Origin: Rhizobium sp. Leaf371 | GTDB taxonomy: Bacteria; Pseudomonadota; Alphaproteobacteria; Rhizobiales; Rhizobiaceae | Direction of reading: 5' to 3' | Length of the DNA stretch: 64,000 bases | Assembly (NCBI RefSeq): GCF_001424045.1 | Contig: NZ_LMQB01000023.1 | Coordinates: forward strand, 62,001-126,000 | Part shown: positions 1 to 64,000 of the stretch, one piece after another | Position numbering within the stretch: position 1 is the first letter of the stretch | Layout: every line of letters starts with the position of its first letter | Notes under the pieces: model-generated | Told to the model about the DNA's origin: nothing | What the model saw: only the letters and a program-made list of their open reading frames with translations | Database searches by the model: none | Position numbers and translations under genes: made by a program

Positions 1-286
1 CATGCCAGGCGATGCCGTGCCGCTCGACCAGAGCGACAAAATCGCGCGGCGTGTAGCGGGCGAGTGCCGATTTGGCGAAATGCGGGTTCTGCGAGAGGAA
101 ATGGGCGGGCGCCGTGTGAAGGTTGGTAAAGTTGCACCGGCCGCCGCCGGAGATGCGGATCTTTTCGCCCGGCGCTTTGGCATGATCGAGGACGAGCACG
201 CTGCGGCCCCGGCGACCGGCTTCCGCTGCGCACATCATTCCCGCAGCGCCTGCGCCGATGATCACCACGTCGAAGCTTTTCGCCAC
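1..286 (-). CDS. NAD(P)/FAD-dependent oxidoreductase, YhiN/HI0933 family (partial)
   Basis: This is the N-terminal 95 codons of a gene running off the left edge. The reading begins at a GTG (286-284) preceded by a strong AAGGAGA ribosome site about 7 bases upstream, and I see no better start. Residues 8-25 form a Rossmann dinucleotide-binding motif (GAGAAG, ending in a glycine/arginine turn), followed by KIRISGGGRCNFTN, the typical signature of the HI0933/YhiN flavoprotein family. Members bind FAD; their substrate is generally not known. It is transcribed divergently from the glutamine-synthetase-type gene at 422, and the 135 bases between them must hold both promoters. The family call is solid; the function is open. 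Confidence 0.8.
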   Translation of the reverse strand, partial: MAKSFDVVIIGAGAAGMMCAAEAGRRGRSVLVLDHAKAPGEKIRISGGGRCNFTNLHTAPAHFLSQNPHFAKSALARYTPRDFVALVERHGIAWH

Positions 287-363
287 GTCGCGTCTCCTTT
301 TCGTCTTTCACGTCCGGATAACGGCAATGCGACGTCGTCGCCAGCGATTTCGGCGCGTGCAAG

Positions 364-392
364 CTGGCCAATCCTTAAACACCGTCTATGAT
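364..392 (+). promoter_or_regulatory. candidate sigma-70-type promoter for the puuA-like gene
   Basis: A TATGAT hexamer at 387-392 lies 17 bases downstream of CTGGCC (364-369), about 30 bases before the start codon of the gene at 422. The -10 is a good match and the -35 is poor, so this is only a candidate. Confidence 0.3.
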
Positions 393-421
393 AGAGATAT
401 CCGAAAGAACCCCGGTGATTT

Positions 422-1858
422 ATGCCTGCGAAGAAAACCATCGCCAACACGACGACGAAATCCAGCAAAAGCAACAAGATCCCATCCGCCCTCCAGGCGC
501 CGCGCGGCGTGAAGACCTGGAAGGAGGCCGCCGACTGGCTGAAGGTTCGCGGCATCGAGGACGTGGAGTGCATCACCCCCGATATCGCCGGTGTTCCCCG
601 CGGCAAGATGATGCCGTCTTCGAAGTTCACCTCCAACACCTCGCTCGCTCTGCCCTCCGCCATCTACCGGCACACGATTTCGGGCGAGTATCCCGAGGAG
701 ACCGGCGATTTCCGCTATGACAGCCGCGACAGCGACATCAAGCTCGTGCCGGACCTCTCCACACTTTCGATCGTGCCCTGGGAGACCGACCCGACCGCGC
801 AGGTGATCTGCGACATCGCCGGTTCCAAAGGCGAGAACGTGCCCTATACGCCGCGCAACGTGCTGAAACACGTGTTGGAGCTTTACCGGCTGAAAGGCTG
901 GAAGCCGGTGGTCGCACCCGAGATCGAGTTCTACCTCGTCGCCAAGAACGACGATCCCGACTATCCGCTGCATCCGCCGAAAGGCCGCTCCGGCCGCTCG
1001 ATCCAGGGGGGACAGGCCTATTCGATCGCCGGCGTCAACGAGTTCGACGAACTGATCGACGACATCTATCACTTCTCCGAAAAGCAGGGCCTGGAGATCG
1101 ATACGCTGATCCACGAAGAGGGACCGGCGCAGCTCGAGATCAACCTGCGGCACGGCGACCCGATCGAGCTGGCCGACCAGGTGTTTCTGTTCAAGCGCAC
1201 GATCCGCGAAGCCGCGCTGAAGCACGGGATCTACGCGACCTTCATGGCGAAGCCGATGCAGAGCCAGGCGGGCTCGGCCATGCACATTCACCAGTCGATC
1301 GTCGAGGTGAACACCGGCCGCAACCTGTTTTCGAATGCGGACGGCACGGCCTCCAAGGAGTTCTTCCACTTCATCGGAGGCATGCAGACCTACATTCCGA
1401 AGGCGCTGTCGATGATGGCGCCCTACGTCAACTCCTATCGCCGGCTGACGCCCGACATGTCGGCACCGGTCAACAATGCCTGGGGCTACGACAACCGGAC
1501 GACGGCCTTTCGTGTGCCGGATTCCGAGCCGGCCGCGCGGCGGGTGGAAAACCGGTTGCCGAGTTCGGATGCCAACCCCTATCTCGCCCTCGCGGCCTCG
1601 CTCGGCTGCGGCTATCTCGGCCTGACACAGGGCCTGGAGCCGACGGCACCGGCCGACGACAGCGTCAACACCAAGGCGATCGAGCTTCCGCGCGGTCTTC
1701 TGGAAGCGGTCGCGGCACTGGAAGCGGAACCCGCCTTCCATGACGTGTTCTCGGCCGAGTTCATCGCCATCTATGCCGGCGTGAAGCGCGGCGAGTTCGA
1801 GACGTTCATGCAGGTGATCAGCCCCTGGGAGCGGGAATATCTGCTTCTCAACGTGTGA
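422..1858 (+). CDS. puuA: glutamine synthetase family protein, likely gamma-glutamylpolyamine synthetase
   Basis: A 478-residue glutamine-synthetase-fold enzyme. A lysine/serine-rich N-terminus (about 1-25) precedes the beta-grasp domain (about 30-130) and the catalytic domain, which shows the ATP/metal-binding segments EIEFYLV (about 161), EEGPAQLEINL (about 234) and the AMHIHQS loop (about 286). Family members of this size next to a DadA/PuuB-type oxidase usually ligate glutamate to putrescine or another amine. The stop codon overlaps the GTG of the following oxidase gene (1855-1858), so the two are almost certainly translated together. The substrate (putrescine, ethanolamine or another amine) cannot be fixed from sequence; a true nitrogen-assimilation GlnA is unlikely because of this partner. 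Confidence 0.75.
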   Translation: MPAKKTIANTTTKSSKSNKIPSALQAPRGVKTWKEAADWLKVRGIEDVECITPDIAGVPRGKMMPSSKFTSNTSLALPSAIYRHTISGEYPEETGDFRYDSRDSDIKLVPDLSTLSIVPWETDPTAQVICDIAGSKGENVPYTPRNVLKHVLELYRLKGWKPVVAPEIEFYLVAKNDDPDYPLHPPKGRSGRSIQGGQAYSIAGVNEFDELIDDIYHFSEKQGLEIDTLIHEEGPAQLEINLRHGDPIELADQVFLFKRTIREAALKHGIYATFMAKPMQSQAGSAMHIHQSIVEVNTGRNLFSNADGTASKEFFHFIGGMQTYIPKALSMMAPYVNSYRRLTPDMSAPVNNAWGYDNRTTAFRVPDSEPAARRVENRLPSSDANPYLALAASLGCGYLGLTQGLEPTAPADDSVNTKAIELPRGLLEAVAALEAEPAFHDVFSAEFIAIYAGVKRGEFETFMQVISPWEREYLLLNV

Positions 1859-3165
1859 GCCGGGACATGACCTCTCCGGAAAAGTGGCAGAGCCCGATCT
1901 CGCCCGGGATCTCGTGGTACGAAGATGCCGTCGGCGAGCGACCTGCCTATCCAACGCTCGACGGCGACATGATCGCGGATGTCGCCGTGATCGGCGGCGG
2001 CTTCACCGGCCTGCAGGCGGCCTATAACCTTGCCGCCGGCGGCGTGCGGGTCGTGCTGATCGACGCCTGCCGCTTCGGAGACGGGGCATCGGGGCGCAAT
2101 GGTGGCCAGTTCGGCACCGGGCAGCGCGCCGAGGTGGACGAACTCGAAAAGCAATACGGCCGGGAGCGGGCGAAGGCCCTCTTCGACATGGCGGAGAATG
2201 CCAAGCGCGGCCTCCTCGATTTTGCCGCGCGTCACGATATCGATATGGAGTACCGACCGGGCCACCTCTCGGTGACGCACAAGGCATCGTCCGAGACGGA
2301 CTATCGGGCCTATGTCGACAGCATGGCCCGCGATTACGACTATCCGCACATGCAGGTGATGAATGCAGCGGAGACGGCGGAACGGCTCGGGTCCCGGCAC
2401 TACGTGCTCGGCATCCGCGACACCGGCACCGGCCATATCCAGCCGATGAAGCTGCTGGTGGGGCTTGCCCGCGCCGCACAGGCGGCCGGTGCGCAGCTGT
2501 TCGAGAACACCAATGCGACGGATATCCGGATCTCCCAGGGCAAGGTGTTGGTGGAGACCGCGCGCGGCACCATCCGCGCCGATCGGGCCCTCATCGCCTG
2601 CAATGCCCATATCGGCAGTCTCGAGCCGGTGACCGCCTCGCATGTCATGCCGATCCGCTCCTTCATCGGCGCGACGGCGCCGCTCAGGGAGACCTCTCCT
2701 GTCCTTCCGGGTGGCGAGTCCGTTGCCGACAGCCGCTTCGTGGTGCGCTACTTTCGCCGGTCGCGGGACGGGCGGCTGCTCTTCGGCGGTCGCGAGGCCT
2801 ATACGGCGGACAATCCGCGCGACATATCCACGCATATCCGGCGGCAGATCGCCGAGATCTATCCGGACCTTGCCGACGTCGAGATGACGCATGCCTGGGG
2901 CGGATCGGTCGGCATCACCCTGCCGCGACAGCCCTTCGTGCGCGAGGTCATGCCCGGCGTCACCACCATTGGCGGGTTTTCCGGCCACGGCGTCATGCTG
3001 TCCAACCATTGCGGCAAGCTCTATGCCGATCTCGTCCTCGGACGCGGTTCGGATCTCGACCTGTTGAAGGCGCTGCGCATCCCCGCCTTCCCCGGCGGGC
3101 GCCGGTTTCGATCGCCGCTTTTGTTCCTGGCGCTCACTTGGTATGCTCTCCGCGACAAGCTCTGA
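1855..3165 (+). CDS. puuB: FAD-dependent oxidoreductase (PuuB/OrdL/DadA type)
   Basis: A 436-residue FAD-dependent amine oxidase. The N-terminal VAVIGGGFTGLQAAYNLA (about 43-60) is the FAD-binding Rossmann motif. Asn/Gly-rich GASGRNGGQFGTG (about 77-89) and a C-terminal GGFSGHGVMLSNHCGK segment (about 372-387) fit the DAO family that oxidises gamma-glutamylputrescine. The start used is the GTG overlapping the upstream stop codon (GTGA). An ATG four codons downstream (1867) is an alternative. Paired with the upstream ligase it probably performs the second step of polyamine catabolism. The exact amine substrate is inferred from context only. Confidence 0.75.
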   Translation: MSRDMTSPEKWQSPISPGISWYEDAVGERPAYPTLDGDMIADVAVIGGGFTGLQAAYNLAAGGVRVVLIDACRFGDGASGRNGGQFGTGQRAEVDELEKQYGRERAKALFDMAENAKRGLLDFAARHDIDMEYRPGHLSVTHKASSETDYRAYVDSMARDYDYPHMQVMNAAETAERLGSRHYVLGIRDTGTGHIQPMKLLVGLARAAQAAGAQLFENTNATDIRISQGKVLVETARGTIRADRALIACNAHIGSLEPVTASHVMPIRSFIGATAPLRETSPVLPGGESVADSRFVVRYFRRSRDGRLLFGGREAYTADNPRDISTHIRRQIAEIYPDLADVEMTHAWGGSVGITLPRQPFVREVMPGVTTIGGFSGHGVMLSNHCGKLYADLVLGRGSDLDLLKALRIPAFPGGRRFRSPLLFLALTWYALRDKL

Positions 3166-3256
3166 CCCTCCCCCGGCGCATTTTTTGCAACGCAGCACTA
3201 GCGCCTTTAAATCGATTAGATTATAAAACGCCCGACCTGAGAGAGATCGATATCCC

Positions 3257-4732
3257 ATGAGCAGCCAGATCATTCCCGTCGAACCCTTTGACTACGTCGT
3301 CTTCGGCGGCACCGGCGATCTTGCCGAGCGGAAGCTCCTTCCAGCCCTCTATCACCGCCAGCTCGATGGCCAGCTGACCGACCCGACCCGCATCATCGGT
3401 GCCTCGCGCACCGCGATGACGCATGAGGAATACCGCCAGTTCGGCCGCGATGCGCTCAAGGAACATCTGAAGGCCGGCGAATACGACGAGGCGCAGGTCA
3501 AGACCTTCACCGACCGCCTGTTCTACATTTCCGTGGACGCCAAGACCGACCAGGGCTGGGACAAGCTCAAGGCGCTCCTGGACGAGGCCAAGGAGCGCGT
3601 GCGCGCCTTCTATCTCGCCGTCGCCCCCGGCATCTTCGGCGCCATTTCCGAAAAGATCCGCGACCACAAGCTGATCACCAGGACCACCCGCATCGTGGTG
3701 GAAAAGCCGATCGGTCGCGACCTCGCCTCTGCGCTGGAGCTGAACGACACGATCGGCAAGGTGTTCAAGGAAGAGCAGATCTTCCGCATCGACCATTATC
3801 TCGGCAAGGAAACCGTGCAGAACCTGATGGCGCTACGCTTTGCCAACACGCTGTACGAACCGCTGTGGAACGCGTCCTATATCGACCATATCCAGATCAC
3901 GGTGGCGGAAGCCGTCGGGCTCGAAAGCCGGGCCGGCTATTACGACACGGCCGGTGCGCTGCGCGATATGGTGCAGAACCACATCCTCCAGCTGCTCTGC
4001 CTCGTCGCCATGGAAGTTCCGCCGTCGATGAACGCGGAGGCTGTGCGCGACGAAAAGCTCAAGGTGCTGCGGGCGCTGAAGCCGATCACCGCCGCCAATG
4101 TCGAGAAGATGACCGTGCGCGGCCAGTACAAGGCCGGGGCATCGGCCGGAGGGCCGGTCAAGGGCTATCTCGAAGAGCTCGAAGGCGGCGTGTCGAACAC
4201 CGAGACCTTCGTCGGCATCAAGGCCGAGATCAACAACTGGCGCTGGGCGGGCGTGCCGTTCTACATCCGCACCGGCAAGCGCATGGCCACCCGCATGTCG
4301 GAAATCGTCATTTCCTTCAAGCCGATCCCGCATTCGATCTTCGACGAGGCGGCCGGGCGCGTGGAGGCCAACCAGCTGATCATCCGCCTGCAGCCGGACG
4401 AGGGCGTCAAGCAGTCGCTGATGATCAAGGATCCGGGCCCGGGCGGCATGCGCCTGCGCAACGTGTCGCTGGACATGACCTTTGCCGAATCGTTCAAGGC
4501 GCGCAGCGCCGATGCCTATGAGCGCCTGCTGCTCGACGTGATCCGCAACAACCAGACCCTGTTCATGCGCCGCGACGAGGTGGAAGCCGCATGGCGCTGG
4601 GTCGATCCGATCCTCAAGGCCTGGGACGAAGTGGGCCAGAAGCCGCAATCCTACACGGCCGGCACCTGGGGCCCGAGCCAGGCCATCGCGCTCATCGAGC
4701 GGGACGGCCGCACCTGGCACGAAGTGGTCTGA
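3257..4732 (+). CDS. zwf: glucose-6-phosphate 1-dehydrogenase
   Basis: A 491-residue cytoplasmic enzyme oxidising glucose-6-phosphate to 6-phosphogluconolactone with NAD(P)+, the entry to the Entner-Doudoroff and oxidative pentose phosphate routes. GGTGDLA at residues 17-23 is the dinucleotide-binding loop, and RIDHYLGKE at 177-185 holds the catalytic His and substrate-binding Lys. EKPIGRD (149-155) is also a family hallmark. Length is normal. It is followed after 3 bases by pgl and then edd, the standard rhizobial zwf-pgl-edd operon. The 91 bases upstream are AT-rich (3203-3235) and probably contain the promoter, but I cannot name a regulator site. Confidence 0.97.
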   Translation: MSSQIIPVEPFDYVVFGGTGDLAERKLLPALYHRQLDGQLTDPTRIIGASRTAMTHEEYRQFGRDALKEHLKAGEYDEAQVKTFTDRLFYISVDAKTDQGWDKLKALLDEAKERVRAFYLAVAPGIFGAISEKIRDHKLITRTTRIVVEKPIGRDLASALELNDTIGKVFKEEQIFRIDHYLGKETVQNLMALRFANTLYEPLWNASYIDHIQITVAEAVGLESRAGYYDTAGALRDMVQNHILQLLCLVAMEVPPSMNAEAVRDEKLKVLRALKPITAANVEKMTVRGQYKAGASAGGPVKGYLEELEGGVSNTETFVGIKAEINNWRWAGVPFYIRTGKRMATRMSEIVISFKPIPHSIFDEAAGRVEANQLIIRLQPDEGVKQSLMIKDPGPGGMRLRNVSLDMTFAESFKARSADAYERLLLDVIRNNQTLFMRRDEVEAAWRWVDPILKAWDEVGQKPQSYTAGTWGPSQAIALIERDGRTWHEVV

Positions 4733-4735
4733 GCC

Positions 4736-5434
4736 ATGACGGTCCAGCTCCACACGTTCGAGACACCGGCCATCCTTGCCGAAAAGCTGGCGGCGGCCGT
4801 TGCCGACGCCCTTGCCACCAGCATCGCCGCGACGGGGTCCGCTTCCATCGCCGTTTCCGGCGGCTCGACGCCCAAGGCGTTCTTCAAGGCGCTGTCCAAC
4901 GCCGCGCTCGACTGGAGCAAGGTGACGGTGACGCTGGTGGACGAGCGGTTCGTGCCGCCGGAGAGCGACCGCTCCAACGAGAAGCTGGTGCGCGACAATC
5001 TGCTCACGGGTGCTGCCGTCGCTGCCGCCTTCCAACCGCTCTACTACCCCACGGCCACGGCCGAGGAAGCCGCTGCCACCGCAACCAAGGAGACGGCCCG
5101 GATCGGCCGCCCCTTCGACGTCGTGGTGCTGGGCATGGGCGGCGACGGGCACACGGCCTCGTTCTTTCCCGGCGGATCGCGCCTTGCTGAAGCGCTCGAC
5201 CCGCAGACGCCGCGCGGCGTGATGACCATGCAGGCGGACGGCGCCGGCGAGCCGCGGCTGACCTATACCTTTACGAGCCTTGCGGATGCGCGGCTTCTGG
5301 TGCTGCATATCGAGGGCGACGCCAAGAAGACGGTGCTGGAAACGGCGCAAGGCGGCGGGCCGGAGACGGACATGCCGGTGCGCGCCATCCTGCGCCGCGC
5401 CGCCTCGCCGGTCGAGATCTACTGGGCCTCGTAA
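4736..5434 (+). CDS. pgl: 6-phosphogluconolactonase
   Basis: A 232-residue DevB/Pgl-type enzyme that hydrolyses 6-phosphogluconolactone to 6-phosphogluconate. Visible family motifs are AVSGGSTPK (about 39-47), LVDERFVPPESDRSNE (about 65-80) and LGMGGDGHTASFFPG (about 133-147), in the order expected for the NagB/sugar-phosphate isomerase fold. The gene starts 3 bases after the zwf stop and is certainly cotranscribed with it. Length is usual for alphaproteobacterial Pgl. Confidence 0.95.
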   Translation: MTVQLHTFETPAILAEKLAAAVADALATSIAATGSASIAVSGGSTPKAFFKALSNAALDWSKVTVTLVDERFVPPESDRSNEKLVRDNLLTGAAVAAAFQPLYYPTATAEEAAATATKETARIGRPFDVVVLGMGGDGHTASFFPGGSRLAEALDPQTPRGVMTMQADGAGEPRLTYTFTSLADARLLVLHIEGDAKKTVLETAQGGGPETDMPVRAILRRAASPVEIYWAS

Positions 5435-5485
5435 ATGAGGTGCGCCGTTCCGGTCACCGGCCTGTGGCGCGAAACCTGACACAAC

Positions 5486-5547
5486 CGGCGCTTAGACCAG
5501 CGCCGATACCGATGATCCACATCTGAGACAGGGGCCCGGAGGGCCCC
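5486..5547 (+). other. two hairpins in the pgl-edd spacer
   Basis: Two perfect inverted repeats lie in the 126-base spacer: CGGCGCT/AGCGCCG (5486-5492 and 5499-5505, loop 6) and GGGGCCC/GGGCCCC (5531-5537 and 5541-5547, loop 3). The second ends just before the GGAAGGA ribosome site of edd. Neither has a following T run, so they are more likely to modulate RNA stability or edd translation than to terminate transcription. Confidence 0.5.
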
Positions 5548-5560
5548 GGAAGGATAGGCC

Positions 5561-7381
<1,821 letters not shown>

Positions 7382-7399
7382 GTTTCCCTGATGCAACTT

Positions 7400-7430
7400 C
7401 CTAAAATATGCAGGCCTTGTATATTTCAGG
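7400..7430. promoter_or_regulatory. candidate operator of the toxin-antitoxin cassette
   Basis: An imperfect palindrome, CCTAAAATAT (7400-7409) and ATATTTCAGG (7421-7430) separated by 11 bases with one mismatch, sits directly before the toxin start at 7432. Toxin-antitoxin operons of this class are repressed by their XRE antitoxin at such dyads. Position and AT content fit an autoregulatory operator overlapping the promoter. Confidence 0.5.
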
Positions 7431-7431
7431 A

Positions 7432-7761
7432 ATGAAGGTTCTCACGTTCTGCGGCAACAGTCTCCGAGATCTGCGGGCCTTCCCCGATACAGTCCGGCGT
7501 GTGGTCGGCTACCAACTCGAGAAAGTGCAGAACGCACAACAGCCTTCTGACTGGAAACCGATGCCGTCCATCGGCAAGGGCGCACAGGAAATCAGAGTCC
7601 GGGACGAATCCGGCGCTTTCCGTGTGATCATTGTCGCCCGGTTTTCGGATGCGGTTTACGTGCGACATTGTTTTCAGAAAAAGACGCAGCAAACAGGCAA
7701 AACGGATCTGGACATGGCGACGCAGCGCTATCGCGATCTGTTCAGGGAACTCGACCCATGA
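7432..7761 (+). CDS. type II toxin, RelE/HigB-like (phage Gp49-like, DUF891)
   Basis: A 109-residue basic protein. VKVQ-like N-terminal helices (residues 10-32, DLRAFPDTVRRVVGYQL) followed by KPMPSIGKGAQEIRVRD and FRVIIVARF...VYVRHCFQKKTQQT match the Gp49-like/HigB branch of RelE toxins, which cleave ribosome-associated mRNA. An ATG at 7408 lies inside the palindromic operator and has no ribosome site, so the ATG at 7432 is preferred. The stop overlaps the antitoxin start (ATGA). The toxin-first order is typical of higBA. The cassette stands alone between edd and an unrelated hydrolase, as expected of a recent insertion. No direct test of activity is possible from sequence. Confidence 0.8.
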   Translation: MKVLTFCGNSLRDLRAFPDTVRRVVGYQLEKVQNAQQPSDWKPMPSIGKGAQEIRVRDESGAFRVIIVARFSDAVYVRHCFQKKTQQTGKTDLDMATQRYRDLFRELDP

Positions 7762-8039
7762 TGAACGAAACATTCGCCAGCGTCTGGGATGCCATCGAGG
7801 ACCAGCCCGCCGAAGCGGAAAATCTGAAGCTTCGATCGAAACTGATGAGCGCTCTTGAGCAACATATCCGTTCCGAAGGCTGGACCGAGGCCGAGGCTGC
7901 AGACCGACTGGCCGTTCCCCGAACGCGTATCTCCGAGCTTTTGCAGGGAAAAATCACTTTGTTTTCAATCGACGCACTCGTGACGCTGCTCGCACGCGCC
8001 GGGCTGCACGTCGACCTTTTGGTTCGAGACGCAGCGTGA
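7758..8039 (+). CDS. type II antitoxin, XRE/HigA-like DNA-binding protein
   Basis: A 93-residue partner of the upstream toxin. The C-terminal half contains a Cro/CI helix-turn-helix (about residues 42-75: WTEAEAADRLAVPRTRISELLQGK) as in the HigA 'XRE family, DUF-type' antitoxins encoded behind Gp49-like toxins. Its ATG overlaps the toxin stop by four bases (ATGA), and a second ATG at 7761 is an alternative. It is expected to neutralise the toxin and to repress the operon at the dyad at 7400-7430. A terminator follows immediately. Confidence 0.8.
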   Translation: MMNETFASVWDAIEDQPAEAENLKLRSKLMSALEQHIRSEGWTEAEAADRLAVPRTRISELLQGKITLFSIDALVTLLARAGLHVDLLVRDAA

Positions 8040-8073
8040 GAGCGCGCCGACATACCGACGCGCGCTCTTTTCG
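8039..8073 (+). terminator. rho-independent terminator of the toxin-antitoxin cassette
   Basis: A perfect 9-bp stem, AGAGCGCGC (8039-8047) and GCGCGCTCT (8060-8068), with a 12-base loop is followed by TTTTCGTTT-like sequence. It begins on the last base of the antitoxin stop codon and separates the cassette from the convergent hydrolase. Confidence 0.75.
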
Positions 8074-8074
8074 T

Positions 8075-8893
8075 TTAGGCCAGAAACTCCAGCAGATCCT
8101 TGTTCAGCCGGTCCGGAACGGTGGCGAACAGGCCGTGGGGCTCGCTGTCGTACTCGATCAGTTTTGCCCCGGCGATGCCCTTGGCAGCAGCACGACCTGA
8201 GGGGTCGATGGGAACCGTCTTGTCGGCCGTTCCGTGAACGACGAGCGTGGGGATGGTGAAGGCTGCGAGGTCGGGGCGGAAGTCGGTCGTGCCGAAGGCC
8301 GTCACGCAATCGATCGTCGCCTTGGGGCTTGCCATGACGCCGAGCACGAAGGACCAGTCGAGCACGCCCTGGCTGACCGGGCGGCTGACCAGGCCGACGC
8401 CGTAGAACGTCTTCGCGAAGCTCTGCAGGAAGGCGAAGCGATCCTCGCGGATCTGTTTCTTCATGTCCTCGAACACGCTGCCGTCGACGCCATCCGGGTT
8501 GCTCTCGTCCTTCAAGAGATAGGGGGCGACGGAGGCGACGAGCACGGCCTTGGAAATGCGCGACGCGCCGTGACGGGAGAGATAGCGCGCGATTTCGCCA
8601 CCGCCCATGGAGAAGCCGACGAGCGAAACATCACGGAGGTCCAGGCCCTCGATGACGCTCGCCAGATCGTCGGCGAAGGTATCGTAGGTATAGCCGGTCG
8701 CCGGGTGGCCCGACTGGCCGAAGCCGCGGCGGTCGTAGGTGATCACGCGATAGCCCGCTTCCAGCAACGCCACGGTCTGATACTCGAACATATCGCCGGT
8801 CAGGGGCCAGCCATGGATCAAGACGACGGGACGGCCCTGCCCCATATCCTTGACATGTAGTTTCGTGCCGTCTTTTGCGTCGATATACGCCAT
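8075..8893 (-). CDS. alpha/beta hydrolase, non-heme chloroperoxidase/esterase-like
   Basis: A 272-residue cytoplasmic alpha/beta hydrolase. HGWPLTGD (about 27) forms the oxyanion region, GFSMGGGE (about 93-100) is the nucleophile elbow with the catalytic Ser. HGTADKTVP (about 218) carries the acid and SEPHGLF (about 249) the catalytic His. This arrangement matches 'non-heme chloroperoxidases' and aryl esterases, whose physiological substrates are mostly unknown. AAGGAG lies 7 bases before the ATG. It is a single gene between the convergent toxin-antitoxin terminator and the end of the agl operon, which it follows on the same strand after a 90-base gap. Confidence 0.85.
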   Translation of the reverse strand: MAYIDAKDGTKLHVKDMGQGRPVVLIHGWPLTGDMFEYQTVALLEAGYRVITYDRRGFGQSGHPATGYTYDTFADDLASVIEGLDLRDVSLVGFSMGGGEIARYLSRHGASRISKAVLVASVAPYLLKDESNPDGVDGSVFEDMKKQIREDRFAFLQSFAKTFYGVGLVSRPVSQGVLDWSFVLGVMASPKATIDCVTAFGTTDFRPDLAAFTIPTLVVHGTADKTVPIDPSGRAAAKGIAGAKLIEYDSEPHGLFATVPDRLNKDLLEFLA

Positions 8894-8925
8894 GCGGAAC
8901 TCCTTTTCTGTCTCGCCTCACCCAA

Positions 8926-8956
8926 TTCCGGGAGACAGGGTTTGGTTCCGGGAGAC
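8926..8956. repeat. 11-bp direct repeat upstream of the hydrolase gene
   Basis: TTCCGGGAGAC occurs at 8926-8936 and again at 8946-8956 (20-base period, two helical turns), 33 to 63 bases upstream of the hydrolase start. It could be a tandem regulator site or coincidence. Confidence 0.35.
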
Positions 8957-8983
8957 GCGCTGGAGGTCCGATGTCGCGGCGAC

Positions 8984-10072
8984 TTACCGCCGATACGTCT
9001 TCCCCTCCCCGTCGAACAGATGCAGCTTTGCGCGGTCGGCGGTGAAGCGGACGCGGTCGCCGCGTTTGATCGGCTGGATGCCGGCGAGTTTGGCGATGAT
9101 GGGTTCGTCGGGAACGAGGCCTTCGATGTAGAGGAGGGTGACTTCGCCGAGCGCCTCGACGATGGAGACGGTGCCTTCGAAGAGGAAGCTGTCGCCGGTG
9201 GTGATCTGGAGATCTTCCGGGCGGACGCCAAAACTTGCCTGTCGCCCCATTTCTGTCTCGGGCGTCGGGATGTCGAGGATGTCGCGCTTGCCGCCGACGA
9301 GTTCGACCGTCGTCTGGACGCCGGTGGCGACGATCTTGGCGGGGATGATGTTCATGGCGGGCGAGCCGATGAACTGGGCGACGAAGAGGTTGGCGGGGCG
9401 CTCGTAGAGTTCGAGCGGCGGACCGACCTGCTCGATATGGCCGCCGGAGAGAACGACGATCCGGTCAGCGAGCGTCATCGCCTCCACCTGGTCGTGGGTG
9501 ACGTAGATCATGGTCGTGTCGGCCATCTGCTCGTTCAGGCGGGCGATCTCGATGCGGGTGGCGACGCGCAGGGCCGCATCGAGGTTCGACAAAGGTTCGT
9601 CGAACAGGAAGACCTTGGGGTCGCGGCAGATGGCGCGGCCGATGGCGACGCGCTGGCGCTGGCCACCCGAAAGGGCCTTCGGCAGGCGGTCGAGATATTG
9701 GGTGAGCTGCAGGATGTCGGCCGCGGCGCGCACGCGGCGATCGATCTCCTCCTTGCTTTCCTTGGCGATGCGCATGCCGAAGGCCATGTTGTCGTAGACC
9801 GTCATATGCGGGTAGAGCGCATAGGACTGAAACACCATGGCGATGCCGCGTTTCGACGGCGGGGTGTCGTTGACCTTCTCCCCCTCGATGAACATCTCGC
9901 CGCCGGTGATCTCCTCGAGCCCGGCGATCATGCGCAGCAGCGTCGATTTTCCGCAGCCGGACGGGCCGACGAAGACGATGAACTCGCCCTTCTCGATCGT
10001 GAGATCGATGCCGTGGATGACATCGACGGCACCATAGGATTTGCGGATCTTGCGTAGTTCCAGTCCGGACAT
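8984..10072 (-). CDS. aglK: alpha-glucoside ABC transporter, ATP-binding protein
   Basis: A 362-residue MalK/UgpC-class ATPase. Walker A GPSGCGKST (36-44), signature LSGGQRQRVAIGRAI (about 134), Walker B VFLFDEPLSNLDA (about 154) and the switch His in VTHDQVEAMTLADR (about 192) are intact. The C-terminal third is the regulatory TOBE/OB domain of sugar importers (FGVRPEDL at about 283). An upstream in-frame ATG at 10090 exists, but the ATG at 10072 has a GGGAGGG ribosome site 5 bases away and gives the usual length. It ends the aglE-F-G-A-K operon and energises AglF/AglG. Confidence 0.93.
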   Translation of the reverse strand: MSGLELRKIRKSYGAVDVIHGIDLTIEKGEFIVFVGPSGCGKSTLLRMIAGLEEITGGEMFIEGEKVNDTPPSKRGIAMVFQSYALYPHMTVYDNMAFGMRIAKESKEEIDRRVRAAADILQLTQYLDRLPKALSGGQRQRVAIGRAICRDPKVFLFDEPLSNLDAALRVATRIEIARLNEQMADTTMIYVTHDQVEAMTLADRIVVLSGGHIEQVGPPLELYERPANLFVAQFIGSPAMNIIPAKIVATGVQTTVELVGGKRDILDIPTPETEMGRQASFGVRPEDLQITTGDSFLFEGTVSIVEALGEVTLLYIEGLVPDEPIIAKLAGIQPIKRGDRVRFTADRAKLHLFDGEGKTYRR

Positions 10073-10104
10073 GGGTCCCTCCCCGTTCACTCGAATGATG
10101 ATCG

Positions 10105-11781
<1,677 letters not shown>

Positions 11782-11893
11782 GGGAAGGGGCAAGTCCTTG
11801 GACCGGGAGTTCGGGGACGGGTCGTTCGGGGACGGATGGGTTCGGGAAGACGCGTGGGTTTGGGAGGACGGGGTTCGGCCGTCCGTCCGGCCA
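11782..11893 (-). repeat. C-rich aglG-aglA spacer with short tandem repeats
   Basis: This 112-base spacer is strongly G-rich on the plus strand, so the agl transcript here is C-rich and poor in G. TTCGGGGACGG is repeated at 11810-11820 and 11825-11835 (15-base period), with a degenerate third copy. C-rich, G-poor RNA is the kind of sequence Rho loads on. This is an observation of composition only. Confidence 0.4.
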
Positions 11894-13039
11894 TCAGCCG
11901 CCTTTGACGGATCCGGCCAGCAGACCGCGCACGAGATAGCGCTGCAGGCTGAAGAACACGATCAGCGGAATGATGATGGTGATGAAGGCCGAGGCCGTCA
12001 GGATCTCCCAATTGCCGCCGCGCGAGCCGAGCAGGTTGACGAGGCGGCCGGTGAGCACGAGCTCGTTATTGCCGGTGCCGAGGAAGACCATGGCGACGAG
12101 AAGGTCGTTCCAGGTCCAGAGGAACTGGAAGATGGCGAAGGAGGCGAGCGCCGGGAAGGACAGCGGCAGGATGATCTTGACGAAGATATCGAAATCGCTC
12201 GCGCCGTCGACCCGGGCGGATTCCATGATCTCGCGCGGCAGGCCGGCCATGTAGTTGCGCAGCAGATAGATGGCGAGCGGCAGGCCGAAGCCCATATGTG
12301 CCAGCCAGATGCCGACATAGGTCTTGGCGGGCACGCCGAGGAACGCACCGACGCCGTTATAGAGCTTCAGGAGCGGGATGAGCGACATCTGCAGCGGCAC
12401 GACCAGCAGGCCGACGACGATGGCGATGAGCACGGTGCGTCCGGGAAACGGCATCCAGGCGAGCGCATAGGCCGCAAAGGCCGCAACCAAGATCGGGATG
12501 ATGGTCGAGGGAATGGAGACGGTGAGCGAGTTGATGAAAGACGCGCCGATGCCTTCCGCATTCAGGACTTCCCGGTAATTGTCGAAGGTGAAGCGCGAGG
12601 GAACGGCGGCCTGCACGAAGATACGCTGGCCGCGCGAGCCTTCCATGGCGACGTCGGAAACGATCTCGAACGTGCCGTCTTCCTGCACCGTCAGGCGCTC
12701 GCCATCGTTCAGCGTCGCGGTCTGACCGGGCGCGAAGGCCGCGGGCTCCTGGGTGCGGAAGCCGAAGGCGGAGACCTTGGCGCCGGCATTTTCGAGCACG
12801 TTGCCTGAAATGACGAACTTGCCGTCGCGCTGCTGCTGCGTTTCGGGGCCGGGCGCGCGCACCGTCAGGTTCTGGCTGGAGGTGGACAGCGCCGTCCACC
12901 AGCCGGACACGGCCAGCTGATCCTTGTCGCGCAGCGACGAGATGAGGAGGCCGGCCGTCGGGATCGTCCAGAGGACGACCAGCAGCAGGACGGAGAGATG
13001 GACGAGAAGAACGAGCGGGGAGCGTTTCGATGCGATCAT
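11894..13039 (-). CDS. aglG: alpha-glucoside ABC transporter permease
   Basis: A 381-residue MalG-class inner-membrane permease. The N-terminal segment (about 12-34) is followed by a large periplasmic insertion (about 35-160, rich in short beta-like stretches) that is characteristic of AglG and absent from ordinary MalG. The typical permease membrane domain then contains the EAA loop (ESARVDGASDFDIFVKIILPLSFPAL, about 287-312) that docks on AglK. It starts one base after the aglF stop. Confidence 0.92.
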   Translation of the reverse strand: MIASKRSPLVLLVHLSVLLLVVLWTIPTAGLLISSLRDKDQLAVSGWWTALSTSSQNLTVRAPGPETQQQRDGKFVISGNVLENAGAKVSAFGFRTQEPAAFAPGQTATLNDGERLTVQEDGTFEIVSDVAMEGSRGQRIFVQAAVPSRFTFDNYREVLNAEGIGASFINSLTVSIPSTIIPILVAAFAAYALAWMPFPGRTVLIAIVVGLLVVPLQMSLIPLLKLYNGVGAFLGVPAKTYVGIWLAHMGFGLPLAIYLLRNYMAGLPREIMESARVDGASDFDIFVKIILPLSFPALASFAIFQFLWTWNDLLVAMVFLGTGNNELVLTGRLVNLLGSRGGNWEILTASAFITIIIPLIVFFSLQRYLVRGLLAGSVKGG

Positions 13040-13040
13040 C

Positions 13041-14051
13041 TCAGTGTCCCTTCATCTCTTTGGCGGCATTGCGGATGTTCCAGATCATGATCGGCACGAC
13101 GAGGAGCATGATGACGACGGCAATCGCCGCGCCACGGCCGAAGTCGCCGCCGCCCCGGAACATCCAGTCGAACATGAGATTGGCCAGAACCTGCGTCTGC
13201 CACTGCCCGTTGGTCATGGCGAGGACGATATCGAACACCTTGAGAACGAGAATGGTGATGGTGGTCCAGACGACGGCAATGGTGCCCCAGATCTGCGGGA
13301 TCATGATCTTGAAGAAGATCTGGAAGCCGTTGGCGCCGTCGATCACCGCCGCCTCCACGGTTTCCTCAGGGATCCCGCGCAGCGCCGCCGACAGGATGAC
13401 CATCGCAAAGCCGGTCTGGATCCAGACGAGGATCGCCATCAGAAAGAAGTTGTTCCAGAGCGGAATGGTCACCCAGGCCTGCGGCTCGAAGCCGAATGCC
13501 GTGACGATCGCGTTGAGAAGGCCGATCTGCTCGGTGCCCGCGGCACGATAGTCGTAGATGAACTTCCAGATGACGGATGCACCGACGAAGGAGATCGCCA
13601 TCGGCATGAAGATCAGAGTCTTGGCGATATTGCCCCACCAGATGCGATCGGTCAGTGCGGCGATGATCAGGCCGAAGAAGGTGGCGAGCGCCGGGACGAC
13701 CAGCAGCCAGAGGAAATTGTTGAAGATCGACTGGCGGAATTCGCCGTCATTGATCATCCAGGCATAATTGGCGCCGCCGACGAAATTCTGCCCGGCACGG
13801 TCATGGAACGAGAGCCAGACGGATTCGATGACCGGATAGATCAGGTAGATCGTCATGGCGAAGAGTGCGGGAAACAGGAAGAGCCAGGGGCGGATGGCGT
13901 TGCTGATCCGCAGGTTGCGCGATGCCTTGGCGCCGGATCGACCCTTCGACGGGAAGATGAGGTCGAGGAGGAAGTTCGTTCCGTAGAAGTAAGCGGCGCA
14001 GGCGAGAACGCCGGCCACCATCGTTACGACGGCCATCAACAATTGCTGCAT
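13041..14051 (-). CDS. aglF: alpha-glucoside ABC transporter permease
   Basis: A 336-residue MalF-class permease. Hydrophobic segments at about 3-24 and 54-75 and a block of at least five more from about 110 onward are visible. The EAA loop EAAVIDGANGFQIFFKIMIPQIWG (about 232-255) forms the contact with the ATPase. It forms a heterodimeric channel with AglG. A hairpin (14063-14088) sits 12 bases before the start codon next to a G-rich ribosome site. Confidence 0.92.
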   Translation of the reverse strand: MQQLLMAVVTMVAGVLACAAYFYGTNFLLDLIFPSKGRSGAKASRNLRISNAIRPWLFLFPALFAMTIYLIYPVIESVWLSFHDRAGQNFVGGANYAWMINDGEFRQSIFNNFLWLLVVPALATFFGLIIAALTDRIWWGNIAKTLIFMPMAISFVGASVIWKFIYDYRAAGTEQIGLLNAIVTAFGFEPQAWVTIPLWNNFFLMAILVWIQTGFAMVILSAALRGIPEETVEAAVIDGANGFQIFFKIMIPQIWGTIAVVWTTITILVLKVFDIVLAMTNGQWQTQVLANLMFDWMFRGGGDFGRGAAIAVVIMLLVVPIMIWNIRNAAKEMKGH

Positions 14052-14062
14052 GTTCCCCCCTT

Positions 14063-14088
14063 TTACAGCGCCCTCAGGTTCGCTGTAA
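14063..14088 (-). other. hairpin immediately upstream of aglF
   Basis: A perfect 8-bp inverted repeat, TTACAGCG (14063-14070) and CGCTGTAA (14081-14088) with a 10-base loop, ends 12 bases before aglF and partly abuts its AAAAGGGGGG ribosome site. It may limit aglF translation. Confidence 0.5.
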
Positions 14089-14196
14089 CGCTCTATACCG
14101 GCTGCATAATTTCATCCTGAAATCGATTCCGATTCAAGGATTTATGCAGGAGCCGCGTCGCGGCCGACAGGCTTCCACCCACAAGATCCAACCCGT

Positions 14197-14229
14197 GCGC
14201 GCCGCCTGCCATGATGACGGGCGGCGCGC
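14197..14229 (-). other. strong hairpin after aglE (mRNA stabiliser/attenuator)
   Basis: A perfect 10-bp GC stem, GCGCGCCGCC (14197-14206) and GGCGGCGCGC (14220-14229) with a 13-base loop, lies 18 bases downstream of the aglE stop in the 196-base aglE-aglF spacer. It lacks a U tract. Binding-protein operons often carry such a structure to protect the upstream message and lower permease expression. Confidence 0.6.
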
Positions 14230-14247
14230 GACGTTGCGAAACGGTGT

Positions 14248-15606
14248 TTACTTGATGCTGTCCCAGGACTTCTGGATGTCGGCCGCCACGTCGGCTGCCG
14301 GCTTGCCGCCGACATAGTCGATCATACCGGTCCAGAAGGCGCCGGCGCCGATCTTGCCGGGCATCAGGTCGGAGCCGTCGAAGCGGAAGGTGGTCGCGTT
14401 GAGGAGAATGTCACCCTGCTTCTTCATCGGCGCATTGGCATAGGTGTCGAGGTTCACACCCTTGTAGGGGGTGAGGAAGCTCGACTGGGCCATCCAGACC
14501 TCGTGTGCGATCGGCGTCTTCAGGAAGTCGAGGAAGGCGCGCGATGCCGGCGTGTCCTTGGTGATCATGGCGAGCGTGCCGGCACCGAGAACCGGGTTGC
14601 CGAGATCCGGCTTGCTGGCATAAGGCGGCATGTAGAAGAAGTCCGCGTCTTCGCCGACCTTCGTGCCCTCCGGGAAGAAAGACGGGATGAAGGAGGCCTG
14701 GTGGTGCAGGTAGCACTTCGGCGGAGAGGCGAAGAGACCCTTCGGGCTGTCGCGGAAGTCGGTGGACGAGACGGCCTGCGTGCCGCCATCGACATATTTC
14801 GGGTTCTTGGCAAAGAAGCCGAATTCGTCGATCGCACCGACGACGGCGGGATCGGTGAACGGAATGGCGTTGGTGACCCACTTGTCATAGGTGTCGGCCG
14901 GCTGCGTGCGCAGCATCATGTCCTCGACCCAGTCGGTCGCCGGCCAGCCGGTCGCGCCGCCCGAACCGAGGCCGATGCACCAGGGCGTGCCTCCATCGGC
15001 GACGATCTTGTCGGTGAGCGCCTTCAGCTCTTCCATGGTCTTGGGCACTTCATAGCCCGCATCCTCGAAGTTTTCGGGCACGTACCAGACGAGCGACTTG
15101 ACGTCGATCTTGTAGGGGAAGGCATAGAGCGCCTTCTGGCCATCCTTGCCGGCATAGGTGGAGAGATCCACCCAGGACTGGCCGGCAGCGTAATTGTCGA
15201 GCAGCCACTTGTCGGTGCCTTCGCTCAAGGGCGACAGATAGCCCTTCGAGGCGAGATCGGCGATCAGGCCCGGCTGGGGCAGGATCGCCACGTCCGGCGG
15301 CGAGCCTGCCTGCGTGTCGATGACGATCTGCTGTTCGTAGTTCTCAGACGACGAGTATTTCACGTCGGCGCCGGTGACGTCGCGGAAATAGTCGAGCACG
15401 CTTTCGAACAGTACCTGGTCTTCGCCGCGCCAGGGGCCGAAGATGGTCAGCGACTGACCCTTGAGGTCGTGCCCGGACTTGAAGTCCTCATAGCTCTTCC
15501 AGTTGAACTTGGCGTCTTCGCCCGGCTTGAACTTCAGTTCCGCGGCCGAGGCCGTTCCTGCAATCAGAGCAAGCGCGGCTGCGCCCAGGATCAATTTGGT
15601 CTTCAC
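14248..15606 (-). CDS. aglE: alpha-glucoside ABC transporter, periplasmic substrate-binding protein
   Basis: A 452-residue extracellular solute-binding protein (family 1). The start is a GTG at 15606 with GGGAGGA 6 bases upstream. Upstream in-frame codons have no ribosome site. Residues 1-21 (MKTKLILGAAALALIAGTASA) form a signal peptide with a clear AXA cleavage site. The body has the two-lobe pattern of large oligosaccharide-binding proteins (SLTIFGPWRGEDQ at about 53). It is the first gene of the operon and its promoter overlaps an AglR-type operator (15664-15677). Confidence 0.93.
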   Translation of the reverse strand: MKTKLILGAAALALIAGTASAAELKFKPGEDAKFNWKSYEDFKSGHDLKGQSLTIFGPWRGEDQVLFESVLDYFRDVTGADVKYSSSENYEQQIVIDTQAGSPPDVAILPQPGLIADLASKGYLSPLSEGTDKWLLDNYAAGQSWVDLSTYAGKDGQKALYAFPYKIDVKSLVWYVPENFEDAGYEVPKTMEELKALTDKIVADGGTPWCIGLGSGGATGWPATDWVEDMMLRTQPADTYDKWVTNAIPFTDPAVVGAIDEFGFFAKNPKYVDGGTQAVSSTDFRDSPKGLFASPPKCYLHHQASFIPSFFPEGTKVGEDADFFYMPPYASKPDLGNPVLGAGTLAMITKDTPASRAFLDFLKTPIAHEVWMAQSSFLTPYKGVNLDTYANAPMKKQGDILLNATTFRFDGSDLMPGKIGAGAFWTGMIDYVGGKPAADVAADIQKSWDSIK

Positions 15607-15663
15607 GTGATTCCTCCCGAAAATCCGCTGCACTCTGCCGGCATCCTCCATCGACACCCGCTT

Positions 15664-15677
15664 TCAAAGCGCTTTGA
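15664..15677. promoter_or_regulatory. AglR operator upstream of aglE
   Basis: TCAAAGCGCTTTGA is a perfect 14-bp palindrome with the central CG expected of LacI-family operators. It lies 58 bases upstream of the aglE start, and a near-identical copy lies before aglR. Confidence 0.7.
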
Positions 15678-15849
15678 GAAGCGTAGGAAATCATTGGTCG
15701 AGGCTGCAAGTCAAGAGAATTTGCGTCACCGTCCATCGCAAGTTGTTAACTCGCAGTGCAGCACAGGTTTGCAATGCCGCATGGGGAAACTCTTTTGCAC
15801 GGACAAGTCTTTGGTGATACTGAGCAATCACACCGCTTTGAGGAGGAGA

Positions 15850-15863
15850 TCAAAGCGCTTTGG
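15850..15863. promoter_or_regulatory. AglR operator overlapping the aglR leader
   Basis: TCAAAGCGCTTTGG repeats 13 of 14 bases of the aglE operator. It ends 14 bases before the aglR ATG, immediately in front of its ribosome site, which points to autorepression. Together the two boxes bracket the divergent promoter region. Confidence 0.7.
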
Positions 15864-15877
15864 CAGGAGTTTGGAGG

Positions 15878-16909
15878 ATGGTCGTCAATCTCAAGCAGCT
15901 TGCCGAAATGCTGGGGCTTTCGCAGACGACGGTCAGCCGGGCGCTGAACGGCTATCCCGAAGTGAACGCGGAAACACGCGAGCGCGTGCTGCAGGCGGTC
16001 CGCGACACCGGCTACCGGCCGAACCGGGCGGCCCAGAGGCTTGCGACGGGCCGCGCCGCCTCGATCGGGCTGGTCATGACGGTTGCTCCCGATATCGACG
16101 CGGACGTGCATTTCAGCGCCTTCCTGACGGGTCTGGGCGAGGCCTCGGTTCGCCATGATTTTCATTTCGTCATCAACCCGAGCGCGCCGGAGGAGGAAGA
16201 GACGACCTTTCGCCGACTGGCCGCCAGCGGCAATGTCGATGCGCTGTTCATCGCCTCCGTCCGCCGGGACGATCCGCGGATCGACATGCTGCGGTCGCTG
16301 CCGATCCCCTATCTCGTGCACGGCCGGGCCATCGGCCAGACCGAGGACTACCCCTTTCTCGACATCGACAACGAGGGCGCCTTCTATGAGGCGACGCAAT
16401 TGCTGATCTCGCTCGGGCATCGCCGCATCGCGCTCATCAACGGGCAGGAGCACCTGACCTTCGCCATGCGCCGGAAGGCCGGCATGCTGGCTGCGCTGAA
16501 AGAGGCCGGGCTGGAGACGCGCGACGTGCTGATCGCCCATGACTTCATGACGGACGAATACGGGTTTCGGGCGACGACCGGCTTCCTGGCCGATGCTCGG
16601 CCGCCGACCGCCATTCTCTGCTCGAGCACGGTCATGGCGCTTGGCGTCGTCCGGGCGCTGAACCGCGCCGGGCTGAAGGTCGGCGACGACGTCTCATTGA
16701 TTGCGCATGACGACGTGCTGCCGCTGCTCAAACCCGAGCATTTCAACGTGCCGCTGACGACGACGCAATCGTCGCTTCGGGCGGCGGGCGCACGGGTCGC
16801 CGAGCGCTTGATCACCCATGTGCTCAATCCGGAGGACGCGCTGGAACGCGAGATCTGGCAGGCGGAGCTGATCCTGCGCGACTCGACCAAGCCGGCACCG
16901 CGGCGCTGA
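15878..16909 (+). CDS. aglR: LacI-family transcriptional regulator of alpha-glucoside use
   Basis: A 343-residue LacI-type repressor. The N-terminal helix-turn-helix LKQLAEMLGLSQTTVSRALNG (4-24) and hinge helix (NRAAQRLATG) precede a periplasmic-binding-protein-like effector domain. The ATG at 15878 puts the DNA-binding domain at the very N-terminus, and AGGAG lies 8 bases upstream. The gene is divergent from aglE, and two copies of a TCAAAGCGCTTTGR palindrome lie between them, so it should repress both aglEFGAK and itself until an alpha-glucoside inducer is bound. Confidence 0.9.
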   Translation: MVVNLKQLAEMLGLSQTTVSRALNGYPEVNAETRERVLQAVRDTGYRPNRAAQRLATGRAASIGLVMTVAPDIDADVHFSAFLTGLGEASVRHDFHFVINPSAPEEEETTFRRLAASGNVDALFIASVRRDDPRIDMLRSLPIPYLVHGRAIGQTEDYPFLDIDNEGAFYEATQLLISLGHRRIALINGQEHLTFAMRRKAGMLAALKEAGLETRDVLIAHDFMTDEYGFRATTGFLADARPPTAILCSSTVMALGVVRALNRAGLKVGDDVSLIAHDDVLPLLKPEHFNVPLTTTQSSLRAAGARVAERLITHVLNPEDALEREIWQAELILRDSTKPAPRR

Positions 16910-16966
16910 GATCGTCTCGTTTTGTGCCTCGGGCGAGTTCCTGTCGATATTGCTAGAACGTCATTG

Positions 16967-17866
16967 TTAGAACGACGGGGCTTCCACGCCGGCCGTGCGG
17001 TGGGCGGCGATGACGGTGTTGGCCATCAGCATGGCGATGGTCATCGGCCCGACGCCGCCGGGAACCGGGGTGATGGTCGCGGCGACATCCTTGCATTCGG
17101 CAAAGGCCACGTCGCCGACGAGGCGGGTCTTGCCCTCCCCGCGTTCCGGTGCCGCGATGCGGTTGATGCCGACGTCGATGACGGTCGCGCCCGGCTTGAC
17201 CCACGCGGCTTTCACCATTTCCGGCCGACCGACGGCGGCGACCAGAATATCCGCGTTGCGGCAGACGGCGGGCAGGTCGCGGGTGCGCGAATGCGCGACC
17301 GTGACGGTGGCGTTGGCGGCCAGCAGCAGCGCCGCCATCGGCTTGCCGAACAGGTTCGAGCGCCCGATGACGACCGCATTCAGGCCCGAGAGATCGGCGC
17401 CGTGCGTCTGACGAACGAAAACCATGGCGCCGGCCGGCGTGCAGGAAACGAGACCGCCGTTCAGGTCGCCCGTCGCGAGCTTGCCGGCATTGACGACGTT
17501 GAGGCCATCCACGTCCTTCTCCGGCTTGATCGACTGGATGATGGCATCGGCATCGAAATGTTCGGGCAGCGGCAGTTGCACGAGAATGCCGTGGATCGAC
17601 GGATCGGCATTGAGGCGATCGACGATGGCGGCGAGGTCTTCCTGGGTCGTTTCCTCCGGCAGCGTGTGCTGCACCGAGAGAAATCCGCATTCCTTGGCCA
17701 TGCGGCTCTTGGACGAGACATAGGTGTGGCTGGCCGGGTCGTTGCCGACGATGACGACGGCCAGACCCGTCTTGACGCCCTGGCGCTCTTCCAGCGCGCG
17801 CGCCGATGTCTTGACCCGCTCGAGAACGGACGCGGCTACAGTCTTTCCATCAATAACGGTGCTCAT
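16967..17866 (-). CDS. folD: bifunctional methylenetetrahydrofolate dehydrogenase/cyclohydrolase
   Basis: A 299-residue cytoplasmic enzyme interconverting 5,10-methylene-, methenyl- and 10-formyl-tetrahydrofolate with NADP+. The catalytic loop [13 protein letters not shown] (about 53-65, with the key Tyr and Lys), [11 protein letters not shown] (about 98) and [17 protein letters not shown] (about 165) are present, as is the C-terminal [14 protein letters not shown]. The ATG at 17866 is chosen because GAGGG precedes it by 4 bases. The extra 12 codons upstream are not conserved-looking. It stands alone, convergent with aglR. Confidence 0.96.
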
Positions 17867-18044
17867 CGGGCCCTCGCGCATCTGGTTCAAGCTGAGGGAC
17901 ATACAGGGCGGGGACGCCGGCAGATCGCCTCAATGCGTCCTAAGCTGTTCTTCGCGGGGATTTCAAGGCCGACATGCCGGCTGCGCCGGAAGATCGCTCC
18001 CCGGTGCACCGTTTTCGGTGCAACGCGCAGGGCCGGGACGCGCC

Positions 18045-18854
18045 CTAATGCGATGTCAGCCGATGCACCGGCTGGGACCGCGCCGTCTGCGGGCCGGCAA
18101 ACTTGCGCCAGAGAACATAGCGCAGGAAGAGCGGAATGCCGATGACGTAACGCTTCCACAGGCGGTGCGGCTCGATCGTCATGCGGTAGAGCCATTCAAG
18201 GCGCATGCGGCGGATCGATTCGGGCGCGCGCGGCACCTCGCCAGCGACGAAATCGAACAGGGCGCCGACGCCCAGCACCAGCCGGGCGTGCCCCGGGCCG
18301 ACATAGCGGTCGATCCATTTTTCCTGGCGCGGCGTGCCCATGGCGATCAGCAGGATGTCCGGCTTCGCCTCGCGCACCCTCGCCATCACGGCGTCCGATT
18401 CCGATACATCGAAATAGCCATCCGAGACCGGAAGGAAGGTGTGCCAGGGCGTGTGCCTGGCAAAATTCTCGGCCGCCCGCTGCAGGACGTCGGATCGCGC
18501 GCCGATCATGGCCACCCGTCGCGGCGTGCGCATGTAGGTGAGCATCGCCGGCACGAAATCGGTGCCGTTCAGATTGGCGGGGAACGGCTTGCCGTGAAAG
18601 ATCTTGGAGGCGATGTCGATGCCATGGCCGTCCGGCAGGACGACGTGCCGGTCGAGGATCGAACGATAATCCGGATCCGTCATCATGTAGTTCGCATTGT
18701 TGGCATTCAGGAAGGAAATGATCGTCTGCCCGATCGGCAGCGAAGCGACTTCGTCCACGAAGGTGAAGGCTTCCTCCCATCCGAAATCGCAGACCGCAAG
18801 GTCGAGGATATCGCGATGGGACGGCTGCAGCGAGACAGGCGGAAAATACTTCAT
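18045..18854 (-). CDS. WecG/TagA/CpsF family glycosyltransferase
   Basis: A 269-residue GT26-type glycosyltransferase of surface polysaccharide synthesis. Motifs in order are LNANNANYMM (about 49-58), VLPDGHGIDIASKI (about 71-84), GTDFVPAML (about 96), AMGTPRQEKWI (about 170) and the C-terminal VPRAPESIRRMRLEWLYRMTIEPHRLWKRY. The last is a basic amphipathic region that attaches the enzyme to the membrane face. GGAGG precedes the start by 10 bases. No other polysaccharide genes are nearby, so the acceptor and sugar are unknown. Confidence 0.85.
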   Translation of the reverse strand: MKYFPPVSLQPSHRDILDLAVCDFGWEEAFTFVDEVASLPIGQTIISFLNANNANYMMTDPDYRSILDRHVVLPDGHGIDIASKIFHGKPFPANLNGTDFVPAMLTYMRTPRRVAMIGARSDVLQRAAENFARHTPWHTFLPVSDGYFDVSESDAVMARVREAKPDILLIAMGTPRQEKWIDRYVGPGHARLVLGVGALFDFVAGEVPRAPESIRRMRLEWLYRMTIEPHRLWKRYVIGIPLFLRYVLWRKFAGPQTARSQPVHRLTSH

Positions 18855-19117
18855 GCAGGCAATCCTCCATCAAGGAGCATCACGCACGCACACAGCATCG
18901 TCCCTCATTCGTCTTTCACGGCCTTCGTGACATCGCTTTGCGCGATATCGACGTGGCCAGCGAATACGAACATTCCCCGGTGCAAGTGCGGTCACGATCC
19001 TCAGATCAATGACGGCACACTAGCAAAGCGGTCTGAAATCGCGTTTAAACCATTCAATCAAAAGCGTTTTCGCGCGTTAAGACTTTGCTTACGAACATTA
19101 AGCGAAAGAAACGGGAT

Positions 19118-19684
19118 TCAGTGACCTGCGGCGATCTTCTCCTTGGCGCCGGGAATGACGTCGTGCGCGGTGTTGCCGTTGCGATCGACGAGGGCGACGG
19201 GCTCGGGCTGCTTACGGGTGTCGGGGTTGGCGACACGCGCGACGTCCGCCTTGGAGAGATATTCGAGCTGCTCGACCAGAACCTCGAAGACGACCTCATT
19301 CTTCATCTGCTCGTTCAGGCCCGCCTTCACGGCGGACTTGAAGTTCGCAAGATCGAAGGACTTGCTGTCCTCGACATTGATCAGCTGCTTGCCGACGAGA
19401 ATGTCGAACAGCGCATTGGTGACGGTTTCCTTGAAGGGAACCTGCAACGTCTTCACCTTCGTCTTGTCGACGGCAAACGAGAGCTTCGTCAGGAAGTACC
19501 CCTGAACGCCGCCATCGCGCAGGACGGGAACCGTGATCATCTCGCCGGGAAGATATTCCTGCACGGCCAGCCGCGCCTGCTCCTCACTGGATTCCACCGG
19601 TGCGGATGTGTAGCGCATCGAGGCATAGACCGATCCGAGCGTGATGCCTGCGACCCAGACGCCGACGAGGAGAAGCTTGATCAT
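19118..19684 (-). CDS. membrane-anchored periplasmic protein, FliL-like architecture
   Basis: A 188-residue protein with one N-terminal membrane segment (about 3-21) and a periplasmic remainder. GYFLTKLSFAVDKTKVKTLQVPFKETVTNALFDIL (about 62-95) and an amphipathic helix LNEQMKNEVVFEVLVEQLEYLSK (about 127-149) resemble the FliL layout (TM, beta strand, helix, then a terminal strand). I infer a possible second FliL-like or stomatin-like flagellar protein; it is usually annotated hypothetical. The ATG overlaps the stop of the preceding FlgN-like gene (TAATG), so the two are coupled. It is the last gene of the flagellar locus on this side. Confidence 0.6.
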   Translation of the reverse strand: MIKLLLVGVWVAGITLGSVYASMRYTSAPVESSEEQARLAVQEYLPGEMITVPVLRDGGVQGYFLTKLSFAVDKTKVKTLQVPFKETVTNALFDILVGKQLINVEDSKSFDLANFKSAVKAGLNEQMKNEVVFEVLVEQLEYLSKADVARVANPDTRKQPEPVALVDRNGNTAHDVIPGAKEKIAAGH

Positions 19685-20052
19685 TACATCGCGCCGTAAC
19701 GGAACTGCTCTTCGGAGTAGATGCCATCGGCATCCGCATCCTGCGCAGCGGTCTTCAGAAGCTCGACCACGGAACGGCACGCGTCGAGATGCGCCTCGAC
19801 CTTTTCGGAATTGGTCGCGAGCTTGTTGCGGATATGCTTTGCCTGCGACACGTAGGACGGCGTCGCGTCGGCCGGCGTCTCCTTGCGGTTGAGCATGGTC
19901 AGCTCGTAGAGGCACCGGCTCTTGCGCAGGTTGGAGGCCTTGAGGTCGAAGGTCGGATCGACGCCGATGCGGGCGTTCTCATTGTCGAGAATCATCTCGA
20001 GCCGACCCAGAATATTGCGGATCCGCACGTCGCCCGAAGCATGAATTTCCAT
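19684..20052 (-). CDS. FlgN-like putative flagellar export chaperone
   Basis: A 122-residue, mostly helical, soluble protein. ILGRLEMILDNENARI at about 14-29 resembles the first helix of FlgN-type chaperones, where heptad leucines precede an 'EN' pair. A long central helix pair follows, and the end, DADGIYSEEQFRYG, resembles the short C-terminal tail of FlgN. FlgN escorts hook-associated proteins FlgK and FlgL, both encoded nearby and otherwise lacking a named chaperone. The ATG at 20052 has GGGAGA 7 bases upstream. Similarity is judged by eye only, so the name is tentative. Confidence 0.55.
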   Translation of the reverse strand: MEIHASGDVRIRNILGRLEMILDNENARIGVDPTFDLKASNLRKSRCLYELTMLNRKETPADATPSYVSQAKHIRNKLATNSEKVEAHLDACRSVVELLKTAAQDADADGIYSEEQFRYGAM

Positions 20053-20257
20053 AGAACGTCTCCCGTCTTGGCATGGCGCTCGCGTGAACATCGCCGCTCA
20101 CCCTGCCGCCTGCATTCCTGATTGTCCGCGCGTCTCACCGCCTGGGGGCCAGCCCCCTGCCGTCGCGTGCGGAACATGAACCTCTGCCGGCGCCCGAACA
20201 TCCGATGATGCCGGTCGCCGAATTTTAGCGCCCGCCCCTTCAGGGCCGGGCGTCCAT

Positions 20258-20833
20258 TCAGTCCTTGCTGTCCGTGGCCGACAGAGCGTCGCCTGCCCGG
20301 AAGCCTTCCAGCGCCTTGCGCTGATATTCCTGCACCATGCTCTGGGCCATGTTGGCGCTGTTGCCGTCGAGTTGAGCGCTGACGCGATTGGTCATGCTCG
20401 TGCCGCCGGCACCATCGGCAACCATGCTGGCGGCAATGCCGACGCCGTTGCCCTTTGCCATGACGTTGCCGATCTGCTCGGCCATCATGCTCTTCCAGAT
20501 GTCGCCGGCCGTACCCTTGCCATAGACGTCCTCGCTGTTGCTCGGCATCATCGACTTGACGAAGTTCTGCAGCACCATGGCCTCGAACTTGCGGTAGGTT
20601 TCCGGCACCTTTTTCGGCTCGGCGCGATTGTTGATATCCCCGAGGCCGGAGCCGCCCTGGTTCTGGTTGAGAATGGCAACCGTGTTGGAAAAGCCGTTGC
20701 CCGTTTCCGCAAGGCTCGAGGCGCGGAAGGCGGCCCGGTTGGACTGCAGACGCGCCTGCGCTTCCTTGACCTGCGTCGGATCGGCCGCCCGCAGGACATC
20801 CATCACCAGATCGGTCGGAGGAGAAATGGCCAT
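20258..20833 (-). CDS. rod-binding protein, FlgJ N-domain-like (CheL type)
   Basis: A 191-residue protein with the rod-binding domain found in the N-terminal half of FlgJ: YRKFEAMVLQNFVKSMMP (about 83-100), GTAGDIWKSMMAEQIGNVMA (about 108-127) and GNGVGIA. No peptidoglycan hydrolase domain is fused; a separate lytic transglycosylase is encoded at 30926. It probably caps or guides assembly of the rod in the periplasm. No signal peptide is visible, as expected for a substrate of the flagellar export system. The start at 20833 has GAAGGAAG nearby; the longer reading frame upstream is not protein-like. Confidence 0.8.
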   Translation of the reverse strand: MAISPPTDLVMDVLRAADPTQVKEAQARLQSNRAAFRASSLAETGNGFSNTVAILNQNQGGSGLGDINNRAEPKKVPETYRKFEAMVLQNFVKSMMPSNSEDVYGKGTAGDIWKSMMAEQIGNVMAKGNGVGIAASMVADGAGGTSMTNRVSAQLDGNSANMAQSMVQEYQRKALEGFRAGDALSATDSKD

Positions 20834-20949
20834 CCGGTTGCTTCCTTCGTCATGCCGTCCGCAATCCCTGACATGGGCGCGAAATCTGCAATGAAAATCC
20901 GTATTTGGGTGAACGGAGCGATGAAAGCCGCGTCCAGTCGATACGGCCA

Positions 20950-21366
20950 CTATGAGTGGTCAAGCTTACCGGAAGCTGGCGCGCCCTGCATGACGTGCTG
21001 GTCGATAAGATCATAGATCGCATCGTCCGCGGCGGCCCGCTCTTCGAGCGCGCGGGCATCCTTCATGTGCTCGGCCAGCCGGTCGCCCTTGGCCCGCTCC
21101 TTCAGCACGCGCGCCTCGTGCACCTGCTGGATGCCTTCGAGCATCTGGTCCTTCTGGGCGAGCCGTCCGAGCTGCGAGGCGTAATGACCCGAAAACATCG
21201 CGTGAAGAGGCTTGGCCGAGCCCATGGCATCCGCCACGACGTCGATCGTGGTCGCAAGCTCCCGGCGCTGCCGCGCGGTTTCGGAAAGCTCGTTTTCCGC
21301 CATCTGCTCGAGATGACGCTGGACGGCGACGAGGCGCTTCAGCTTGTCGGAACGGTTTCCGGCCAT
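20950..21366 (-). CDS. FliJ-like coiled-coil flagellar protein
   Basis: A 138-residue, highly charged, almost wholly helical protein (LKRLVAVQRHLEQMAENELSETARQRREL... through ALEERAAADDAIYDLIDQH). Its size, antiparallel coiled-coil pattern and position directly after fliR (2 bases) fit FliJ, the export-gate chaperone and ATPase central stalk that other systems encode next to fliI. This is inference from pattern and context. The ATG at 21366 is used; the larger frame reading through from 22194 is a shadow of fliR and flhA. Confidence 0.6.
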   Translation of the reverse strand: MAGNRSDKLKRLVAVQRHLEQMAENELSETARQRRELATTIDVVADAMGSAKPLHAMFSGHYASQLGRLAQKDQMLEGIQQVHEARVLKERAKGDRLAEHMKDARALEERAAADDAIYDLIDQHVMQGAPASGKLDHS

Positions 21367-21368
21367 GG

Positions 21369-22121
21369 CTAGATTCCCTGCATGACGACGGCAAACCCGT
21401 CGGCGAAGAGCCGCAGCATGGCAGCGATGCCCAGATAGAGAAGGAACATGCCGCCCATGATGAGGTAGGGCGCCGAGATGAAGTAGAGCGGCATCTGCGG
21501 CGCCAGCTTGTTGACCATGCCGAGGGCGACGTTGAACAGCAGGCCGTAGATGATGAACGGGCTCGACAGGCGCAGCATGATCATGAAGGTCATTTCGAGC
21601 GCATTGGTCATCGTGATCAGGATGCCCTGCGGATCGAAGCCCACGCCGAGCGGCATGGCCTTGTAGCTGTCGAAGATCGACTCGAAGATCACGTGATGGA
21701 AATCCAGCATGAAGAGCACCATCAGCCCGCCGAACGAGATCAGGTTGGTCACCTGGTTTTCCGCGGTGTCTTCGAGAACGTCGCTGGCGGGTGGTGCCGT
21801 GAAGCCGATCATCATCGTGAGCACCGAGCCGACGAATTGCAGGCCGAGCGCGTAGTAGCGCGCGATCAGGCCGATCACGCTGCCGATGACGATCTCGGTG
21901 GTGATGATGTAGATATAGGTGTGCCCCTTGCCGGCGATCTGCGGGTAGATGTCGTTCCACATGATCGGCAGGATCGCCATCGAGATCGCGACCGCGGTAA
22001 AGAGGCGGATCTGAACGGAGACGCGCGCCGAGGAAAAACCCGGCATGACCATGATGCAGGCGCCGATCCGGCAGAATGCCGCAAACAGCGCGAGCACCGT
22101 GCCCTCCGGGTCCGTTATCAT
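21369..22121 (-). CDS. fliR: flagellar export apparatus protein FliR
   Basis: A 250-residue inner-membrane protein of the flagellar type III export gate with about six hydrophobic segments. Typical features are [23 protein letters not shown] (about 17-39) and [38 protein letters not shown] (about 109-146). Its ATG overlaps the flhA stop (ATGA). It works with FliP, FliQ, FlhA and FlhB, all in this window. Confidence 0.95.
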
Positions 22122-24205
22122 GAGATGGAGCCGATGATCTTGATCTCGAGCCCCTTTGCAAGCTCGACATGGCTGAGGACCGGCAGCGTGGCAAACAGGC
22201 GTTCGATGATCATGCGGACATAAGAGCGGGATTCGGGCGAAGATACCAGCACGAACGGCATGCCGCGGTCGAGATGCTCGCGGATGACCCGCGTCGCCTC
22301 CTCGCTGAACTCTTCGAGGTGGCGCGGATCGATGTCGAACTCGACGATATCGCCCTTCGCATCGCGCTTGAGCGCCTGGTGGAACACCATGTCCCATTTG
22401 TTGCCGAGGCGCAGGACGCGCAGCGTGCCGTTGTCGGACAGATCGCCGCAGAGCTGCTGCGACATGCGCACGCGGACATGCTCGACGATATGCTCGGTCT
22501 TGCGGACATGCGGGGCGAGTTCGGCCACCGCTTCGAGGATCAGGTGCAGGTTGCGGATGGAGACGCGCTCGGCGAGCAGCAGCTTCAAGACGGCCTGCAG
22601 GCCCGAATAGGACATGTGCGACGTGCAGATCTCGTCGGCCAGCTTGCGATATTCCGGATCGAGACGCTCGATGAGGATCTTCACGTCCTTGTAGGACAGA
22701 AGCTGCGGCAGGTTGTTGCGGATGACTTCCGACAGGTGCGTGAGAACGACGGACACGTTGTCGATCGGGTGGAAGCCTTCGCGCTTCAGGTCTTCGGTAA
22801 AGGTTTCGAGGATCGACACGGCGGGCATGCCGAAGGCGGGTTCGCGGATGTCGTCGCCGGGAACCGTCGGGCGCCGGCCGCCGCCGGTGACAACGATGAC
22901 TTCGCCGACACGGACCGTGTTCGAGGCGATCGTCGTGCCGTGGACGCGGATATGGTAGGCCTTGTCCGGCACGGCGATATCGTCGGAGACCTTGATCTCG
23001 GGCACGATGAGGCCGTACTGGCTGGCGAATTTGCGGCGCATCTTGCCGACGCGGAAGGCGAGTTCCTGGTGGGCGCCGAGCAGTCGGGTCGAGACCTGCT
23101 TGCCGAGCAGCAGCTCGATTTCCGCGGTCTTCAGGACCGACTTGACGCTGTCCTTCTCGCTGTCCTTCACCTGGGCTGCCGTCTGCAGGTCCTGCTCGCG
23201 CTTCAGCTGGCTGGCGGCGGCGGCACGGCGCGGAATGATATAGGCCATGGCGGCCATGCCGACGGCGAGCGTGGCGAAGGGAATGAAGGGCAGACCGGGA
23301 ATGATGGCCAGCATGCCGAGCAGGCCTGCGGCGACCATCAGGGCGCGGGGATAGTTGCTGAGCTGGCCGACGACCGCCTGGTCGGTCGAGCCGGAGGTGC
23401 CGCCGCGCGACACGAGAAGGCCGGCCGCGAGCGAGACGATCAGGGCCGGGATCTGCGAGACGAGGCCGTCGCCGACCGAAAGCTTGACGAACACGTCGGC
23501 CGCTTCGCCGATCGACATGCCGTGGCGGAAATAGCCGATGATGATGCCGCCGAACACGTTGATGCCGGTGATGAGCAGGCCCGCGACCGCATCGCCGCGC
23601 ACGAATTTCGAGGCACCGTCCATGGAGCCGAAGAAGGAGCTTTCCTCCTCCAGCTCGCGCCGGCGATGCTGCGCTTCCTTCTCGTTGATCAGGCCGGCCG
23701 ACAGATCGGCGTCGATCGACATCTGCTTGCCGGGAATGGCATCGAGGGTGAAGCGGGCGCCGACTTCCGCGATACGCGTGGCGCCCTTGGTGATGACGAT
23801 GAAGTTCACCGTGATCAGGATGAGGAAGACGATCAGACCGATGACGAAATCGCCCGACATCACGAGGCTGGCAAAGCCCGCGATGACGCTGCCGGCCGCG
23901 TCGTGCCCCTGGTGGCCGTGCGACAGGATCACGCGCGTCGTCGCGATGTTCAGCGCGAGGCGGATCATGGTGGAGATCAGCAGAATGACCGGGAAGGACG
24001 AGAAATCGAGCGGCCGCTGGATCCAGAGCGATACCATCAGGATGAGGATGGAAAAGGCGATGGAGAAGGCCAGGCCCATGTCGATCAGGAAGGGCGGAAT
24101 CGGCAGGAAGAGGATCGACAGGATCGCGACGATACCGAGCGCGAAGCCGATATCGCGCCCTTTCGGGGCGATCTTGGGAATGACAATTGCAGGAGGTTGC
24201 GCCAT
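22118..24205 (-). CDS. flhA: flagellar biosynthesis protein FlhA
   Basis: A 695-residue export-gate protein. Seven or eight hydrophobic segments occupy about residues 15-320, with the conserved FHIPEP-type region [23 protein letters not shown] (about 143-165). A large cytoplasmic domain (about 350-695) that docks chaperone-substrate complexes follows. The ATG at 24205 ([11 protein letters not shown]) gives the usual rhizobial length. An upstream ATG at 24241 would add 12 residues. It follows fliQ after 149 bases and overlaps fliR. Confidence 0.96.
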
Positions 24206-24354
24206 CGGAATGTCCGTCTCGTCATGAGAGGCGGGCGACATTCATACCTGTCGCCCCTGTGACGACCGTTCTAGGCGCTCAAGCTTGCGCGGGGATGGCT
24301 GGCGATCCGGTTCGGCCGATGCGCGACGAGCCGCGTCAGCGCGTTACCGAGAGA

Positions 24355-24621
24355 TCAGAAGCCGGTCTGGATGCGGGAAAAAACGATGTCCGTGAAGATC
24401 GACACCTGCGAGCCGATGAACGGCGCGGCGATGGCGACGGTCACGAGAACCGCCAGAATCTTCGGGACGAAGGTCAGGGTCATTTCCTGCACCTGCGTCA
24501 GCGCCTGGATCAGGGCGACGACAAGACCGACGATCATGGCGGCGAGAACGGGCGGACCGGACGCCACGACGACCGTCCACATCGCCGTCTGAACCATGTC
24601 GAGAGCGTCGGCCTCATTCAT
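24355..24621 (-). CDS. fliQ: flagellar export apparatus protein FliQ
   Basis: An 88-residue protein with two membrane segments (about 14-38 and 49-74), typical of FliQ: LIQALTQVQEMTLTFVPKILAV joins them. It is a small subunit of the export gate with FliP and FliR. The ATG at 24621 gives the standard length. A GTG four codons earlier (24633) is also possible. Confidence 0.93.
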   Translation of the reverse strand: MNEADALDMVQTAMWTVVVASGPPVLAAMIVGLVVALIQALTQVQEMTLTFVPKILAVLVTVAIAAPFIGSQVSIFTDIVFSRIQTGF

Positions 24622-24689
24622 TTGCACTGTCACTTCGCGACGGAGGATCGGGCGGTGTTCCGCCCGACGCGGCTATTGTGCCTAAACGT

Positions 24690-25118
24690 TTACTTTACCG
24701 AAACGCCGGGACCGATGGCAAGCTTGGTGCCGTTTTCCAGAAGCGCAACGATTCCGTCGGAGTATAGCGTGACCTCTTTCACCACGCCAGTCGTCTTGCC
24801 GTCCGCGCTCGTCACCGTCTTGCCGATGACGGCATTGGCTTCCGAGAGCGAGGTGCGCTGCAGCAGGCTTTCCAGATTGGTGTTCGTCTGGATGGTCTGC
24901 TCGACCTGGGAGAAGGTCGCGAGCTGGGCGATCTGCTGCGTGCTGTCCATCGGCTGCGTCGGATCCTGATTCTTCATCTGGGCGACGAGCAGCTTCAGGA
25001 AGCTGTCATAGTTGAGGTTGGCCTTGGAGGACGCGGCGGCCGCGTCCTTCGCCGTCGACGTCGTCGTGGTGGTCGTGCTCGTGGCGGCTGTCGCGCCGAT
25101 CAGACTGCCTACCGCCAT
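24690..25118 (-). CDS. flgD: flagellar hook assembly (capping) protein FlgD
   Basis: A 142-residue short FlgD. After a Thr/Ala-rich leader it has the conserved [36 protein letters not shown] segment (about 39-74) that defines the hook cap. The Tudor/FnIII C-terminal domain of enteric FlgD is almost entirely missing, which is normal in rhizobia. It overlaps flbT by 10 bases. Confidence 0.93.
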
Positions 25119-25558
25119 GGTGCGATCTCCTTGCGGATATGTTCGATCATGGCGGGTGCCATTTCCTGTGCGTTGAGGATCTTGTCCTCGATGGGATAGA
25201 GACCGCGGATCGCCTTCAGGGCGTCGAAGGCGCGGCCCTGCATGACGAGACCGTCGACGCGCTTCAGCTCGGAAAGGATCTCGTCGTTCTTGAAGCAGTT
25301 GAGGAGCATGACGATCGACTTGCGGAACATGATCGTCGACTGCTCGGCCCCTTCCGGATTGATCAGGATCATCTGGGCGATGAAATAGAGCTGACGCAGC
25401 GGGGTGGTCGCCTCCTCCGGCTGGAGGACGTGATTTTCGAGCAGGAAGGTGACATCGTTCAGGAACTCGACGGCAACCTTGCGATCGACCCGCAGAACGG
25501 CGCCATTCACAAAGATCCGTTCGCCCGACTTCAGCGAGATGCGCAGTGTGCTTTTCAT
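25109..25558 (-). CDS. flbT: flagellin post-transcriptional regulator FlbT
   Basis: A 149-residue FlbT. In alphaproteobacteria FlbT binds the 5' leader of flagellin mRNA and couples its stability or translation to hook completion. N-terminal [62 protein letters not shown] is characteristic. Its start overlaps flaF by 4 bases and its end overlaps flgD by 10. Candidate RNA targets in this window are the hairpin leaders at 39061-39090 and 40227-40263. Confidence 0.95.
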
Positions 25559-25902
25559 TTCAGTCCATCCCTGATGATGGTTGTGATGTCGATGATGCCC
25601 TGGAAGTTCGAGGATTCGCGTTTGCGGATCTTCTCGGTCTCGCTCAAAATCCAGATGGCGATGGAGATGAGGTTGGCGCGCAGCGACTCGTCCAGCTGGT
25701 TGTCGGGCGCGCGCAGGTCCTCGATAAAACGGATCCAGAGGCGCCGCGTGTAGTAGACCGCCTCGATCGCTTCCCGGGAATATCCCTTCTGCCGGCCGGC
25801 AGATGCGAGAAGCGCTATCGAACGGTCGAGGACCTGTCGCTCACGATCCTTGGAGTCGACAACGCCATCCTCCATGATCTCGGCATACGAAAACTGATAC
25901 AT
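25555..25902 (-). CDS. flaF: flagellar biosynthesis regulator FlaF
   Basis: A 115-residue FlaF, the positive partner of FlbT in flagellin synthesis and export. [10 protein letters not shown] at the N-terminus and the helical core ([34 protein letters not shown]) match the family. It overlaps flbT (ATGA) and follows flgL after 36 bases. Confidence 0.94.
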
Positions 25903-25938
25903 TCAGACATCCCTCATGTTTGTCTAAGCCTCTTCGCA

Positions 25939-27036
25939 TCAGAGGAAATTGATCAAGCTCAGTTGCTGCATCCGCGACGTGAGTGTGTAGGACGTCTCGA
26001 TCTGCGTCATCAGCGCCTTCATCCGCGTGGTGGCCTCGTAGGGATCGACCCCCTCGAGATCGCTGACATGGGTGATGAGCAGCTTCGTCTGGGAATCCAG
26101 CAGCGTATTGGCCTTGGAGACGCGACCTTCGGAGGTGCCGAGATCGCTGCCCATGCTGATCATGCCGGAAATGGCCTGCTGGGTGTAATTCTGCGCCTTC
26201 TGGTTGGCGACCAGGCGCGCCTCGCTGGTGAGGTCCGCCGCGATGAGTTCGGTGGCCAGCACGGAGGCCAGCACCATCTTGCGCACGCCCGCCTCGTTGG
26301 CATTCGTGTTCGACGCGACGACTTCGGATCCGGAAATGCGGCTCTGGACATTGCTGTCCGAGGCCTTCGACCAGTCCGTCATCCACTGATCGGGAACGGC
26401 CTTTTCGCCGGCACTCGTATCGCCGACATAGAGCGGCACGATCTTGCGATCGATGAAGTCCCGCATCTGTGCGGCCGACAGATCCTTGAGGGTCGCAATC
26501 GGGGTATTGGCCGGGTCGCCGTTGTTTTCCAGCTTGAAGCTTTCGAACGCATCGTAGAACGTCTTCTTGGCGGCCTCGTTCTCGGCATAGGGCAGCAGCG
26601 GACGGGCGTCGGAATTGACGCCCGAGAGAAGGTACTCACCGTTCGACTGCGAGTTCGCCGCCACGAAGAAGGCGTTGAATGTCGAGATCACCGCCGTCTT
26701 GGTGTTTCCGAGGCGGGACGCATCTTCCACGCCCATGGCGCCGACCAGCGTCGTGTTCATCTCTTCGCCTGCCTTGCGCATCGATTCGACGGCCAGCTGC
26801 GACGTCGACAGGCGCTGCGTGACGAGAGCGTTGGTATCCTTGATGTTGGCGAGACGCTGCAGCTCGTCCTTGAGGCTGACCAGGCGCGCTGCGCTCGAGC
26901 CGAGCGAGGCGCCGGGATCGGCATGAACGCCGGTCGTCGCTTCCTGCTGAAGCTTCACGACTTCCTGCTGGCCGCGCTGGACGCTGAGCCGCATGGCGTT
27001 CTGCACCGCCAGGTTGGAAATGAACGACGTCTTCAT
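25939..27036 (-). CDS. flgL: flagellar hook-filament junction protein FlgL (HAP3)
   Basis: A 365-residue flagellin-like junction protein. The N-terminal helix MKTSFISNLAVQNAMRLSVQRGQQEVVKLQQEATTG and the C-terminal flagellin-type helix (SYTLTSRMQQLSLINFL) pack as the D0/D1 coiled coil. It is exported by the flagellar system and has no signal peptide. It starts one base after flgK, the usual pair. Confidence 0.92.
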   Translation of the reverse strand: MKTSFISNLAVQNAMRLSVQRGQQEVVKLQQEATTGVHADPGASLGSSAARLVSLKDELQRLANIKDTNALVTQRLSTSQLAVESMRKAGEEMNTTLVGAMGVEDASRLGNTKTAVISTFNAFFVAANSQSNGEYLLSGVNSDARPLLPYAENEAAKKTFYDAFESFKLENNGDPANTPIATLKDLSAAQMRDFIDRKIVPLYVGDTSAGEKAVPDQWMTDWSKASDSNVQSRISGSEVVASNTNANEAGVRKMVLASVLATELIAADLTSEARLVANQKAQNYTQQAISGMISMGSDLGTSEGRVSKANTLLDSQTKLLITHVSDLEGVDPYEATTRMKALMTQIETSYTLTSRMQQLSLINFL

Positions 27037-27037
27037 A

Positions 27038-28504
27038 TTATCTCACCATGTCCAGCAGGGATTTGAGCATTTCGTCCACGGTGGTCATCAGCTTTGCCGA
27101 CGCCTTGTAGGACTGCTCGAGGTCGAGCATGAGCGACAGCTCCTCGTCGAGACTGACACCGGTCTCGTTGCTGAGCGTCTGCGACGTCTGCGCCAGCATG
27201 GCGCTCTTGATTTCGTCGGCAGACGTCGCTGCCTTGCGCAGCTGCTCGATCCAGCCGATCGAGCTCGAGGAATAGCCCATGAGCGTTGCAGTGCTGCCGA
27301 TTTCGGCTGTCGCGTCGAAAGCCTGCGGCTTCCCCATTTCCTCGATGAGGCCGTTGAGGCGACCGGTAAACGCTGCGACATTTTCCGTGTTGTAGGTGTA
27401 GTTCGTCGCGGTTCCCGTATTGTTGAAACCGCCGTCGCGCAGCATCATCGGGTTATCGTCGATTGCCGCGTTGAGCGAGATGCGTCCGGCGAGACCGGGC
27501 GAAATCGTTGCCGCTGTGGGCATGTCCGTGCTGGTCCCGTCCAGGAAGAGACCCGGCAATCCCGGTTCCCGGTCTGCAACGGGAAGCGTCTGGTCCGTTT
27601 CGCGGAAGGCGACGATGAGGCCGCGCGCGATCTCGTCCAGCTGCTTCTGCATCATCGGCGCGACCTCGTCGCGAAGCTGGAAGAGAGCGGCGAGCGTTCC
27701 CTGCGCCGTCGTGTTGCCGCCGGTGCCGGCCTTCAGCACTTCGTTGTCGACCTCGACATGGAAGGGCGGAGAAGAACTGCCATCCTCGCCGACCAGTTCG
27801 ACCTTGCGCGCCGAGGATTCAAACAGCACGCTTCCGTCGCTCGTGTAGATGACGGTATCCATGCTGGCACGGGTGGTGGTGGAGATCCCGACGATTGCGG
27901 CGATCGACTTCAGGAGCGAATCCCGCTTGTCGAGCGCGTCGCCTGCATCCTTGCCATTGGCGACCAGGCTGACGACGGTGTTGTTGGTCTTTTCGAAGGC
28001 TGCGAGATATTCGTTGAGCTCGGTGACCTGCTCGCCGATTTCCTTGTCCGTCGTCGCCTTCACATCGTTGAGCACCGTGGTGGCGGAGTTCAACGCGTTC
28101 GCCACGTCCCGCGCTTCCGAAACGGCGGATCGGGCAATGGTGATGCTGCTCGGGGATGACGCAAGCGTCTGAAGGCTGCTGCGAAAAGAGGTCATGTAGG
28201 TCGCCGGCGCGGTCGGATAATCCGCGCCGCCGAAGGCAGACTGAATCTGCTGCAGGCCGTAGAGCAATCGCGACTGGCCCGAATTGTCCGAGATGCTGGC
28301 GATGTTCTGCTTCGACAGCGCCTCGTTCTGGGCGCGCTGCACCTTCAGGAAAGGCTGGCCGTCGTTGTCTACGCCCATCATGGCGAGACGACGCGAGTAG
28401 TCGGCATTGCCGACATTCGCGATGTTCTGCGATACGATGGCCGTCTGCTTGCCGGTATTGCTGAAGATCGTCTGAGCCGTGGTGATGGCGGAAGCAAGAG
28501 ACAT
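27038..28504 (-). CDS. flgK: flagellar hook-associated protein FlgK (HAP1)
   Basis: A 488-residue junction protein. The N-terminus carries the flagellar rod/hook motif IVSQNIANVGNADYSRR (about 23-39) and the C-terminus ends in the DEELSLMLDLEQSYKASAKLMTTVDEMLKSLLDMV helix typical of axial proteins. It connects hook (FlgE) and filament via FlgL and is cotranscribed with both. Confidence 0.94.
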   Translation of the reverse strand: MSLASAITTAQTIFSNTGKQTAIVSQNIANVGNADYSRRLAMMGVDNDGQPFLKVQRAQNEALSKQNIASISDNSGQSRLLYGLQQIQSAFGGADYPTAPATYMTSFRSSLQTLASSPSSITIARSAVSEARDVANALNSATTVLNDVKATTDKEIGEQVTELNEYLAAFEKTNNTVVSLVANGKDAGDALDKRDSLLKSIAAIVGISTTTRASMDTVIYTSDGSVLFESSARKVELVGEDGSSSPPFHVEVDNEVLKAGTGGNTTAQGTLAALFQLRDEVAPMMQKQLDEIARGLIVAFRETDQTLPVADREPGLPGLFLDGTSTDMPTAATISPGLAGRISLNAAIDDNPMMLRDGGFNNTGTATNYTYNTENVAAFTGRLNGLIEEMGKPQAFDATAEIGSTATLMGYSSSSIGWIEQLRKAATSADEIKSAMLAQTSQTLSNETGVSLDEELSLMLDLEQSYKASAKLMTTVDEMLKSLLDMVR

Positions 28505-28527
28505 GACGGAGCCCGTCCTTTTCTAGA

Positions 28528-29730
28528 TCAGCGCTTGAGGTTGACCAGGACGTCCAGGAGGTCTGCACCCGTCTGGAACACCTTGGAATTGGCTGTGTAG
28601 CTGCGCTGGGATTCGATCATCGACGTCAGTTCGTCGGCGATATCGACGTTGGAGCTTTCAAGGGCATTGGTCTGGACGCCGCCGAACTGGCCCGTGCCTG
28701 CATAACCGAGGGAAACCTCACCGGATGCGGAACCCGCCAGATAGACGTTGCCCGCCTGCGGCTCGAGATTGTTGACGCTCTGAACCGTCGCGAGCGCGAG
28801 GCGATAGCGCGGGTCCAGATCGTTGTTTGCGTAGCGGACGTAGACGATGCCTTCGTCGTCGATCTCGAAGCCGGCGACGGCGCTCGGCGCGTTGCCGTTC
28901 TTATTCCCGGGCACCGGCGTGAAGTTGGCGCCGAGCTGCGTCGTGTTGGACAGGTCGATCTCGATCGACTCCAGCGTGGCGCCGCCGACCGGTATCGATG
29001 TGGTCGCCACGGTAAGGGGCGTCGAGGTCAGGGTCCCGCGGTCATCGAAGGTCAACGCCGTCGTGCCGATCTGCGTGCCTAAGACGCGATCCGTCACGTC
29101 GGCCCGCCAGGTGTTGGTCGCCGTCTTCGTGTAGGCGACATCGAGGATCCGCTTGTTGCCCTGCGTGTCGAAGACTTCGATGGACGTCGCCGATGCCGGA
29201 GCATTGTCGAGCGTCCGCATGTCGAGGTTCGCCCCCAGAGCGACCTTGGTCGTGCCCGTGGCCACGAGCCCACCCGCCTGGAGGTTGATGTCGGTCAGAC
29301 CGCCAAAACCGTTGGCAACGGCGGTCGGCGCCTGACCGTTCTCATAGGCATAGCCCTGCAGCTTGTAGCCGGCCGCGTTGACCAGATTGCCGGCATCGTC
29401 CTTGGTGAAGGCGCCGGCGCGGGTCATGAAATTCTTGCCGGTTGCATCGGCGACGACGAAGAAGCCCTCGCCCTTGATGCGCATGTCGGAGCCGGAGGTG
29501 GTGGCCGTCGTTGCGCCTTCGTCGTCGATGCTGCGACGTATCTTGGTCTCGACACCGCCCGAATTGTAGCTCCCGCCGGTGGTCGGCAGGATCAACGAGG
29601 AGAATTCCGTCGAGGTGCGCTTGTAGCCGGTGGTGCTGGCATTCGCGATGTTCTCCGCGACGGTGCTCAGGCGGTTAGCCTGTGCATTCATGCCGGATCC
29701 GCCGGTCCGCATCATTCCGTAGAGACTCAT
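28528..29730 (-). CDS. flgE: flagellar hook protein FlgE
   Basis: A 400-residue hook subunit. MNAQANRLSTVAENIANASTTGYKR (about 14-38) is the rod/hook signature, and the C-terminal SSNVDIADELTSMIESQRSYTANSKVFQTGADLLDVLVNL is the matching helix. The ATG at 29730 has AGGA 7 bases upstream; the 11 codons before it in the open frame are not conserved-looking. It heads a long operon flgE-K-L-flaF-flbT-flgD(-fliQ-flhA-fliR). A candidate class II promoter lies at 29761-29786. Confidence 0.95.
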   Translation of the reverse strand: MSLYGMMRTGGSGMNAQANRLSTVAENIANASTTGYKRTSTEFSSLILPTTGGSYNSGGVETKIRRSIDDEGATTATTSGSDMRIKGEGFFVVADATGKNFMTRAGAFTKDDAGNLVNAAGYKLQGYAYENGQAPTAVANGFGGLTDINLQAGGLVATGTTKVALGANLDMRTLDNAPASATSIEVFDTQGNKRILDVAYTKTATNTWRADVTDRVLGTQIGTTALTFDDRGTLTSTPLTVATTSIPVGGATLESIEIDLSNTTQLGANFTPVPGNKNGNAPSAVAGFEIDDEGIVYVRYANNDLDPRYRLALATVQSVNNLEPQAGNVYLAGSASGEVSLGYAGTGQFGGVQTNALESSNVDIADELTSMIESQRSYTANSKVFQTGADLLDVLVNLKR

Positions 29731-29760
29731 GTCCAATCCTCGTTTCGTTCGTCCTGGTGA

Positions 29761-29786
29761 CACTAGGAAGCAAGCCTTGCGTGAAC
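29761..29786 (-). promoter_or_regulatory. candidate class II flagellar promoter of flgE
   Basis: On the minus strand GTTCACGCAAG (29786-29776), exactly 8 bases, then CCTAGTG (29767-29761), 31 bases before flgE. The same layout recurs before flgB, motA, fliF, the DUF1217 gene and the FliH-like gene. Confidence 0.65.
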
Positions 29787-29865
29787 CTGTTCAGGCTGTC
29801 CGTCCGGGCCGTCGAGCGACGGTTTGCGCTTATTTTTTTCAAACAGAAACAAGATCTTGAAACGG

Positions 29866-29936
29866 AAAGGGAGCCATGGCGTCCTCCGATTGCGAACCCT
29901 CGTCGTTCGCTTTCGAAAGATGCCATGGCTCCCTTT
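29866..29936 (-). repeat. 15-bp perfect inverted repeat with nested hairpin between ftcR and flgE
   Basis: AAAGGGAGCCATGGC (29866-29880) is matched perfectly by GCCATGGCTCCCTTT (29922-29936). The 41-base loop holds a second perfect stem, GCGAAC/GTTCGC (29892-29897 and 29905-29910). It begins 25 bases after the ftcR stop. It may end ftcR transcription, although the sequence after it has only interrupted T runs (TTT, TTGTTT), or it may form a structured RNA. Confidence 0.75.
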
Positions 29937-29960
29937 GGAAACCGGGCAGAGTTTGGAGGC

Positions 29961-30632
29961 TCAGCTCCAGTCGATGCAGTAGCCCAGGAAGCGCTTGCTA
30001 TCGATCGGGTCGAAGCCGAGCTTCTTGCGCAGCTTCTTGCGCAGCTTGCTGATGTGGCTTTCGACGACGTTCTCTTCGACGTCCTCGTCGAAGATGCCGT
30101 AGATCGCGTTGAAGATCTGCGACTTCGAGACGCGACGGCCGCGGTTTGCGACCAGATATTCCAGGATGCGGCGCTCGCGGCGCGGCAAGGCGAAGGTGTC
30201 GCCTTCGATTTCGGGATCACGACCGTCGGAGAAGACGCGGATCGCACCGATATCGGTGAAGTTGGAGAGGGACTTCAGGCGGCGGCGGATCGCCGCTGCA
30301 CGGGCGAGGATCTCGCGGGGATGGACCGGCTTGCGCACGACATCATCGACACCGCAGTCGAAGAAGGCGAGCGTGGCTTCCAGCGACGGGGTGTCGCTGA
30401 TGGCGATGACCGGTGCCGTGGACCGATCGCGGATCGCCCGGGGAAGGGTCATGGCCCGTTCGCCCTGACCGATCAGGAACGCTTCGACAGCGTCGATATC
30501 GCTGTCGGCGGCGGTGGAAACCCAGTCGCCGAATTCCTTGGGATCAAACCCGGTGGAGGGTACACCTTCCCGTCCGAAGAGAGAGGTATATCCGTCTTTT
30601 ACAAGTTCACGTTCATCAACCACTACGATCAT
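29961..30632 (-). CDS. ftcR: flagellar transcriptional regulator FtcR/Rem (orphan OmpR-type response regulator)
   Basis: A 223-residue regulator. [20 protein letters not shown] opens a degenerate receiver domain in which the acidic phosphoacceptor site is not conserved. A winged-helix domain follows ([32 protein letters not shown]...[16 protein letters not shown], about 142-200). In rhizobia and Brucella this is the class IB activator, under VisNR control, that switches on class II flagellar genes. The ATG at 30632 gives the family length, with GGAGCGG 5 bases before it. It has its own promoter region of 293 bases. Confidence 0.95.
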
Positions 30633-30661
30633 TCGTCCGCTCCGAATCAGTATGGTGTTTT

Positions 30662-30676
30662 CCAATACGTCATTGG
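30662..30676. promoter_or_regulatory. CCAAT-N5-ATTGG dyad upstream of ftcR
   Basis: A perfect 5-bp dyad, CCAATACGTCATTGG, is centred 37 bases upstream of the ftcR start. It is a candidate binding site for an activator such as VisNR, or a leader hairpin. Confidence 0.4.
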
Positions 30677-30925
30677 TACGAATCGTGGCGTCTTGTCACA
30701 ATTAGAGGGTTTGGGTGGGTAGAAATGGTACTAGCTGCGGGGTCTCACACCGATTTGATCAAGATATAGTGGCTCATTTCGGCACAACGACTAGAAATCC
30801 TGTGGAAAGGTTAACGCGTGTTAATGTCAGCCATTGCACGCGCCGCAATTGCGCCAAAAAATCTGCGCCGAAGCACGCCAAGAAATGACAGGTTTGAAAT
30901 CGCATAGGTTGTTCTATGAAGCACG

Positions 30926-31582
30926 CTACTGACAGAACGACGCCGCGTTGGGGGTCCATTTCCCATAGCCTGTCGCGACCAGATTGGCGATCACCCGGCA
31001 GACATATCGCTTCTGCGCGGGATCGTTGTTGGGCCCGGCGTGATATCGGGCGACAGCCATGGTCCATGTCTCGTGTCGCGCATGCAGGTTTGCCAGAAAG
31101 CGGGCCGCATATTCGACGTTCGAGCGAGGGTCGAGCATCGCCTCGGGCGACGCAAAATTCTCTCCGTGGTAGCGATAATTGATCTGCATGCAACCGAGAT
31201 CGATGAGCTTTGCGCCCTCCGCCCTCGCCGTCTGGAACCGTTGCAGCACCTCGGCCGCGCTGGAGGCGAACACCGCCTTGCCGTCGATGTTCATGGCATA
31301 AGGCTGCAGCGACCCCTTGCGGCCCGTCTCCGTCAGCCCCACCGAATAGAGGATGCCCTCGGGAATTCCGTACTTGGCCGCCGCCGCGATGATCTGGCCT
31401 TCGCACAAGCCGGCATCCGAGCCCGCGCCCGAACCCGCCCCGGAGCCGGATGCCGCCTGCGCGGAGACTGGAGCGCTAGAAATAAAGCTCGTCAGAAGGG
31501 CCAGGCTGAGGCGCAGCAGAGGCTTCGCGAAGCGCGTCTTGTCTTGTCCGCCCGTCATCCGCATTCCGTTGTCCCGTGCCAT
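30926..31582 (-). CDS. lytic transglycosylase (SLT domain), flagellar locus
   Basis: A 218-residue periplasmic muramidase. Residues about 17-42 form a signal peptide, followed by a Gly/Ser/Ala linker. The SLT domain has the catalytic Glu in YSVGLTETGR (E85), DLGCMQINYRYH (about 144) and ARYHAGPNND. It probably opens the peptidoglycan for the rod, replacing the hydrolase half of FlgJ, which is missing from the rod-binding protein at 20258. The ATG at 31582 is chosen for its GGAGAAGG ribosome site. This makes the signal peptide overlap the last 107 bases of fliK in another frame. Confidence 0.85.
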   Translation of the reverse strand: MARDNGMRMTGGQDKTRFAKPLLRLSLALLTSFISSAPVSAQAASGSGAGSGAGSDAGLCEGQIIAAAAKYGIPEGILYSVGLTETGRKGSLQPYAMNIDGKAVFASSAAEVLQRFQTARAEGAKLIDLGCMQINYRYHGENFASPEAMLDPRSNVEYAARFLANLHARHETWTMAVARYHAGPNNDPAQKRYVCRVIANLVATGYGKWTPNAASFCQ

Positions 31583-33239
31583 TCCGGCCTTCTCCGCCAT
31601 TGCCGGCCGCAAGGCCGCCCTGGGTGTCGCGTCCGTTCTGTGATGGCTGCTGCTGGTTGCCCTGCGGCTGGGAAGAGCCGTCATTGCCGCTCGCGCTGTC
31701 GGATGGCGTGAAGATGACGTTGACCTGATCGACCTGGAAGCCTTGTGCGCGCAGCGCCTTGATCATCGCATCCTGGTCGTCGGTGAGCTGGCGGTAGGCC
31801 TCGCCCGTCTGGACGCGAAGATCGATCTGCAGCTCGTCGTCTCGGAGACGCAGCGTCGCCGTGACGAGTCCGAGGTCGATCGGATGCATCTGGATCTTGA
31901 GGGTGTTGACCACCTTGCCTGTTGCGCCATCGGCACCCGGAAGGCTCGTATTGGCCTGGAGCGACTGCGTGGGGTCGCCATTGCCGGTAATGGCCGCGGC
32001 AACGGCCTGGGCATTGGCGGTCATCGGCAGGGAGCTGCCGAGCGTCGGCGCGATGCCGAGATAGCGGCGGGCATCCAGCACGGTGACGGTATCGGCCTTG
32101 GCGCTTGCCTGTTCATTTGCCGGGGTGGACACCGTCCGTTCGGCATCCGGCCGCAGCGACATCGGTACGACCTTGCCATCCGCACGCGCGAACCGGAACA
32201 CCTGGTCGGCGCCCTCCGTCGATGTCGGCAGGGTTGTGGCATGCGCTGATGCCGCCGGCATCGCCTGGTTCGTCTTCTCGCCCGCGAGCTTCGCGCTTCT
32301 CGGGCCGGTCTCCGACGCCAGGGTTGTTTTCTCGACCGGCGTAGTCTGCGCAGGCGGCGTCGTGACCGGACCGAGAATGGCCATGAGGCTGCGAATATCG
32401 GCCTCTGCCGCCGGCGTCGCCGCTGCGGCATCCGCCGCCATGGTCATAGCCTCCGGCTTGGTCTCATTCACCGCACGCTGATCGGTGCCCGAGGCCTTCG
32501 ATTCGTGAGCCGTTTCCCGATCGATGTCGGTGGTCGCGTCGGCGGTCTCGCCGGACGTGTCGACCGCCGTCTGCGCTGGCCCGGTCGGCAGAGGCGTTAC
32601 GACGGACGTTGCCTCTGCGGTTTTGATCGCCGAGAGTGCGGCGTCCTTCAGCTGGGAGTCCGGCTCCGGCGTGGCGTCTTTCACTGTGACGATCGATGCC
32701 GCCTCGTTCGCAGCCAGCAATGCTTTCGCCGTTCGGGAAGCGGCAGCCTGCAGGCGATCGGCCTTCTCGGCAAGACGCTCTGGTGCTGCAGCCGTGTCGG
32801 CGCTCGGCGCTTTCGCATCATCGACGGACGTTGCAGCGGCATTCGAAGCCGTCTCGTTTTTGATGGCCTTCAAAGCGAGGGTGGCAGAGAGTGTGGCCGC
32901 GGCCGACAGCCGCACCGACGGTGCGGAGGCTGCCTGCGGCCTCTTCCGATCGGCGCCCTCGGCGTTCCCGAAGACATTTGCGGTCGATGCTTCCGTCAGC
33001 AGCCCTTTCCGGCTGCCGGCGCTTTCGGCGGACGTCTCCTTCAGGGGCTCATCCCGTGTGTCCGCGATCTGGTTTGCGGATGTGTCTGTCGTTGCAGTCG
33101 TCTCGCGTCCGTTCTCGAGATCGGCAAAGGCCTTCTGAAAAGCCGCGCCGCCTTCGGCATCGCCCTGGCGGCTCTTGACGGCGGAAACGCTGGCGCGTGG
33201 CGTTCTTGCTGCCGGCAGCGCTTCATCAAGGGAATTCAT
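31476..33239 (-). CDS. fliK: flagellar hook-length control protein FliK (formerly MotD)
   Basis: A 587-residue protein with a long low-complexity Ala/Thr/Ser-rich N-terminal region (about 1-430) that acts as a molecular ruler. The C-terminal FliK switch domain follows: KIQMHPIDLGLVTATLRLRDDELQIDLRVQTGEAYRQL...MIKALRAQGFQVDQVNVIF (about 445-515). A Gln/Gly/Asn-rich tail ends it. In S. meliloti the homologue was first called MotD. It starts one base after motC. Its 3' end overlaps the transglycosylase gene. Confidence 0.92.
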   Translation of the reverse strand: MNSLDEALPAARTPRASVSAVKSRQGDAEGGAAFQKAFADLENGRETTATTDTSANQIADTRDEPLKETSAESAGSRKGLLTEASTANVFGNAEGADRKRPQAASAPSVRLSAAATLSATLALKAIKNETASNAAATSVDDAKAPSADTAAAPERLAEKADRLQAAASRTAKALLAANEAASIVTVKDATPEPDSQLKDAALSAIKTAEATSVVTPLPTGPAQTAVDTSGETADATTDIDRETAHESKASGTDQRAVNETKPEAMTMAADAAAATPAAEADIRSLMAILGPVTTPPAQTTPVEKTTLASETGPRSAKLAGEKTNQAMPAASAHATTLPTSTEGADQVFRFARADGKVVPMSLRPDAERTVSTPANEQASAKADTVTVLDARRYLGIAPTLGSSLPMTANAQAVAAAITGNGDPTQSLQANTSLPGADGATGKVVNTLKIQMHPIDLGLVTATLRLRDDELQIDLRVQTGEAYRQLTDDQDAMIKALRAQGFQVDQVNVIFTPSDSASGNDGSSQPQGNQQQPSQNGRDTQGGLAAGNGGEGRNGTGQRNADDGRTRQDALREASAAPQPGPSDELYF

Positions 33240-33240
33240 T

Positions 33241-34566
33241 CTACATATCCTCCCGAAGCAAGGCGTCGATCTCGCCCAGCTTGTTCTTTCCGCTCGTCAG
33301 AAATGTCGCCAGCGCCGGATCGGCATCCGCCGCAACCGATGGCCCGGCTTCGGCTTGCGCCGTCTGGGACGCCGTGGGCACCGCCGGGGCTGCAAAGGGG
33401 CTGTCGTTGCTGCCGGATCCCGAAAGGACTTCGGGAGACAATGTTTGTGACGACGGTGTATCAGCCTGAGCTTGTGCTGAACTGTCGATCGACGCCTCGA
33501 CCTTTGGAACCGGAGCGCGCAGGACCTCCCGCGCGACCGTCTGGGCGGCCTCTTTCAGGCTGCGGTCACGCGCCGAGAGTTCGGCATCGGGGATGGACTC
33601 GATGTCCTTGACCGCGTCGAGAATGCCGGTCGTCGGCACGTCCACAAGGTTCGAATAGAAGCTTGCAAGCGCGTTCGGCTCGGTATCCGCCGGCGCGGAC
33701 AGGGCCGCGGCCCGCTCGGAGGCAAGCTTCGTCAACGGTTTCAGACCCGCGATCGCCGCATTGCGCGCGAGGCGCAGAAAGACTTCGCGCTGGCGCGGCC
33801 TGTCCATGAAGGACAGGATCTCCTCAATCCTCTCCCGCGTGCGATCGCCATAGCTCGCAACCGCAAGTTCCACGAAGATATCGGCGAACTGGCCGGCATA
33901 GGGCGATGTCATGAAACGGCGCGTGTAGGAAAGCGAATAGCGCAACGCCTCGTCGATCTTGCCGGCGCGCGTGCTGAGCATGAGGGATCGGCGGAGAGCT
34001 GCTTCCTCGATATTCGTGCCTGGCGCGACCAGCCGGGCCCAGTCATAGGCCTTCACGGCCTTGCGCGGATCCTGCTGGGACACCGCATTGCCATAGACGA
34101 GAAAGAGATAGGGACCGATCGGCGCGTTCTTGTACTCGTCGATGGTCTTCGACAGCGTTTCCACGACCAGACCGCCCTTGCCGTTCAGGTACTGGCCGAG
34201 AGAATCTGTGATGCGATTGTCGAAGTTGCCGTCGATGTCGCGCCTTGCGAGATAGGCGAGCGTCTTCGGATTGCCGCCGCTCATCGCGTAGATCAGCGCC
34301 GCATCGACGTTGCGGGGATCAGCAAAGACGCTGCGGTCGGCCGCCATCAGGCGCTTGTCGATGGCGCCCAGCATGAACTGCTGCATATCGGCGGCGGAGA
34401 GATCGCCATGCACAATGCCGTCCTGCACCAGCTGCAGCGAGCGGATCATCTTGTAGGGCGGGAGATTTTCGTCCTGTTCCCCGGCCGCACGGACGCTCGA
34501 CAGCGTTGCGAGCCACGCGGCCGATGCGCAGGCACCGAGAAAGAGGAAACGGAGGGCCTTCGTCAT
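33241..34566 (-). CDS. motC: motility protein MotC
   Basis: A 441-residue periplasmic protein (signal peptide about 1-27) known only from rhizobia and relatives. There it binds the periplasmic part of MotB and is needed for rotation, with MotE as its chaperone. The body is helical repeats (PYKMIRSLQLVQDGIVHGDLSAADMQQFMLGAIDKRLM) and the C-terminal 90 residues are Ser/Ala/Pro-rich and probably disordered. It lies 3 bases after motB. Confidence 0.92.
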   Translation of the reverse strand: MTKALRFLFLGACASAAWLATLSSVRAAGEQDENLPPYKMIRSLQLVQDGIVHGDLSAADMQQFMLGAIDKRLMAADRSVFADPRNVDAALIYAMSGGNPKTLAYLARRDIDGNFDNRITDSLGQYLNGKGGLVVETLSKTIDEYKNAPIGPYLFLVYGNAVSQQDPRKAVKAYDWARLVAPGTNIEEAALRRSLMLSTRAGKIDEALRYSLSYTRRFMTSPYAGQFADIFVELAVASYGDRTRERIEEILSFMDRPRQREVFLRLARNAAIAGLKPLTKLASERAAALSAPADTEPNALASFYSNLVDVPTTGILDAVKDIESIPDAELSARDRSLKEAAQTVAREVLRAPVPKVEASIDSSAQAQADTPSSQTLSPEVLSGSGSNDSPFAAPAVPTASQTAQAEAGPSVAADADPALATFLTSGKNKLGEIDALLREDM

Positions 34567-34569
34567 GGC

Positions 34570-35760
34570 TCAGCCCTGATTCGACTGGATGAGGATTTCG
34601 ATACGCCGGTTGGCGGCGGCGTTCGGATCCTCGGGAACCTGCAGGCGCCGGTCGGCAAAGCCGCTGATCTGGCTGACGCGGTCTTCCGCAAGGCCGCCAT
34701 GGATCAGCATGTAATAGGCGCTCTGCGCCCGATCAGCCGACAGGCGCCAATTGTCGTAGCCGCCGGCCTTGAACGGACGTGCATCGGTATGACCGCGGAT
34801 GGCAATGGCGCCGGACCGGGTCGAGAGCAGCTTGCCGATCTTCTCCATGGCAAGAACCGTCTCGCGCTCCGGAACGGCCGAGCCGAGGCCGAACATCGGG
34901 GTATTGCTCTGCTCGCTGATCGAGACCAGCAATCCACCTTCGGTCGGCGTGACCAGGAGGCCCTCGGCAAGCTTGCCGGCCGCCCCGCCGATTTCCTTCT
35001 CGATCGCTTCCTTCAGTTCGGATGCCGCCTTGGTCTCGGCGACCGACGGCGCGGGTTTCGGCGTTGCCGGGTCGTTGGCGGCGACCATCGCATCGCCCTT
35101 GGCTTCGCTCTTGCCGTCCCCGACATTGTCAGCCGCACCGTTGCCGGTCTTGTCGCCGGCCGCCGATCCGGTCTCGGCGACCTTCTTCAGCTCAACCTGC
35201 TTCGCCCAGAAATCGGGATCGAACGGGTCGCGATAGGCTTCGCCGCCGGAGGCGCCGGTGGCCGGACCCGATGTGGAGGCACCGCCATCGCCCTTGGAGC
35301 TGATATTGGTTTCGCGCCCGACTTCGCTGGCGATTTCGGAGAGCACGGAATAGGGGTTTTCGAAAAAGTCGGCGTCGGAATACTTCGTTTCCTCGCCGGA
35401 GGTCGCGGATTCGTCCTCGCCGGATTTCGCCGATCCGCCGCTCTTCGGCTGGTTGCCATCGACCTTGGACCGCGCCTGCGTCTCTTCGCCCTGGGCGTCC
35501 TTGGCCGGCTCCTTCACACCCTTTTCCGAAGGCTCCTGCTGCGTCAGCTGGACCGGATTGAAATAGGAGGCGATGGCGGCCTTGGTCTTCGGGTTTGACG
35601 CATTGATCAGCCACATGACCAGGAAGAAGGCCATCATGGCGGTCATGAAGTCGGCATAGGCGATCTTCCACGCGCCGCCATGGCTGCCGCCATGGGCGGC
35701 CGCATGTCGCTTGATGATGATGATTTCGTTCTTGCCGTGATGGCTGTTGCTCTCGCTCAT
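34570..35760 (-). CDS. motB: flagellar stator protein MotB
   Basis: A 396-residue stator subunit. KIAYADFMTAMMAFFLVMWLINAS (32-55) is the single membrane helix with the proton-accepting Asp (D37). The C-terminal OmpA-like peptidoglycan-binding domain shows IRGHTDARPFKAGGYDNWRLSADRAQSAYYML (about 314-345). The linker of about 200 Ser/Ala/Asp-rich residues is longer than in enterics and is where MotC is thought to act. Its ATG overlaps the stop of the FliH-like gene (ATGA). MotA is encoded separately at 50812. Confidence 0.95.
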   Translation of the reverse strand: MSESNSHHGKNEIIIIKRHAAAHGGSHGGAWKIAYADFMTAMMAFFLVMWLINASNPKTKAAIASYFNPVQLTQQEPSEKGVKEPAKDAQGEETQARSKVDGNQPKSGGSAKSGEDESATSGEETKYSDADFFENPYSVLSEIASEVGRETNISSKGDGGASTSGPATGASGGEAYRDPFDPDFWAKQVELKKVAETGSAAGDKTGNGAADNVGDGKSEAKGDAMVAANDPATPKPAPSVAETKAASELKEAIEKEIGGAAGKLAEGLLVTPTEGGLLVSISEQSNTPMFGLGSAVPERETVLAMEKIGKLLSTRSGAIAIRGHTDARPFKAGGYDNWRLSADRAQSAYYMLIHGGLAEDRVSQISGFADRRLQVPEDPNAAANRRIEILIQSNQG

Positions 35761-36410
35761 GCTATCACTTTCCGTACGGTGTCAGCCCAGGCCGACAGCC
35801 GGGTCATCAGGATCGAATCGCCGAATTCGGCGGAGAGGTCGATGTCATCGGTTTCGACATGGCGGAAGGTCACTTCCGTGTCCGAAAGACGCGTCTCGAG
35901 CGCCTGGAACATCCGGGCCGGGCCGCGCACGGTGATCTTCACCGCGTCGCCATCGATGGAATGGCGGATGGCGGCCGCAAGCGACTCCACGGCTTTTTCG
36001 GTCAGCGTTTCCTGCAGGATCGGCGCGAGAACCTGGGCCGTCTGCTCGCAGATCATGCCGGCGAGCAGCGAACCGATCTCGCTGAAGCGCTGATGGATCA
36101 TCGCGGCGGCCTGGTTCTCGAGGCGCTCGCGGATGGTTTCGCACTCGGCTTCGTGTTGTGCGCGCAAGGCGGCGATCTCCGCCTGGTGGCGGGCGCGCAT
36201 CTCCATTTCGGCATGTTCGCGGCCGCGCCCGTAGGCGCTCTGGCGTTCGGCCTCGATATCGATGACCGGCTCCGGCGGTGCCTTGACGACCGGGCGCGTG
36301 TCGCGCGAGACGGGTTCTTCGATGTCGGGAAAATAGGTTTTCGGCACGCGCGTCAGGTCCACCTTCGGCGCGCTGAAATCCTTGAGATATCGGGAGAGTG
36401 GCGCCGTCAT
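35757..36410 (-). CDS. putative FliH-like export ATPase regulator
   Basis: A 217-residue protein. After a Pro-rich N-terminus comes a charged helix with small-residue spacing (AERQSAYGRGREHAEMEMRARHQAEIAALRAQHEAE, about 65-100), as in FliH. The C-terminal domain KITVRGPARMFQALETRL...HVETDDIDLSAEFGDSILMTRLSAWADTVRKV resembles the FliH/YscL/V-ATPase subunit E fold. FliH recruits and restrains FliI. The gene is usually called hypothetical in rhizobia, and no other FliH is visible here. It starts the motB operon. Identity rests on pattern and context. Confidence 0.55.
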   Translation of the reverse strand: MTAPLSRYLKDFSAPKVDLTRVPKTYFPDIEEPVSRDTRPVVKAPPEPVIDIEAERQSAYGRGREHAEMEMRARHQAEIAALRAQHEAECETIRERLENQAAAMIHQRFSEIGSLLAGMICEQTAQVLAPILQETLTEKAVESLAAAIRHSIDGDAVKITVRGPARMFQALETRLSDTEVTFRHVETDDIDLSAEFGDSILMTRLSAWADTVRKVIA

Positions 36411-36718
36411 CGTTGCATCTCCGGCATCGCCCGTCCCGCATCGTTGCGGACACAGGGTTTGCGGGCTGGGGACAACAGGCTTTCGGGGCCGAAACAACGG
36501 GTCATGGGCACGTCCGACCGTCTCCTTCTGGGCCCGTGCCGTGTCGGCAGAGCCCGGACATCTCGTTGAGCAGACAGGCGGAACGGGATCCGGAAGGCTG
36601 CAAGCGGCGGTACAAGGACAGGATGCACCGGCGGCCCTGCCCCGCACTGTGCGGGATCTTTGGTCCGGACGGCGCGCCTGGGAGGCGAGCACGGGCCGGA
36701 GACGGGGCTGCGAGAGGA

Positions 36719-36745
36719 GACTAGCGGGTCAAACTTGTGCGAGGG
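36719..36745 (-). promoter_or_regulatory. candidate class II flagellar promoter of the fliH-like/motB operon
   Basis: On the minus strand CCCTCGCACAAG (36745-36734), 8 bases, then GCTAGTC (36725-36719). It is the most divergent of six similar elements but keeps the 8-base spacing. It lies 309 bases before the first start codon. Confidence 0.45.
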
Positions 36746-36755
36746 TTGAAGGGTG

Positions 36756-36787
36756 TTGGACCGCGCTCGGGCAATAACGCGGTCCAA
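36756..36787 (-). terminator. terminator-like hairpin downstream of the third flagellin
   Basis: A perfect 10-bp stem, TTGGACCGCG (36756-36765) and CGCGGTCCAA (36778-36787) with a 12-base loop, lies 86 bases after the flagellin stop. No U tract follows on the minus strand, so termination would be imperfect or the hairpin serves as a 3' end stabiliser. Confidence 0.5.
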
Positions 36788-36872
36788 CCGATCCACCGAA
36801 GCCGATGACCGCGGCTCCGGCGAATGACGGCCTCGTCCCCCGACGACGGCGGAGGCAAGGCCTTGTCCGGCC

Positions 36873-37841
36873 TTACTGCTGGAAGAGGCGCAGGATATTT
36901 TCGGAGTTGGTGTTGGCGATGGAGAGCGACTGCACGCCGAGCTGCTGCTGCGTCTGCAGAGCCTTCAGGCGGGTCGATTCCTCGTTCATGTCGGCATCGA
37001 CCAGACGGCCGACGCCCTTGTCGATCACGTCGATCAGGTTGGCGACGAAGCCTTCCTGCAGGTCGATGCGCTTGGTGATGGCGCCGAGCGTGGAGGCTGC
37101 ATCCGTCAGGCCGGACAGGATCTCGTTGACGGCGGACAGCATGCCGGCAATCTGCTGCGGCGTCGTCGCCTGCGACAGTTCGATCACCGACCCGGCGGCA
37201 CTCGTGCCCCCTTGCGCGTTGATCAAGTGGTATTCGGTCGGAACGGTGCCGCCTGTGCCGTCGGGCTGATCGACCGTGATGTCCTTGGTCAGCTGACCGC
37301 GGGTCGGGTCCTGAAGATCGATCATGATCGAGGTGGACGTGTCGTAATCCAGCGTCGTCACCGAAACGGAACCGTCCGACGAACGGTTGAAGGAGCCGAC
37401 GATCGACTTGACGCCGACAGCGGTCGAGCCCGCATTGTAGAGCCAGTTTTCACCGGAGAAGGAGGCCGACTGTGCGGCGGCGGCGAGCTGGTTCTTCAGC
37501 TCGGAGAGTTCCTTGTTGATCTTGGACTTGTCGACGCCCGGCTCGCTGGCCGCAACGAGCTTGGACTGGATCTCGGTGATGACGTCGATCGAGGAGCTCA
37601 TGGCGGAATAGGACGTGTCCACCTTGGCGGCACCCAGACCAAGCGCGTCCTGGACCGTGGAGAGCGCCATGTTGTCGGAGCGCATGGTCGTTGCGATCGA
37701 CCAGTAGGCCGCGTTGTCGGACGCCGTTTCGACACGGTAGCCGGAGGAAACGCGCGCCTGGGTCTCTTCCATGGCAGTACTGATCGTGCGGAGCGTCTGC
37801 AGCGCAGCCATAGCTGCGGCATTGGTCATGATGCTGGTCAT
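36873..37841 (-). CDS. flagellin (third, most divergent copy)
   Basis: A 322-residue flagellin, 19 residues longer than the other two because of an insertion in the variable middle (about 150-230). N-terminal AALQTLRTISTAMEETQARVSSGYRV and the C-terminal helix RLVDADMNEESTRLKALQTQQQLGVQSLSIANTNSENIL are conserved; its end, LRLFQQ, differs from the LSLFR ending of the others. It is exported by the flagellar apparatus into the complex filament. Its upstream region carries two TTAA-N7-TTAA boxes (37948-37988) not found before the other copies, pointing to separate control. Confidence 0.95.
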   Translation of the reverse strand: MTSIMTNAAAMAALQTLRTISTAMEETQARVSSGYRVETASDNAAYWSIATTMRSDNMALSTVQDALGLGAAKVDTSYSAMSSSIDVITEIQSKLVAASEPGVDKSKINKELSELKNQLAAAAQSASFSGENWLYNAGSTAVGVKSIVGSFNRSSDGSVSVTTLDYDTSTSIMIDLQDPTRGQLTKDITVDQPDGTGGTVPTEYHLINAQGGTSAAGSVIELSQATTPQQIAGMLSAVNEILSGLTDAASTLGAITKRIDLQEGFVANLIDVIDKGVGRLVDADMNEESTRLKALQTQQQLGVQSLSIANTNSENILRLFQQ

Positions 37842-37947
37842 TGGGGTTCACCCTTTTTTGGAAGATCGAAAGCATGCGGCCGATGGCCCGCGACGACGAA
37901 GGAGCGTCATGCAGCTACCCGATTTACCCGATCGGCAGCGCTTCGTC

Positions 37948-37988
37948 TTAAGGATGATTTAATCGTGTTATGGTTAACAAAGATTTAA
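37948..37988 (-). promoter_or_regulatory. tandem CtrA-consensus boxes upstream of the third flagellin
   Basis: Two TTAA-N7-TTAA elements lie at 37948-37962 and 37974-37988, 11 bases apart. On the minus strand the distal one reads TTAAATCTTTGTTAACCAT, the full CtrA consensus. They are 107-147 bases upstream of the flagellin start. Confidence 0.6.
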
Positions 37989-38065
37989 GCGCGGCGCTTG
38001 GCCGTCAATCTTTATGAACAGATCTCAATCCATATTACCAGCGGATTAATATGTTGAATACAAAC

Positions 38066-38094
38066 AAAAAAAGACCGCCTCTTGCGAGACGGTC
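38066..38094 (-). terminator. rho-independent terminator of the second flagellin
   Basis: The stem 38073-38081/38086-38094 (9 bp, one G-U pair, TTGC-type tetraloop) is followed on the minus strand by an unbroken run of seven T (38072-38066). It lies 46 bases after the flagellin stop at 38140. Confidence 0.85.
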
Positions 38095-38139
38095 CTTTGT
38101 TCGGGGAGCATGAAACGCTGTCCCGCGTTCCTGCTTCTC

Positions 38140-39051
38140 TTAACGGAAGAGCGACAGGATGTTTTCGGAGTTGGAGTTGGCGATCGAGAGCGACTGGACG
38201 CCGAGCTGCTGCTGCGTCTGCAGAGCCTTGAGGCGGGTCGATTCTTCGTTCATGTCGGCATCCACCAGACGGCCGATACCCTTTTCGAAGGACGAGCTGA
38301 GGTCTTTGACGAAGTCGGCCTGCATATCGATGCGCTTGTTGAGGGCACCGAGGTCTGCACCGGCGTCGGTCATGGTCTGCAGAACGCCATCGACGCCCGA
38401 AATAGCGGCTGACAGCAGAGCGGGTGTCAGGGCGGAGATATCAAGAGTCAGAACGCTCATGTTGGTCAGGCCAGCCAGATCGGTCGTCAGCTTTCCGGCG
38501 GTACCGCCTGCCGCAGGATTGCCCGAGGCATCGACTTCGATCAGCATGCTCTTCGACGTATCGAAATCCAGCGTTGTCAGGCTGACGGCGTTGGCGGAAT
38601 CGCGGTTGAAGCCGCCGACGATGTTCTTTAAGGCACCAGCCGTACCCTGAACCCAGTTTTCGCCCGAGAAAGAAGCCGATTTGGCGATCGAGACCAACTG
38701 GTTCTGAAGTTCGTCGATTTCCTTCTGGACTTTGCCCTTGTCGACACCCGGCTCGCTGGCGGCAACGAGCTTTGCCTTGATTTCGTCAACGACGCTGATG
38801 GAAGAGTCCATGGCGGTGTAGGCGACGTCGGTCTTTGCAGCGCCGAGGCCGAGGGCGTCCTGGACCGTGCCGAGCGCCTTGTTGTCCGACTTCATGGTCG
38901 TTGCGATCGACCAGTAGGCGGCGTTATCGGCGGCAACGCCAACCTTGAGGCCCGAGGACACGCGGCCCTGGGTGGTTTCCATGTCAGCGCCGATCTGGCG
39001 CAGCGTGGAGAGTGCCGCCATTGCGGAAGAATTCGTCAGAATGCTCGTCAT
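38140..39051 (-). CDS. flagellin (second copy)
   Basis: A 303-residue flagellin nearly the same as the copy at 39308 over both terminal thirds, differing mainly in the surface-exposed middle (about 170-225). Conserved N-terminal MAALSTLRQIGADMETTQGRVSSGLKVG and the C-terminal D0 helix ending SENILSLFR are present. It has no signal peptide and is exported by the flagellar system. It is flanked by its own terminator and promoter region, so it is a single-gene unit. The leader can fold over the ribosome site (39061-39090). Confidence 0.96.
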   Translation of the reverse strand: MTSILTNSSAMAALSTLRQIGADMETTQGRVSSGLKVGVAADNAAYWSIATTMKSDNKALGTVQDALGLGAAKTDVAYTAMDSSISVVDEIKAKLVAASEPGVDKGKVQKEIDELQNQLVSIAKSASFSGENWVQGTAGALKNIVGGFNRDSANAVSLTTLDFDTSKSMLIEVDASGNPAAGGTAGKLTTDLAGLTNMSVLTLDISALTPALLSAAISGVDGVLQTMTDAGADLGALNKRIDMQADFVKDLSSSFEKGIGRLVDADMNEESTRLKALQTQQQLGVQSLSIANSNSENILSLFR

Positions 39052-39060
39052 CGTGATCTG

Positions 39061-39090
39061 CCCCTCTTGAACAGGAAAAATGGAAGGGAC
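39061..39090 (-). promoter_or_regulatory. leader hairpin over the ribosome site of the second flagellin
   Basis: In the mRNA, GUCCCUU (39090-39084) can pair with AAGAGGGG (39068-39061), the ribosome binding site, across a U-rich loop, with one bulged A. The fold parallels the stronger one before the first flagellin. Confidence 0.45.
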
Positions 39091-39237
39091 ATTCCGGCCT
39101 ATACCGGGAGACAGCGGCCAGCTTCATGCCTGCTAACGTGTTAATTCTCTTGGTTAACCCGCTGTCTCGATAACCATAGAAAACACTATCAGAGTTAAAG
39201 AACAGCTAAGGCCAGAAAACATTTTCGATCAGACGAG

Positions 39238-39270
39238 AAAAGGCCGCGTCTCTTGCGAGACGCGGCCTTT
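39238..39270 (-). terminator. rho-independent terminator of the first flagellin
   Basis: A perfect 14-bp stem, 39239-39252 and 39257-39270, with a TTGC-type tetraloop and A/T ends. It lies 38 bases after the flagellin stop and can work in both directions. Confidence 0.85.
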
Positions 39271-39307
39271 GGTCGAGTTCGTTCGTGTCGGGCTGAGCCC
39301 GCCGCGA

Positions 39308-40219
39308 TTAACGGAAGAGCGACAGAATGTTCTGCGAGTCCGAGTTGGCGATCGAAAGCGCCTGGATGCCGAGCTGCTGCTGCGTCTGCAGAGCCTTGAG
39401 GCGGGTCGATTCCTCGTTCATGTCGGCGTCCACCAGACGGCCGATGCCCTTCGAAAACGAAGCCGTCAGATCGCTGACGAAATCGGTCTGGAGCGTGATC
39501 CGTTTGTTGAGTGCACCAAGATCAGCGCCGGCATCCGTCATGCTCTGCAGGACGGCGTCAACGCCGGAGAGGGCCGTGGCAAGATCGACATTGGACAGGC
39601 TTGTGATATCAAGGTTCAGAACCGTCTTGCCGGTCATGTTTGCGCCGGTAAGGTCGGTCGTTAGCTTTCCGCCCGTAACCGCGGCACCCGTGCCGTCGAC
39701 CGCGATCAGAAGGCTCTTGTTCGTGTCGAAATCCAGAGTCGTCAGGCTGACGGCATTGCTGGAGTCACGGTTGAAGCCGCCGACAACGTTCTTGACTGCG
39801 CCGCCTGCGGCGCCCTGAACCCAGTTCTCGCCGGAGAAAGATGCCGACTTTGCAATCGACTTAAGCTGGTTCTGAAGTTCCGTGATGTCCTTCTGCACCT
39901 TACCCTTATCGACGCCTGGCTCGCTGGCGGCAACCAGCTTGGCCTTGATTTCATCGACGACCTTGATGGAGGCATCGACCGCCGTGTAGGCGACGTCGGT
40001 CTTTGCAGCGCCGAGGCCGAGGGCGTCCTGAACCGTGGCCAGAGCCTTGTTGTCCGACTTCATGGTCGTGGAGATCGACCAGTAGGCGGCGTTGTCGGAA
40101 GCCGAACCGACCTTGAGGCCGGAGGAGATGCGCGACTGGGTGGTCTCCATTTCGTTGCTGATGGTGCGCAGCGTGGAGAGTGCCGCCATTGCGGAAACGT
40201 TGGTATTGATGCTTGACAT
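39308..40219 (-). CDS. flagellin (first copy, adjacent to fliP)
   Basis: A 303-residue flagellin, probably the major subunit by position (flaA-like). MSSINTNVSAMAALSTLRTISNEMETTQSRISSGLKVG and the C-terminal helix ADMNEESTRLKALQTQQQLGIQALSIANSDSQNILSLFR form the D0/D1 domains. The middle (about 170-230) is variable. It has its own leader (40227-40263) and terminator (39238-39270). The exact flaA/flaB/flaD naming cannot be settled from this window. Confidence 0.96.
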   Translation of the reverse strand: MSSINTNVSAMAALSTLRTISNEMETTQSRISSGLKVGSASDNAAYWSISTTMKSDNKALATVQDALGLGAAKTDVAYTAVDASIKVVDEIKAKLVAASEPGVDKGKVQKDITELQNQLKSIAKSASFSGENWVQGAAGGAVKNVVGGFNRDSSNAVSLTTLDFDTNKSLLIAVDGTGAAVTGGKLTTDLTGANMTGKTVLNLDITSLSNVDLATALSGVDAVLQSMTDAGADLGALNKRITLQTDFVSDLTASFSKGIGRLVDADMNEESTRLKALQTQQQLGIQALSIANSDSQNILSLFR

Positions 40220-40530
40220 TTAGACTGTCCCTCTAAGGTACACAAAACAAAAAACTTAGGGACATACCGGACTAACTTACCGGTGATAACGGTTCGGCAT
40301 CATGCCACTCGGTGCCTGCTATTCCTCAGGAGAACCAAACCCGTCATGTAAGCGTAATATCGCATTCAAAGCTTGCGATTTGCTTAAATCGACCTTTGGC
40401 GCAGGGCAGCTCCGTCCGCGGCGGATTCCCATCTCGCCGCAGAATATTCGTTTTATAACAATAACTTAGAAAACGGATTAAGACTAAATATACCGTGCCG
40501 AACAGTACTTGGTTAACCACGCCCGCAAGG
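40220..40530 (-). other. 311-base leader/promoter region of the first flagellin
   Basis: No gene is visible. The region is AT-rich and contains the SD-occluding hairpin (40227-40263) and a TAGCAGGCA element (minus strand, 40321-40313) also found before the second flagellin. The palindromic GGTTAACC (40511-40518) lies near the fliP end. Confidence 0.6.
40227..40263 (-). promoter_or_regulatory. leader hairpin over the ribosome site of the first flagellin
   Basis: In the mRNA, GUCCCUAAG (40263-40255) pairs with CUUAGAGGGAC (40237-40227) with a short bulge, closing a 17-base U-rich loop. The 3' strand contains the AGAGGGA ribosome site 7-9 bases before AUG. It is a candidate FlbT-controlled switch. 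Confidence 0.55.
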
Positions 40531-41268
40531 TCAGTTGAACGAGCGCACCAAACTGCCGACGAGCAGGTTCCAGCCGTCGATCAGCACGAAGAAGAGAATC
40601 TTGAACGGCAGCGAGATGGAGGTCGGCGGCAGCATCATCATGCCCATCGCCATCGTGATGGTCGCCACGATCAGGTCGATGACGAGGAAGGGCAGCATGA
40701 TCAGGAAGCCGATCTCGAAGCCGCGCCGGATCTCGGAGATCATGAAGGCGGGGATGACCGCACGCAGGTCGACGCGACCATCCACGACGACGGTCTGGTT
40801 CTTCTCCTGGGCGATCTCGACGAAGAGCTGGAGATCCCGGTCGCGCGTGTTGGCGAGCATGAACTCGCGGAAGGGCTCGCTGATGCGCGTGAGCGCCTCG
40901 GTCTCGGTGATCTGGTTCTGGATGAGCGGATCGACGCCCTCCCGCCACGCCCGGTCGAATGTGGGTGCCATGACGTAGAAGGTCATGAACAGCGCGAGGC
41001 TGACCATGATCATGTTCGAGGGGGTGGTGGCGAGACCCATGCCTGTGCGCAGGATCGCAAAGGCGATGACGAAGCGCGGGAAGCTCGTGACCATGATGAG
41101 GATGCCGGGCGCGACCGACAGGATCGTCAGAAGCCCGAACGTGCGAATGATCCACGAGGCCGCGGAGCCGTCGATCGGCTGGTTGAAGATCTGCGAGGGG
41201 AAGCCCTGCGCCCCTGCGATCCCCGTCATGGCGACCATGGCGGCTATGAATGCGACCAGACGAATCAT
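40531..41268 (-). CDS. fliP: flagellar export apparatus protein FliP
   Basis: A 245-residue export-gate protein with an N-terminal signal-like segment (1-20) and four membrane helices. Family motifs LLTILSVAPGILIMVTSFPRFVIAFAILRTGMGLATTPSNMI (about 46-87) and the C-terminal FLVIDLIVATITMAMGMMMLPPTSISLPFKILFFVLIDGW are clear. It overlaps fliL by 4 bases and ends the flgB operon. No FliO is recognisable beside it. Confidence 0.96.
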   Translation of the reverse strand: MIRLVAFIAAMVAMTGIAGAQGFPSQIFNQPIDGSAASWIIRTFGLLTILSVAPGILIMVTSFPRFVIAFAILRTGMGLATTPSNMIMVSLALFMTFYVMAPTFDRAWREGVDPLIQNQITETEALTRISEPFREFMLANTRDRDLQLFVEIAQEKNQTVVVDGRVDLRAVIPAFMISEIRRGFEIGFLIMLPFLVIDLIVATITMAMGMMMLPPTSISLPFKILFFVLIDGWNLLVGSLVRSFN

Positions 41269-41840
41269 TGGACCACGAATGTTCTGAAGATCACATTCGT
41301 TACGCGCCCTTCGGAGCGCAGGTCAACCCGTTCCTGAATATCGTCCTTCAGATACTGGAAGCCGCGGGGGCCCTGGATCTGCTGCAGCGACACGGTCCGC
41401 AGGTAGGTTGCGATATCCTCGTGGATCTGCTGGGCCATGGCGACGTCCGGCGTGCCCTTGAAAAGAAGCGCCAGCTCCAGGCGGATCCAGTTCTCCGTGG
41501 GATAGGACAGGTTGGTGGTGATCGGGTCGAGCTGCAGGACGCCGTTGGCTTCGGTCGAGGCCTTCGGCAGGCCGTCCTTGTCTTCCTTACTGGCCTCGCC
41601 GTGCCCGCCGCCCGGAGGCGCGGCCTCGTTGGCGGCTTCTGCGGCTTCCCGCGTCCTGATGGTCGCCTTGGCTTCCTCAAGCACGCGGGCCTCGTCGGAG
41701 GTCAGCGGCTCCGGCGCCAGCATGCTGCCGAGGAACCAGCCGCCGCCGGCACCGAGCACGGAGACGATGGCGACCGCCGCGATGGTCATGACCATGCCGC
41801 TTTTCTTTTTCGGCGGTGTGCCGTTTTCGATCTCGTCCAT
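41265..41840 (-). CDS. fliL: flagellar basal body-associated protein FliL
   Basis: A 191-residue single-pass inner-membrane protein (TM about 16-36) around which stators assemble. After an Ala/Glu-rich linker the periplasmic domain has LDPITTNLSYPTENWIRLELALLFKG and the closing strand RVTNVIFRTFVVQ, the family hallmark ending. The ATG at 41840 (MDEIENG) is preceded by GAGGCGAG; the longer frame includes the untranslated spacer. Confidence 0.93.
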   Translation of the reverse strand: MDEIENGTPPKKKSGMVMTIAAVAIVSVLGAGGGWFLGSMLAPEPLTSDEARVLEEAKATIRTREAAEAANEAAPPGGGHGEASKEDKDGLPKASTEANGVLQLDPITTNLSYPTENWIRLELALLFKGTPDVAMAQQIHEDIATYLRTVSLQQIQGPRGFQYLKDDIQERVDLRSEGRVTNVIFRTFVVQ

Positions 41841-41909
41841 CTCGCCTCGCTCAAGCCTTCCCGATGTCCGTTCCGTTCCGTCCGCCGGCACCTGCCGGTC
41901 GAAGCGCGA

Positions 41910-42617
41910 TCAGAGCGGCGATATGATGTCCATGACCTGCTGACCCCAGGGCGGCTGCTGCACTTCGGTCAGGCGGCCACGGCCGCCATAGGAGATGCGG
42001 GCCTCGGCGATCTTGTCGTAGGAGATCATGTTCTTCGCATCGACGTCCTGCGGCCGCACGATACCCGCGACATTGAGGATCCGGAGCTCGTGATTGACGC
42101 GAACCTCCTGCGAGCCGCTGATCAAGAGGTTGCCGTTTTCCAGCACGCCCGTGACCACGGCGGCGACGAGAAGGACGAGCTTTTCGGATCGCTCCGTCGT
42201 CCCCTCCCCCTTCGTCGAGGTGTTGGAGCCGTAATCGAGATTGCCCTTCCAGGCGAAATCGCTCGTCTGGGAATTGCCGGCCGCGCCGAGATTGTAGCCG
42301 CTGTCGTTGGTCCGCTTGCGGTCGGTCTTGTTGTCGAAGCTCGCCTTGTCGTCGATGCGGATATCGACGGTGATGATGTCGCCGATCTTCATGGCGCGGG
42401 CGTCCTTGAAGAGCGCCGACTGCTGGTCGCTCCACAGCGAATAGCCGCTCGCCACCTGATGCGGCTCCTTGGGGTACATCGCGAGCTGCGGCGTCTGCGT
42501 GTATTGCAGGCCGCTGCCGATGGGGCTCATGGCGGGGGCGCGGCCGACATCGTGCAGGGACGACTGGCAACCGGTCAGAAGACTTGCGGCCAGGGCGGCC
42601 GAAAGGCGAATTTTCAT
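41910..42617 (-). CDS. flgH: flagellar L-ring lipoprotein FlgH
   Basis: A 235-residue outer-membrane L-ring protein. LAASLLTGC (about 9-17) is a lipobox with the lipidated Cys at 17. The body shows the conserved SLWSD (about 56), KIGDIITVDIRIDDKASFDNKT (about 73) and ISGSQEVRVNHELRILNVAGIVRPQDV (about 164). The ATG at 42617 overlaps the motE stop (ATGA). It pairs with the P-ring protein FlgI, two genes upstream. Confidence 0.95.
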   Translation of the reverse strand: MKIRLSAALAASLLTGCQSSLHDVGRAPAMSPIGSGLQYTQTPQLAMYPKEPHQVASGYSLWSDQQSALFKDARAMKIGDIITVDIRIDDKASFDNKTDRKRTNDSGYNLGAAGNSQTSDFAWKGNLDYGSNTSTKGEGTTERSEKLVLLVAAVVTGVLENGNLLISGSQEVRVNHELRILNVAGIVRPQDVDAKNMISYDKIAEARISYGGRGRLTEVQQPPWGQQVMDIISPL

Positions 42618-43150
42618 GACGGTTCCTTCGATGTGTTCGGATCGGCGGCACTGGAGATGATGTTGGTCAGGACGGCCGCCTTCTCGTCGCTCATCTCGCT
42701 GAGGATGAGGCTGGACTGGCGGGGCGGCAGCTTCATGATGACCGCGGCAGCGATTTCGGCGCGCACCAGCGACAGCTTGCTCGCCGCCGCATCCGGCTTC
42801 ATGGTCTTGTAGATGTCGACGAGGTTGAGCTCGGCTTGCTTCAGGAATTCGTCGCGGCGCTTGCGCCAGTCCTCGTATTCCGCGCGCCGCTTTTCCAAAA
42901 GGGCGATGCGCTCGTCGACGCCGGCCTGCAGCTGCTCGATCTGCTGCTTCTGCAGGAGATAGCGCTGGTCGCGGGCGGCATCCGCAATATTGGTGCAGAA
43001 CTGCTGGATCTCGCCGCCCTCGGGGGCGCCCGTGCCGGACGGGGATGCGACCTCCTGGGCGAATGCGCCCGGGATCGTCAGGACGAGGCTGGTTGCGGCG
43101 CCGATAAGCAGCTGGCGCAGGCGCGCGGAAGACATATGTTTCGCGATCAT
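42614..43150 (-). CDS. motE: motility protein MotE (MotC chaperone)
   Basis: A 178-residue periplasmic protein (signal peptide about 1-31), mostly coiled coil (LLQKQQIEQLQAGVDERIALLEKRRAEYEDWRKRRDEFLKQAE, about 65-107). The C-terminal MgtE_N/FliG-like segment is VIMKLPPRQSSLILSEMSDEKAAVLTNII. In S. meliloti it stabilises MotC in the periplasm. It overlaps flgI and flgH by 4 bases each. Confidence 0.92.
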   Translation of the reverse strand: MIAKHMSSARLRQLLIGAATSLVLTIPGAFAQEVASPSGTGAPEGGEIQQFCTNIADAARDQRYLLQKQQIEQLQAGVDERIALLEKRRAEYEDWRKRRDEFLKQAELNLVDIYKTMKPDAAASKLSLVRAEIAAAVIMKLPPRQSSLILSEMSDEKAAVLTNIISSAADPNTSKEPS

Positions 43151-44286
43151 TGCAGAACGAGCTCCGCCTGGAGGGCACCGGCCGATTTGATGCCCTGGAG
43201 AATGGAAATGATGCCGTCCGGCTTCACGCCGATCGAATTCAGGCCCGAGACGAGCGTGCGCAGATTGGACCCGTTGAGGATCGCGACCTTGCCGCCTGCC
43301 TGGCTGGCATCGATCTGCGTGTTCGGCTCGATGGCGGTCTCGCCACGAGAGAAGGGTTCGGGCTGGACGACCGTCGGCGTTTCGGTGACCTGCACCGTCA
43401 GCGTGCCGAAGCTGACCGCGACAGGCGAGATCTGCACATCCTGCCCGATGACGATCGTGCCGGTGCGCTCGTTGACGACGACGCGGGCGGGGACGTCCGT
43501 TTCGATGACGAGGTTTTCGATATCGGCCATCAGGCGTGCGAGATCGGCCATCTTCGGCTTGTCGATGATGACGGTCTGGCTGTCGCGGGCCTCGGCGATC
43601 TGGCCGCCGAATTGCTCGCGCCCATAGCGGTTGATGGCCGCGGCCATGCCGACGGCGGTGGAGAAGTCGGGGTTGCGAAGCTGCAGGACGAGATTGATCG
43701 CATCCTTGAACTTCGCCGGCAGCTCGCGCTCGATGATCGCGCCGTTCGGCACGCGGCCGGCCGTCGTGATGCCCTGCTGAAGAGTTGCCGCGTCGCCCTG
43801 GGCACTGAAGCCGGTCACGACGACGGAGCCCTGGGCCACCGCATAGATCTGTCCGTCCGCGCCCGAGAGCGAGGTCATGACCAGCGTGCCGCCGCGCAGC
43901 GACGTGCTGTCGCCGAGCGACCCGACGGTGACGTCGATGCGGCTGCCGGGACTGGCGAAAGGGGGAAGGTTGGCGGTGACGAGCACGGCCGCAATATTCT
44001 TCGACCGCGACTCGCCGCCCTGCGTCGAGATGCCGAGGTTCTGCAGCATGGCGCGCAGCGACTGCTCGGTGAAGGGCGAGGAGCGCAGGCTGTCGCCCGT
44101 TCCCTGCAGGCCGACGACGAGGCCGTAGCCGATCAACTGGTTGTCGCGACCCGACTGCAGCGAGGCCACATCCTTGATGCGGGCGGCCGCGGATGCGGTT
44201 TCGACGCCTAGGGTCAGGTTGAGCGGCAGGCTGAGAGCGAGCGCCGCAACCACTGCAATGAGGCGCCGTGCCATGGAAACGATCAT
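43147..44286 (-). CDS. flgI: flagellar P-ring protein FlgI
   Basis: A 379-residue periplasmic P-ring subunit with a signal peptide (about 1-33). RIKDVASLQSGRDNQLIGYGLVVGLQGTGD (about 36-65) and MTSLSGADGQIYAVAQGSVVVTGFSAQG (about 138-165) are characteristic. The start at 44286 overlaps the flgA stop (ATGA); an ATG four codons in is also possible. Confidence 0.95.
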   Translation of the reverse strand: MIVSMARRLIAVVAALALSLPLNLTLGVETASAAARIKDVASLQSGRDNQLIGYGLVVGLQGTGDSLRSSPFTEQSLRAMLQNLGISTQGGESRSKNIAAVLVTANLPPFASPGSRIDVTVGSLGDSTSLRGGTLVMTSLSGADGQIYAVAQGSVVVTGFSAQGDAATLQQGITTAGRVPNGAIIERELPAKFKDAINLVLQLRNPDFSTAVGMAAAINRYGREQFGGQIAEARDSQTVIIDKPKMADLARLMADIENLVIETDVPARVVVNERTGTIVIGQDVQISPVAVSFGTLTVQVTETPTVVQPEPFSRGETAIEPNTQIDASQAGGKVAILNGSNLRTLVSGLNSIGVKPDGIISILQGIKSAGALQAELVLQ

Positions 44287-44852
44287 TTTGCCACCACGTG
44301 AACTGTTCCGTCTGCCATGACGGTGCCCGATACGATCATGCCGGAATCGGTGTTGCGAATGCGAATGAGGTCGCCGACGGCGGCATTGTCGAGCGGCGAG
44401 CCGCCGGCACTGATCGTCAGCGAGCCGTTCGAATAGACGATCCGCACGGCCTTGCCGCGTTCCACGGCATAGGGTTCGCGCAGTCCGGCGACGAAGATGA
44501 CGCGGCCGGCGAGAAGCGTCCGGTTCGTGATCTTGCCGACGACTTCCTCAAGCCCGGAGGCGTAATCGCCGGACAGGTCCGGATTGGTCACGGCGACCAC
44601 CTGCAGGTGGCCTTCCTCGATGGTCTGGCCGGGATAGATGGTTTCCGTGGGGATGACAGCCGTCTTCGATGCGGGCTGTGCCCCGTCCCGGACACCCGTC
44701 TGGCTGCCGGCCTGGCCGTTGGCACCGGTGATCGTCATCGTCGAAAGGGCGGCAGCGCACAGCATCGTGGCCATCAGGCGCCGGAGTGCGGGCTGCACGA
44801 AGCGCGCCGCCGACCTCACCGTTCTCAACCTGTTCATCGGGCGAAACATCAT
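44283..44852 (-). CDS. flgA: P-ring assembly chaperone FlgA
   Basis: A 189-residue periplasmic chaperone for FlgI. The N-terminus to about 46 is a long signal region (LMATMLCAAALSTMTITGANGQA). The SAF-type domain follows, with IPTETIYPGQTIEEGHLQVV and KITNRTLLAGRVIFVAGLREPYAVERGKAVRIVYSNGSLTISAGG. The ATG at 44852 has GGAG about 8 bases upstream. It sits between flgG and flgI, the usual place. Confidence 0.92.
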   Translation of the reverse strand: MMFRPMNRLRTVRSAARFVQPALRRLMATMLCAAALSTMTITGANGQAGSQTGVRDGAQPASKTAVIPTETIYPGQTIEEGHLQVVAVTNPDLSGDYASGLEEVVGKITNRTLLAGRVIFVAGLREPYAVERGKAVRIVYSNGSLTISAGGSPLDNAAVGDLIRIRNTDSGMIVSGTVMADGTVHVVAK

Positions 44853-44890
44853 GTCTGCCGCTCCTTCCGTGTCTTCCGGGCTCTGGCCGC

Positions 44891-45679
44891 TTATCTCAGG
44901 TTCTTGCTGACGGTGGAGGCCATCTCGTCGGCGGCCTGGATGATCTTGGAGTTCATCTCATAGGCACGCTGCGCCGAGATGAGGTCGGTGATTTCCTTGA
45001 CCGGATCGACGTTCGACGCCTCGAGATATTTCTGCTTGATGGAGGCGTAGCCCGGATCGGCCGGCGTGCCGACGACCGGAGGGCCGGATGCAGGGCTTTC
45101 CTTAAAGAGGTTGTCGCCCTGGGGATCGAGACCCGTCTCGTTGATGAAGTTCGCGATGGTCAGCTGGCCGACCTGGGCGGGGATGGAGGCGCCGTTCAGA
45201 CGGGCCATGATCTGGCCGGACCCGGAAATGGTGATATCGGTCGAGCCTTGCGGAATGGTGACGCCGGGAGAGACGGTATACCCGTCGATGGTGACGAGCT
45301 GTCCCGTCTCGTTGGTGTTGAAGGCACCAGCCCGGGTATAGGCCATCTCCCCATCGGGCATTTCGATCTGAAACCAGCCCTTGCCCATCAGCATCACGTC
45401 GAGGTCGTTGCCCGTCTGAACGGGGCTGCCCTGAATGTGCAGGTTGCGCACGGCGGACGTCTGGACACCGAGGCCGACCTTGGCGCCTTCGGGCACGATC
45501 GCCTGGTTGGACCGGTTGGCGACGCCGGCCGCGCGCTCGGTCTGATAGAGAAGGTCGGAGAACTCGGCGCGTGCCCGCTTGTAGCCCGTCGTGTTGATGT
45601 TCGCGATATTGTTCGCGATCACTTCGAGGTTCAGCTGCTGGGCGTTCATGCCGGTGGCGGCAATGGAGAGAGCCTTCAT
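44891..45679 (-). CDS. flgG: flagellar distal rod protein FlgG
   Basis: A 262-residue rod protein. [35 protein letters not shown] is the classic rod/hook signature, the centre has [38 protein letters not shown]. The end, [30 protein letters not shown], closes the axial coiled coil. Length is standard. Confidence 0.97.
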
Positions 45680-45704
45680 GGTACTATTCCTTTAGATCCG
45701 CGCC

Positions 45705-46043
45705 TCAGATCGGTGTACGGGCAATTTCGAGATAGGCCGTGACGATCTTGTCGCGGATGGCGATGGCGGTCTGGAGCGACTGTTCGGCGCTCATGACGGC
45801 ATCGATGACTTCGCGGGTGTTGGCCTTGCCGCTGATCCCCTGGATGGACGAGGTTTCCGCAGAGCGCAGCGAATTGGTCATCTCCGATGCCATGCCGCTG
45901 AAGACGTCCGAGAAGCTCTGCCCGGCCGGCGCTGCGCCGCCCAGAGCCTGGGAGGCGATAGAAGCCGCGGAGCCCGTGGCGTTGGTGGTGCTTTCGGTGG
46001 CGGTGGAGAGTGCCGCACCGATGGTCTTGATTGCGTCGATCAT
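45705..46043 (-). CDS. fliE: flagellar MS-ring/rod adapter FliE
   Basis: A 112-residue export substrate joining the MS ring and proximal rod. The C-terminal half, SFSDVFSGMASEMTNSLRSAE...NTREVIDAVMSAEQSLQTAIAIRDKIVTAYLEIARTPI, is the family core. Its ATG shares one base with the flgC stop (TAATG). Confidence 0.94.
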   Translation of the reverse strand: MIDAIKTIGAALSTATESTTNATGSAASIASQALGGAAPAGQSFSDVFSGMASEMTNSLRSAETSSIQGISGKANTREVIDAVMSAEQSLQTAIAIRDKIVTAYLEIARTPI

Positions 46044-46468
46044 TATTGCGAGGCCCTCAGGAGGTCGATTGTCTGGGAAATGAGGTCGCGGGCCTGCTTG
46101 GTGGTCTGCAGGTTGGCCTCGTAGGAACGGTTGGCTTCGCGCATGTCTGCCATTTCGATCAGCACGTTGACATTGGGCAGCTTGACCATGCCCTTGGAGT
46201 CGGCGGCCGGATTGCCCGGATCGAACTCGACGGTGAAGTCGGACTGATCGACGCCCAGTTTCTGGACCTCGACGCTCGACGCGCCGCTGACGCGATCCAC
46301 CTCGGCGGAGAAGCTGACCGTCTTGCGACGGTAGGGGTCGGCACCGGCGGTATCGCCGGTCGAACGGGCGTTGGCGATGTTTTCGGACACGATGCGCAGG
46401 CGCGTGGACTCGGCTTCGAGACCGGAGGCTGCGACTTTGAGAGCGGAGACGAGAGGATCCATGACCAT
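46043..46468 (-). CDS. flgC: flagellar proximal rod protein FlgC
   Basis: A 141-residue rod protein with the N-terminal [32 protein letters not shown] motif, [31 protein letters not shown] and a C-terminal helix. The start overlaps the flgB stop (TAATG); an ATG two codons in (MDPL) may be the true start. Confidence 0.95.
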
Positions 46469-46851
46469 TACTTCCTGACGACCATCAGCATCATGCGATG
46501 GAAGGACTTCACCAGACCGGTGTTGAGTTCGTAATCCCGCTTCACCTCGCCGGACTTCATGAGCTCTTTCTCGATCTCGACGCTGTTGCCCGACTGCTGG
46601 ACCTCGCCATCCTCGACCAGCGACGTCTCCGTGACCTGGTTGCTCAAGGGGCCGCTGGTGAAGTGCGCGGGATTGGTGGCCGCCAGCTGGAAGCCGGTTT
46701 CCTTCATGACGCTATCGAACGGCTTGATGTCCTTCGATGCGTAGTGCGGCGTATTGGCGTTGGCGATGTTGCCTGCGACGACATTCTGGCGGACGGCGAG
46801 CCACTGTGCTTGCCTCGATGCCAGTTCGAACAGCTGAATAGGTTGCATCAT
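46468..46851 (-). CDS. flgB: flagellar proximal rod protein FlgB
   Basis: A 127-residue rod protein; [36 protein letters not shown] is the family signature and [23 protein letters not shown] the C-terminal helix. It is the first gene of the ten-gene basal-body operon ending in fliP. A candidate class II promoter lies 26 bases upstream. Confidence 0.95.
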
Positions 46852-46876
46852 GCGACTCCATGCTTGTTGATGGAGA

Positions 46877-46903
46877 CACTAGGCGCGTAAACTTGCGTGG
46901 GAC
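46877..46903 (-). promoter_or_regulatory. candidate class II flagellar promoter of flgB
   Basis: On the minus strand GTCCCACGCAAG (46903-46892), exactly 8 bases, then CCTAGTG (46883-46877). It is nearly identical to the element before flgE, 26 bases before the flgB start. Confidence 0.65.
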
Positions 46904-47131
46904 TGGCGCAGATTTGCAGGCTTTCGGCGCGTGAAAAACGCGCGAAAATCGGCCTTCGACCAAGATGTGGGCGGGCCGTCATGGCGGGGAGCGGGGGCGA
47001 AACTCGGGGCTGGCCTCCGGGGCGTGGCGGACCCGGCGTCACGAGAACGCGAAGGGTGCCGCGGCCATCCCTGGAGATGGCGAGCCCGCGCAAGCATCAT
47101 GCAAGCGGAAGAAAGGGACAGGCGGAACGTG

Positions 47132-47689
47132 TCATTCCGCCTTGAAGACGTCTCCCTTTGACGTGATCATCACCCAGTTGCCGTCACGCTCTTCGAGCGT
47201 GGCGAGCCGACTGTTGTCCGGCAGGGGCGAGCCAACCCGGACGATATACATGCCGCTGACGTCCTCGATCAGGGCGCGACCGCCGGCGACGTGGATGAGC
47301 TTGAAGGTGCTCGATCCCGGGAAAGGCTGGTCGAGCATCGGCGCGTCGGCTTCGCCCGGTTTCGACGGCGGTGCGGGGACGGTTGCCGTGGTGAGCCGAT
47401 CAACGGCAGCCTGGGTTTCCGCCGTCAGCGAACCTGCCGGCTCCAACGGGGAGGCCTGGGGAGCGGACGCCATGCCCGGCGTGCCGATCTTTTGCGGCAG
47501 ATCGCGGGTGGCACCGGTCCAAAGGGCGGGAAGCGCGAATTTTTCCTGGTGCAGGAAGGCGTACCACGGAAAGAACATGGCGAGACCCGCAAGGGCGATG
47601 CCCGTGCCGGCCAAAGCCTTGTCGATGACGGGCATGCGATCGGCGAGCTTGCGCTGCCGGACGATTTCGTCTGCGTCCGTGTCGTTCAT
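47132..47689 (-). CDS. conserved flagellar-locus membrane protein, PilP/GspC-like periplasmic domain
   Basis: A 185-residue protein: cytoplasmic N-terminus, one membrane segment (about 27-47), a Pro/Ala/Thr-rich linker (about 75-120). A compact C-terminal domain follows (FKLIHVAGGRALIEDVSGMYIVRVGSPLPDNSRLATLEERDGNWVMITSKGDVF) whose beta pattern resembles PilP or the GspC homology region. I do not recognise it as a named flagellar protein. It follows fliI after 17 bases and ends the DUF1217-flgF-fliI unit. A FliO-like role as a bitopic partner of the export gate is a speculation. Confidence 0.75.
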   Translation of the reverse strand: MNDTDADEIVRQRKLADRMPVIDKALAGTGIALAGLAMFFPWYAFLHQEKFALPALWTGATRDLPQKIGTPGMASAPQASPLEPAGSLTAETQAAVDRLTTATVPAPPSKPGEADAPMLDQPFPGSSTFKLIHVAGGRALIEDVSGMYIVRVGSPLPDNSRLATLEERDGNWVMITSKGDVFKAE

Positions 47690-47706
47690 AGCGGCCCCTC
47701 TCCTCG

Positions 47707-49098
47707 TCAGCGACGCGCCTGCTGCGCGCCCGCTCCGGCCTTCAGCGCATTGGCGAGGTCGGTGAAGGCGTCGAAGGCAGGGCGTTCGCCCGGTGTCTGT
47801 TTCAGGATGTCGTAGATGACCGGCACCTGCTTGATGGCCATGTCGAGATCCGGATCGGAGCCTGGACGATAGCCGCCGATGAGGCGCAGATCGCGGGTCT
47901 CCTCGAAACGATGGATCAGCGACTTCAGCCGCGATACCAGCATTTCCTGATCCGGCGTCCAGGCCTTGCGCGCGAGACGCGAGACGGAGGACAGCGGGTT
48001 GATGGGGGGATAACGCCCCTCTTCGGCAAGGCTGCGGTCCATGACGATGTGGCCGTCGAGAATGCCGCGCGTCGAGTCCGCGATCGGGTCGTTGTGATTG
48101 TCGCCATCGACGAGGATCGAGATGATGGCGGTGATCGTGCCCGTTCCCTCGGGACCGGGGCCGGCGCGTTCCAGAAGGCGCGGCAGCTCCGTAAAGACGG
48201 ACGCGGGATAGCCGCGCGCGATTGGCGGCTCGCCGGATGCGGTCGCGACTTCGCGGATGGCGTGTGCGAAGCGGGTCACGCTGTCGATGATGAGGAGGAC
48301 GTTGTCGCCCTGGTCGCGGAAATGCTCGGCAATGGTGATGGCCGTCAGCGGCGCCATCTTGCGCAGCATCGGGCTCTCGTCGCTGGTCGCGACCACGGCG
48401 ACCGACTTCTTCAGATTGTCGCCGAGGGTATCCTCGATGAATTCGCGCACTTCGCGACCGCGTTCGCCCACGAGCGCGATGACCACCCGGTCGAAGGCGT
48501 CGGCGCGCGCGAGCATGGACAGAAGCGTCGATTTGCCGACGCCGGAGCCGGCGAAGACGCCGAGACGCTGGCCGAGGCAGAGCGGCGAGAAGATATCGAC
48601 CGCGCGGACGCCGGTGCGAAAGCCGTGCTCGACGCGCTGGCGCGTCATGGAGGGCGGCGCGGCGGTGGAGATCGCCCGGCGGACGTCGCCCTGCATCATC
48701 GGCCCGCGGCCGTCGATCGGCTCGCCGAGCGAATTGATGGTGCGGCCGCACCAGCTGGCGGTGGGCGCGACGCGGAAGGCGCCCTTGCGGATGACCGTGT
48801 CGTGAATGCCGATCGGCTCGCCCGGCTCGATCGGGCAGACGACGACGGTTTCGGGCTCGACCTTGACGACCTCGCCGAGATGGATGCCGGTCGCGCTCTT
48901 GTGGGCGACGAACTCGCCGAGGCGAACATGGCGGGACAGGCCGCTGACCGTGTAGTGGCCGGGCGAGATGGTCTGGACATGGCCGCCGGGCGCCACGGCA
49001 TGCTCGGGCCGGGAATACCGATCGACGAGACCGGCGAGCGCCGACAGCGCGGTCGAGGCCTGCCGGACATCCAGCGGCTGATCGTTGATGACCGTCAC
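47707..49098 (-). CDS. fliI: flagellum-specific ATP synthase FliI
   Basis: A 463-residue F1-beta-like ATPase that powers or primes flagellar export. GSGVGKST (184-191) is Walker A, VVIALVGERGREVREF (about 204) the family motif with catalytic Glu, and LLIIDSVTRFAHAIREVA (about 263) Walker B. The start is a GTG sharing four bases with the flgF stop (GTGA). Its usual partners FliH and FliJ are not adjacent; candidates are at 35757 and 20950. Confidence 0.96.
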   Translation of the reverse strand: MTVINDQPLDVRQASTALSALAGLVDRYSRPEHAVAPGGHVQTISPGHYTVSGLSRHVRLGEFVAHKSATGIHLGEVVKVEPETVVVCPIEPGEPIGIHDTVIRKGAFRVAPTASWCGRTINSLGEPIDGRGPMMQGDVRRAISTAAPPSMTRQRVEHGFRTGVRAVDIFSPLCLGQRLGVFAGSGVGKSTLLSMLARADAFDRVVIALVGERGREVREFIEDTLGDNLKKSVAVVATSDESPMLRKMAPLTAITIAEHFRDQGDNVLLIIDSVTRFAHAIREVATASGEPPIARGYPASVFTELPRLLERAGPGPEGTGTITAIISILVDGDNHNDPIADSTRGILDGHIVMDRSLAEEGRYPPINPLSSVSRLARKAWTPDQEMLVSRLKSLIHRFEETRDLRLIGGYRPGSDPDLDMAIKQVPVIYDILKQTPGERPAFDAFTDLANALKAGAGAQQARR

Positions 49099-49826
49099 TT
49101 GCTGCCACCGAGCGTCTTGATCGCCTCATCCAGCGAGGTCTCGCTGTCGCGCAGCAGGGAGGCGATGCTCTCGAAGGCGCGCGAGACGGTGATCAGCTGC
49201 GACATTTCCTGAACGGGATTGACGTTGGATTCCTCGACATAACCCTGCATCACGCCGACATCCATGCGGTCGACGACCGGCTCCGAGGCGGCATTGGGAA
49301 GAATGGCGGAATTGTCGTAGCGGCTGAAGCCATTGGCGAAATTGGCCTCATAGAGGCCGAGCGCGGCGACCTGGTTGCCGTTCTGGCGAATGGCGCCGTC
49401 ATTGGCGATGGAGATCTCGCCGGCATTGGCGTTCAGCTGGATGGGCGCGCCGCCGGCATCGAGAACCGGATAGCCGCGCAGGGTGACGAGATCGCCGGTC
49501 TCCGTCAGCGAGAAGCGTCCGTCCCGCGTCAAAGCGGGACCGGCGGGCGTCTCGATGGACAGCCAGGCATCGCCCTTGATGGCGACGTCGAGCGTGTTGC
49601 CCGTGTGGGAGAGACCACCCGACTTGGTGTTCAGAAACTCCGCGCCCTCGCCGACGAAGGCGACCTTGTTCGGCTTTGTGTCGCCGAGCACCGTGTTGAA
49701 CTTCACTTCCGTGGCGCGAAAGCCGACGGTGGTGGAATTGGCGACATTGTCGGCCAGAGTGTTCATGCGCTTTTCGAGCGCAATCTGCGAGGAAACGCCG
49801 ACGTACAGACCGGTTTGCATGCTCAT
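49095..49826 (-). CDS. flgF: flagellar proximal rod protein FlgF
   Basis: A 243-residue rod protein similar to FlgG. YVGVSSQIALEKRMNTLADNVANSTTVGFRA (about 8-38) and VGVMQGYVEESNVNPVQEMSQLITVSRAFESIASLL are diagnostic. The start overlaps the DUF1217 gene stop (ATGA) and the end overlaps fliI (GTGA). Separation of flgF from flgG is typical of rhizobia. Confidence 0.93.
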   Translation of the reverse strand: MSMQTGLYVGVSSQIALEKRMNTLADNVANSTTVGFRATEVKFNTVLGDTKPNKVAFVGEGAEFLNTKSGGLSHTGNTLDVAIKGDAWLSIETPAGPALTRDGRFSLTETGDLVTLRGYPVLDAGGAPIQLNANAGEISIANDGAIRQNGNQVAALGLYEANFANGFSRYDNSAILPNAASEPVVDRMDVGVMQGYVEESNVNPVQEMSQLITVSRAFESIASLLRDSETSLDEAIKTLGGSK

Positions 49827-50602
49827 CGACCTCCGAGCTTCAGGGTGTTGATGGACAGGAGCAGGTCGGACGAGATGCCGAAGCCGCTCTGCGTGCCGAA
49901 CAGCGCGAGGGGGTCGTAGCTGCTCGTGGCATTGTCCAGCTCCCAGAGCGCGGTGAAGCGCTCCATCAGCTTCGACAGCTTCTGCGGATCCTTCAGATCC
50001 TTGAGGTCGATCGCCTTGGAAACGGCATCGGCCTGCTTGTCGATGTCGGCCGCCGCGAAGGCCTCGGGCACCTGCATGAGCGTGCGAACAACCTGCCCCA
50101 TGGCCTCGTCGGCCAGGAGCCCGTAGGCATTGCTGACGCCGGGCGCCATGCGTTCGAAATAGAGCGCCAGGCGGACGCCGGCATTGTCCTCGCCCGCATC
50201 CTGCTCCAGCGTCTGGCGCGCATATTTGTCCGTCACGCCCTTGCGGGCCTTGTCGGACGCGGTGGCGGCAGCGCCGTCCGCGGCGAAGTTGAGCGACTTG
50301 ACGAGGTCCGTGTAGCGGCTGTCGGACAGCTTGTTGGCGAACGCGTCGTCGCTGGCCACGCCTTCGGTCAGCACCTTGCGCATGAAGGCCTTGGCGTAAC
50401 CCATGTCCTCCAGCCCGTGCGCCTTCAGCGCGTAGTCATAGAGACGGCTGTCGGCGAAGAAGTCGTCGATCGATTTCACATTGCCGATATGGGCGAGATA
50501 ATACTCGGTTTCCCGGGCGACATCGGGCTTCTCCGTGACGCGCTTCAGCGACGTCGTGAGGTCCGCGGTGATCTGCCTGTAGCTGGTGAAGGTGGTGGTC
50601 AA
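49823..50602 (-). CDS. DUF1217 flagellar-locus protein
   Basis: A 259-residue helical protein. TSYRQITADLTTSLKRVTEKPDVARETEYYLAHIGNVKSIDDFFADSRLYDYALKAHGLEDM at the N-terminus matches the DUF1217 family, which is found in rhizobial flagellar clusters and has no assigned role. No ATG fits. A TTG at 50602 has GAGGA 7 bases upstream and gives the expected N-terminus. It is the first gene of the flgF-fliI unit and is divergent from motA. It may be an exported axial or hook component by analogy of context only. Confidence 0.8.
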   Translation of the reverse strand: MTTTFTSYRQITADLTTSLKRVTEKPDVARETEYYLAHIGNVKSIDDFFADSRLYDYALKAHGLEDMGYAKAFMRKVLTEGVASDDAFANKLSDSRYTDLVKSLNFAADGAAATASDKARKGVTDKYARQTLEQDAGEDNAGVRLALYFERMAPGVSNAYGLLADEAMGQVVRTLMQVPEAFAAADIDKQADAVSKAIDLKDLKDPQKLSKLMERFTALWELDNATSSYDPLALFGTQSGFGISSDLLLSINTLKLGGR

Positions 50603-50658
50603 GGCATGTCCTCGATGGCGAAGCGCATGGCTCGGGCCCGGCTCCTGTTCGCTCGACA

Positions 50659-50684
50659 AGCTGGACCTTACGGCTTGCGCGAAC
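50659..50684 (-). promoter_or_regulatory. candidate class II flagellar promoter of the DUF1217-flgF-fliI unit
   Basis: On the minus strand GTTCGCGCAAG (50684-50674), 8 bases, then TCCAGCT (50665-50659). The first half matches the other elements exactly; the second half is the weakest of the set. Confidence 0.5.
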
Positions 50685-50751
50685 CTGATGGGGCGACCTG
50701 CACTTTTCCATCTTGCTTTCGCCCGCCCTTTGCCGGGGTTGCAGCCAGCCT

Positions 50752-50773
50752 CACGCAAGCAACGAACCCTAGG
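50752..50773 (+). promoter_or_regulatory. candidate class II flagellar promoter of motA
   Basis: On the plus strand CACGCAAG (50752-50759), exactly 8 bases, then CCTAGG (50768-50773), 39 bases before motA. It is back to back with the element for the divergent DUF1217 gene. Confidence 0.6.
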
Positions 50774-50811
50774 GATGGACACCACAATCCACCACTGCGG
50801 CAGGTAGAGAC

Positions 50812-51690
50812 ATGAACATCATCATCGGGCTCGTCATGACAATGGGCTGTATTCTCGGCGGCTTCATTGCGATGGGCGGACACATGGCCGTTCTCAACCA
50901 GCCTTTCGAGCTTGTCATCATCGGCGGCGCGGGTATCGGCGGCTTCATTATGGGCAACTCCATGAAGACCGTGAAGGACGCCGGAAAGGCGCTCGTCGAG
51001 GCCTTCAAGCACAAGGTGCCCAAGCAGCGGGAATATCTCGATACGCTTGGCGTTCTCTACAGCCTGATGCGCGACCTGCGCACCAAGTCGCGCAACGAGA
51101 TCGAAAGCCATATCGACAATCCCGACGAATCCGCGATCTTCCAGCAGGCCCCGACCGTCCTGAAGAACAAGGACCTGACGGCCTTCATCTGCGACTATGT
51201 CCGCCTCATCATCATCGGCAATGCCCGCAGCCACGAGATCGAGGCGCTGATGGACGAGGAGATCAACACGATCACCCACGACAAGATGCACTCCTACAAC
51301 TCGCTGGCGACGATGGGCGACGCCTTCCCCGCCATCGGCATCGTCGCGGCCGTTCTCGGGGTCATCAAGGCCATGGGCGCCATCACGGAAAGCCCGGAAG
51401 TTCTCGGCGGCAAGATCGCAGCCGCGCTCGTCGGCACCATGCTCGGCATCTTCCTGTCCTACTGCATCGTCAGCCCGCTGATCGCCAACGTGAAGCATGT
51501 GCGCGAAAAGCAGAACCGCCTCTACATCATCGTCAAGCAGACGCTGCTCGCCTACATGAACGGCTCCGTGCCGCAGGTGGCGCTCGAATACGGCCGCAAG
51601 ACGATCTCCTCCTACGAGCGTCCGTCGATCGACGCCGTGGAGCAGGAAATGATGAACCCGGGCGGTGGCGGCGAGAGCAAGGCGGCCTGA
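50812..51690 (+). CDS. motA: flagellar stator protein MotA
   Basis: A 292-residue proton-channel stator subunit with four membrane helices (about 1-21, 33-53, 165-187, 199-222). The charged cytoplasmic loop [33 protein letters not shown] contacts Fli[22 protein letters not shown] carries the conserved pore Pro. It heads motA-fliM-fliN-fliG-flhB on the plus strand; its partner motB is at 34570. Confidence 0.96.
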
Positions 51691-51693
51691 TCC

Positions 51694-52632
51694 ATGACCA
51701 GCGAAAACATCTACTCCTTCGATCGCAGACTGCTGGCCCGCATGACGGGTGCGCTGGGCGACGACAAGACGATCGGCAAGATCTGCGCCGATCTCGGCCA
51801 GGTGTTCGGCGAGTTCCTGCCCGACCTGCTGCAGAGCGAAACCGGGCTCGACCTGACCATCGGCTATGCCGGCTTCGACACCGGCCTGAAGAGCGAGCTG
51901 ATCCGCAAGCTCGGCGACGGGGTCGCGCTGTCGGATTGTCTGCTGCGCAACTGGTGCAACGATTTCACCATCAGCTGCGACAGCCCGGCGATCATCGCCA
52001 TGATGGAAATGCTGCTGGGGTCTCCGGCCGAATCGATCGAGGAACCGCGGCCGCGCAATCTGTCGGGCATCGAGCTCGATGTCGCGGCCATCGTGTTCGA
52101 AAAGGTGGCGGGGGTTCTGAAGTCCGCCGTGAACGCGGCTGGCGGCTTCGAGCCGAATGTCGGCAAGGCCTATAATGCCGAGAACCGCCCGGCGGCCGAC
52201 AAGGAGGCCGAGGACGTCTTTGCCGCCTGCGTCAACATTTCGCTCGGCGTCGGACCCGTGCTCTCGACCTTCTCGATCCTCGTGCCGCAGCAGACGCTGC
52301 TGAAGACGACGATCGTGTTTCCCAAGGGTATCGGGCAGGCCCGCCGCCAGAAGTCGGCCTGGGCCGAACAGGTCGAACAGCAGGTTCGCCGCTCCATGGT
52401 CGAGCTGCAGGCGCATATCAGGCTCGAGGAGCTGACGCTTGCCGCGATTACAAAGCTGAAGCCGGGCGACGTCATTCCCTTCCACGACCCGAAGGACGTG
52501 CGCGTCGACGTGAAGGCGAACGGCCGCGATCTCTATGTCTGCGAATTCGGACGCTCCGGCACACGCTACACCGTGCGGGTCAAGGACACCTACGGGTCCG
52601 AAGACGAGTTGCTCGAGCATCTCACGCGCTAA
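51694..52632 (+). CDS. fliM: flagellar motor switch protein FliM
   Basis: A 312-residue C-ring protein. The middle CheC-like domain (about 45-220) and the C-terminal SpoA domain (about 238-310, EELTLAAITKLKPGDVIPFHDPKDVRVDVKANGRDLYVCEFGRSGTRYTVRV) are clear. The N-terminus, MTSENIYSFDRRLLARM, lacks the EIDALL-type CheY-phosphate binding peptide of enteric FliM. No upstream in-frame start restores it, as motA ends 3 bases before. Confidence 0.9.
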   Translation: MTSENIYSFDRRLLARMTGALGDDKTIGKICADLGQVFGEFLPDLLQSETGLDLTIGYAGFDTGLKSELIRKLGDGVALSDCLLRNWCNDFTISCDSPAIIAMMEMLLGSPAESIEEPRPRNLSGIELDVAAIVFEKVAGVLKSAVNAAGGFEPNVGKAYNAENRPAADKEAEDVFAACVNISLGVGPVLSTFSILVPQQTLLKTTIVFPKGIGQARRQKSAWAEQVEQQVRRSMVELQAHIRLEELTLAAITKLKPGDVIPFHDPKDVRVDVKANGRDLYVCEFGRSGTRYTVRVKDTYGSEDELLEHLTR

Positions 52633-52692
52633 TCCGCCGCTCCCCCGGCCCGCGACAGGCTTGGGGCAAGTTTCAACTGGAATACTCTCGAC

Positions 52693-53277
52693 ATGGCACC
52701 CAGAAAAGCACCCATTACAGAAGACATGAGCGCGGGAGCGGGCGATGCTGAGCTCGACCAGGCGATCGATGACCTGCGCGGCGTTCTGAAGACGGATGCC
52801 GAGGGCGGACTTCCCGATACCGGCTTCGACATGGATTTCGGCGCGGCCCCTGCGGCAGAACCCGATTTCATGAGCGACTTCGGCGCGGTCTCGCAGGACG
52901 AAGATCCTTTCGCGGGCACCTTCTCCGAGCCGACGGCCTTTGCCGACACGGCTTTCGGCGGCGGTGACGATGCGTTCGAGGACAGCTTTGCGACGCCCTC
53001 GGCCACCGCCGGCGCGACGATGCACGGCAATCTCGACCTGATCATGGACATCCCGATCGACGTCCAGATCGTGCTCGGCTCCAGCCGCATGCAGGTTTCC
53101 GGCCTGATGGGTCTGACGGAAGGCGCGACCATCGCGCTCGACCGCAAGATCGGCGAGCCGGTCGAGATCATGGTCAACGGCCGGGTGATCGGCCGTGGCG
53201 AGATCACGGTCCTGGAAGAAGACGACACCCGGTTCGGCGTCAGGCTGATCGAGGTGAACAGCGGAAAGAAGGCCTGA
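52693..53277 (+). CDS. fliN: flagellar motor switch protein FliN
   Basis: A 194-residue FliN, longer than enteric FliN because of an acidic, Gly/Ala/Phe-rich N-terminal extension (about 1-110). The SpoA domain, [71 protein letters not shown] (about 117-187), is complete. It lies 60 bases after fliM. Confidence 0.95.
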
Positions 53278-53436
53278 GGGCCTTGAGAACGTGTGAAAGG
53301 CGGTCATGACGGCCGGCTTTCAGATCCTGCAAGGGCGACTGCACGCCGTCCGGACCATCAGGGCCCGGAGACCACGGCAGCCGAGTGAGAGCGTTTCGAC
53401 GTCGCGACTGAGCGCGACGCCGTCAAGGAAGGATCC

Positions 53437-54468
53437 ATGATGGATTACGATGATTTCGAAGCATCGGCGCTGACGCGCCCCCTGACCCAGATGGACAAGG
53501 CTGCCGCCGTGCTCCTGAGCATGGGCAAGCCGATTGCCGGGAAACTGTTGAAGTTCTTCACGCAGAGCGAGCTGCAGGGCATCATCGCCTCCGCGCAGAC
53601 GCTGCGGTCCATTCCGCCGCACGAGCTGGAAATCCTCGTCAACGAGTTCGAAGACCTGTTCACCGAAGGTGCGGGCCTGATGGACAATGCCAAGGCCATC
53701 GAGGCCATTCTGGAAGAAGGCCTGACGCCCGACGAGGTCGATGGCCTGCTCGGTCGCCGCACCGCATTCCAGTCCTACGAGACCAGCATCTGGGACAGGC
53801 TGCAGGATGCCGATCCGACCTTCGTCTCGCAGCATCTTTCGCGCGAACACCCCCAGACCATCGCCTATATCCTCTCCATGATGCCCTCGACCTTCGGCGC
53901 CAAGGTTCTGCTGCAGCTGCCGGAAAACGGGCGCGCCGACATCATCAACCGGACCGTCAACATGAAGAACGTGGCGCCGAAGGCCGCCGCGATCATCGAG
54001 ACGCGGGTCGTGGAACTGCTGCGCGAGATGGATGCCGACCGCAACTCCGCCGGTTCGGTCAAGATTGCCGAAGTCATGAACGAGATGGAGAAGAACGACG
54101 TCGACACGCTGCTTGCCTCGCTCGAATCGATCAGCACCGAATCGGTCAAGAAAGTCCGGCCGAAGATCTTCCTCTTCGACGACATCCTCCTCATGCCGCA
54201 GAGGAGCCGCGTCGCGCTCTTCAACGACATCTCGGGCGACATCATCACGATGGCGCTGCGTGGATCGAGCATGGAACTGCGCGAATGCGTGCTCGCCTCG
54301 ATCGGCGCCCGCCAGCGCCGCATGATCGAGTCGGATCTGGGCTCCGGCGATACCGGCATCAATCCGCGCGACATCGCCGTTGCCCGCCGCTCCGTCACGC
54401 AGGAAGCCATCCGGCTCGCCGCCAGCGGCCAGATCGAACTGAAGCCGAAGGAATCGGTCGCCGCTTAA
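53437..54468 (+). CDS. fliG: flagellar motor switch protein FliG
   Basis: A 343-residue C-ring protein. LSREHPQTIAYILSMM contains the EHPQ motif that binds FliM. The C-terminal torque helix, with alternating charges (RSRVALFNDISGDIITMALRGSSMELRECVLASIGARQRRMIESDLGS), faces MotA. AAGGAAGGA precedes the ATG. The 159-base fliN-fliG spacer contains an imperfect hairpin (53294-53322). Confidence 0.96.
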   Translation: MMDYDDFEASALTRPLTQMDKAAAVLLSMGKPIAGKLLKFFTQSELQGIIASAQTLRSIPPHELEILVNEFEDLFTEGAGLMDNAKAIEAILEEGLTPDEVDGLLGRRTAFQSYETSIWDRLQDADPTFVSQHLSREHPQTIAYILSMMPSTFGAKVLLQLPENGRADIINRTVNMKNVAPKAAAIIETRVVELLREMDADRNSAGSVKIAEVMNEMEKNDVDTLLASLESISTESVKKVRPKIFLFDDILLMPQRSRVALFNDISGDIITMALRGSSMELRECVLASIGARQRRMIESDLGSGDTGINPRDIAVARRSVTQEAIRLAASGQIELKPKESVAA

Positions 54469-54504
54469 GGCTGTCGAGCCTTTCAGCGCCAAGACATCGG
54501 AAGT

Positions 54505-54535
54505 CCGCCTGCGACCTGCGTCGCGGCGGGCTTTT
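54505..54535 (+). terminator. possible terminator after fliG
   Basis: CCGCC-TG-CGAC / GTCG-C-GGCGG form an interrupted 9-bp stem with a CTGC loop (54505-54529) followed by CTTTT (54531-54535), 36 bases after fliG. It could reduce read-through into flhB, which has a 214-base upstream spacer. Confidence 0.45.
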
Positions 54536-54682
54536 CGCGTTCAACGGGGCTGAACCCATCCCCGGCCGACCCGGACGAGGCCCTTGCCAGATGCGGCCCG
54601 TCGGCCCACAACATGGCGAACAGCGCCCGCCGGCCCGGGATGATCCGACCCGGCAGGCGCGCCGTCGTGAAGGACCGTTTCC

Positions 54683-55765
54683 ATGTCGGACGATCAGGAT
54701 AAAGACAGCAAAACCGAATCGCCGTCCGAGAAAAAGCTCAGCGATGCCGTGGAGAAGGGCAATGTTCCCTTCTCCCGCGAAGTCACGATGTTCGCTTCCA
54801 CGCTCGCCATCTACATCTATGTGGTCTTCTTCCTGCCGGATGGATTTCGGAGCATGGCCGAAGCGCTGAAGGATGTTTTCGAGCAACCGGATGCCTGGCG
54901 AATCACGACGTCGAACGATGCGTCGGCGCTGATCTCGAAACTCCTCTGGGCGTCGGGCTCCCTGGTCGTGCCGATCTTCGTGCTGATGATCGCGTTCGGC
55001 GTGGGCTCATCAATCCTACAGAACCTTCCGAGCCCCGTACTCGACCGGATCGCGCCGAAGCTCAACCGGATCTCGCCGATTGCCGGCGTATCGCGGATCT
55101 ACAGCGTTCCCGGCCTTGTCGAGTTCGCAAAGTCGTTCTTCAAGATCGCCGTCATCTCCGGCATCGTCGCGCTCACCCTGTCGGACGACTTCTACGCGAC
55201 GCTCGATGCCATGTTCTCCGATCCGTTCACGATCTTCGAGATCATCGGCCGCGACTTCAACAAGATCATGAACGTCGTCCTGTTCTCCACGGCCGTCATC
55301 GCCATTGCCGACTTCTTCTGGACGCGGCACCACTGGTACAGCGAGCTGCGCATGACCAAGCAGGAAGTGAAGGAGGAAATGAAGCAGACGCAGGGCGACC
55401 CCATCGTCAAGGCACGCTTACGCTCCATCGCTCGCGACCGTGCGCGGCGCCGGATGATTTCGTCGGTTCCGCGCGCAACGCTAGTCATCGCGAACCCCAC
55501 CCACTTTGCCGTGGCGCTGCGCTATGTGCGGGAAGAAGGCGACGCCCCGGTCGTGGTGGCCAAGGGGCAGGACCTCGTTGCGTTGCGCATTCGCGCCCTT
55601 GCGGAGGAAAACAACATTCCGGTCTTCGAGGACCCGCCCCTCGCTCGCTCAATGTTTGCGCAAGTCTCGGTGGATAGTGTCATTCCACCGGTGTTTTACA
55701 AGGCGGTCGCCGAACTCATCCACCGGGTCTACGCAACGAAATCGAACCCGACACGGATGAACTGA
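54683..55765 (+). CDS. flhB: flagellar export switch protein FlhB
   Basis: A 360-residue export-gate protein: four membrane helices (about 36-51, 88-111, 148-167, 192-212) and a cytoplasmic domain with the self-cleavage site NPTH (271-274). It switches substrate specificity from hook to filament on command of Fli[25 protein letters not shown] before the site is typical. A small unknown gene follows after 5 bases. Confidence 0.96.
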
Positions 55766-55770
55766 TTGCG

Positions 55771-56211
55771 ATGAAAAAATGCGAATATTCCGAACAGCGC
55801 GAAAAGATCGTTGCGGATGCCATCCGTCCGGTCGCAACCGAACTCCGTCTCATCGATGCCGCGGACTTCATCGCGCTGCTGCGCTATGAATCGCATGGCA
55901 GCCTGGCCGACCTCGTGTCGTCGGCGGCCGAGCTCTATTTCGTTCCGGGTACGGTGAATTTCGGCATTGGCGGCAACTACATGCTCGACTGGAACCGCAG
56001 CCCGGAAATCGTTCTCGACCTGGAGCTGAAGCCCGACGGCGTGACCGTCTATGCGCAGCTTGCCCTGCGGGACGATTCCGCGGCGATCGAGATCAACCAT
56101 ATCGCCTTCAAGAAGCCGTCGGTCGATCCGGACGAGAACACGGCGTTTCTCGCCCGCAGCTTGAATGCGGCCAAATTCATGAAAACCTTTCCGACGGCAC
56201 TCGCCAGTTAA
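55771..56211 (+). CDS. conserved hypothetical protein after flhB
   Basis: A 146-residue protein with no signal peptide or membrane segment. The visible fold is mixed alpha/beta, with strands such as LYFVPGTVNFGIGGNYMLDWNRSPEIVLDLELKPDGVTVYAQLALRDDSAAIEINHIAF. It starts 5 bases after flhB and is surely cotranscribed, and it is convergent with visR. I do not recognise a family. A soluble accessory of export or stator function is possible by position only. Confidence 0.75.
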   Translation: MKKCEYSEQREKIVADAIRPVATELRLIDAADFIALLRYESHGSLADLVSSAAELYFVPGTVNFGIGGNYMLDWNRSPEIVLDLELKPDGVTVYAQLALRDDSAAIEINHIAFKKPSVDPDENTAFLARSLNAAKFMKTFPTALAS

Positions 56212-56220
56212 GAAGGCTTT

Positions 56221-56964
56221 TCAGCTGATATAGCCAAGGCGGATCGCCTTGGCGATCGCCTGGATTCGGTTGACGGAGTCGAGCTTGGCGGTGGCCGCGC
56301 CCAGATAGGCGTTCACGGTGTGCACCGAGAGACCCATCTTTTCGGCAATCTCTTCGCTGATGTAACCATCGCCCGCCATCTGCAGGCAACCGATCTCGCG
56401 TTCGCTGAGCGCTTCGGCGGGCTGCAGCCGTCGCTCATCGGCGGCAAACAGGTCCGTCATCAGGTGGCAGCTTCGGCCGTGGAGATCGAGAATGATCTCG
56501 CTTGTCAGGTCGAGCGACGGCGCCATGAAGGCGACATAGCCATTTCCCTGCGCACCGAGGCGGACGGGGAAGGCGATCCCCGCATAGGACAGCGTCCGCG
56601 GCTTCATGCGGAGAACGAAGCGATCGAAATCGATCGTCTCCGCCGTCTGCCGGTTGTCCGCGCCGTTCCAGAGGAGCGGCAGGAGCGACGTGTCGAGATG
56701 CTGCTTCATCTCGTCGCCATAGGTCGAGACCACGTCCTGCGTCATCTCTTCCGCTGAGGTTCCCCAGTTGTCGAGGACGCAGGTCAGTTTGCGCGAAGCG
56801 GGCAGACCGTTTCCGTTCATTCGGAAGACGGCGAAGTTTCGAGCCTCGATATCCTTCTGCATCACCTGCAGGCGGGCAACGAGCAGGGCCGTGCGCGAGG
56901 CCCGTGTCTGGCGGCCGTTGCGGCTCTCATCGCCGCTCCGTCCTCCTGGAATATAGATGACCAT
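56221..56964 (-). CDS. visR: LuxR-family flagellar master regulator VisR
   Basis: A 247-residue regulator. An N-terminal PAS/autoinducer-like sensor domain (about 25-175) and a C-terminal LuxR helix-turn-helix (LSEREIGCLQMAGDGYISEEIAEKMGLSVHTVNAYLGAATAKL, about 187-230) are evident. In rhizobia VisR and VisN form a heteromeric class IA activator above ftcR. It starts 8 bases after visN. Confidence 0.93.
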   Translation of the reverse strand: MVIYIPGGRSGDESRNGRQTRASRTALLVARLQVMQKDIEARNFAVFRMNGNGLPASRKLTCVLDNWGTSAEEMTQDVVSTYGDEMKQHLDTSLLPLLWNGADNRQTAETIDFDRFVLRMKPRTLSYAGIAFPVRLGAQGNGYVAFMAPSLDLTSEIILDLHGRSCHLMTDLFAADERRLQPAEALSEREIGCLQMAGDGYISEEIAEKMGLSVHTVNAYLGAATAKLDSVNRIQAIAKAIRLGYIS

Positions 56965-56972
56965 CCGCGTTC

Positions 56973-57788
56973 CTATACCAGGTTGTTTCGAACCGCGCAG
57001 GCAATCGCTTCCGAGCGCGTCTTGGTCGCCGTCTTACGCATGACACTGGTGATGTAGTTGTTGATGGTATTGCGCGAGATGCCGAGGATAAGGGCGATCT
57101 CCTCGCTCGTCTTGCCTTCCGCGATCCAGGAAAGGCATTCGAGTTCGCGTTCCGTCAGGTCGAAATCGCGCTCCGAGCGCAGCGAGACGTCCCGCGCGAG
57201 GCTGGCGAAATAGCCCGTGAGGAGGCCGACGTCGCGCAGGCCTTCCCGCGACAGGATCAGGTCCTGCGGAAAGAGCAGCATCAGCGACAGGCGAAGCCGG
57301 CCGATCGAGAAGGTGATGGCGCAATATTCGCGGCTGATGCCGCGACCGAGGACGACCTCTTCGGGAAGGCGCATGAAGACAGGGTGCAACAGCGAGAGGC
57401 ACTTTTCCTGCTCGTTGGTCTTGGCGTGGAGGCCCTGCATGACCTGGCCCAGCCGCTTGACCACATCGAAGGGCCAATCCGAGACCATGACGAAGTCGAG
57501 GCCGCTGTCCTGCGACAGGTCGTAGCGCGCCAGCAGATAGTGACTGGCACCGACATAATCCGTCAGCGCCGCAAGCGCCTTGTTGAGCTGACCGCGCGCA
57601 GCGCAATCTCCGAGCTTCTCCAGAAGCTGGCGCTTGGCTGCGGGATGGCCGACCGGACTGATCGGAACCGACTGGCCTGCGTGAACTGCTGGGCCTGCGT
57701 GAACTGCCGGGCTCGAACCCGCCAGCGCTGCTCGCATCGAGGCGACCGGCATCGGTCGTCCCGCAATCTCCGTATGAAGAGCTTCCAT
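56973..57788 (-). CDS. visN: LuxR-family flagellar master regulator VisN
   Basis: A 271-residue partner of VisR with the same architecture: sensor domain (about 55-190) and LuxR helix-turn-helix (LTERELECLSWIAEGKTSEEIALILGISRNTINNYITSVMRKT). The ATG at 57788 is the best start (GGGGAA upstream). The N-terminal tail contains a tandem PAVHAG repeat encoded by an 18-bp duplication (57675-57710). It is transcribed from the AT-rich region upstream. Confidence 0.92.
   Translation of the reverse strand: MEALHTEIAGRPMPVASMRAALAGSSPAVHAGPAVHAGQSVPISPVGHPAAKRQLLEKLGDCAARGQLNKALAALTDYVGASHYLLARYDLSQDSGLDFVMVSDWPFDVVKRLGQVMQGLHAKTNEQEKCLSLLHPVFMRLPEEVVLGRGISREYCAITFSIGRLRLSLMLLFPQDLILSREGLRDVGLLTGYFASLARDVSLRSERDFDLTERELECLSWIAEGKTSEEIALILGISRNTINNYITSVMRKTATKTRSEAIACAVRNNLV
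57675..57710 (-). repeat. 18-bp tandem repeat inside visN
   Basis: Two adjacent 18-base units (57675-57692 and 57693-57710) differ at one base and encode a repeated PAVHAG hexapeptide near the VisN N-terminus. Confidence 0.85.
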
Positions 57789-58620
57789 GACATTTTCCCC
57801 GTGACGGATCCGGTCATGCAACCTGTGCACGCGCGCCGCCAAGGGCAGCAAACGCGGCCGGGGATCCGCTTTCCCCGACGAGCACACATCACCATGCGAA
57901 TCACTATCAAAACTATACAGGCCCGAACTCAAAAAACTACTGCCGGCTTATCGGGATTTACTTTTTGTTAATAACCTGAAGTGATTCGGACAAAAGACAT
58001 TACAAATCTGTCGTTCACCGTGAACAAACGGGAACCATCCTTTTAAATCATTGATAATTATCCATTTTTCTAGCAACCATATTGGCCGTCGCGGGCGATA
58101 ATGGCGGTGAATCGCGTTTTCCGGCGTTGCAACCATACGAAAATCGACGCCTGCCTGAGTCATGTTTCGAATCGGATTTGTATTTGCGAAGTCCATGTTG
58201 CGCAATTGCATCAGAATGGTTTCGAGCACAATAGCGTTCGTTGTGAAGCACACTTTTGATTAAACGAAGAACTATACCAGTTTTCGAAAGATATTTTCTT
58301 GGGCTGATACAATCATTTTTGACGCACCCGGAGTCGAGCCGCATCCGCAAGCAAGCAAATCGACCTTTCCACATAAAAAAGTGACCAATTGGTTAAATAG
58401 AGGAATCGTGCACGTGTCGCGTCGACCGTCGCGATACGGAGAGGACTGTGCCAAATGACACGAAGACTCCGCTCGGTGCCGTCCGTGACCTCTCCAAGCC
58501 TGAAAGAACCCACCCCGTCAGGCACCGTTTCTTGATCGCTCTGCCGCGCGCGGTCGGAAGGCTTGCACAAAAAAAATCCGCCGGAGGGGCGGATTTTTTC
58601 GCTGGCGGCGTCTTTCGAGG
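57789..58620. other. 832-base non-coding, AT-rich visN upstream region
   Basis: The stretch from about 57900 to 58400 is much richer in A/T than its neighbours. Open frames of 101-110 codons on the minus strand lack ribosome sites and family resemblance. It must hold the visN promoter and upstream control sites for this master regulator, and it ends in the fliF terminator (58571-58599). A small RNA cannot be excluded. Confidence 0.6.
58571..58599 (-). terminator. rho-independent terminator of fliF
   Basis: A perfect 12-bp stem, AAAAAATCCGCC (58571-58582) and GGCGGATTTTTT (58588-58599) with a 5-base loop, starts 21 bases after the fliF stop. The A/T arms make it active in either direction. 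Confidence 0.9.
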
Positions 58621-60303
58621 TCAGGCGGCTTTTTCTGCGACCCATTTGCGCAGGATCTTGGCCGCGCGTTCCTCGTTGATCTCGACCATGCGGGCCAGGC
58701 GCCGCTCCGGACCTTCCTTGACGCGGCGGTTGAAATCGCCGCCGTCTTCGCCGAGGCTGAGGAGGTCGTCGGTGCTGTCGAAGCCGAAATCCGAACCGAA
58801 ACCTTCCATCAGGGCACCACCCGCGGCACCTGCAGGGGCCGGCGAGAAGTCCGGCAGTTCGAGGCCGACAGCCTCGGTCTCCGTCAGGGTGCCCGGGCCG
58901 CCGAAGCCCATGGACCGTGCCAGGGGACGCAGGCCCATCCAGACGACGAGGACGGCCACCGTGATGAAGGCGAGTGCATTGATGATGCCACCGAGATTGC
59001 GCGTCAGCGTCTCCATGATGCCTGGGCCTTCTACCGGCGCATCGAGCAGCTCGGTGTTGACGAAGTCCATGGCGGTCAGCGTCACCACGTCTCCCCGGGC
59101 AGCGTCGATGCCGACGGCGGAGGCGACGATCTTCTGCATCTCGGCGAGATAGGTGTCGATCTTGGCCTGATCGGCGCCTTCGCCGATCATGGCGGCAACC
59201 CGGCCGCGGTTGACGACGACGGCGACGGAGAGTTTCTCGACCTTGAAGCTGTTCTTGGTGGTCGCGATCGTCTTCGAGTTGATCTCGTAGTTGGTCTGCT
59301 CTTCCTTCTTCTCGGCCTGGTCGTTCGACTGCGGACCGGCGCCACCGCTCTTGGGGGCGGCCTGGGGCACGTTCTGCTGAACGGTCGTCGCGTTGTCGGC
59401 CTGCTGCTGGCTCGACTTCTGTTCTTCCTTGGTGACCCGCGTCGAGCGTTCGACGCGCGATTCCGGATCGTAGGTGGTTTCCTGAACCTGCTGCGTGTCG
59501 GTGTTGAGCTGCGCGGTGACGCTGGAGCGGAAGTTGTCGACGCCGAGGAAGGGCGAGAGGGCCTTGTCGATGTTCTTTTCGATTTCGCCCTGGACGGACT
59601 GGACGATGGAGAGCGACTGGTTCATCGCGCCGTTCTGCGGATCGTCGCCCGAGGCCAGGAGCTGGCCGGCGCTATCGAGAATGGTCACGTCGTCGATGGA
59701 CAGGCCCGGAACGGAGGAGCCGACGAGATGGCGGATCGAGGCGGCAGCACCGCGACCGATGGTCGAGCTGGCGCGGATCATGACGGATGCGGTCGGCTTC
59801 TGCTCCGTTTTGCGGAAGCTTCCGCGGTCGGCCATGACGATGTGGACGCGGGCGGAGGTGATGCCGGAAATCTGCTGGATGGTGCGGGCGATTTCGCCTT
59901 CCAGAGCGCGGACCCGCGTGACTTCCTGCATGAAGGAGGTCAGGCCGAGCGAGCCGACATTGTCGAAGAGCTCATAGCCGGCATTGGCGCTGTTGGGGAG
60001 GCCGCGCTCGGCGAGGAACAGGCGTGCCTTGCTCGTATTGCCGACCGGGACCTGAACGCTCTTCCCGTCGGTGCCGACCTCGAAGGCGATACCGCCCTCG
60101 GCCAGCGCCATGGTGACCTGGTTGAGGTCTCCCGACTCCAGATTGACGTACAGGGTCTCGAAGGCCGGCTTGTTGACATAGAACCCGGCTGCCAGAACGA
60201 GCCCGATGGTTACGAGGGCCGCCGCCGCCATGGCGATCAGCTTGCCCTGCCCCAGGCTCGTCAAATTTTTCGTGACCGACGAAAGTTGATCTAACAGATT
60301 CAT
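58621..60303 (-). CDS. fliF: flagellar MS-ring protein FliF
   Basis: A 560-residue MS-ring subunit with membrane helices at about 25-45 and 440-460. The ring-building motifs MALAEGGIAFEVGTDGKSVQVPVG and ARLFLAERGLPNSANAGYELFD...FMQEVTRVRALEGEIARTIQQI are typical. The FliG-binding C-terminus (RRVKEGPERRLARMVEINEERAAKILRKWVAEKAA) is intact. The ATG at 60303 is used. It has its own terminator, and its own promoter after the che terminator. Confidence 0.96.
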   Translation of the reverse strand: MNLLDQLSSVTKNLTSLGQGKLIAMAAAALVTIGLVLAAGFYVNKPAFETLYVNLESGDLNQVTMALAEGGIAFEVGTDGKSVQVPVGNTSKARLFLAERGLPNSANAGYELFDNVGSLGLTSFMQEVTRVRALEGEIARTIQQISGITSARVHIVMADRGSFRKTEQKPTASVMIRASSTIGRGAAASIRHLVGSSVPGLSIDDVTILDSAGQLLASGDDPQNGAMNQSLSIVQSVQGEIEKNIDKALSPFLGVDNFRSSVTAQLNTDTQQVQETTYDPESRVERSTRVTKEEQKSSQQQADNATTVQQNVPQAAPKSGGAGPQSNDQAEKKEEQTNYEINSKTIATTKNSFKVEKLSVAVVVNRGRVAAMIGEGADQAKIDTYLAEMQKIVASAVGIDAARGDVVTLTAMDFVNTELLDAPVEGPGIMETLTRNLGGIINALAFITVAVLVVWMGLRPLARSMGFGGPGTLTETEAVGLELPDFSPAPAGAAGGALMEGFGSDFGFDSTDDLLSLGEDGGDFNRRVKEGPERRLARMVEINEERAAKILRKWVAEKAA

Positions 60304-60450
60304 TCTGTTTCGCACCCAGTAGCGCACTTCACCGCGCGAGATTGCACGGACAAAGCTTCATTGCGCAGTCCCAACATCAGGGTCCGATCCGGCCGCTCTG
60401 GGCGAAAACCTTCGCACATGCGGGCACAGATCCATCTGACCCGTTTGGAG

Positions 60451-60475
60451 AATAGGATGCGAAGCTTGCGCGAAC
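60451..60475 (-). promoter_or_regulatory. candidate class II flagellar promoter of fliF
   Basis: On the minus strand GTTCGCGCAAG (60475-60465), exactly 8 bases, then CCTATT (60456-60451). It lies 148 bases before fliF and directly after the che operon terminator. Confidence 0.6.
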
Positions 60476-60523
60476 TTGTCGTTTCCCGCCGGGCTCCGGT
60501 CTCGATCCCAGTCGCGACACGCG

Positions 60524-60559
60524 AAAACGCACCTGCGGCTGAAACCGGAGGTGCGTTTT
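60524..60559 (-). terminator. rho-independent terminator of the che operon
   Basis: A perfect 11-bp stem, AAAACGCACCT (60524-60534) and AGGTGCGTTTT (60549-60559) with a 14-base loop, followed on the minus strand by TTTTCGC. It lies about 37 bases after cheT and separates che from fliF. Confidence 0.85.
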
Positions 60560-60595
60560 TTGGGGTACATTCCTGCCTTCGAAGACGGACGTGGG

Positions 60596-60985
60596 CTAGA
60601 AGGCCTCGAAGTCGCCGGCGGCTTCGGTCAGAGGCTGCGAATGGCCATGGCGCAGGCCGTTTGCGAGCGACTTCTGCATGTCCGCCAGCTTCACGAGGTT
60701 CAGGGCGGTGGAGATATCCACCAGCCACGATTCCGGCAGCGCTGCCGTGATCGTGTCGATGAACTCGGCGAGCCCGCGCGTCTTCTGGACCGCAAGGTCG
60801 ATGCCCTGCAGAACCTGGATGCGGTGGGCCGAATTGGCCTGAGGTTCGCCCGCAAGCTCGCCCAGCATCGGCTCGATCCGCTCGATCAGGTAGGCGACGT
60901 CATGCAATTCCGAAACGACACGCATCATGACGTCCGGAAGGGCCTCGTCCATATCCCGGGGGATCTCTTTTCGCTCGCTCTGCAT
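60596..60985 (-). CDS. cheT: chemotaxis protein CheT
   Basis: A 129-residue helical protein at the end of the che operon. DLAVQ (residues 63-67) matches the DxxxQ motif shared with the phosphatase CheZ; the S. meliloti homologue CheT has been reported to act in CheY1-P signal termination and adaptation. The C-terminal helix ISTALNLVKLADMQKSLANGL follows. AGGGG precedes the ATG. A GC-rich inverted repeat lies in the 41-base cheD-cheT spacer. Rhizobia lack CheZ and use CheY1 as a phosphate sink, so this gene is of special interest. Confidence 0.8.
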   Translation of the reverse strand: MQSERKEIPRDMDEALPDVMMRVVSELHDVAYLIERIEPMLGELAGEPQANSAHRIQVLQGIDLAVQKTRGLAEFIDTITAALPESWLVDISTALNLVKLADMQKSLANGLRHGHSQPLTEAAGDFEAF

Positions 60986-61026
60986 ATGGTGTCCCCTGAC
61001 CGCGCGCCGGACGGCGCGGTTGCTGA

Positions 61027-61581
61027 TTAAAAGAACTCGATCGAATTGTCTGCGGGCTTGGGAGCCGGAACCGGGCGCTGCTCCTGGGCCACGGTCTTCT
61101 GCGTCTCGACGCCGGTCAGGGCGTATTGACGTGCCCGGCCGGTCACCGGCCAGTATTCCAGCTTGCGGCCATGCTCGCCGCCGGTGCTCTCGCCGACGAT
61201 CGGGATGCCTTCGTCCTGCAGAAACCGGCGGGCGAACAGGGCATTCTGCTCGCCGACATTGGAAAAGCGCGCAATGGTCTTGGCGCCGCCGAAGATCTTG
61301 GCCTCGAGCCGATCGCGCCGCGCGCCTTTCTTGAGAAGACCGTTGATCAGCAATTCCATGAGATGGACGCCATAACGTGTGGCGTCCCCTCCCGATGACA
61401 TCGCTTCGGCGGAACCGGGCAGCAGGAAATGGTTGATGCCGCCCACGCCTGCCACGGGATCACGCATGCAGGCAGCAACGCAGGAGCCGAGAATGGTCGA
61501 GAGAACCACGTCCGGGTCCGTTACGACCTTGTACTCGCCCTGGATAACATGCACGCGCTTAACCGCAGCGTCTAAGGTCAT
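61027..61581 (-). CDS. cheD: chemoreceptor glutamine deamidase CheD
   Basis: A 184-residue enzyme that deamidates receptor glutamines. The catalytic Cys (C34 in [12 protein letters not shown]) and His (H51 in [10 protein letters not shown]) are present. [27 protein letters not shown] also matches. A Pro-rich tail of about 30 residues ends in NSIEFF. It overlaps cheY2 by 4 bases (ATGA). Confidence 0.95.
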
Positions 61582-61967
61582 TTGAGCGCTCCGAACACGG
61601 CTTCGATCGCCGCCCGCATCTTTTCGATGGTGAAGGGCTTTGCCAGGACGTTGTTGGCGCCCAGCGCTGCCGCTTTGGTGACGAGTGCCCGGTCGCCCTG
61701 GGCCGTCAACATGATGAAGGCGGCCTTCTTGGTTGCCGGGTTGGTGCGAACGGCCTGCAGCAGACCGAGACCGTCCATCTTCGGCATGTTGAAGTCGGAG
61801 ATCACGAGGTGATGCGGCTGCTGTGCCATGATCTTGGCCCCCTGCTCGCCATCGGCGGCAACGGTGATCTGCTTGAAGCCCAGCTGCTGCAGAGCTTCGC
61901 CCAGCAAAAGCCGGCTGGTAACCTGATCGTCGACGATCAGCACTTTGATTTTTTCGGCGATAGACAT
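61578..61967 (-). CDS. cheY2: chemotaxis response regulator CheY2
   Basis: A 129-residue single-domain receiver. Phosphoacceptor D58 ([11 protein letters not shown]), acidic pair D13/D14 (IVDDQ), conserved Thr in MLTAQGD and Lys in LAKPFT are all present. By position after cheB it corresponds to CheY2, the rhizobial motor-binding regulator; CheY1 would be encoded upstream, outside the window. Its ATG overlaps the cheB stop (TAATG). Confidence 0.93.
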
Positions 61968-63028
61968 TATTCAGATCCTTCCCTTCGGGTCGCAGCGCAT
62001 TTCAGAACTTCTTCCCCGATGGAGTTGAGGGGCAGTTGCATTTCGACGGCGCCTATCTCGTAGGCCACCCTCGGCATTCCATAGACCACGCAGGTCTTTT
62101 CATTCTGGCCGAACGTCCGGGCTCCGGCCTGACGCATCCGCAGAAGGCCGGAGGCGCCATCGCGCCCCATGCCCGTCAGGATGACGCCAATACCATTGCG
62201 GCCGGCGAGTTCGGCAACAGAGTCGAACAGAACGTCCACGGACGGGCGATGTCCGTTGACGGGCTCCCGATCGATCAGCCGGCACGTGGGTGCGGACGGA
62301 TTGACGATCTGGAGGTGACGATCTCCCCCGGGGGCGAGATAGATCTTGCCGATCTCGAGCTTTGCCCCGTCGAAGGCCTCTTCGACCGTTGGGGCGCAAA
62401 GCCGGTTGAGACGCTCCGAGAAGCTTTTCGTGAAAGTGACCGGCATGTGCTGGGTGATCACCGTCGGCGGGCAGTTCTTCGGAAACTTCTGCAAGACGTT
62501 GATCAGGGCCTCCACCCCCCCGGTGGAGGACCCGATGGCGATGATCCGGCGGGCCGCCCGGTAGTCGACGGCCGTGGCATTGGTGTTGGCAGCGCTGGGT
62601 GCCGCAACCTTGTTGCCGGACAGGATGAACTTGCGCTGCGAGCGCGCCGCGGCCTTCACCTTTTCGGCGAGATCGCTGAAGGGGTGCGGATCGCCCGGCA
62701 GAGGCTTGCCGACGCAATCGAACGCGCCGATCTCGAGCGCCGCCACCGAGGCCTCGGCACCCTTGTGCGTCAGCGTCGAGACCATGATGACGGGCATCGG
62801 GCGCAGCCGCATGATCTTCTCGAGAAAATCGAGACCGTTCATGTTGGGCATCTCGATGTCGAGCGTGATGACGTCGGGATCGAGATCCTTGATCGCCTGG
62901 CGCGCCTGCAGCGCATCGGCCGCCTGACCGACCACGCTGACGGCGGGATCGGCATTCAGAATGGCCGTGATGAGACCGCGCATCGTGGCGCTGTCATCGA
63001 CGACGAGGACGCGAGCGGGCGCGGTCAT
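61967..63028 (-). CDS. cheB: protein-glutamate methylesterase CheB
   Basis: A 353-residue two-domain protein. The receiver has D57 ([11 protein letters not shown]). The esterase domain shows GSSTGG with catalytic S168, H194 in ITQHMP and a C-terminal GMGRDGASG with the catalytic Asp. It demethylates (and may deamidate) receptors, opposing CheR. The ATG at 63028 has GGGAGG 6 bases upstream and overlaps the cheR stop (TGATG). Confidence 0.96.
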
Positions 63029-63933
63029 CAGCGGCCTCCCCCGTGCTTGCCGGTATAGCGATAGGCGGTAATGCCGATATTGTCGAACACGGCCTTCGCA
63101 TCGCCGGACACGCGCTCGGAGTGACCGATATAGAGGTGCCCGCCGCCGTCCAGCATCGTGGCGAAGCGCGACCAGATCTTCATCTGGGTCGGCTCGTCGA
63201 AATAGATGACGACGTTGCGGCAGAAGATCACGTCGAACGGCCCCTTGAACGGCCACTGCGCCATGAGGTTCAGCTCGTTGAAGGTGATCAGACGCTTGAC
63301 CTTGTCGTCGATCTGCCACTTCTCGCGACCGTTGATCGAGGTCTGCTGGAAATGCTGCTTGCGCATCTGCGGCGTCACCGTTTCCAGCGCGTTGACGTCA
63401 TAGGCGCCGGCGCGGGCGATCGCGAGGATCTTCGGATCGATATCGGTCGCGAGGATCCGGATGTCGAAATCGGCCGCATTGGGCAGGACCGACAGAATGG
63501 TCAGCGCGATCGAATAGGGCTCCTGCCCGTCGGAACAGGCGGCGGACCAGATGCGGACGCGACCGCCGGCCTTGGCACGGGCGATCAGGCCCGGCAGGAC
63601 CGCATCGCGCAGGTGCTCGAAATGGTGGTTCTCGCGGAAGAAGCGCGTGAAATTGGTCGTGAGATGCGACAGCATGTCCCGGCGCTCGGCGGCACCGGCC
63701 GGAGACGAGACGAGACTGCAGTACTCGCGGAAGCCCCCGAGGCCGAGATTGCGGATGTGTTTCGACAGGCGCGAATAGACGAGCGAGGCCTTGGACTCGT
63801 TCAGGTAGATGCCGGCATCGGCGTAGATCATCGCTGCGATCTCGGAAAGATCGCGGCGCGTCAGCGGGTATTCGCCGCTGGCCAGGCACTCGTCGGGCGA
63901 CGCTTTCGTGTCGAATGCGGCCATTCTGCTCAT
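63028..63933 (-). CDS. cheR: chemotaxis protein methyltransferase CheR
   Basis: A 301-residue S-adenosylmethionine-dependent methyltransferase. The all-helical N-domain ([21 protein letters not shown]) and the catalytic domain ([60 protein letters not shown]) are complete. It methylates receptor glutamates in adaptation. The ATG overlaps the cheW stop by four bases. Confidence 0.96.
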
Positions 63934-64000
63934 GCGGCTTCGCTTTCGGTATGAGGAAAGACGGCGTCCAGTTCGATCAGGCAGATCATGCGCTTCTCGA
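63930..64000 (-). CDS. cheW: chemotaxis coupling protein CheW (C-terminal end only)
   Basis: The last 23 codons of a gene running off the right edge: [22 protein letters not shown] then TGA. A final 'I-LIELD' strand fits the C-terminus of CheW, and cheW lies directly before cheR in the rhizobial che operon. The four-base overlap with cheR supports the same operon. Identification is from a short tail plus context. Confidence 0.65.
   Translation of the reverse strand, partial: EKRMICLIELDAVFPHTESEAA

Follow-up and report, generated by a model that had tools for sequence, protein, structure and literature searches.

A predicted Rem-box promoter before class II flagellar operons of Rhizobium sp. 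Leaf371 and related bacteria

We predict that flagellar operons in a 64-kb window of the Rhizobium sp. Leaf371 genome (the whole stretch of DNA that was analysed) share an activator-dependent promoter, in which an operator for the regulator Rem takes the place of the -35 hexamer and is combined with a sigma70 -10 element. We put the probability of this reading, which is drawn from sequence comparison, at about 0.85. The consensus of the element is cAGnYYCRCRCAAG-N10-TAnnnT. Rem is an aspartate-less regulator of the OmpR family, called FtcR in Brucella and LafR in Bradyrhizobium. The original prediction described YYCRCGCAAG-N8-CCTAGT (here the earlier pattern) before six flagellar units, and offered either a composite -35/-10 promoter or the fusion of an FtcR/Rem site with a promoter. 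The second is the better supported by the direct repeat, the conservation and the co-occurrence with rem, and Rem is the predicted binder.

The six sites (before flgE, flgB, motA, fliF, the motB unit and DUF1217) are all real and lie at the coordinates and on the strands first given for them, with 0, 0, 1, 1, 2, and 3 mismatches to the earlier pattern, respectively. The list was incomplete; a site before flhA and one inside flhB had been overlooked. Pfam does not support the label "FliH-like" in the motB unit. With up to 3 mismatches the earlier pattern has 9 matches in the window, against a mean of 2.86 and a maximum of 7 in 100 dinucleotide shuffles (0/100 reached 9). A scoring matrix trained on 30 relatives alone, with the window genome left out, gives eight matches of 22.7-33.5 bits in the window; the next best score 11.8 and 11.1 bits. 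These sites, a weak one and the genes discussed with them are:

24268..24299, minus strand: predicted Rem-box promoter before flhA; 25.3 bits, 1 mismatch to the earlier pattern
29760..29791, minus strand: predicted Rem-box promoter before flgE; 33.5 bits, the top score in the window
29961..30632, minus strand: rem/ftcR homologue, proposed reader of the box; degenerate receiver and OmpR-type winged helix
33455..33486, minus strand: weak site in the motC 3' end, upstream of fliK; 11.8 bits
36718..36749, minus strand: predicted Rem-box promoter before the orf-motB-motC-fliK unit; 30.3 bits
46876..46907, minus strand: predicted Rem-box promoter before flgB; 28.9 bits
50658..50689, minus strand: predicted Rem box before DUF1217-flgF-fliI; 23.8 bits, -10 degenerate (CAGCTT)
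50744..50775, plus strand: predicted Rem-box promoter before motA; 27.3 bits
55649..55680, plus strand: predicted promoter inside the flhB 3' end; 22.7 bits, about 90 bases upstream of a conserved 146-aa gene
55771..56211, plus strand: the 146-aa gene, found behind flhB in relatives too; putative target of the flhB-internal promoter
56221..57932, minus strand: two LuxR-type genes (Pfam GerE)
60449..60480, minus strand: predicted Rem-box promoter before fliF; 31.7 bits

In 8 of the 12 named loci listed (L206, L215, L220, L261, L267, L273, L275, and L276, at 7.3-7.6 kb), a site scoring 17-30 bits lies about as far from rem as the weak motC/fliK site does in the window, and we infer that the weak site is a decayed copy. 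Sites similar to that of the motB unit also occur in named loci (e.g., L201 3450 and L206 4306). At the DUF1217 site the left half is good, and CAGCTT stands where TANNNT is expected; the TA is absent in six close relatives as well.

To describe the architecture, 148 candidate orthologous sites, including six from the window, were registered on the left half alone; they are related rather than independent, and a few of those carrying 2 mismatches seem spurious. The left part of the earlier pattern stands, but its right part is better read as TAGTnT, a sigma70-type -10 (TANNNT) starting 2 bases later, a constant 10 bases past CAAG. The spacing is fixed, as had been proposed: TANNNT begins at +20 in 91 of the 148 sites, and no other offset between +10 and +35 has it in more than one. 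An A occurs at -3 in 139 sites, a T at +20 in 128, an A at +21 in 141, and a T at +25 in 106, and each column outside -6 to +26 holds at most 0.19 bits. Directly upstream of the left element is a conserved half-site, so that AGNYT-N6-AGNYT forms a direct repeat of 11 bp (the correlation is 0.72 at this offset and no more than 0.33 at the remaining ones from 6 to 15). The sites have a single orientation and are mostly near a start codon. Among 137 sites with at most 1 left-half mismatch, the full TANNNT is scarce before flhA (9/20) and motA (6/25), and DUF1217 retains the TA in 8/17.

No TTGACA-like -35 was found at 16-19 bp, where matches are no closer than at random places; of 126 sites with the TA, none has 0-1 mismatch to TTGACA and two have 2. 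A composite -35/-10 promoter therefore fits less well, also because the left element lies within the 11-bp repeat of OmpR type. The arrangement has the features of class II promoters of the OmpR/PhoB type: tandem half-sites about 11 bp apart, a weak or absent -35 hexamer, and an operator over the -35 position at a fixed distance from the -10, given our inferred start numbering. An alternative sigma factor that reads the left element as its -35-like box and the right as its -10, with no activator site, would account for the fixed spacing, the single orientation and the usually nearby start codon. We consider it very unlikely, as TANNNT is the usual form of a sigma70 -10, the left element recurs 11 bp upstream, and the box occurs along with the gene of a transcription factor. 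The sigma54 flagellar form (TGG-N9-TTGC) matches 1/148 sites and the sigma28 -10 (GCCGATAA) 0/148.

We found the layout conserved upstream of orthologues. With at most 2 mismatches, and with the window genome included, the earlier pattern occurs upstream of flgB in 18/26, fliF in 14/25, flgE in 12/30, flhA in 10/24, motA in 7/26, and DUF1217 in 3/22, and the reversed pattern has no match at this threshold upstream of the same six sets. In 13 other genes with more than 2 sequences each, the pattern is absent except for flaA (1/27). Each of the 80 named rem loci retained has at least 2 sites above 15 bits, and 300 of the 305 sites lie on the same strand as rem. That the sites have no function and reflect chance or common descent of intergenic DNA has next to no probability: orthologous sites do share descent, but the layout is common to eight separate places in one window, the columns beyond the element are nearly empty, and the codons at the flhB site fit it in nearer relatives.

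In pattern searches of the 5.09-Mb genome of the window strain, exact CRCGCAAG-N8-CCTAG occurs 4 times, before flhA, flgE, flgB, and motA, and its reversed control twice. The matrix also has matches elsewhere in this genome (L175, 23.2 bits; L177, 22.6; L166, 21.4; L152, 21.1), which we do not claim as sites because one random 5-Mb strand gave 2 matches above 18 bits. The L175 match precedes a gene resembling, by eye, a cold-shock protein. The best match at rem promoters (31 regions scanned) has 3 mismatches, which is not a good copy, so autoregulation of rem via the box is unsupported.

Across genomes the element is more frequent than control patterns where rem is present. In Rhizobiaceae with rem (n=127) there are 420 element sites vs 33 controls, and in those without rem (n=24) 8 vs 6. 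A FlhA match is absent in 20 of these 24, so rem and flagella are confounded in this family; the contrast in other families is unconfounded. There, genomes with both FlhA and rem (n=55) have 54 sites vs 11 controls, and genomes with FlhA and no rem (n=132) 15 vs 36, so that enrichment tracks rem and not FlhA (Fisher p 7e-10). By exact pattern search the element is missing from 25/55 of the FlhA- and rem-positive genomes of other families and from 6/127 rem-positive Rhizobiaceae, so having both the regulator and flagella does not always go with the exact pattern. Of 59 sites in other-family genomes with rem, 22 are within 50 kb of it, in nine families besides the Rhizobiaceae, and 37 are not. 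The gene next to 21 inspected other-family sites resembles a window flagellar protein in 12 and has no flagellar match in 9.

The rem homologue in the window was identified by alignment and by Pfam (Trans_reg_C, 2.4e-16; Response_reg, 23.9 bits, under the cut-off of 30.2). We take the two LuxR-type genes, by their position, to be visR and visN. In sections of PMC9812332 and PMC8429497, VisN/VisR are upstream regulators of rem in relatives, and Rem is OmpR-like, lacks the aspartate, works without phosphorylation and activates class II genes directly. Sections of PMC9456535 report FtcR bound upstream of fliF.

In the proposed mechanism, VisN/VisR would switch on rem, and Rem would then switch on the class II operons together. 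The left part would be a tandem operator in which two AGNYT half-sites, spaced 11 bp, are bound by Rem, probably as two molecules. If TANNNT, the predicted sigma70 -10 10 bases past CAAG, is -12 to -7, the operator would cover -36 to about -20, and Rem would therefore stand in for the missing -35 and contact RNA polymerase, as in class II activation. Predicted targets are flhA, flgE, orf-motBC-fliK, flgB, DUF1217-flgF-fliI, motA, and fliF, and probably the gene after flhB, through the promoter within flhB.

It is unlikely that another regulator, such as VisN/VisR or an unnamed factor, reads a box merely co-inherited with rem. Co-occurrence cannot identify the binder, and the cluster also holds the two LuxR-type genes, but OmpR-type proteins are a better match than LuxR-type ones to a direct repeat with a period of 11 bp, and sites are near rem in nine other families. 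visR has no tblastn match (E 1e-4) in 13/31 regions, most of which retain some boxes, although it may lie elsewhere in those genomes because the regions spanned only 40 kb. Azorhizobium and Bradyrhizobium have rem homologues and lack visNR according to sections of PMC8429497. Rem itself remains the probable binder of the box.

The flhB-internal site has 3 mismatches to the earlier pattern. We first read it as a coding coincidence, an explanation dropped after a codon test. In the 25 genomes listed, the aligned flhB residue is Gln in 19, encoded by CAA in 15 and by CAG in 4 (G018, G072, G099, and G146). CAA makes up 6-26% of Gln codons in the 15 CAA genomes, where two other invariant flhB Gln columns have CAG in 13/15 and 15/15. 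These 15, with CAA and a high score, were picked after the scores were known; they are also the genomes with rem at least 67% identical and the flhB end inside the region examined, and the CAA pattern therefore follows a clade. The flhB codons at the box appear constrained in nearer relatives. The genome G135 has a 19.5-bit match at another place in flhB. No Pfam family matches the 146-aa gene with E up to 1.

We lean somewhat towards a wider reading, in which this one -35-less unit is the Rem/FtcR/LafR code shared across the order, for main and lateral flagella alike, the published FtcR motif is to be revised, and the flhB copy is kept by fixed synonymous codons and drives a conserved unknown gene. 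Rem/FtcR/LafR ties upstream motility control to flagellar hardware in a large group of bacteria that live in soil or are associated with plants or animals. With a defined operator, the Rem regulon could be computed in any genome. Such an operator would also suggest how a regulator without a phosphorylated aspartate may work through -35-less sigma70 promoters, and would allow a published ChIP-seq motif, missing from these promoters, to be checked directly. The flhB site points to a promoter concealed in coding DNA.

The PhoB and CtrA boxes, which lie in sigma70 promoters, also consist of half-sites in tandem with a period of 11 bp, and differ from the Rem box in half-site sequence. The CtrA form TTAA-N7-TTAA matches 1/148 sites. 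FeuP shares this geometry and also differs in sequence; its motif, TTCA-N7-TTCA (sections of PMC3616915), matches 1/148. The S. meliloti start-site map in the same source lists three de novo motifs (TTG...A, TTTGTTAACCAT, and TTCA-N7-TTCA), which are unassigned promoter motifs from a related species, and none is the Rem box; "flagell" has 0 occurrences in its main text. We found no operator consensus for Rem in the literature searched, whose coverage leaves out key Rem papers (Rotter 2006, Leonard 2007, and the MirA study). The Brucella FtcR ChIP-seq motif TGTGGGCA, reported in sections of PMC9456535 for 118/363 peaks along with FtcR binding at its own promoter, was put forward for a regulator of this kind, but is unlike the Rem box: it matches 0/148 sites on either strand and occurs once in the window, away from the sites. 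Either FtcR is different, or its direct operator at flagellar promoters is something other than the ChIP motif. The closest likeness is to the Rem/FtcR/LafR regulon of Rhizobiales (Hyphomicrobiales): a homologue of the regulator is encoded in the window, the box goes with rem from genome to genome, and the genes behind the sites, by Pfam and the orthologue scan, are class II flagellar operons of the kind described as Rem-activated in sections of PMC9812332 and PMC8429497.

The pattern YYCRCGCAAG-N8-CCTAGT was originally predicted before six flagellar transcription units, and all six sites are present in the window at the predicted positions and on the predicted strands. They have no mismatches before flgE and flgB, one before motA and fliF, two before the motB unit, and three before the DUF1217-flgF-fliI unit. 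We also found a site before flhA, a possible site within flhB, and a gene for an OmpR-type regulator.

24270-24293, minus strand: extra site before flhA, one mismatch to the pattern
29961-30665, minus strand: OmpR-type regulator (rem), identified by Pfam, with a receiver domain that scored under the Pfam cut-off
55649-55680, plus strand: eighth match to a weight matrix, within the 3′ end of the flhB coding sequence and some 90 bases ahead of a 146 amino acid gene
55771-56211: the 146 amino acid gene, which has no Pfam family; it follows flhB in 22 of the 30 other regions, with identity as low as 28%

The weight matrix was built from the sites of relatives, and the genome of the window was excluded as a control for circularity. 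It gives eight matches in the window (22.7 to 33.5 bits; the next best is 11.8), seven of them at operon heads. At three or fewer mismatches the window contains nine matches to the pattern; 100 shuffles average 2.86 and reach 7 at most. The exact form CRCGCAAG-N8-CCTAG occurs four times in the 5.09-Mb genome, always within the flagellar cluster; the genome has two copies of the reversed pattern. The observation is correct, and it reaches beyond what could be seen from the window.

Pfam matches in the window include FHIPEP (FlhA), FlgK, FlgE domains, three flagellin-family proteins, a FliK hook-length domain, MotB, FlgH, FliE, rod proteins, a FliI-type ATPase, a FlgF-like protein, DUF1217, MotA, two FliM/FliN-type proteins, FliG, FlhB, two LuxR-type regulators, FliF, and CheB. 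Finer gene names are our assignments, in part from position, and we take the flagellin-family protein adjoining flgK to be FlgL. The ORF at 35757-36692, earlier called FliH-like, lacks Pfam support. Its true start may lie near 36410, because most relatives show homology only from residue 81 or beyond; this would give a leader of about 300 bases behind the promoter. Between two flagellin genes (37948-37988) there are two CtrA-type TTAA-N7-TTAA boxes and one TTAACCAT. The flagellin gene flaA may be under other control, with the pattern (two or fewer mismatches) before it in only 1 of 27 genomes.

For comparison across the family, taken as GTDB Rhizobiaceae judging by the names among the rem loci, 40 kb around rem was extracted from 30 relatives, hand-picked from 151 family genomes to span the identity range, with long contigs preferred. 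Orthologues were located by tblastn, and 300 bases upstream plus 30 downstream were scanned, window included. At two or fewer mismatches the pattern precedes flhA in 10/24, flgE in 12/30, flgB in 18/26, motA in 7/26, fliF in 14/25, and DUF1217 in 3/22 genomes, and the reversed pattern precedes none of these genes. The predicted layout is therefore conserved upstream of orthologues. No match at this threshold was found in the same scan before motB, flgK, flgL, fliM, fliG, flhB, fliI, flgF, flgC, motC, rem, or visR; the ORF preceding motB could be placed in only two genomes, one being the window. Each of 80 named rem loci (the best 80 of 527, including Sinorhizobium, Ensifer, Shinella, Agrobacterium, Neorhizobium, Hoeflea, and others, some of which may overlap the 30 training genomes) has at least two matrix sites above 15 bits, and 300 of these 305 sites are on the rem strand. 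The site lies 20-30 bases ahead of fliF in 13 of 25 regions, about 145 bases ahead in the window (gene at 58621-60327), and 123-149 bases ahead in five other regions.

We aligned 148 candidate sites before the six genes on the left ten bases alone (two or fewer mismatches; 137 have at most one), so that the right half and the upstream part played no role. Numbered from these ten bases, the downstream columns contain T at +20 in 128, A at +21 in 141, and T at +25 in 106 sites. TANNNT begins at +20 in 91 of the 148; no other offset between +10 and +35 has more than one. The fixed spacing of the original prediction thus holds, but CCTAGT is two bases out of register. TANNNT has the form of a sigma70 -10. 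Upstream there is C at -4 in 97, A at -3 in 139, and G at -2 in 105 sites. When the second half-site is compared with the columns ahead of it at offsets 6-15, only 11 bp scores positive (r 0.72), giving AGNYT-N6-AGNYT. Outside -6 to +26, information per column is at most 0.19 bits. A TTGACA-like -35 at 16-19 bp occurs with 0-1 mismatch in none, and with two mismatches in 2, of the 126 TA-bearing sites, and near-matches are rarer there than at random places. The element is weaker before some genes: full TANNNT is present in 9/20 flhA and 6/25 motA sites, and TA is kept in 8/17 DUF1217 sites. TANNNT mostly lies close to the start, as placed by tblastn (18-46 bases for flgB, 26-55 for flgE), but for fliF the range is 20-149.

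Genome counts of ANNYYCRCRCAAG-N10-TANNNT exceed those of the reversed form where rem is present. The 127 family genomes with rem contain 420 sites versus 33 controls (at least one site in 121), and the 24 without rem contain 8 versus 6. The family contrast alone does not separate rem from flagella, since only 4 of these 24 have an FlhA match, but an order-wide sample of 239 genomes outside the family does. There, 55 genomes with FlhA and rem contain 54 sites versus 11 controls, 132 with FlhA and no rem 15 versus 36, 50 with neither 14 versus 11, and two with rem but no FlhA match 5 versus 1 (Fisher p 7e-10, comparing the first two groups by the number of genomes that have one or more sites). 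In rem-bearing genomes of other families, 22 of 59 sites, spread over nine families, are within 50 kb of rem.

We inspected 21 sites in 20 hand-chosen stretches; 12 of these sites are no more than 50 kb from rem, and one belongs to a genome that lacks rem. The first downstream ORF of at least 80 codons has a flagellar match at 12 sites (motA 4, flagellin 3, flgE 2, the rest flhA, flgB, or DUF1217), ten of them near rem; at the other nine it does not match the flagellar proteins of the window. Three genomes, drawn from two other families and each bearing two or three FlhA matches, have the box ahead of flagellin, 18-29 kb from rem (stretches L186 at 1375, L187 at 1371, and L188 at 1050). These boxes may mark a lateral flagellum set.

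The closest named relatives of the window regulator are in Rhizobium sp. PP-CC-3A-592 and NFR03 (protein 99% identical, among the best 80 of 527). An alignment of 15 homologues shows strong conservation of the winged-helix half. The window protein reads VEAFLIG at the place where such proteins would be expected to carry the acceptor aspartate. We call this predicted regulator Rem, and the VEAFLIG stretch agrees with the aspartate-less OmpR-like regulator described in PMC9812332. According to PMC9812332 and PMC8429497, Rem directly activates the class II flagellar genes, does so without being phosphorylated, and is itself switched on by VisN/VisR. Sequence and distribution support the original suggestion that the element combines a Rem/FtcR site with a promoter, and this is what we predict. 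In the simplest account, two Rem winged-helix domains would occupy the two AGNYT half-sites, where a -35 would be, and Rem would hold RNA polymerase at the sigma70 -10. If TANNNT is -12 to -7, a numbering that we infer, the operator would cover -36 to about -20.

The site inside flhB scores 18.2-23.7 bits in 15 genomes, window included, that were picked after scores were known. All 15 have CAA as its Gln codon, a triplet that makes up 6-26% of Gln codons in these genomes. Two further Gln columns of flhB are invariant, and these read CAG in 13 and 15 of 15. GAT encodes Asp in 14 of 14, and the spacer Val codon is variable. Four further genomes with Gln at the site use CAG, and in all four rem is more distantly related. 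The 11-codon window from codon 322 has the top codon conservation of 135 windows, on only four scorable columns, and the main codon has an average share of 0.82 over the site versus 0.68 elsewhere. We read this site as a putative promoter within coding DNA.

In the literature covered, searches found no prior report of a consensus, box, or binding site for Rem, and an earlier description is possible. In PMC9456535, the Brucella FtcR ChIP-seq motif is TGTGGGCA, present in 118 of 363 peaks; it differs from the box and is carried by 0 of the 148 sites. The S. meliloti start-site map (PMC3616915) reports three de novo motifs, none of which resembles the box. The predicted Rem operator would be a new one of a known kind.
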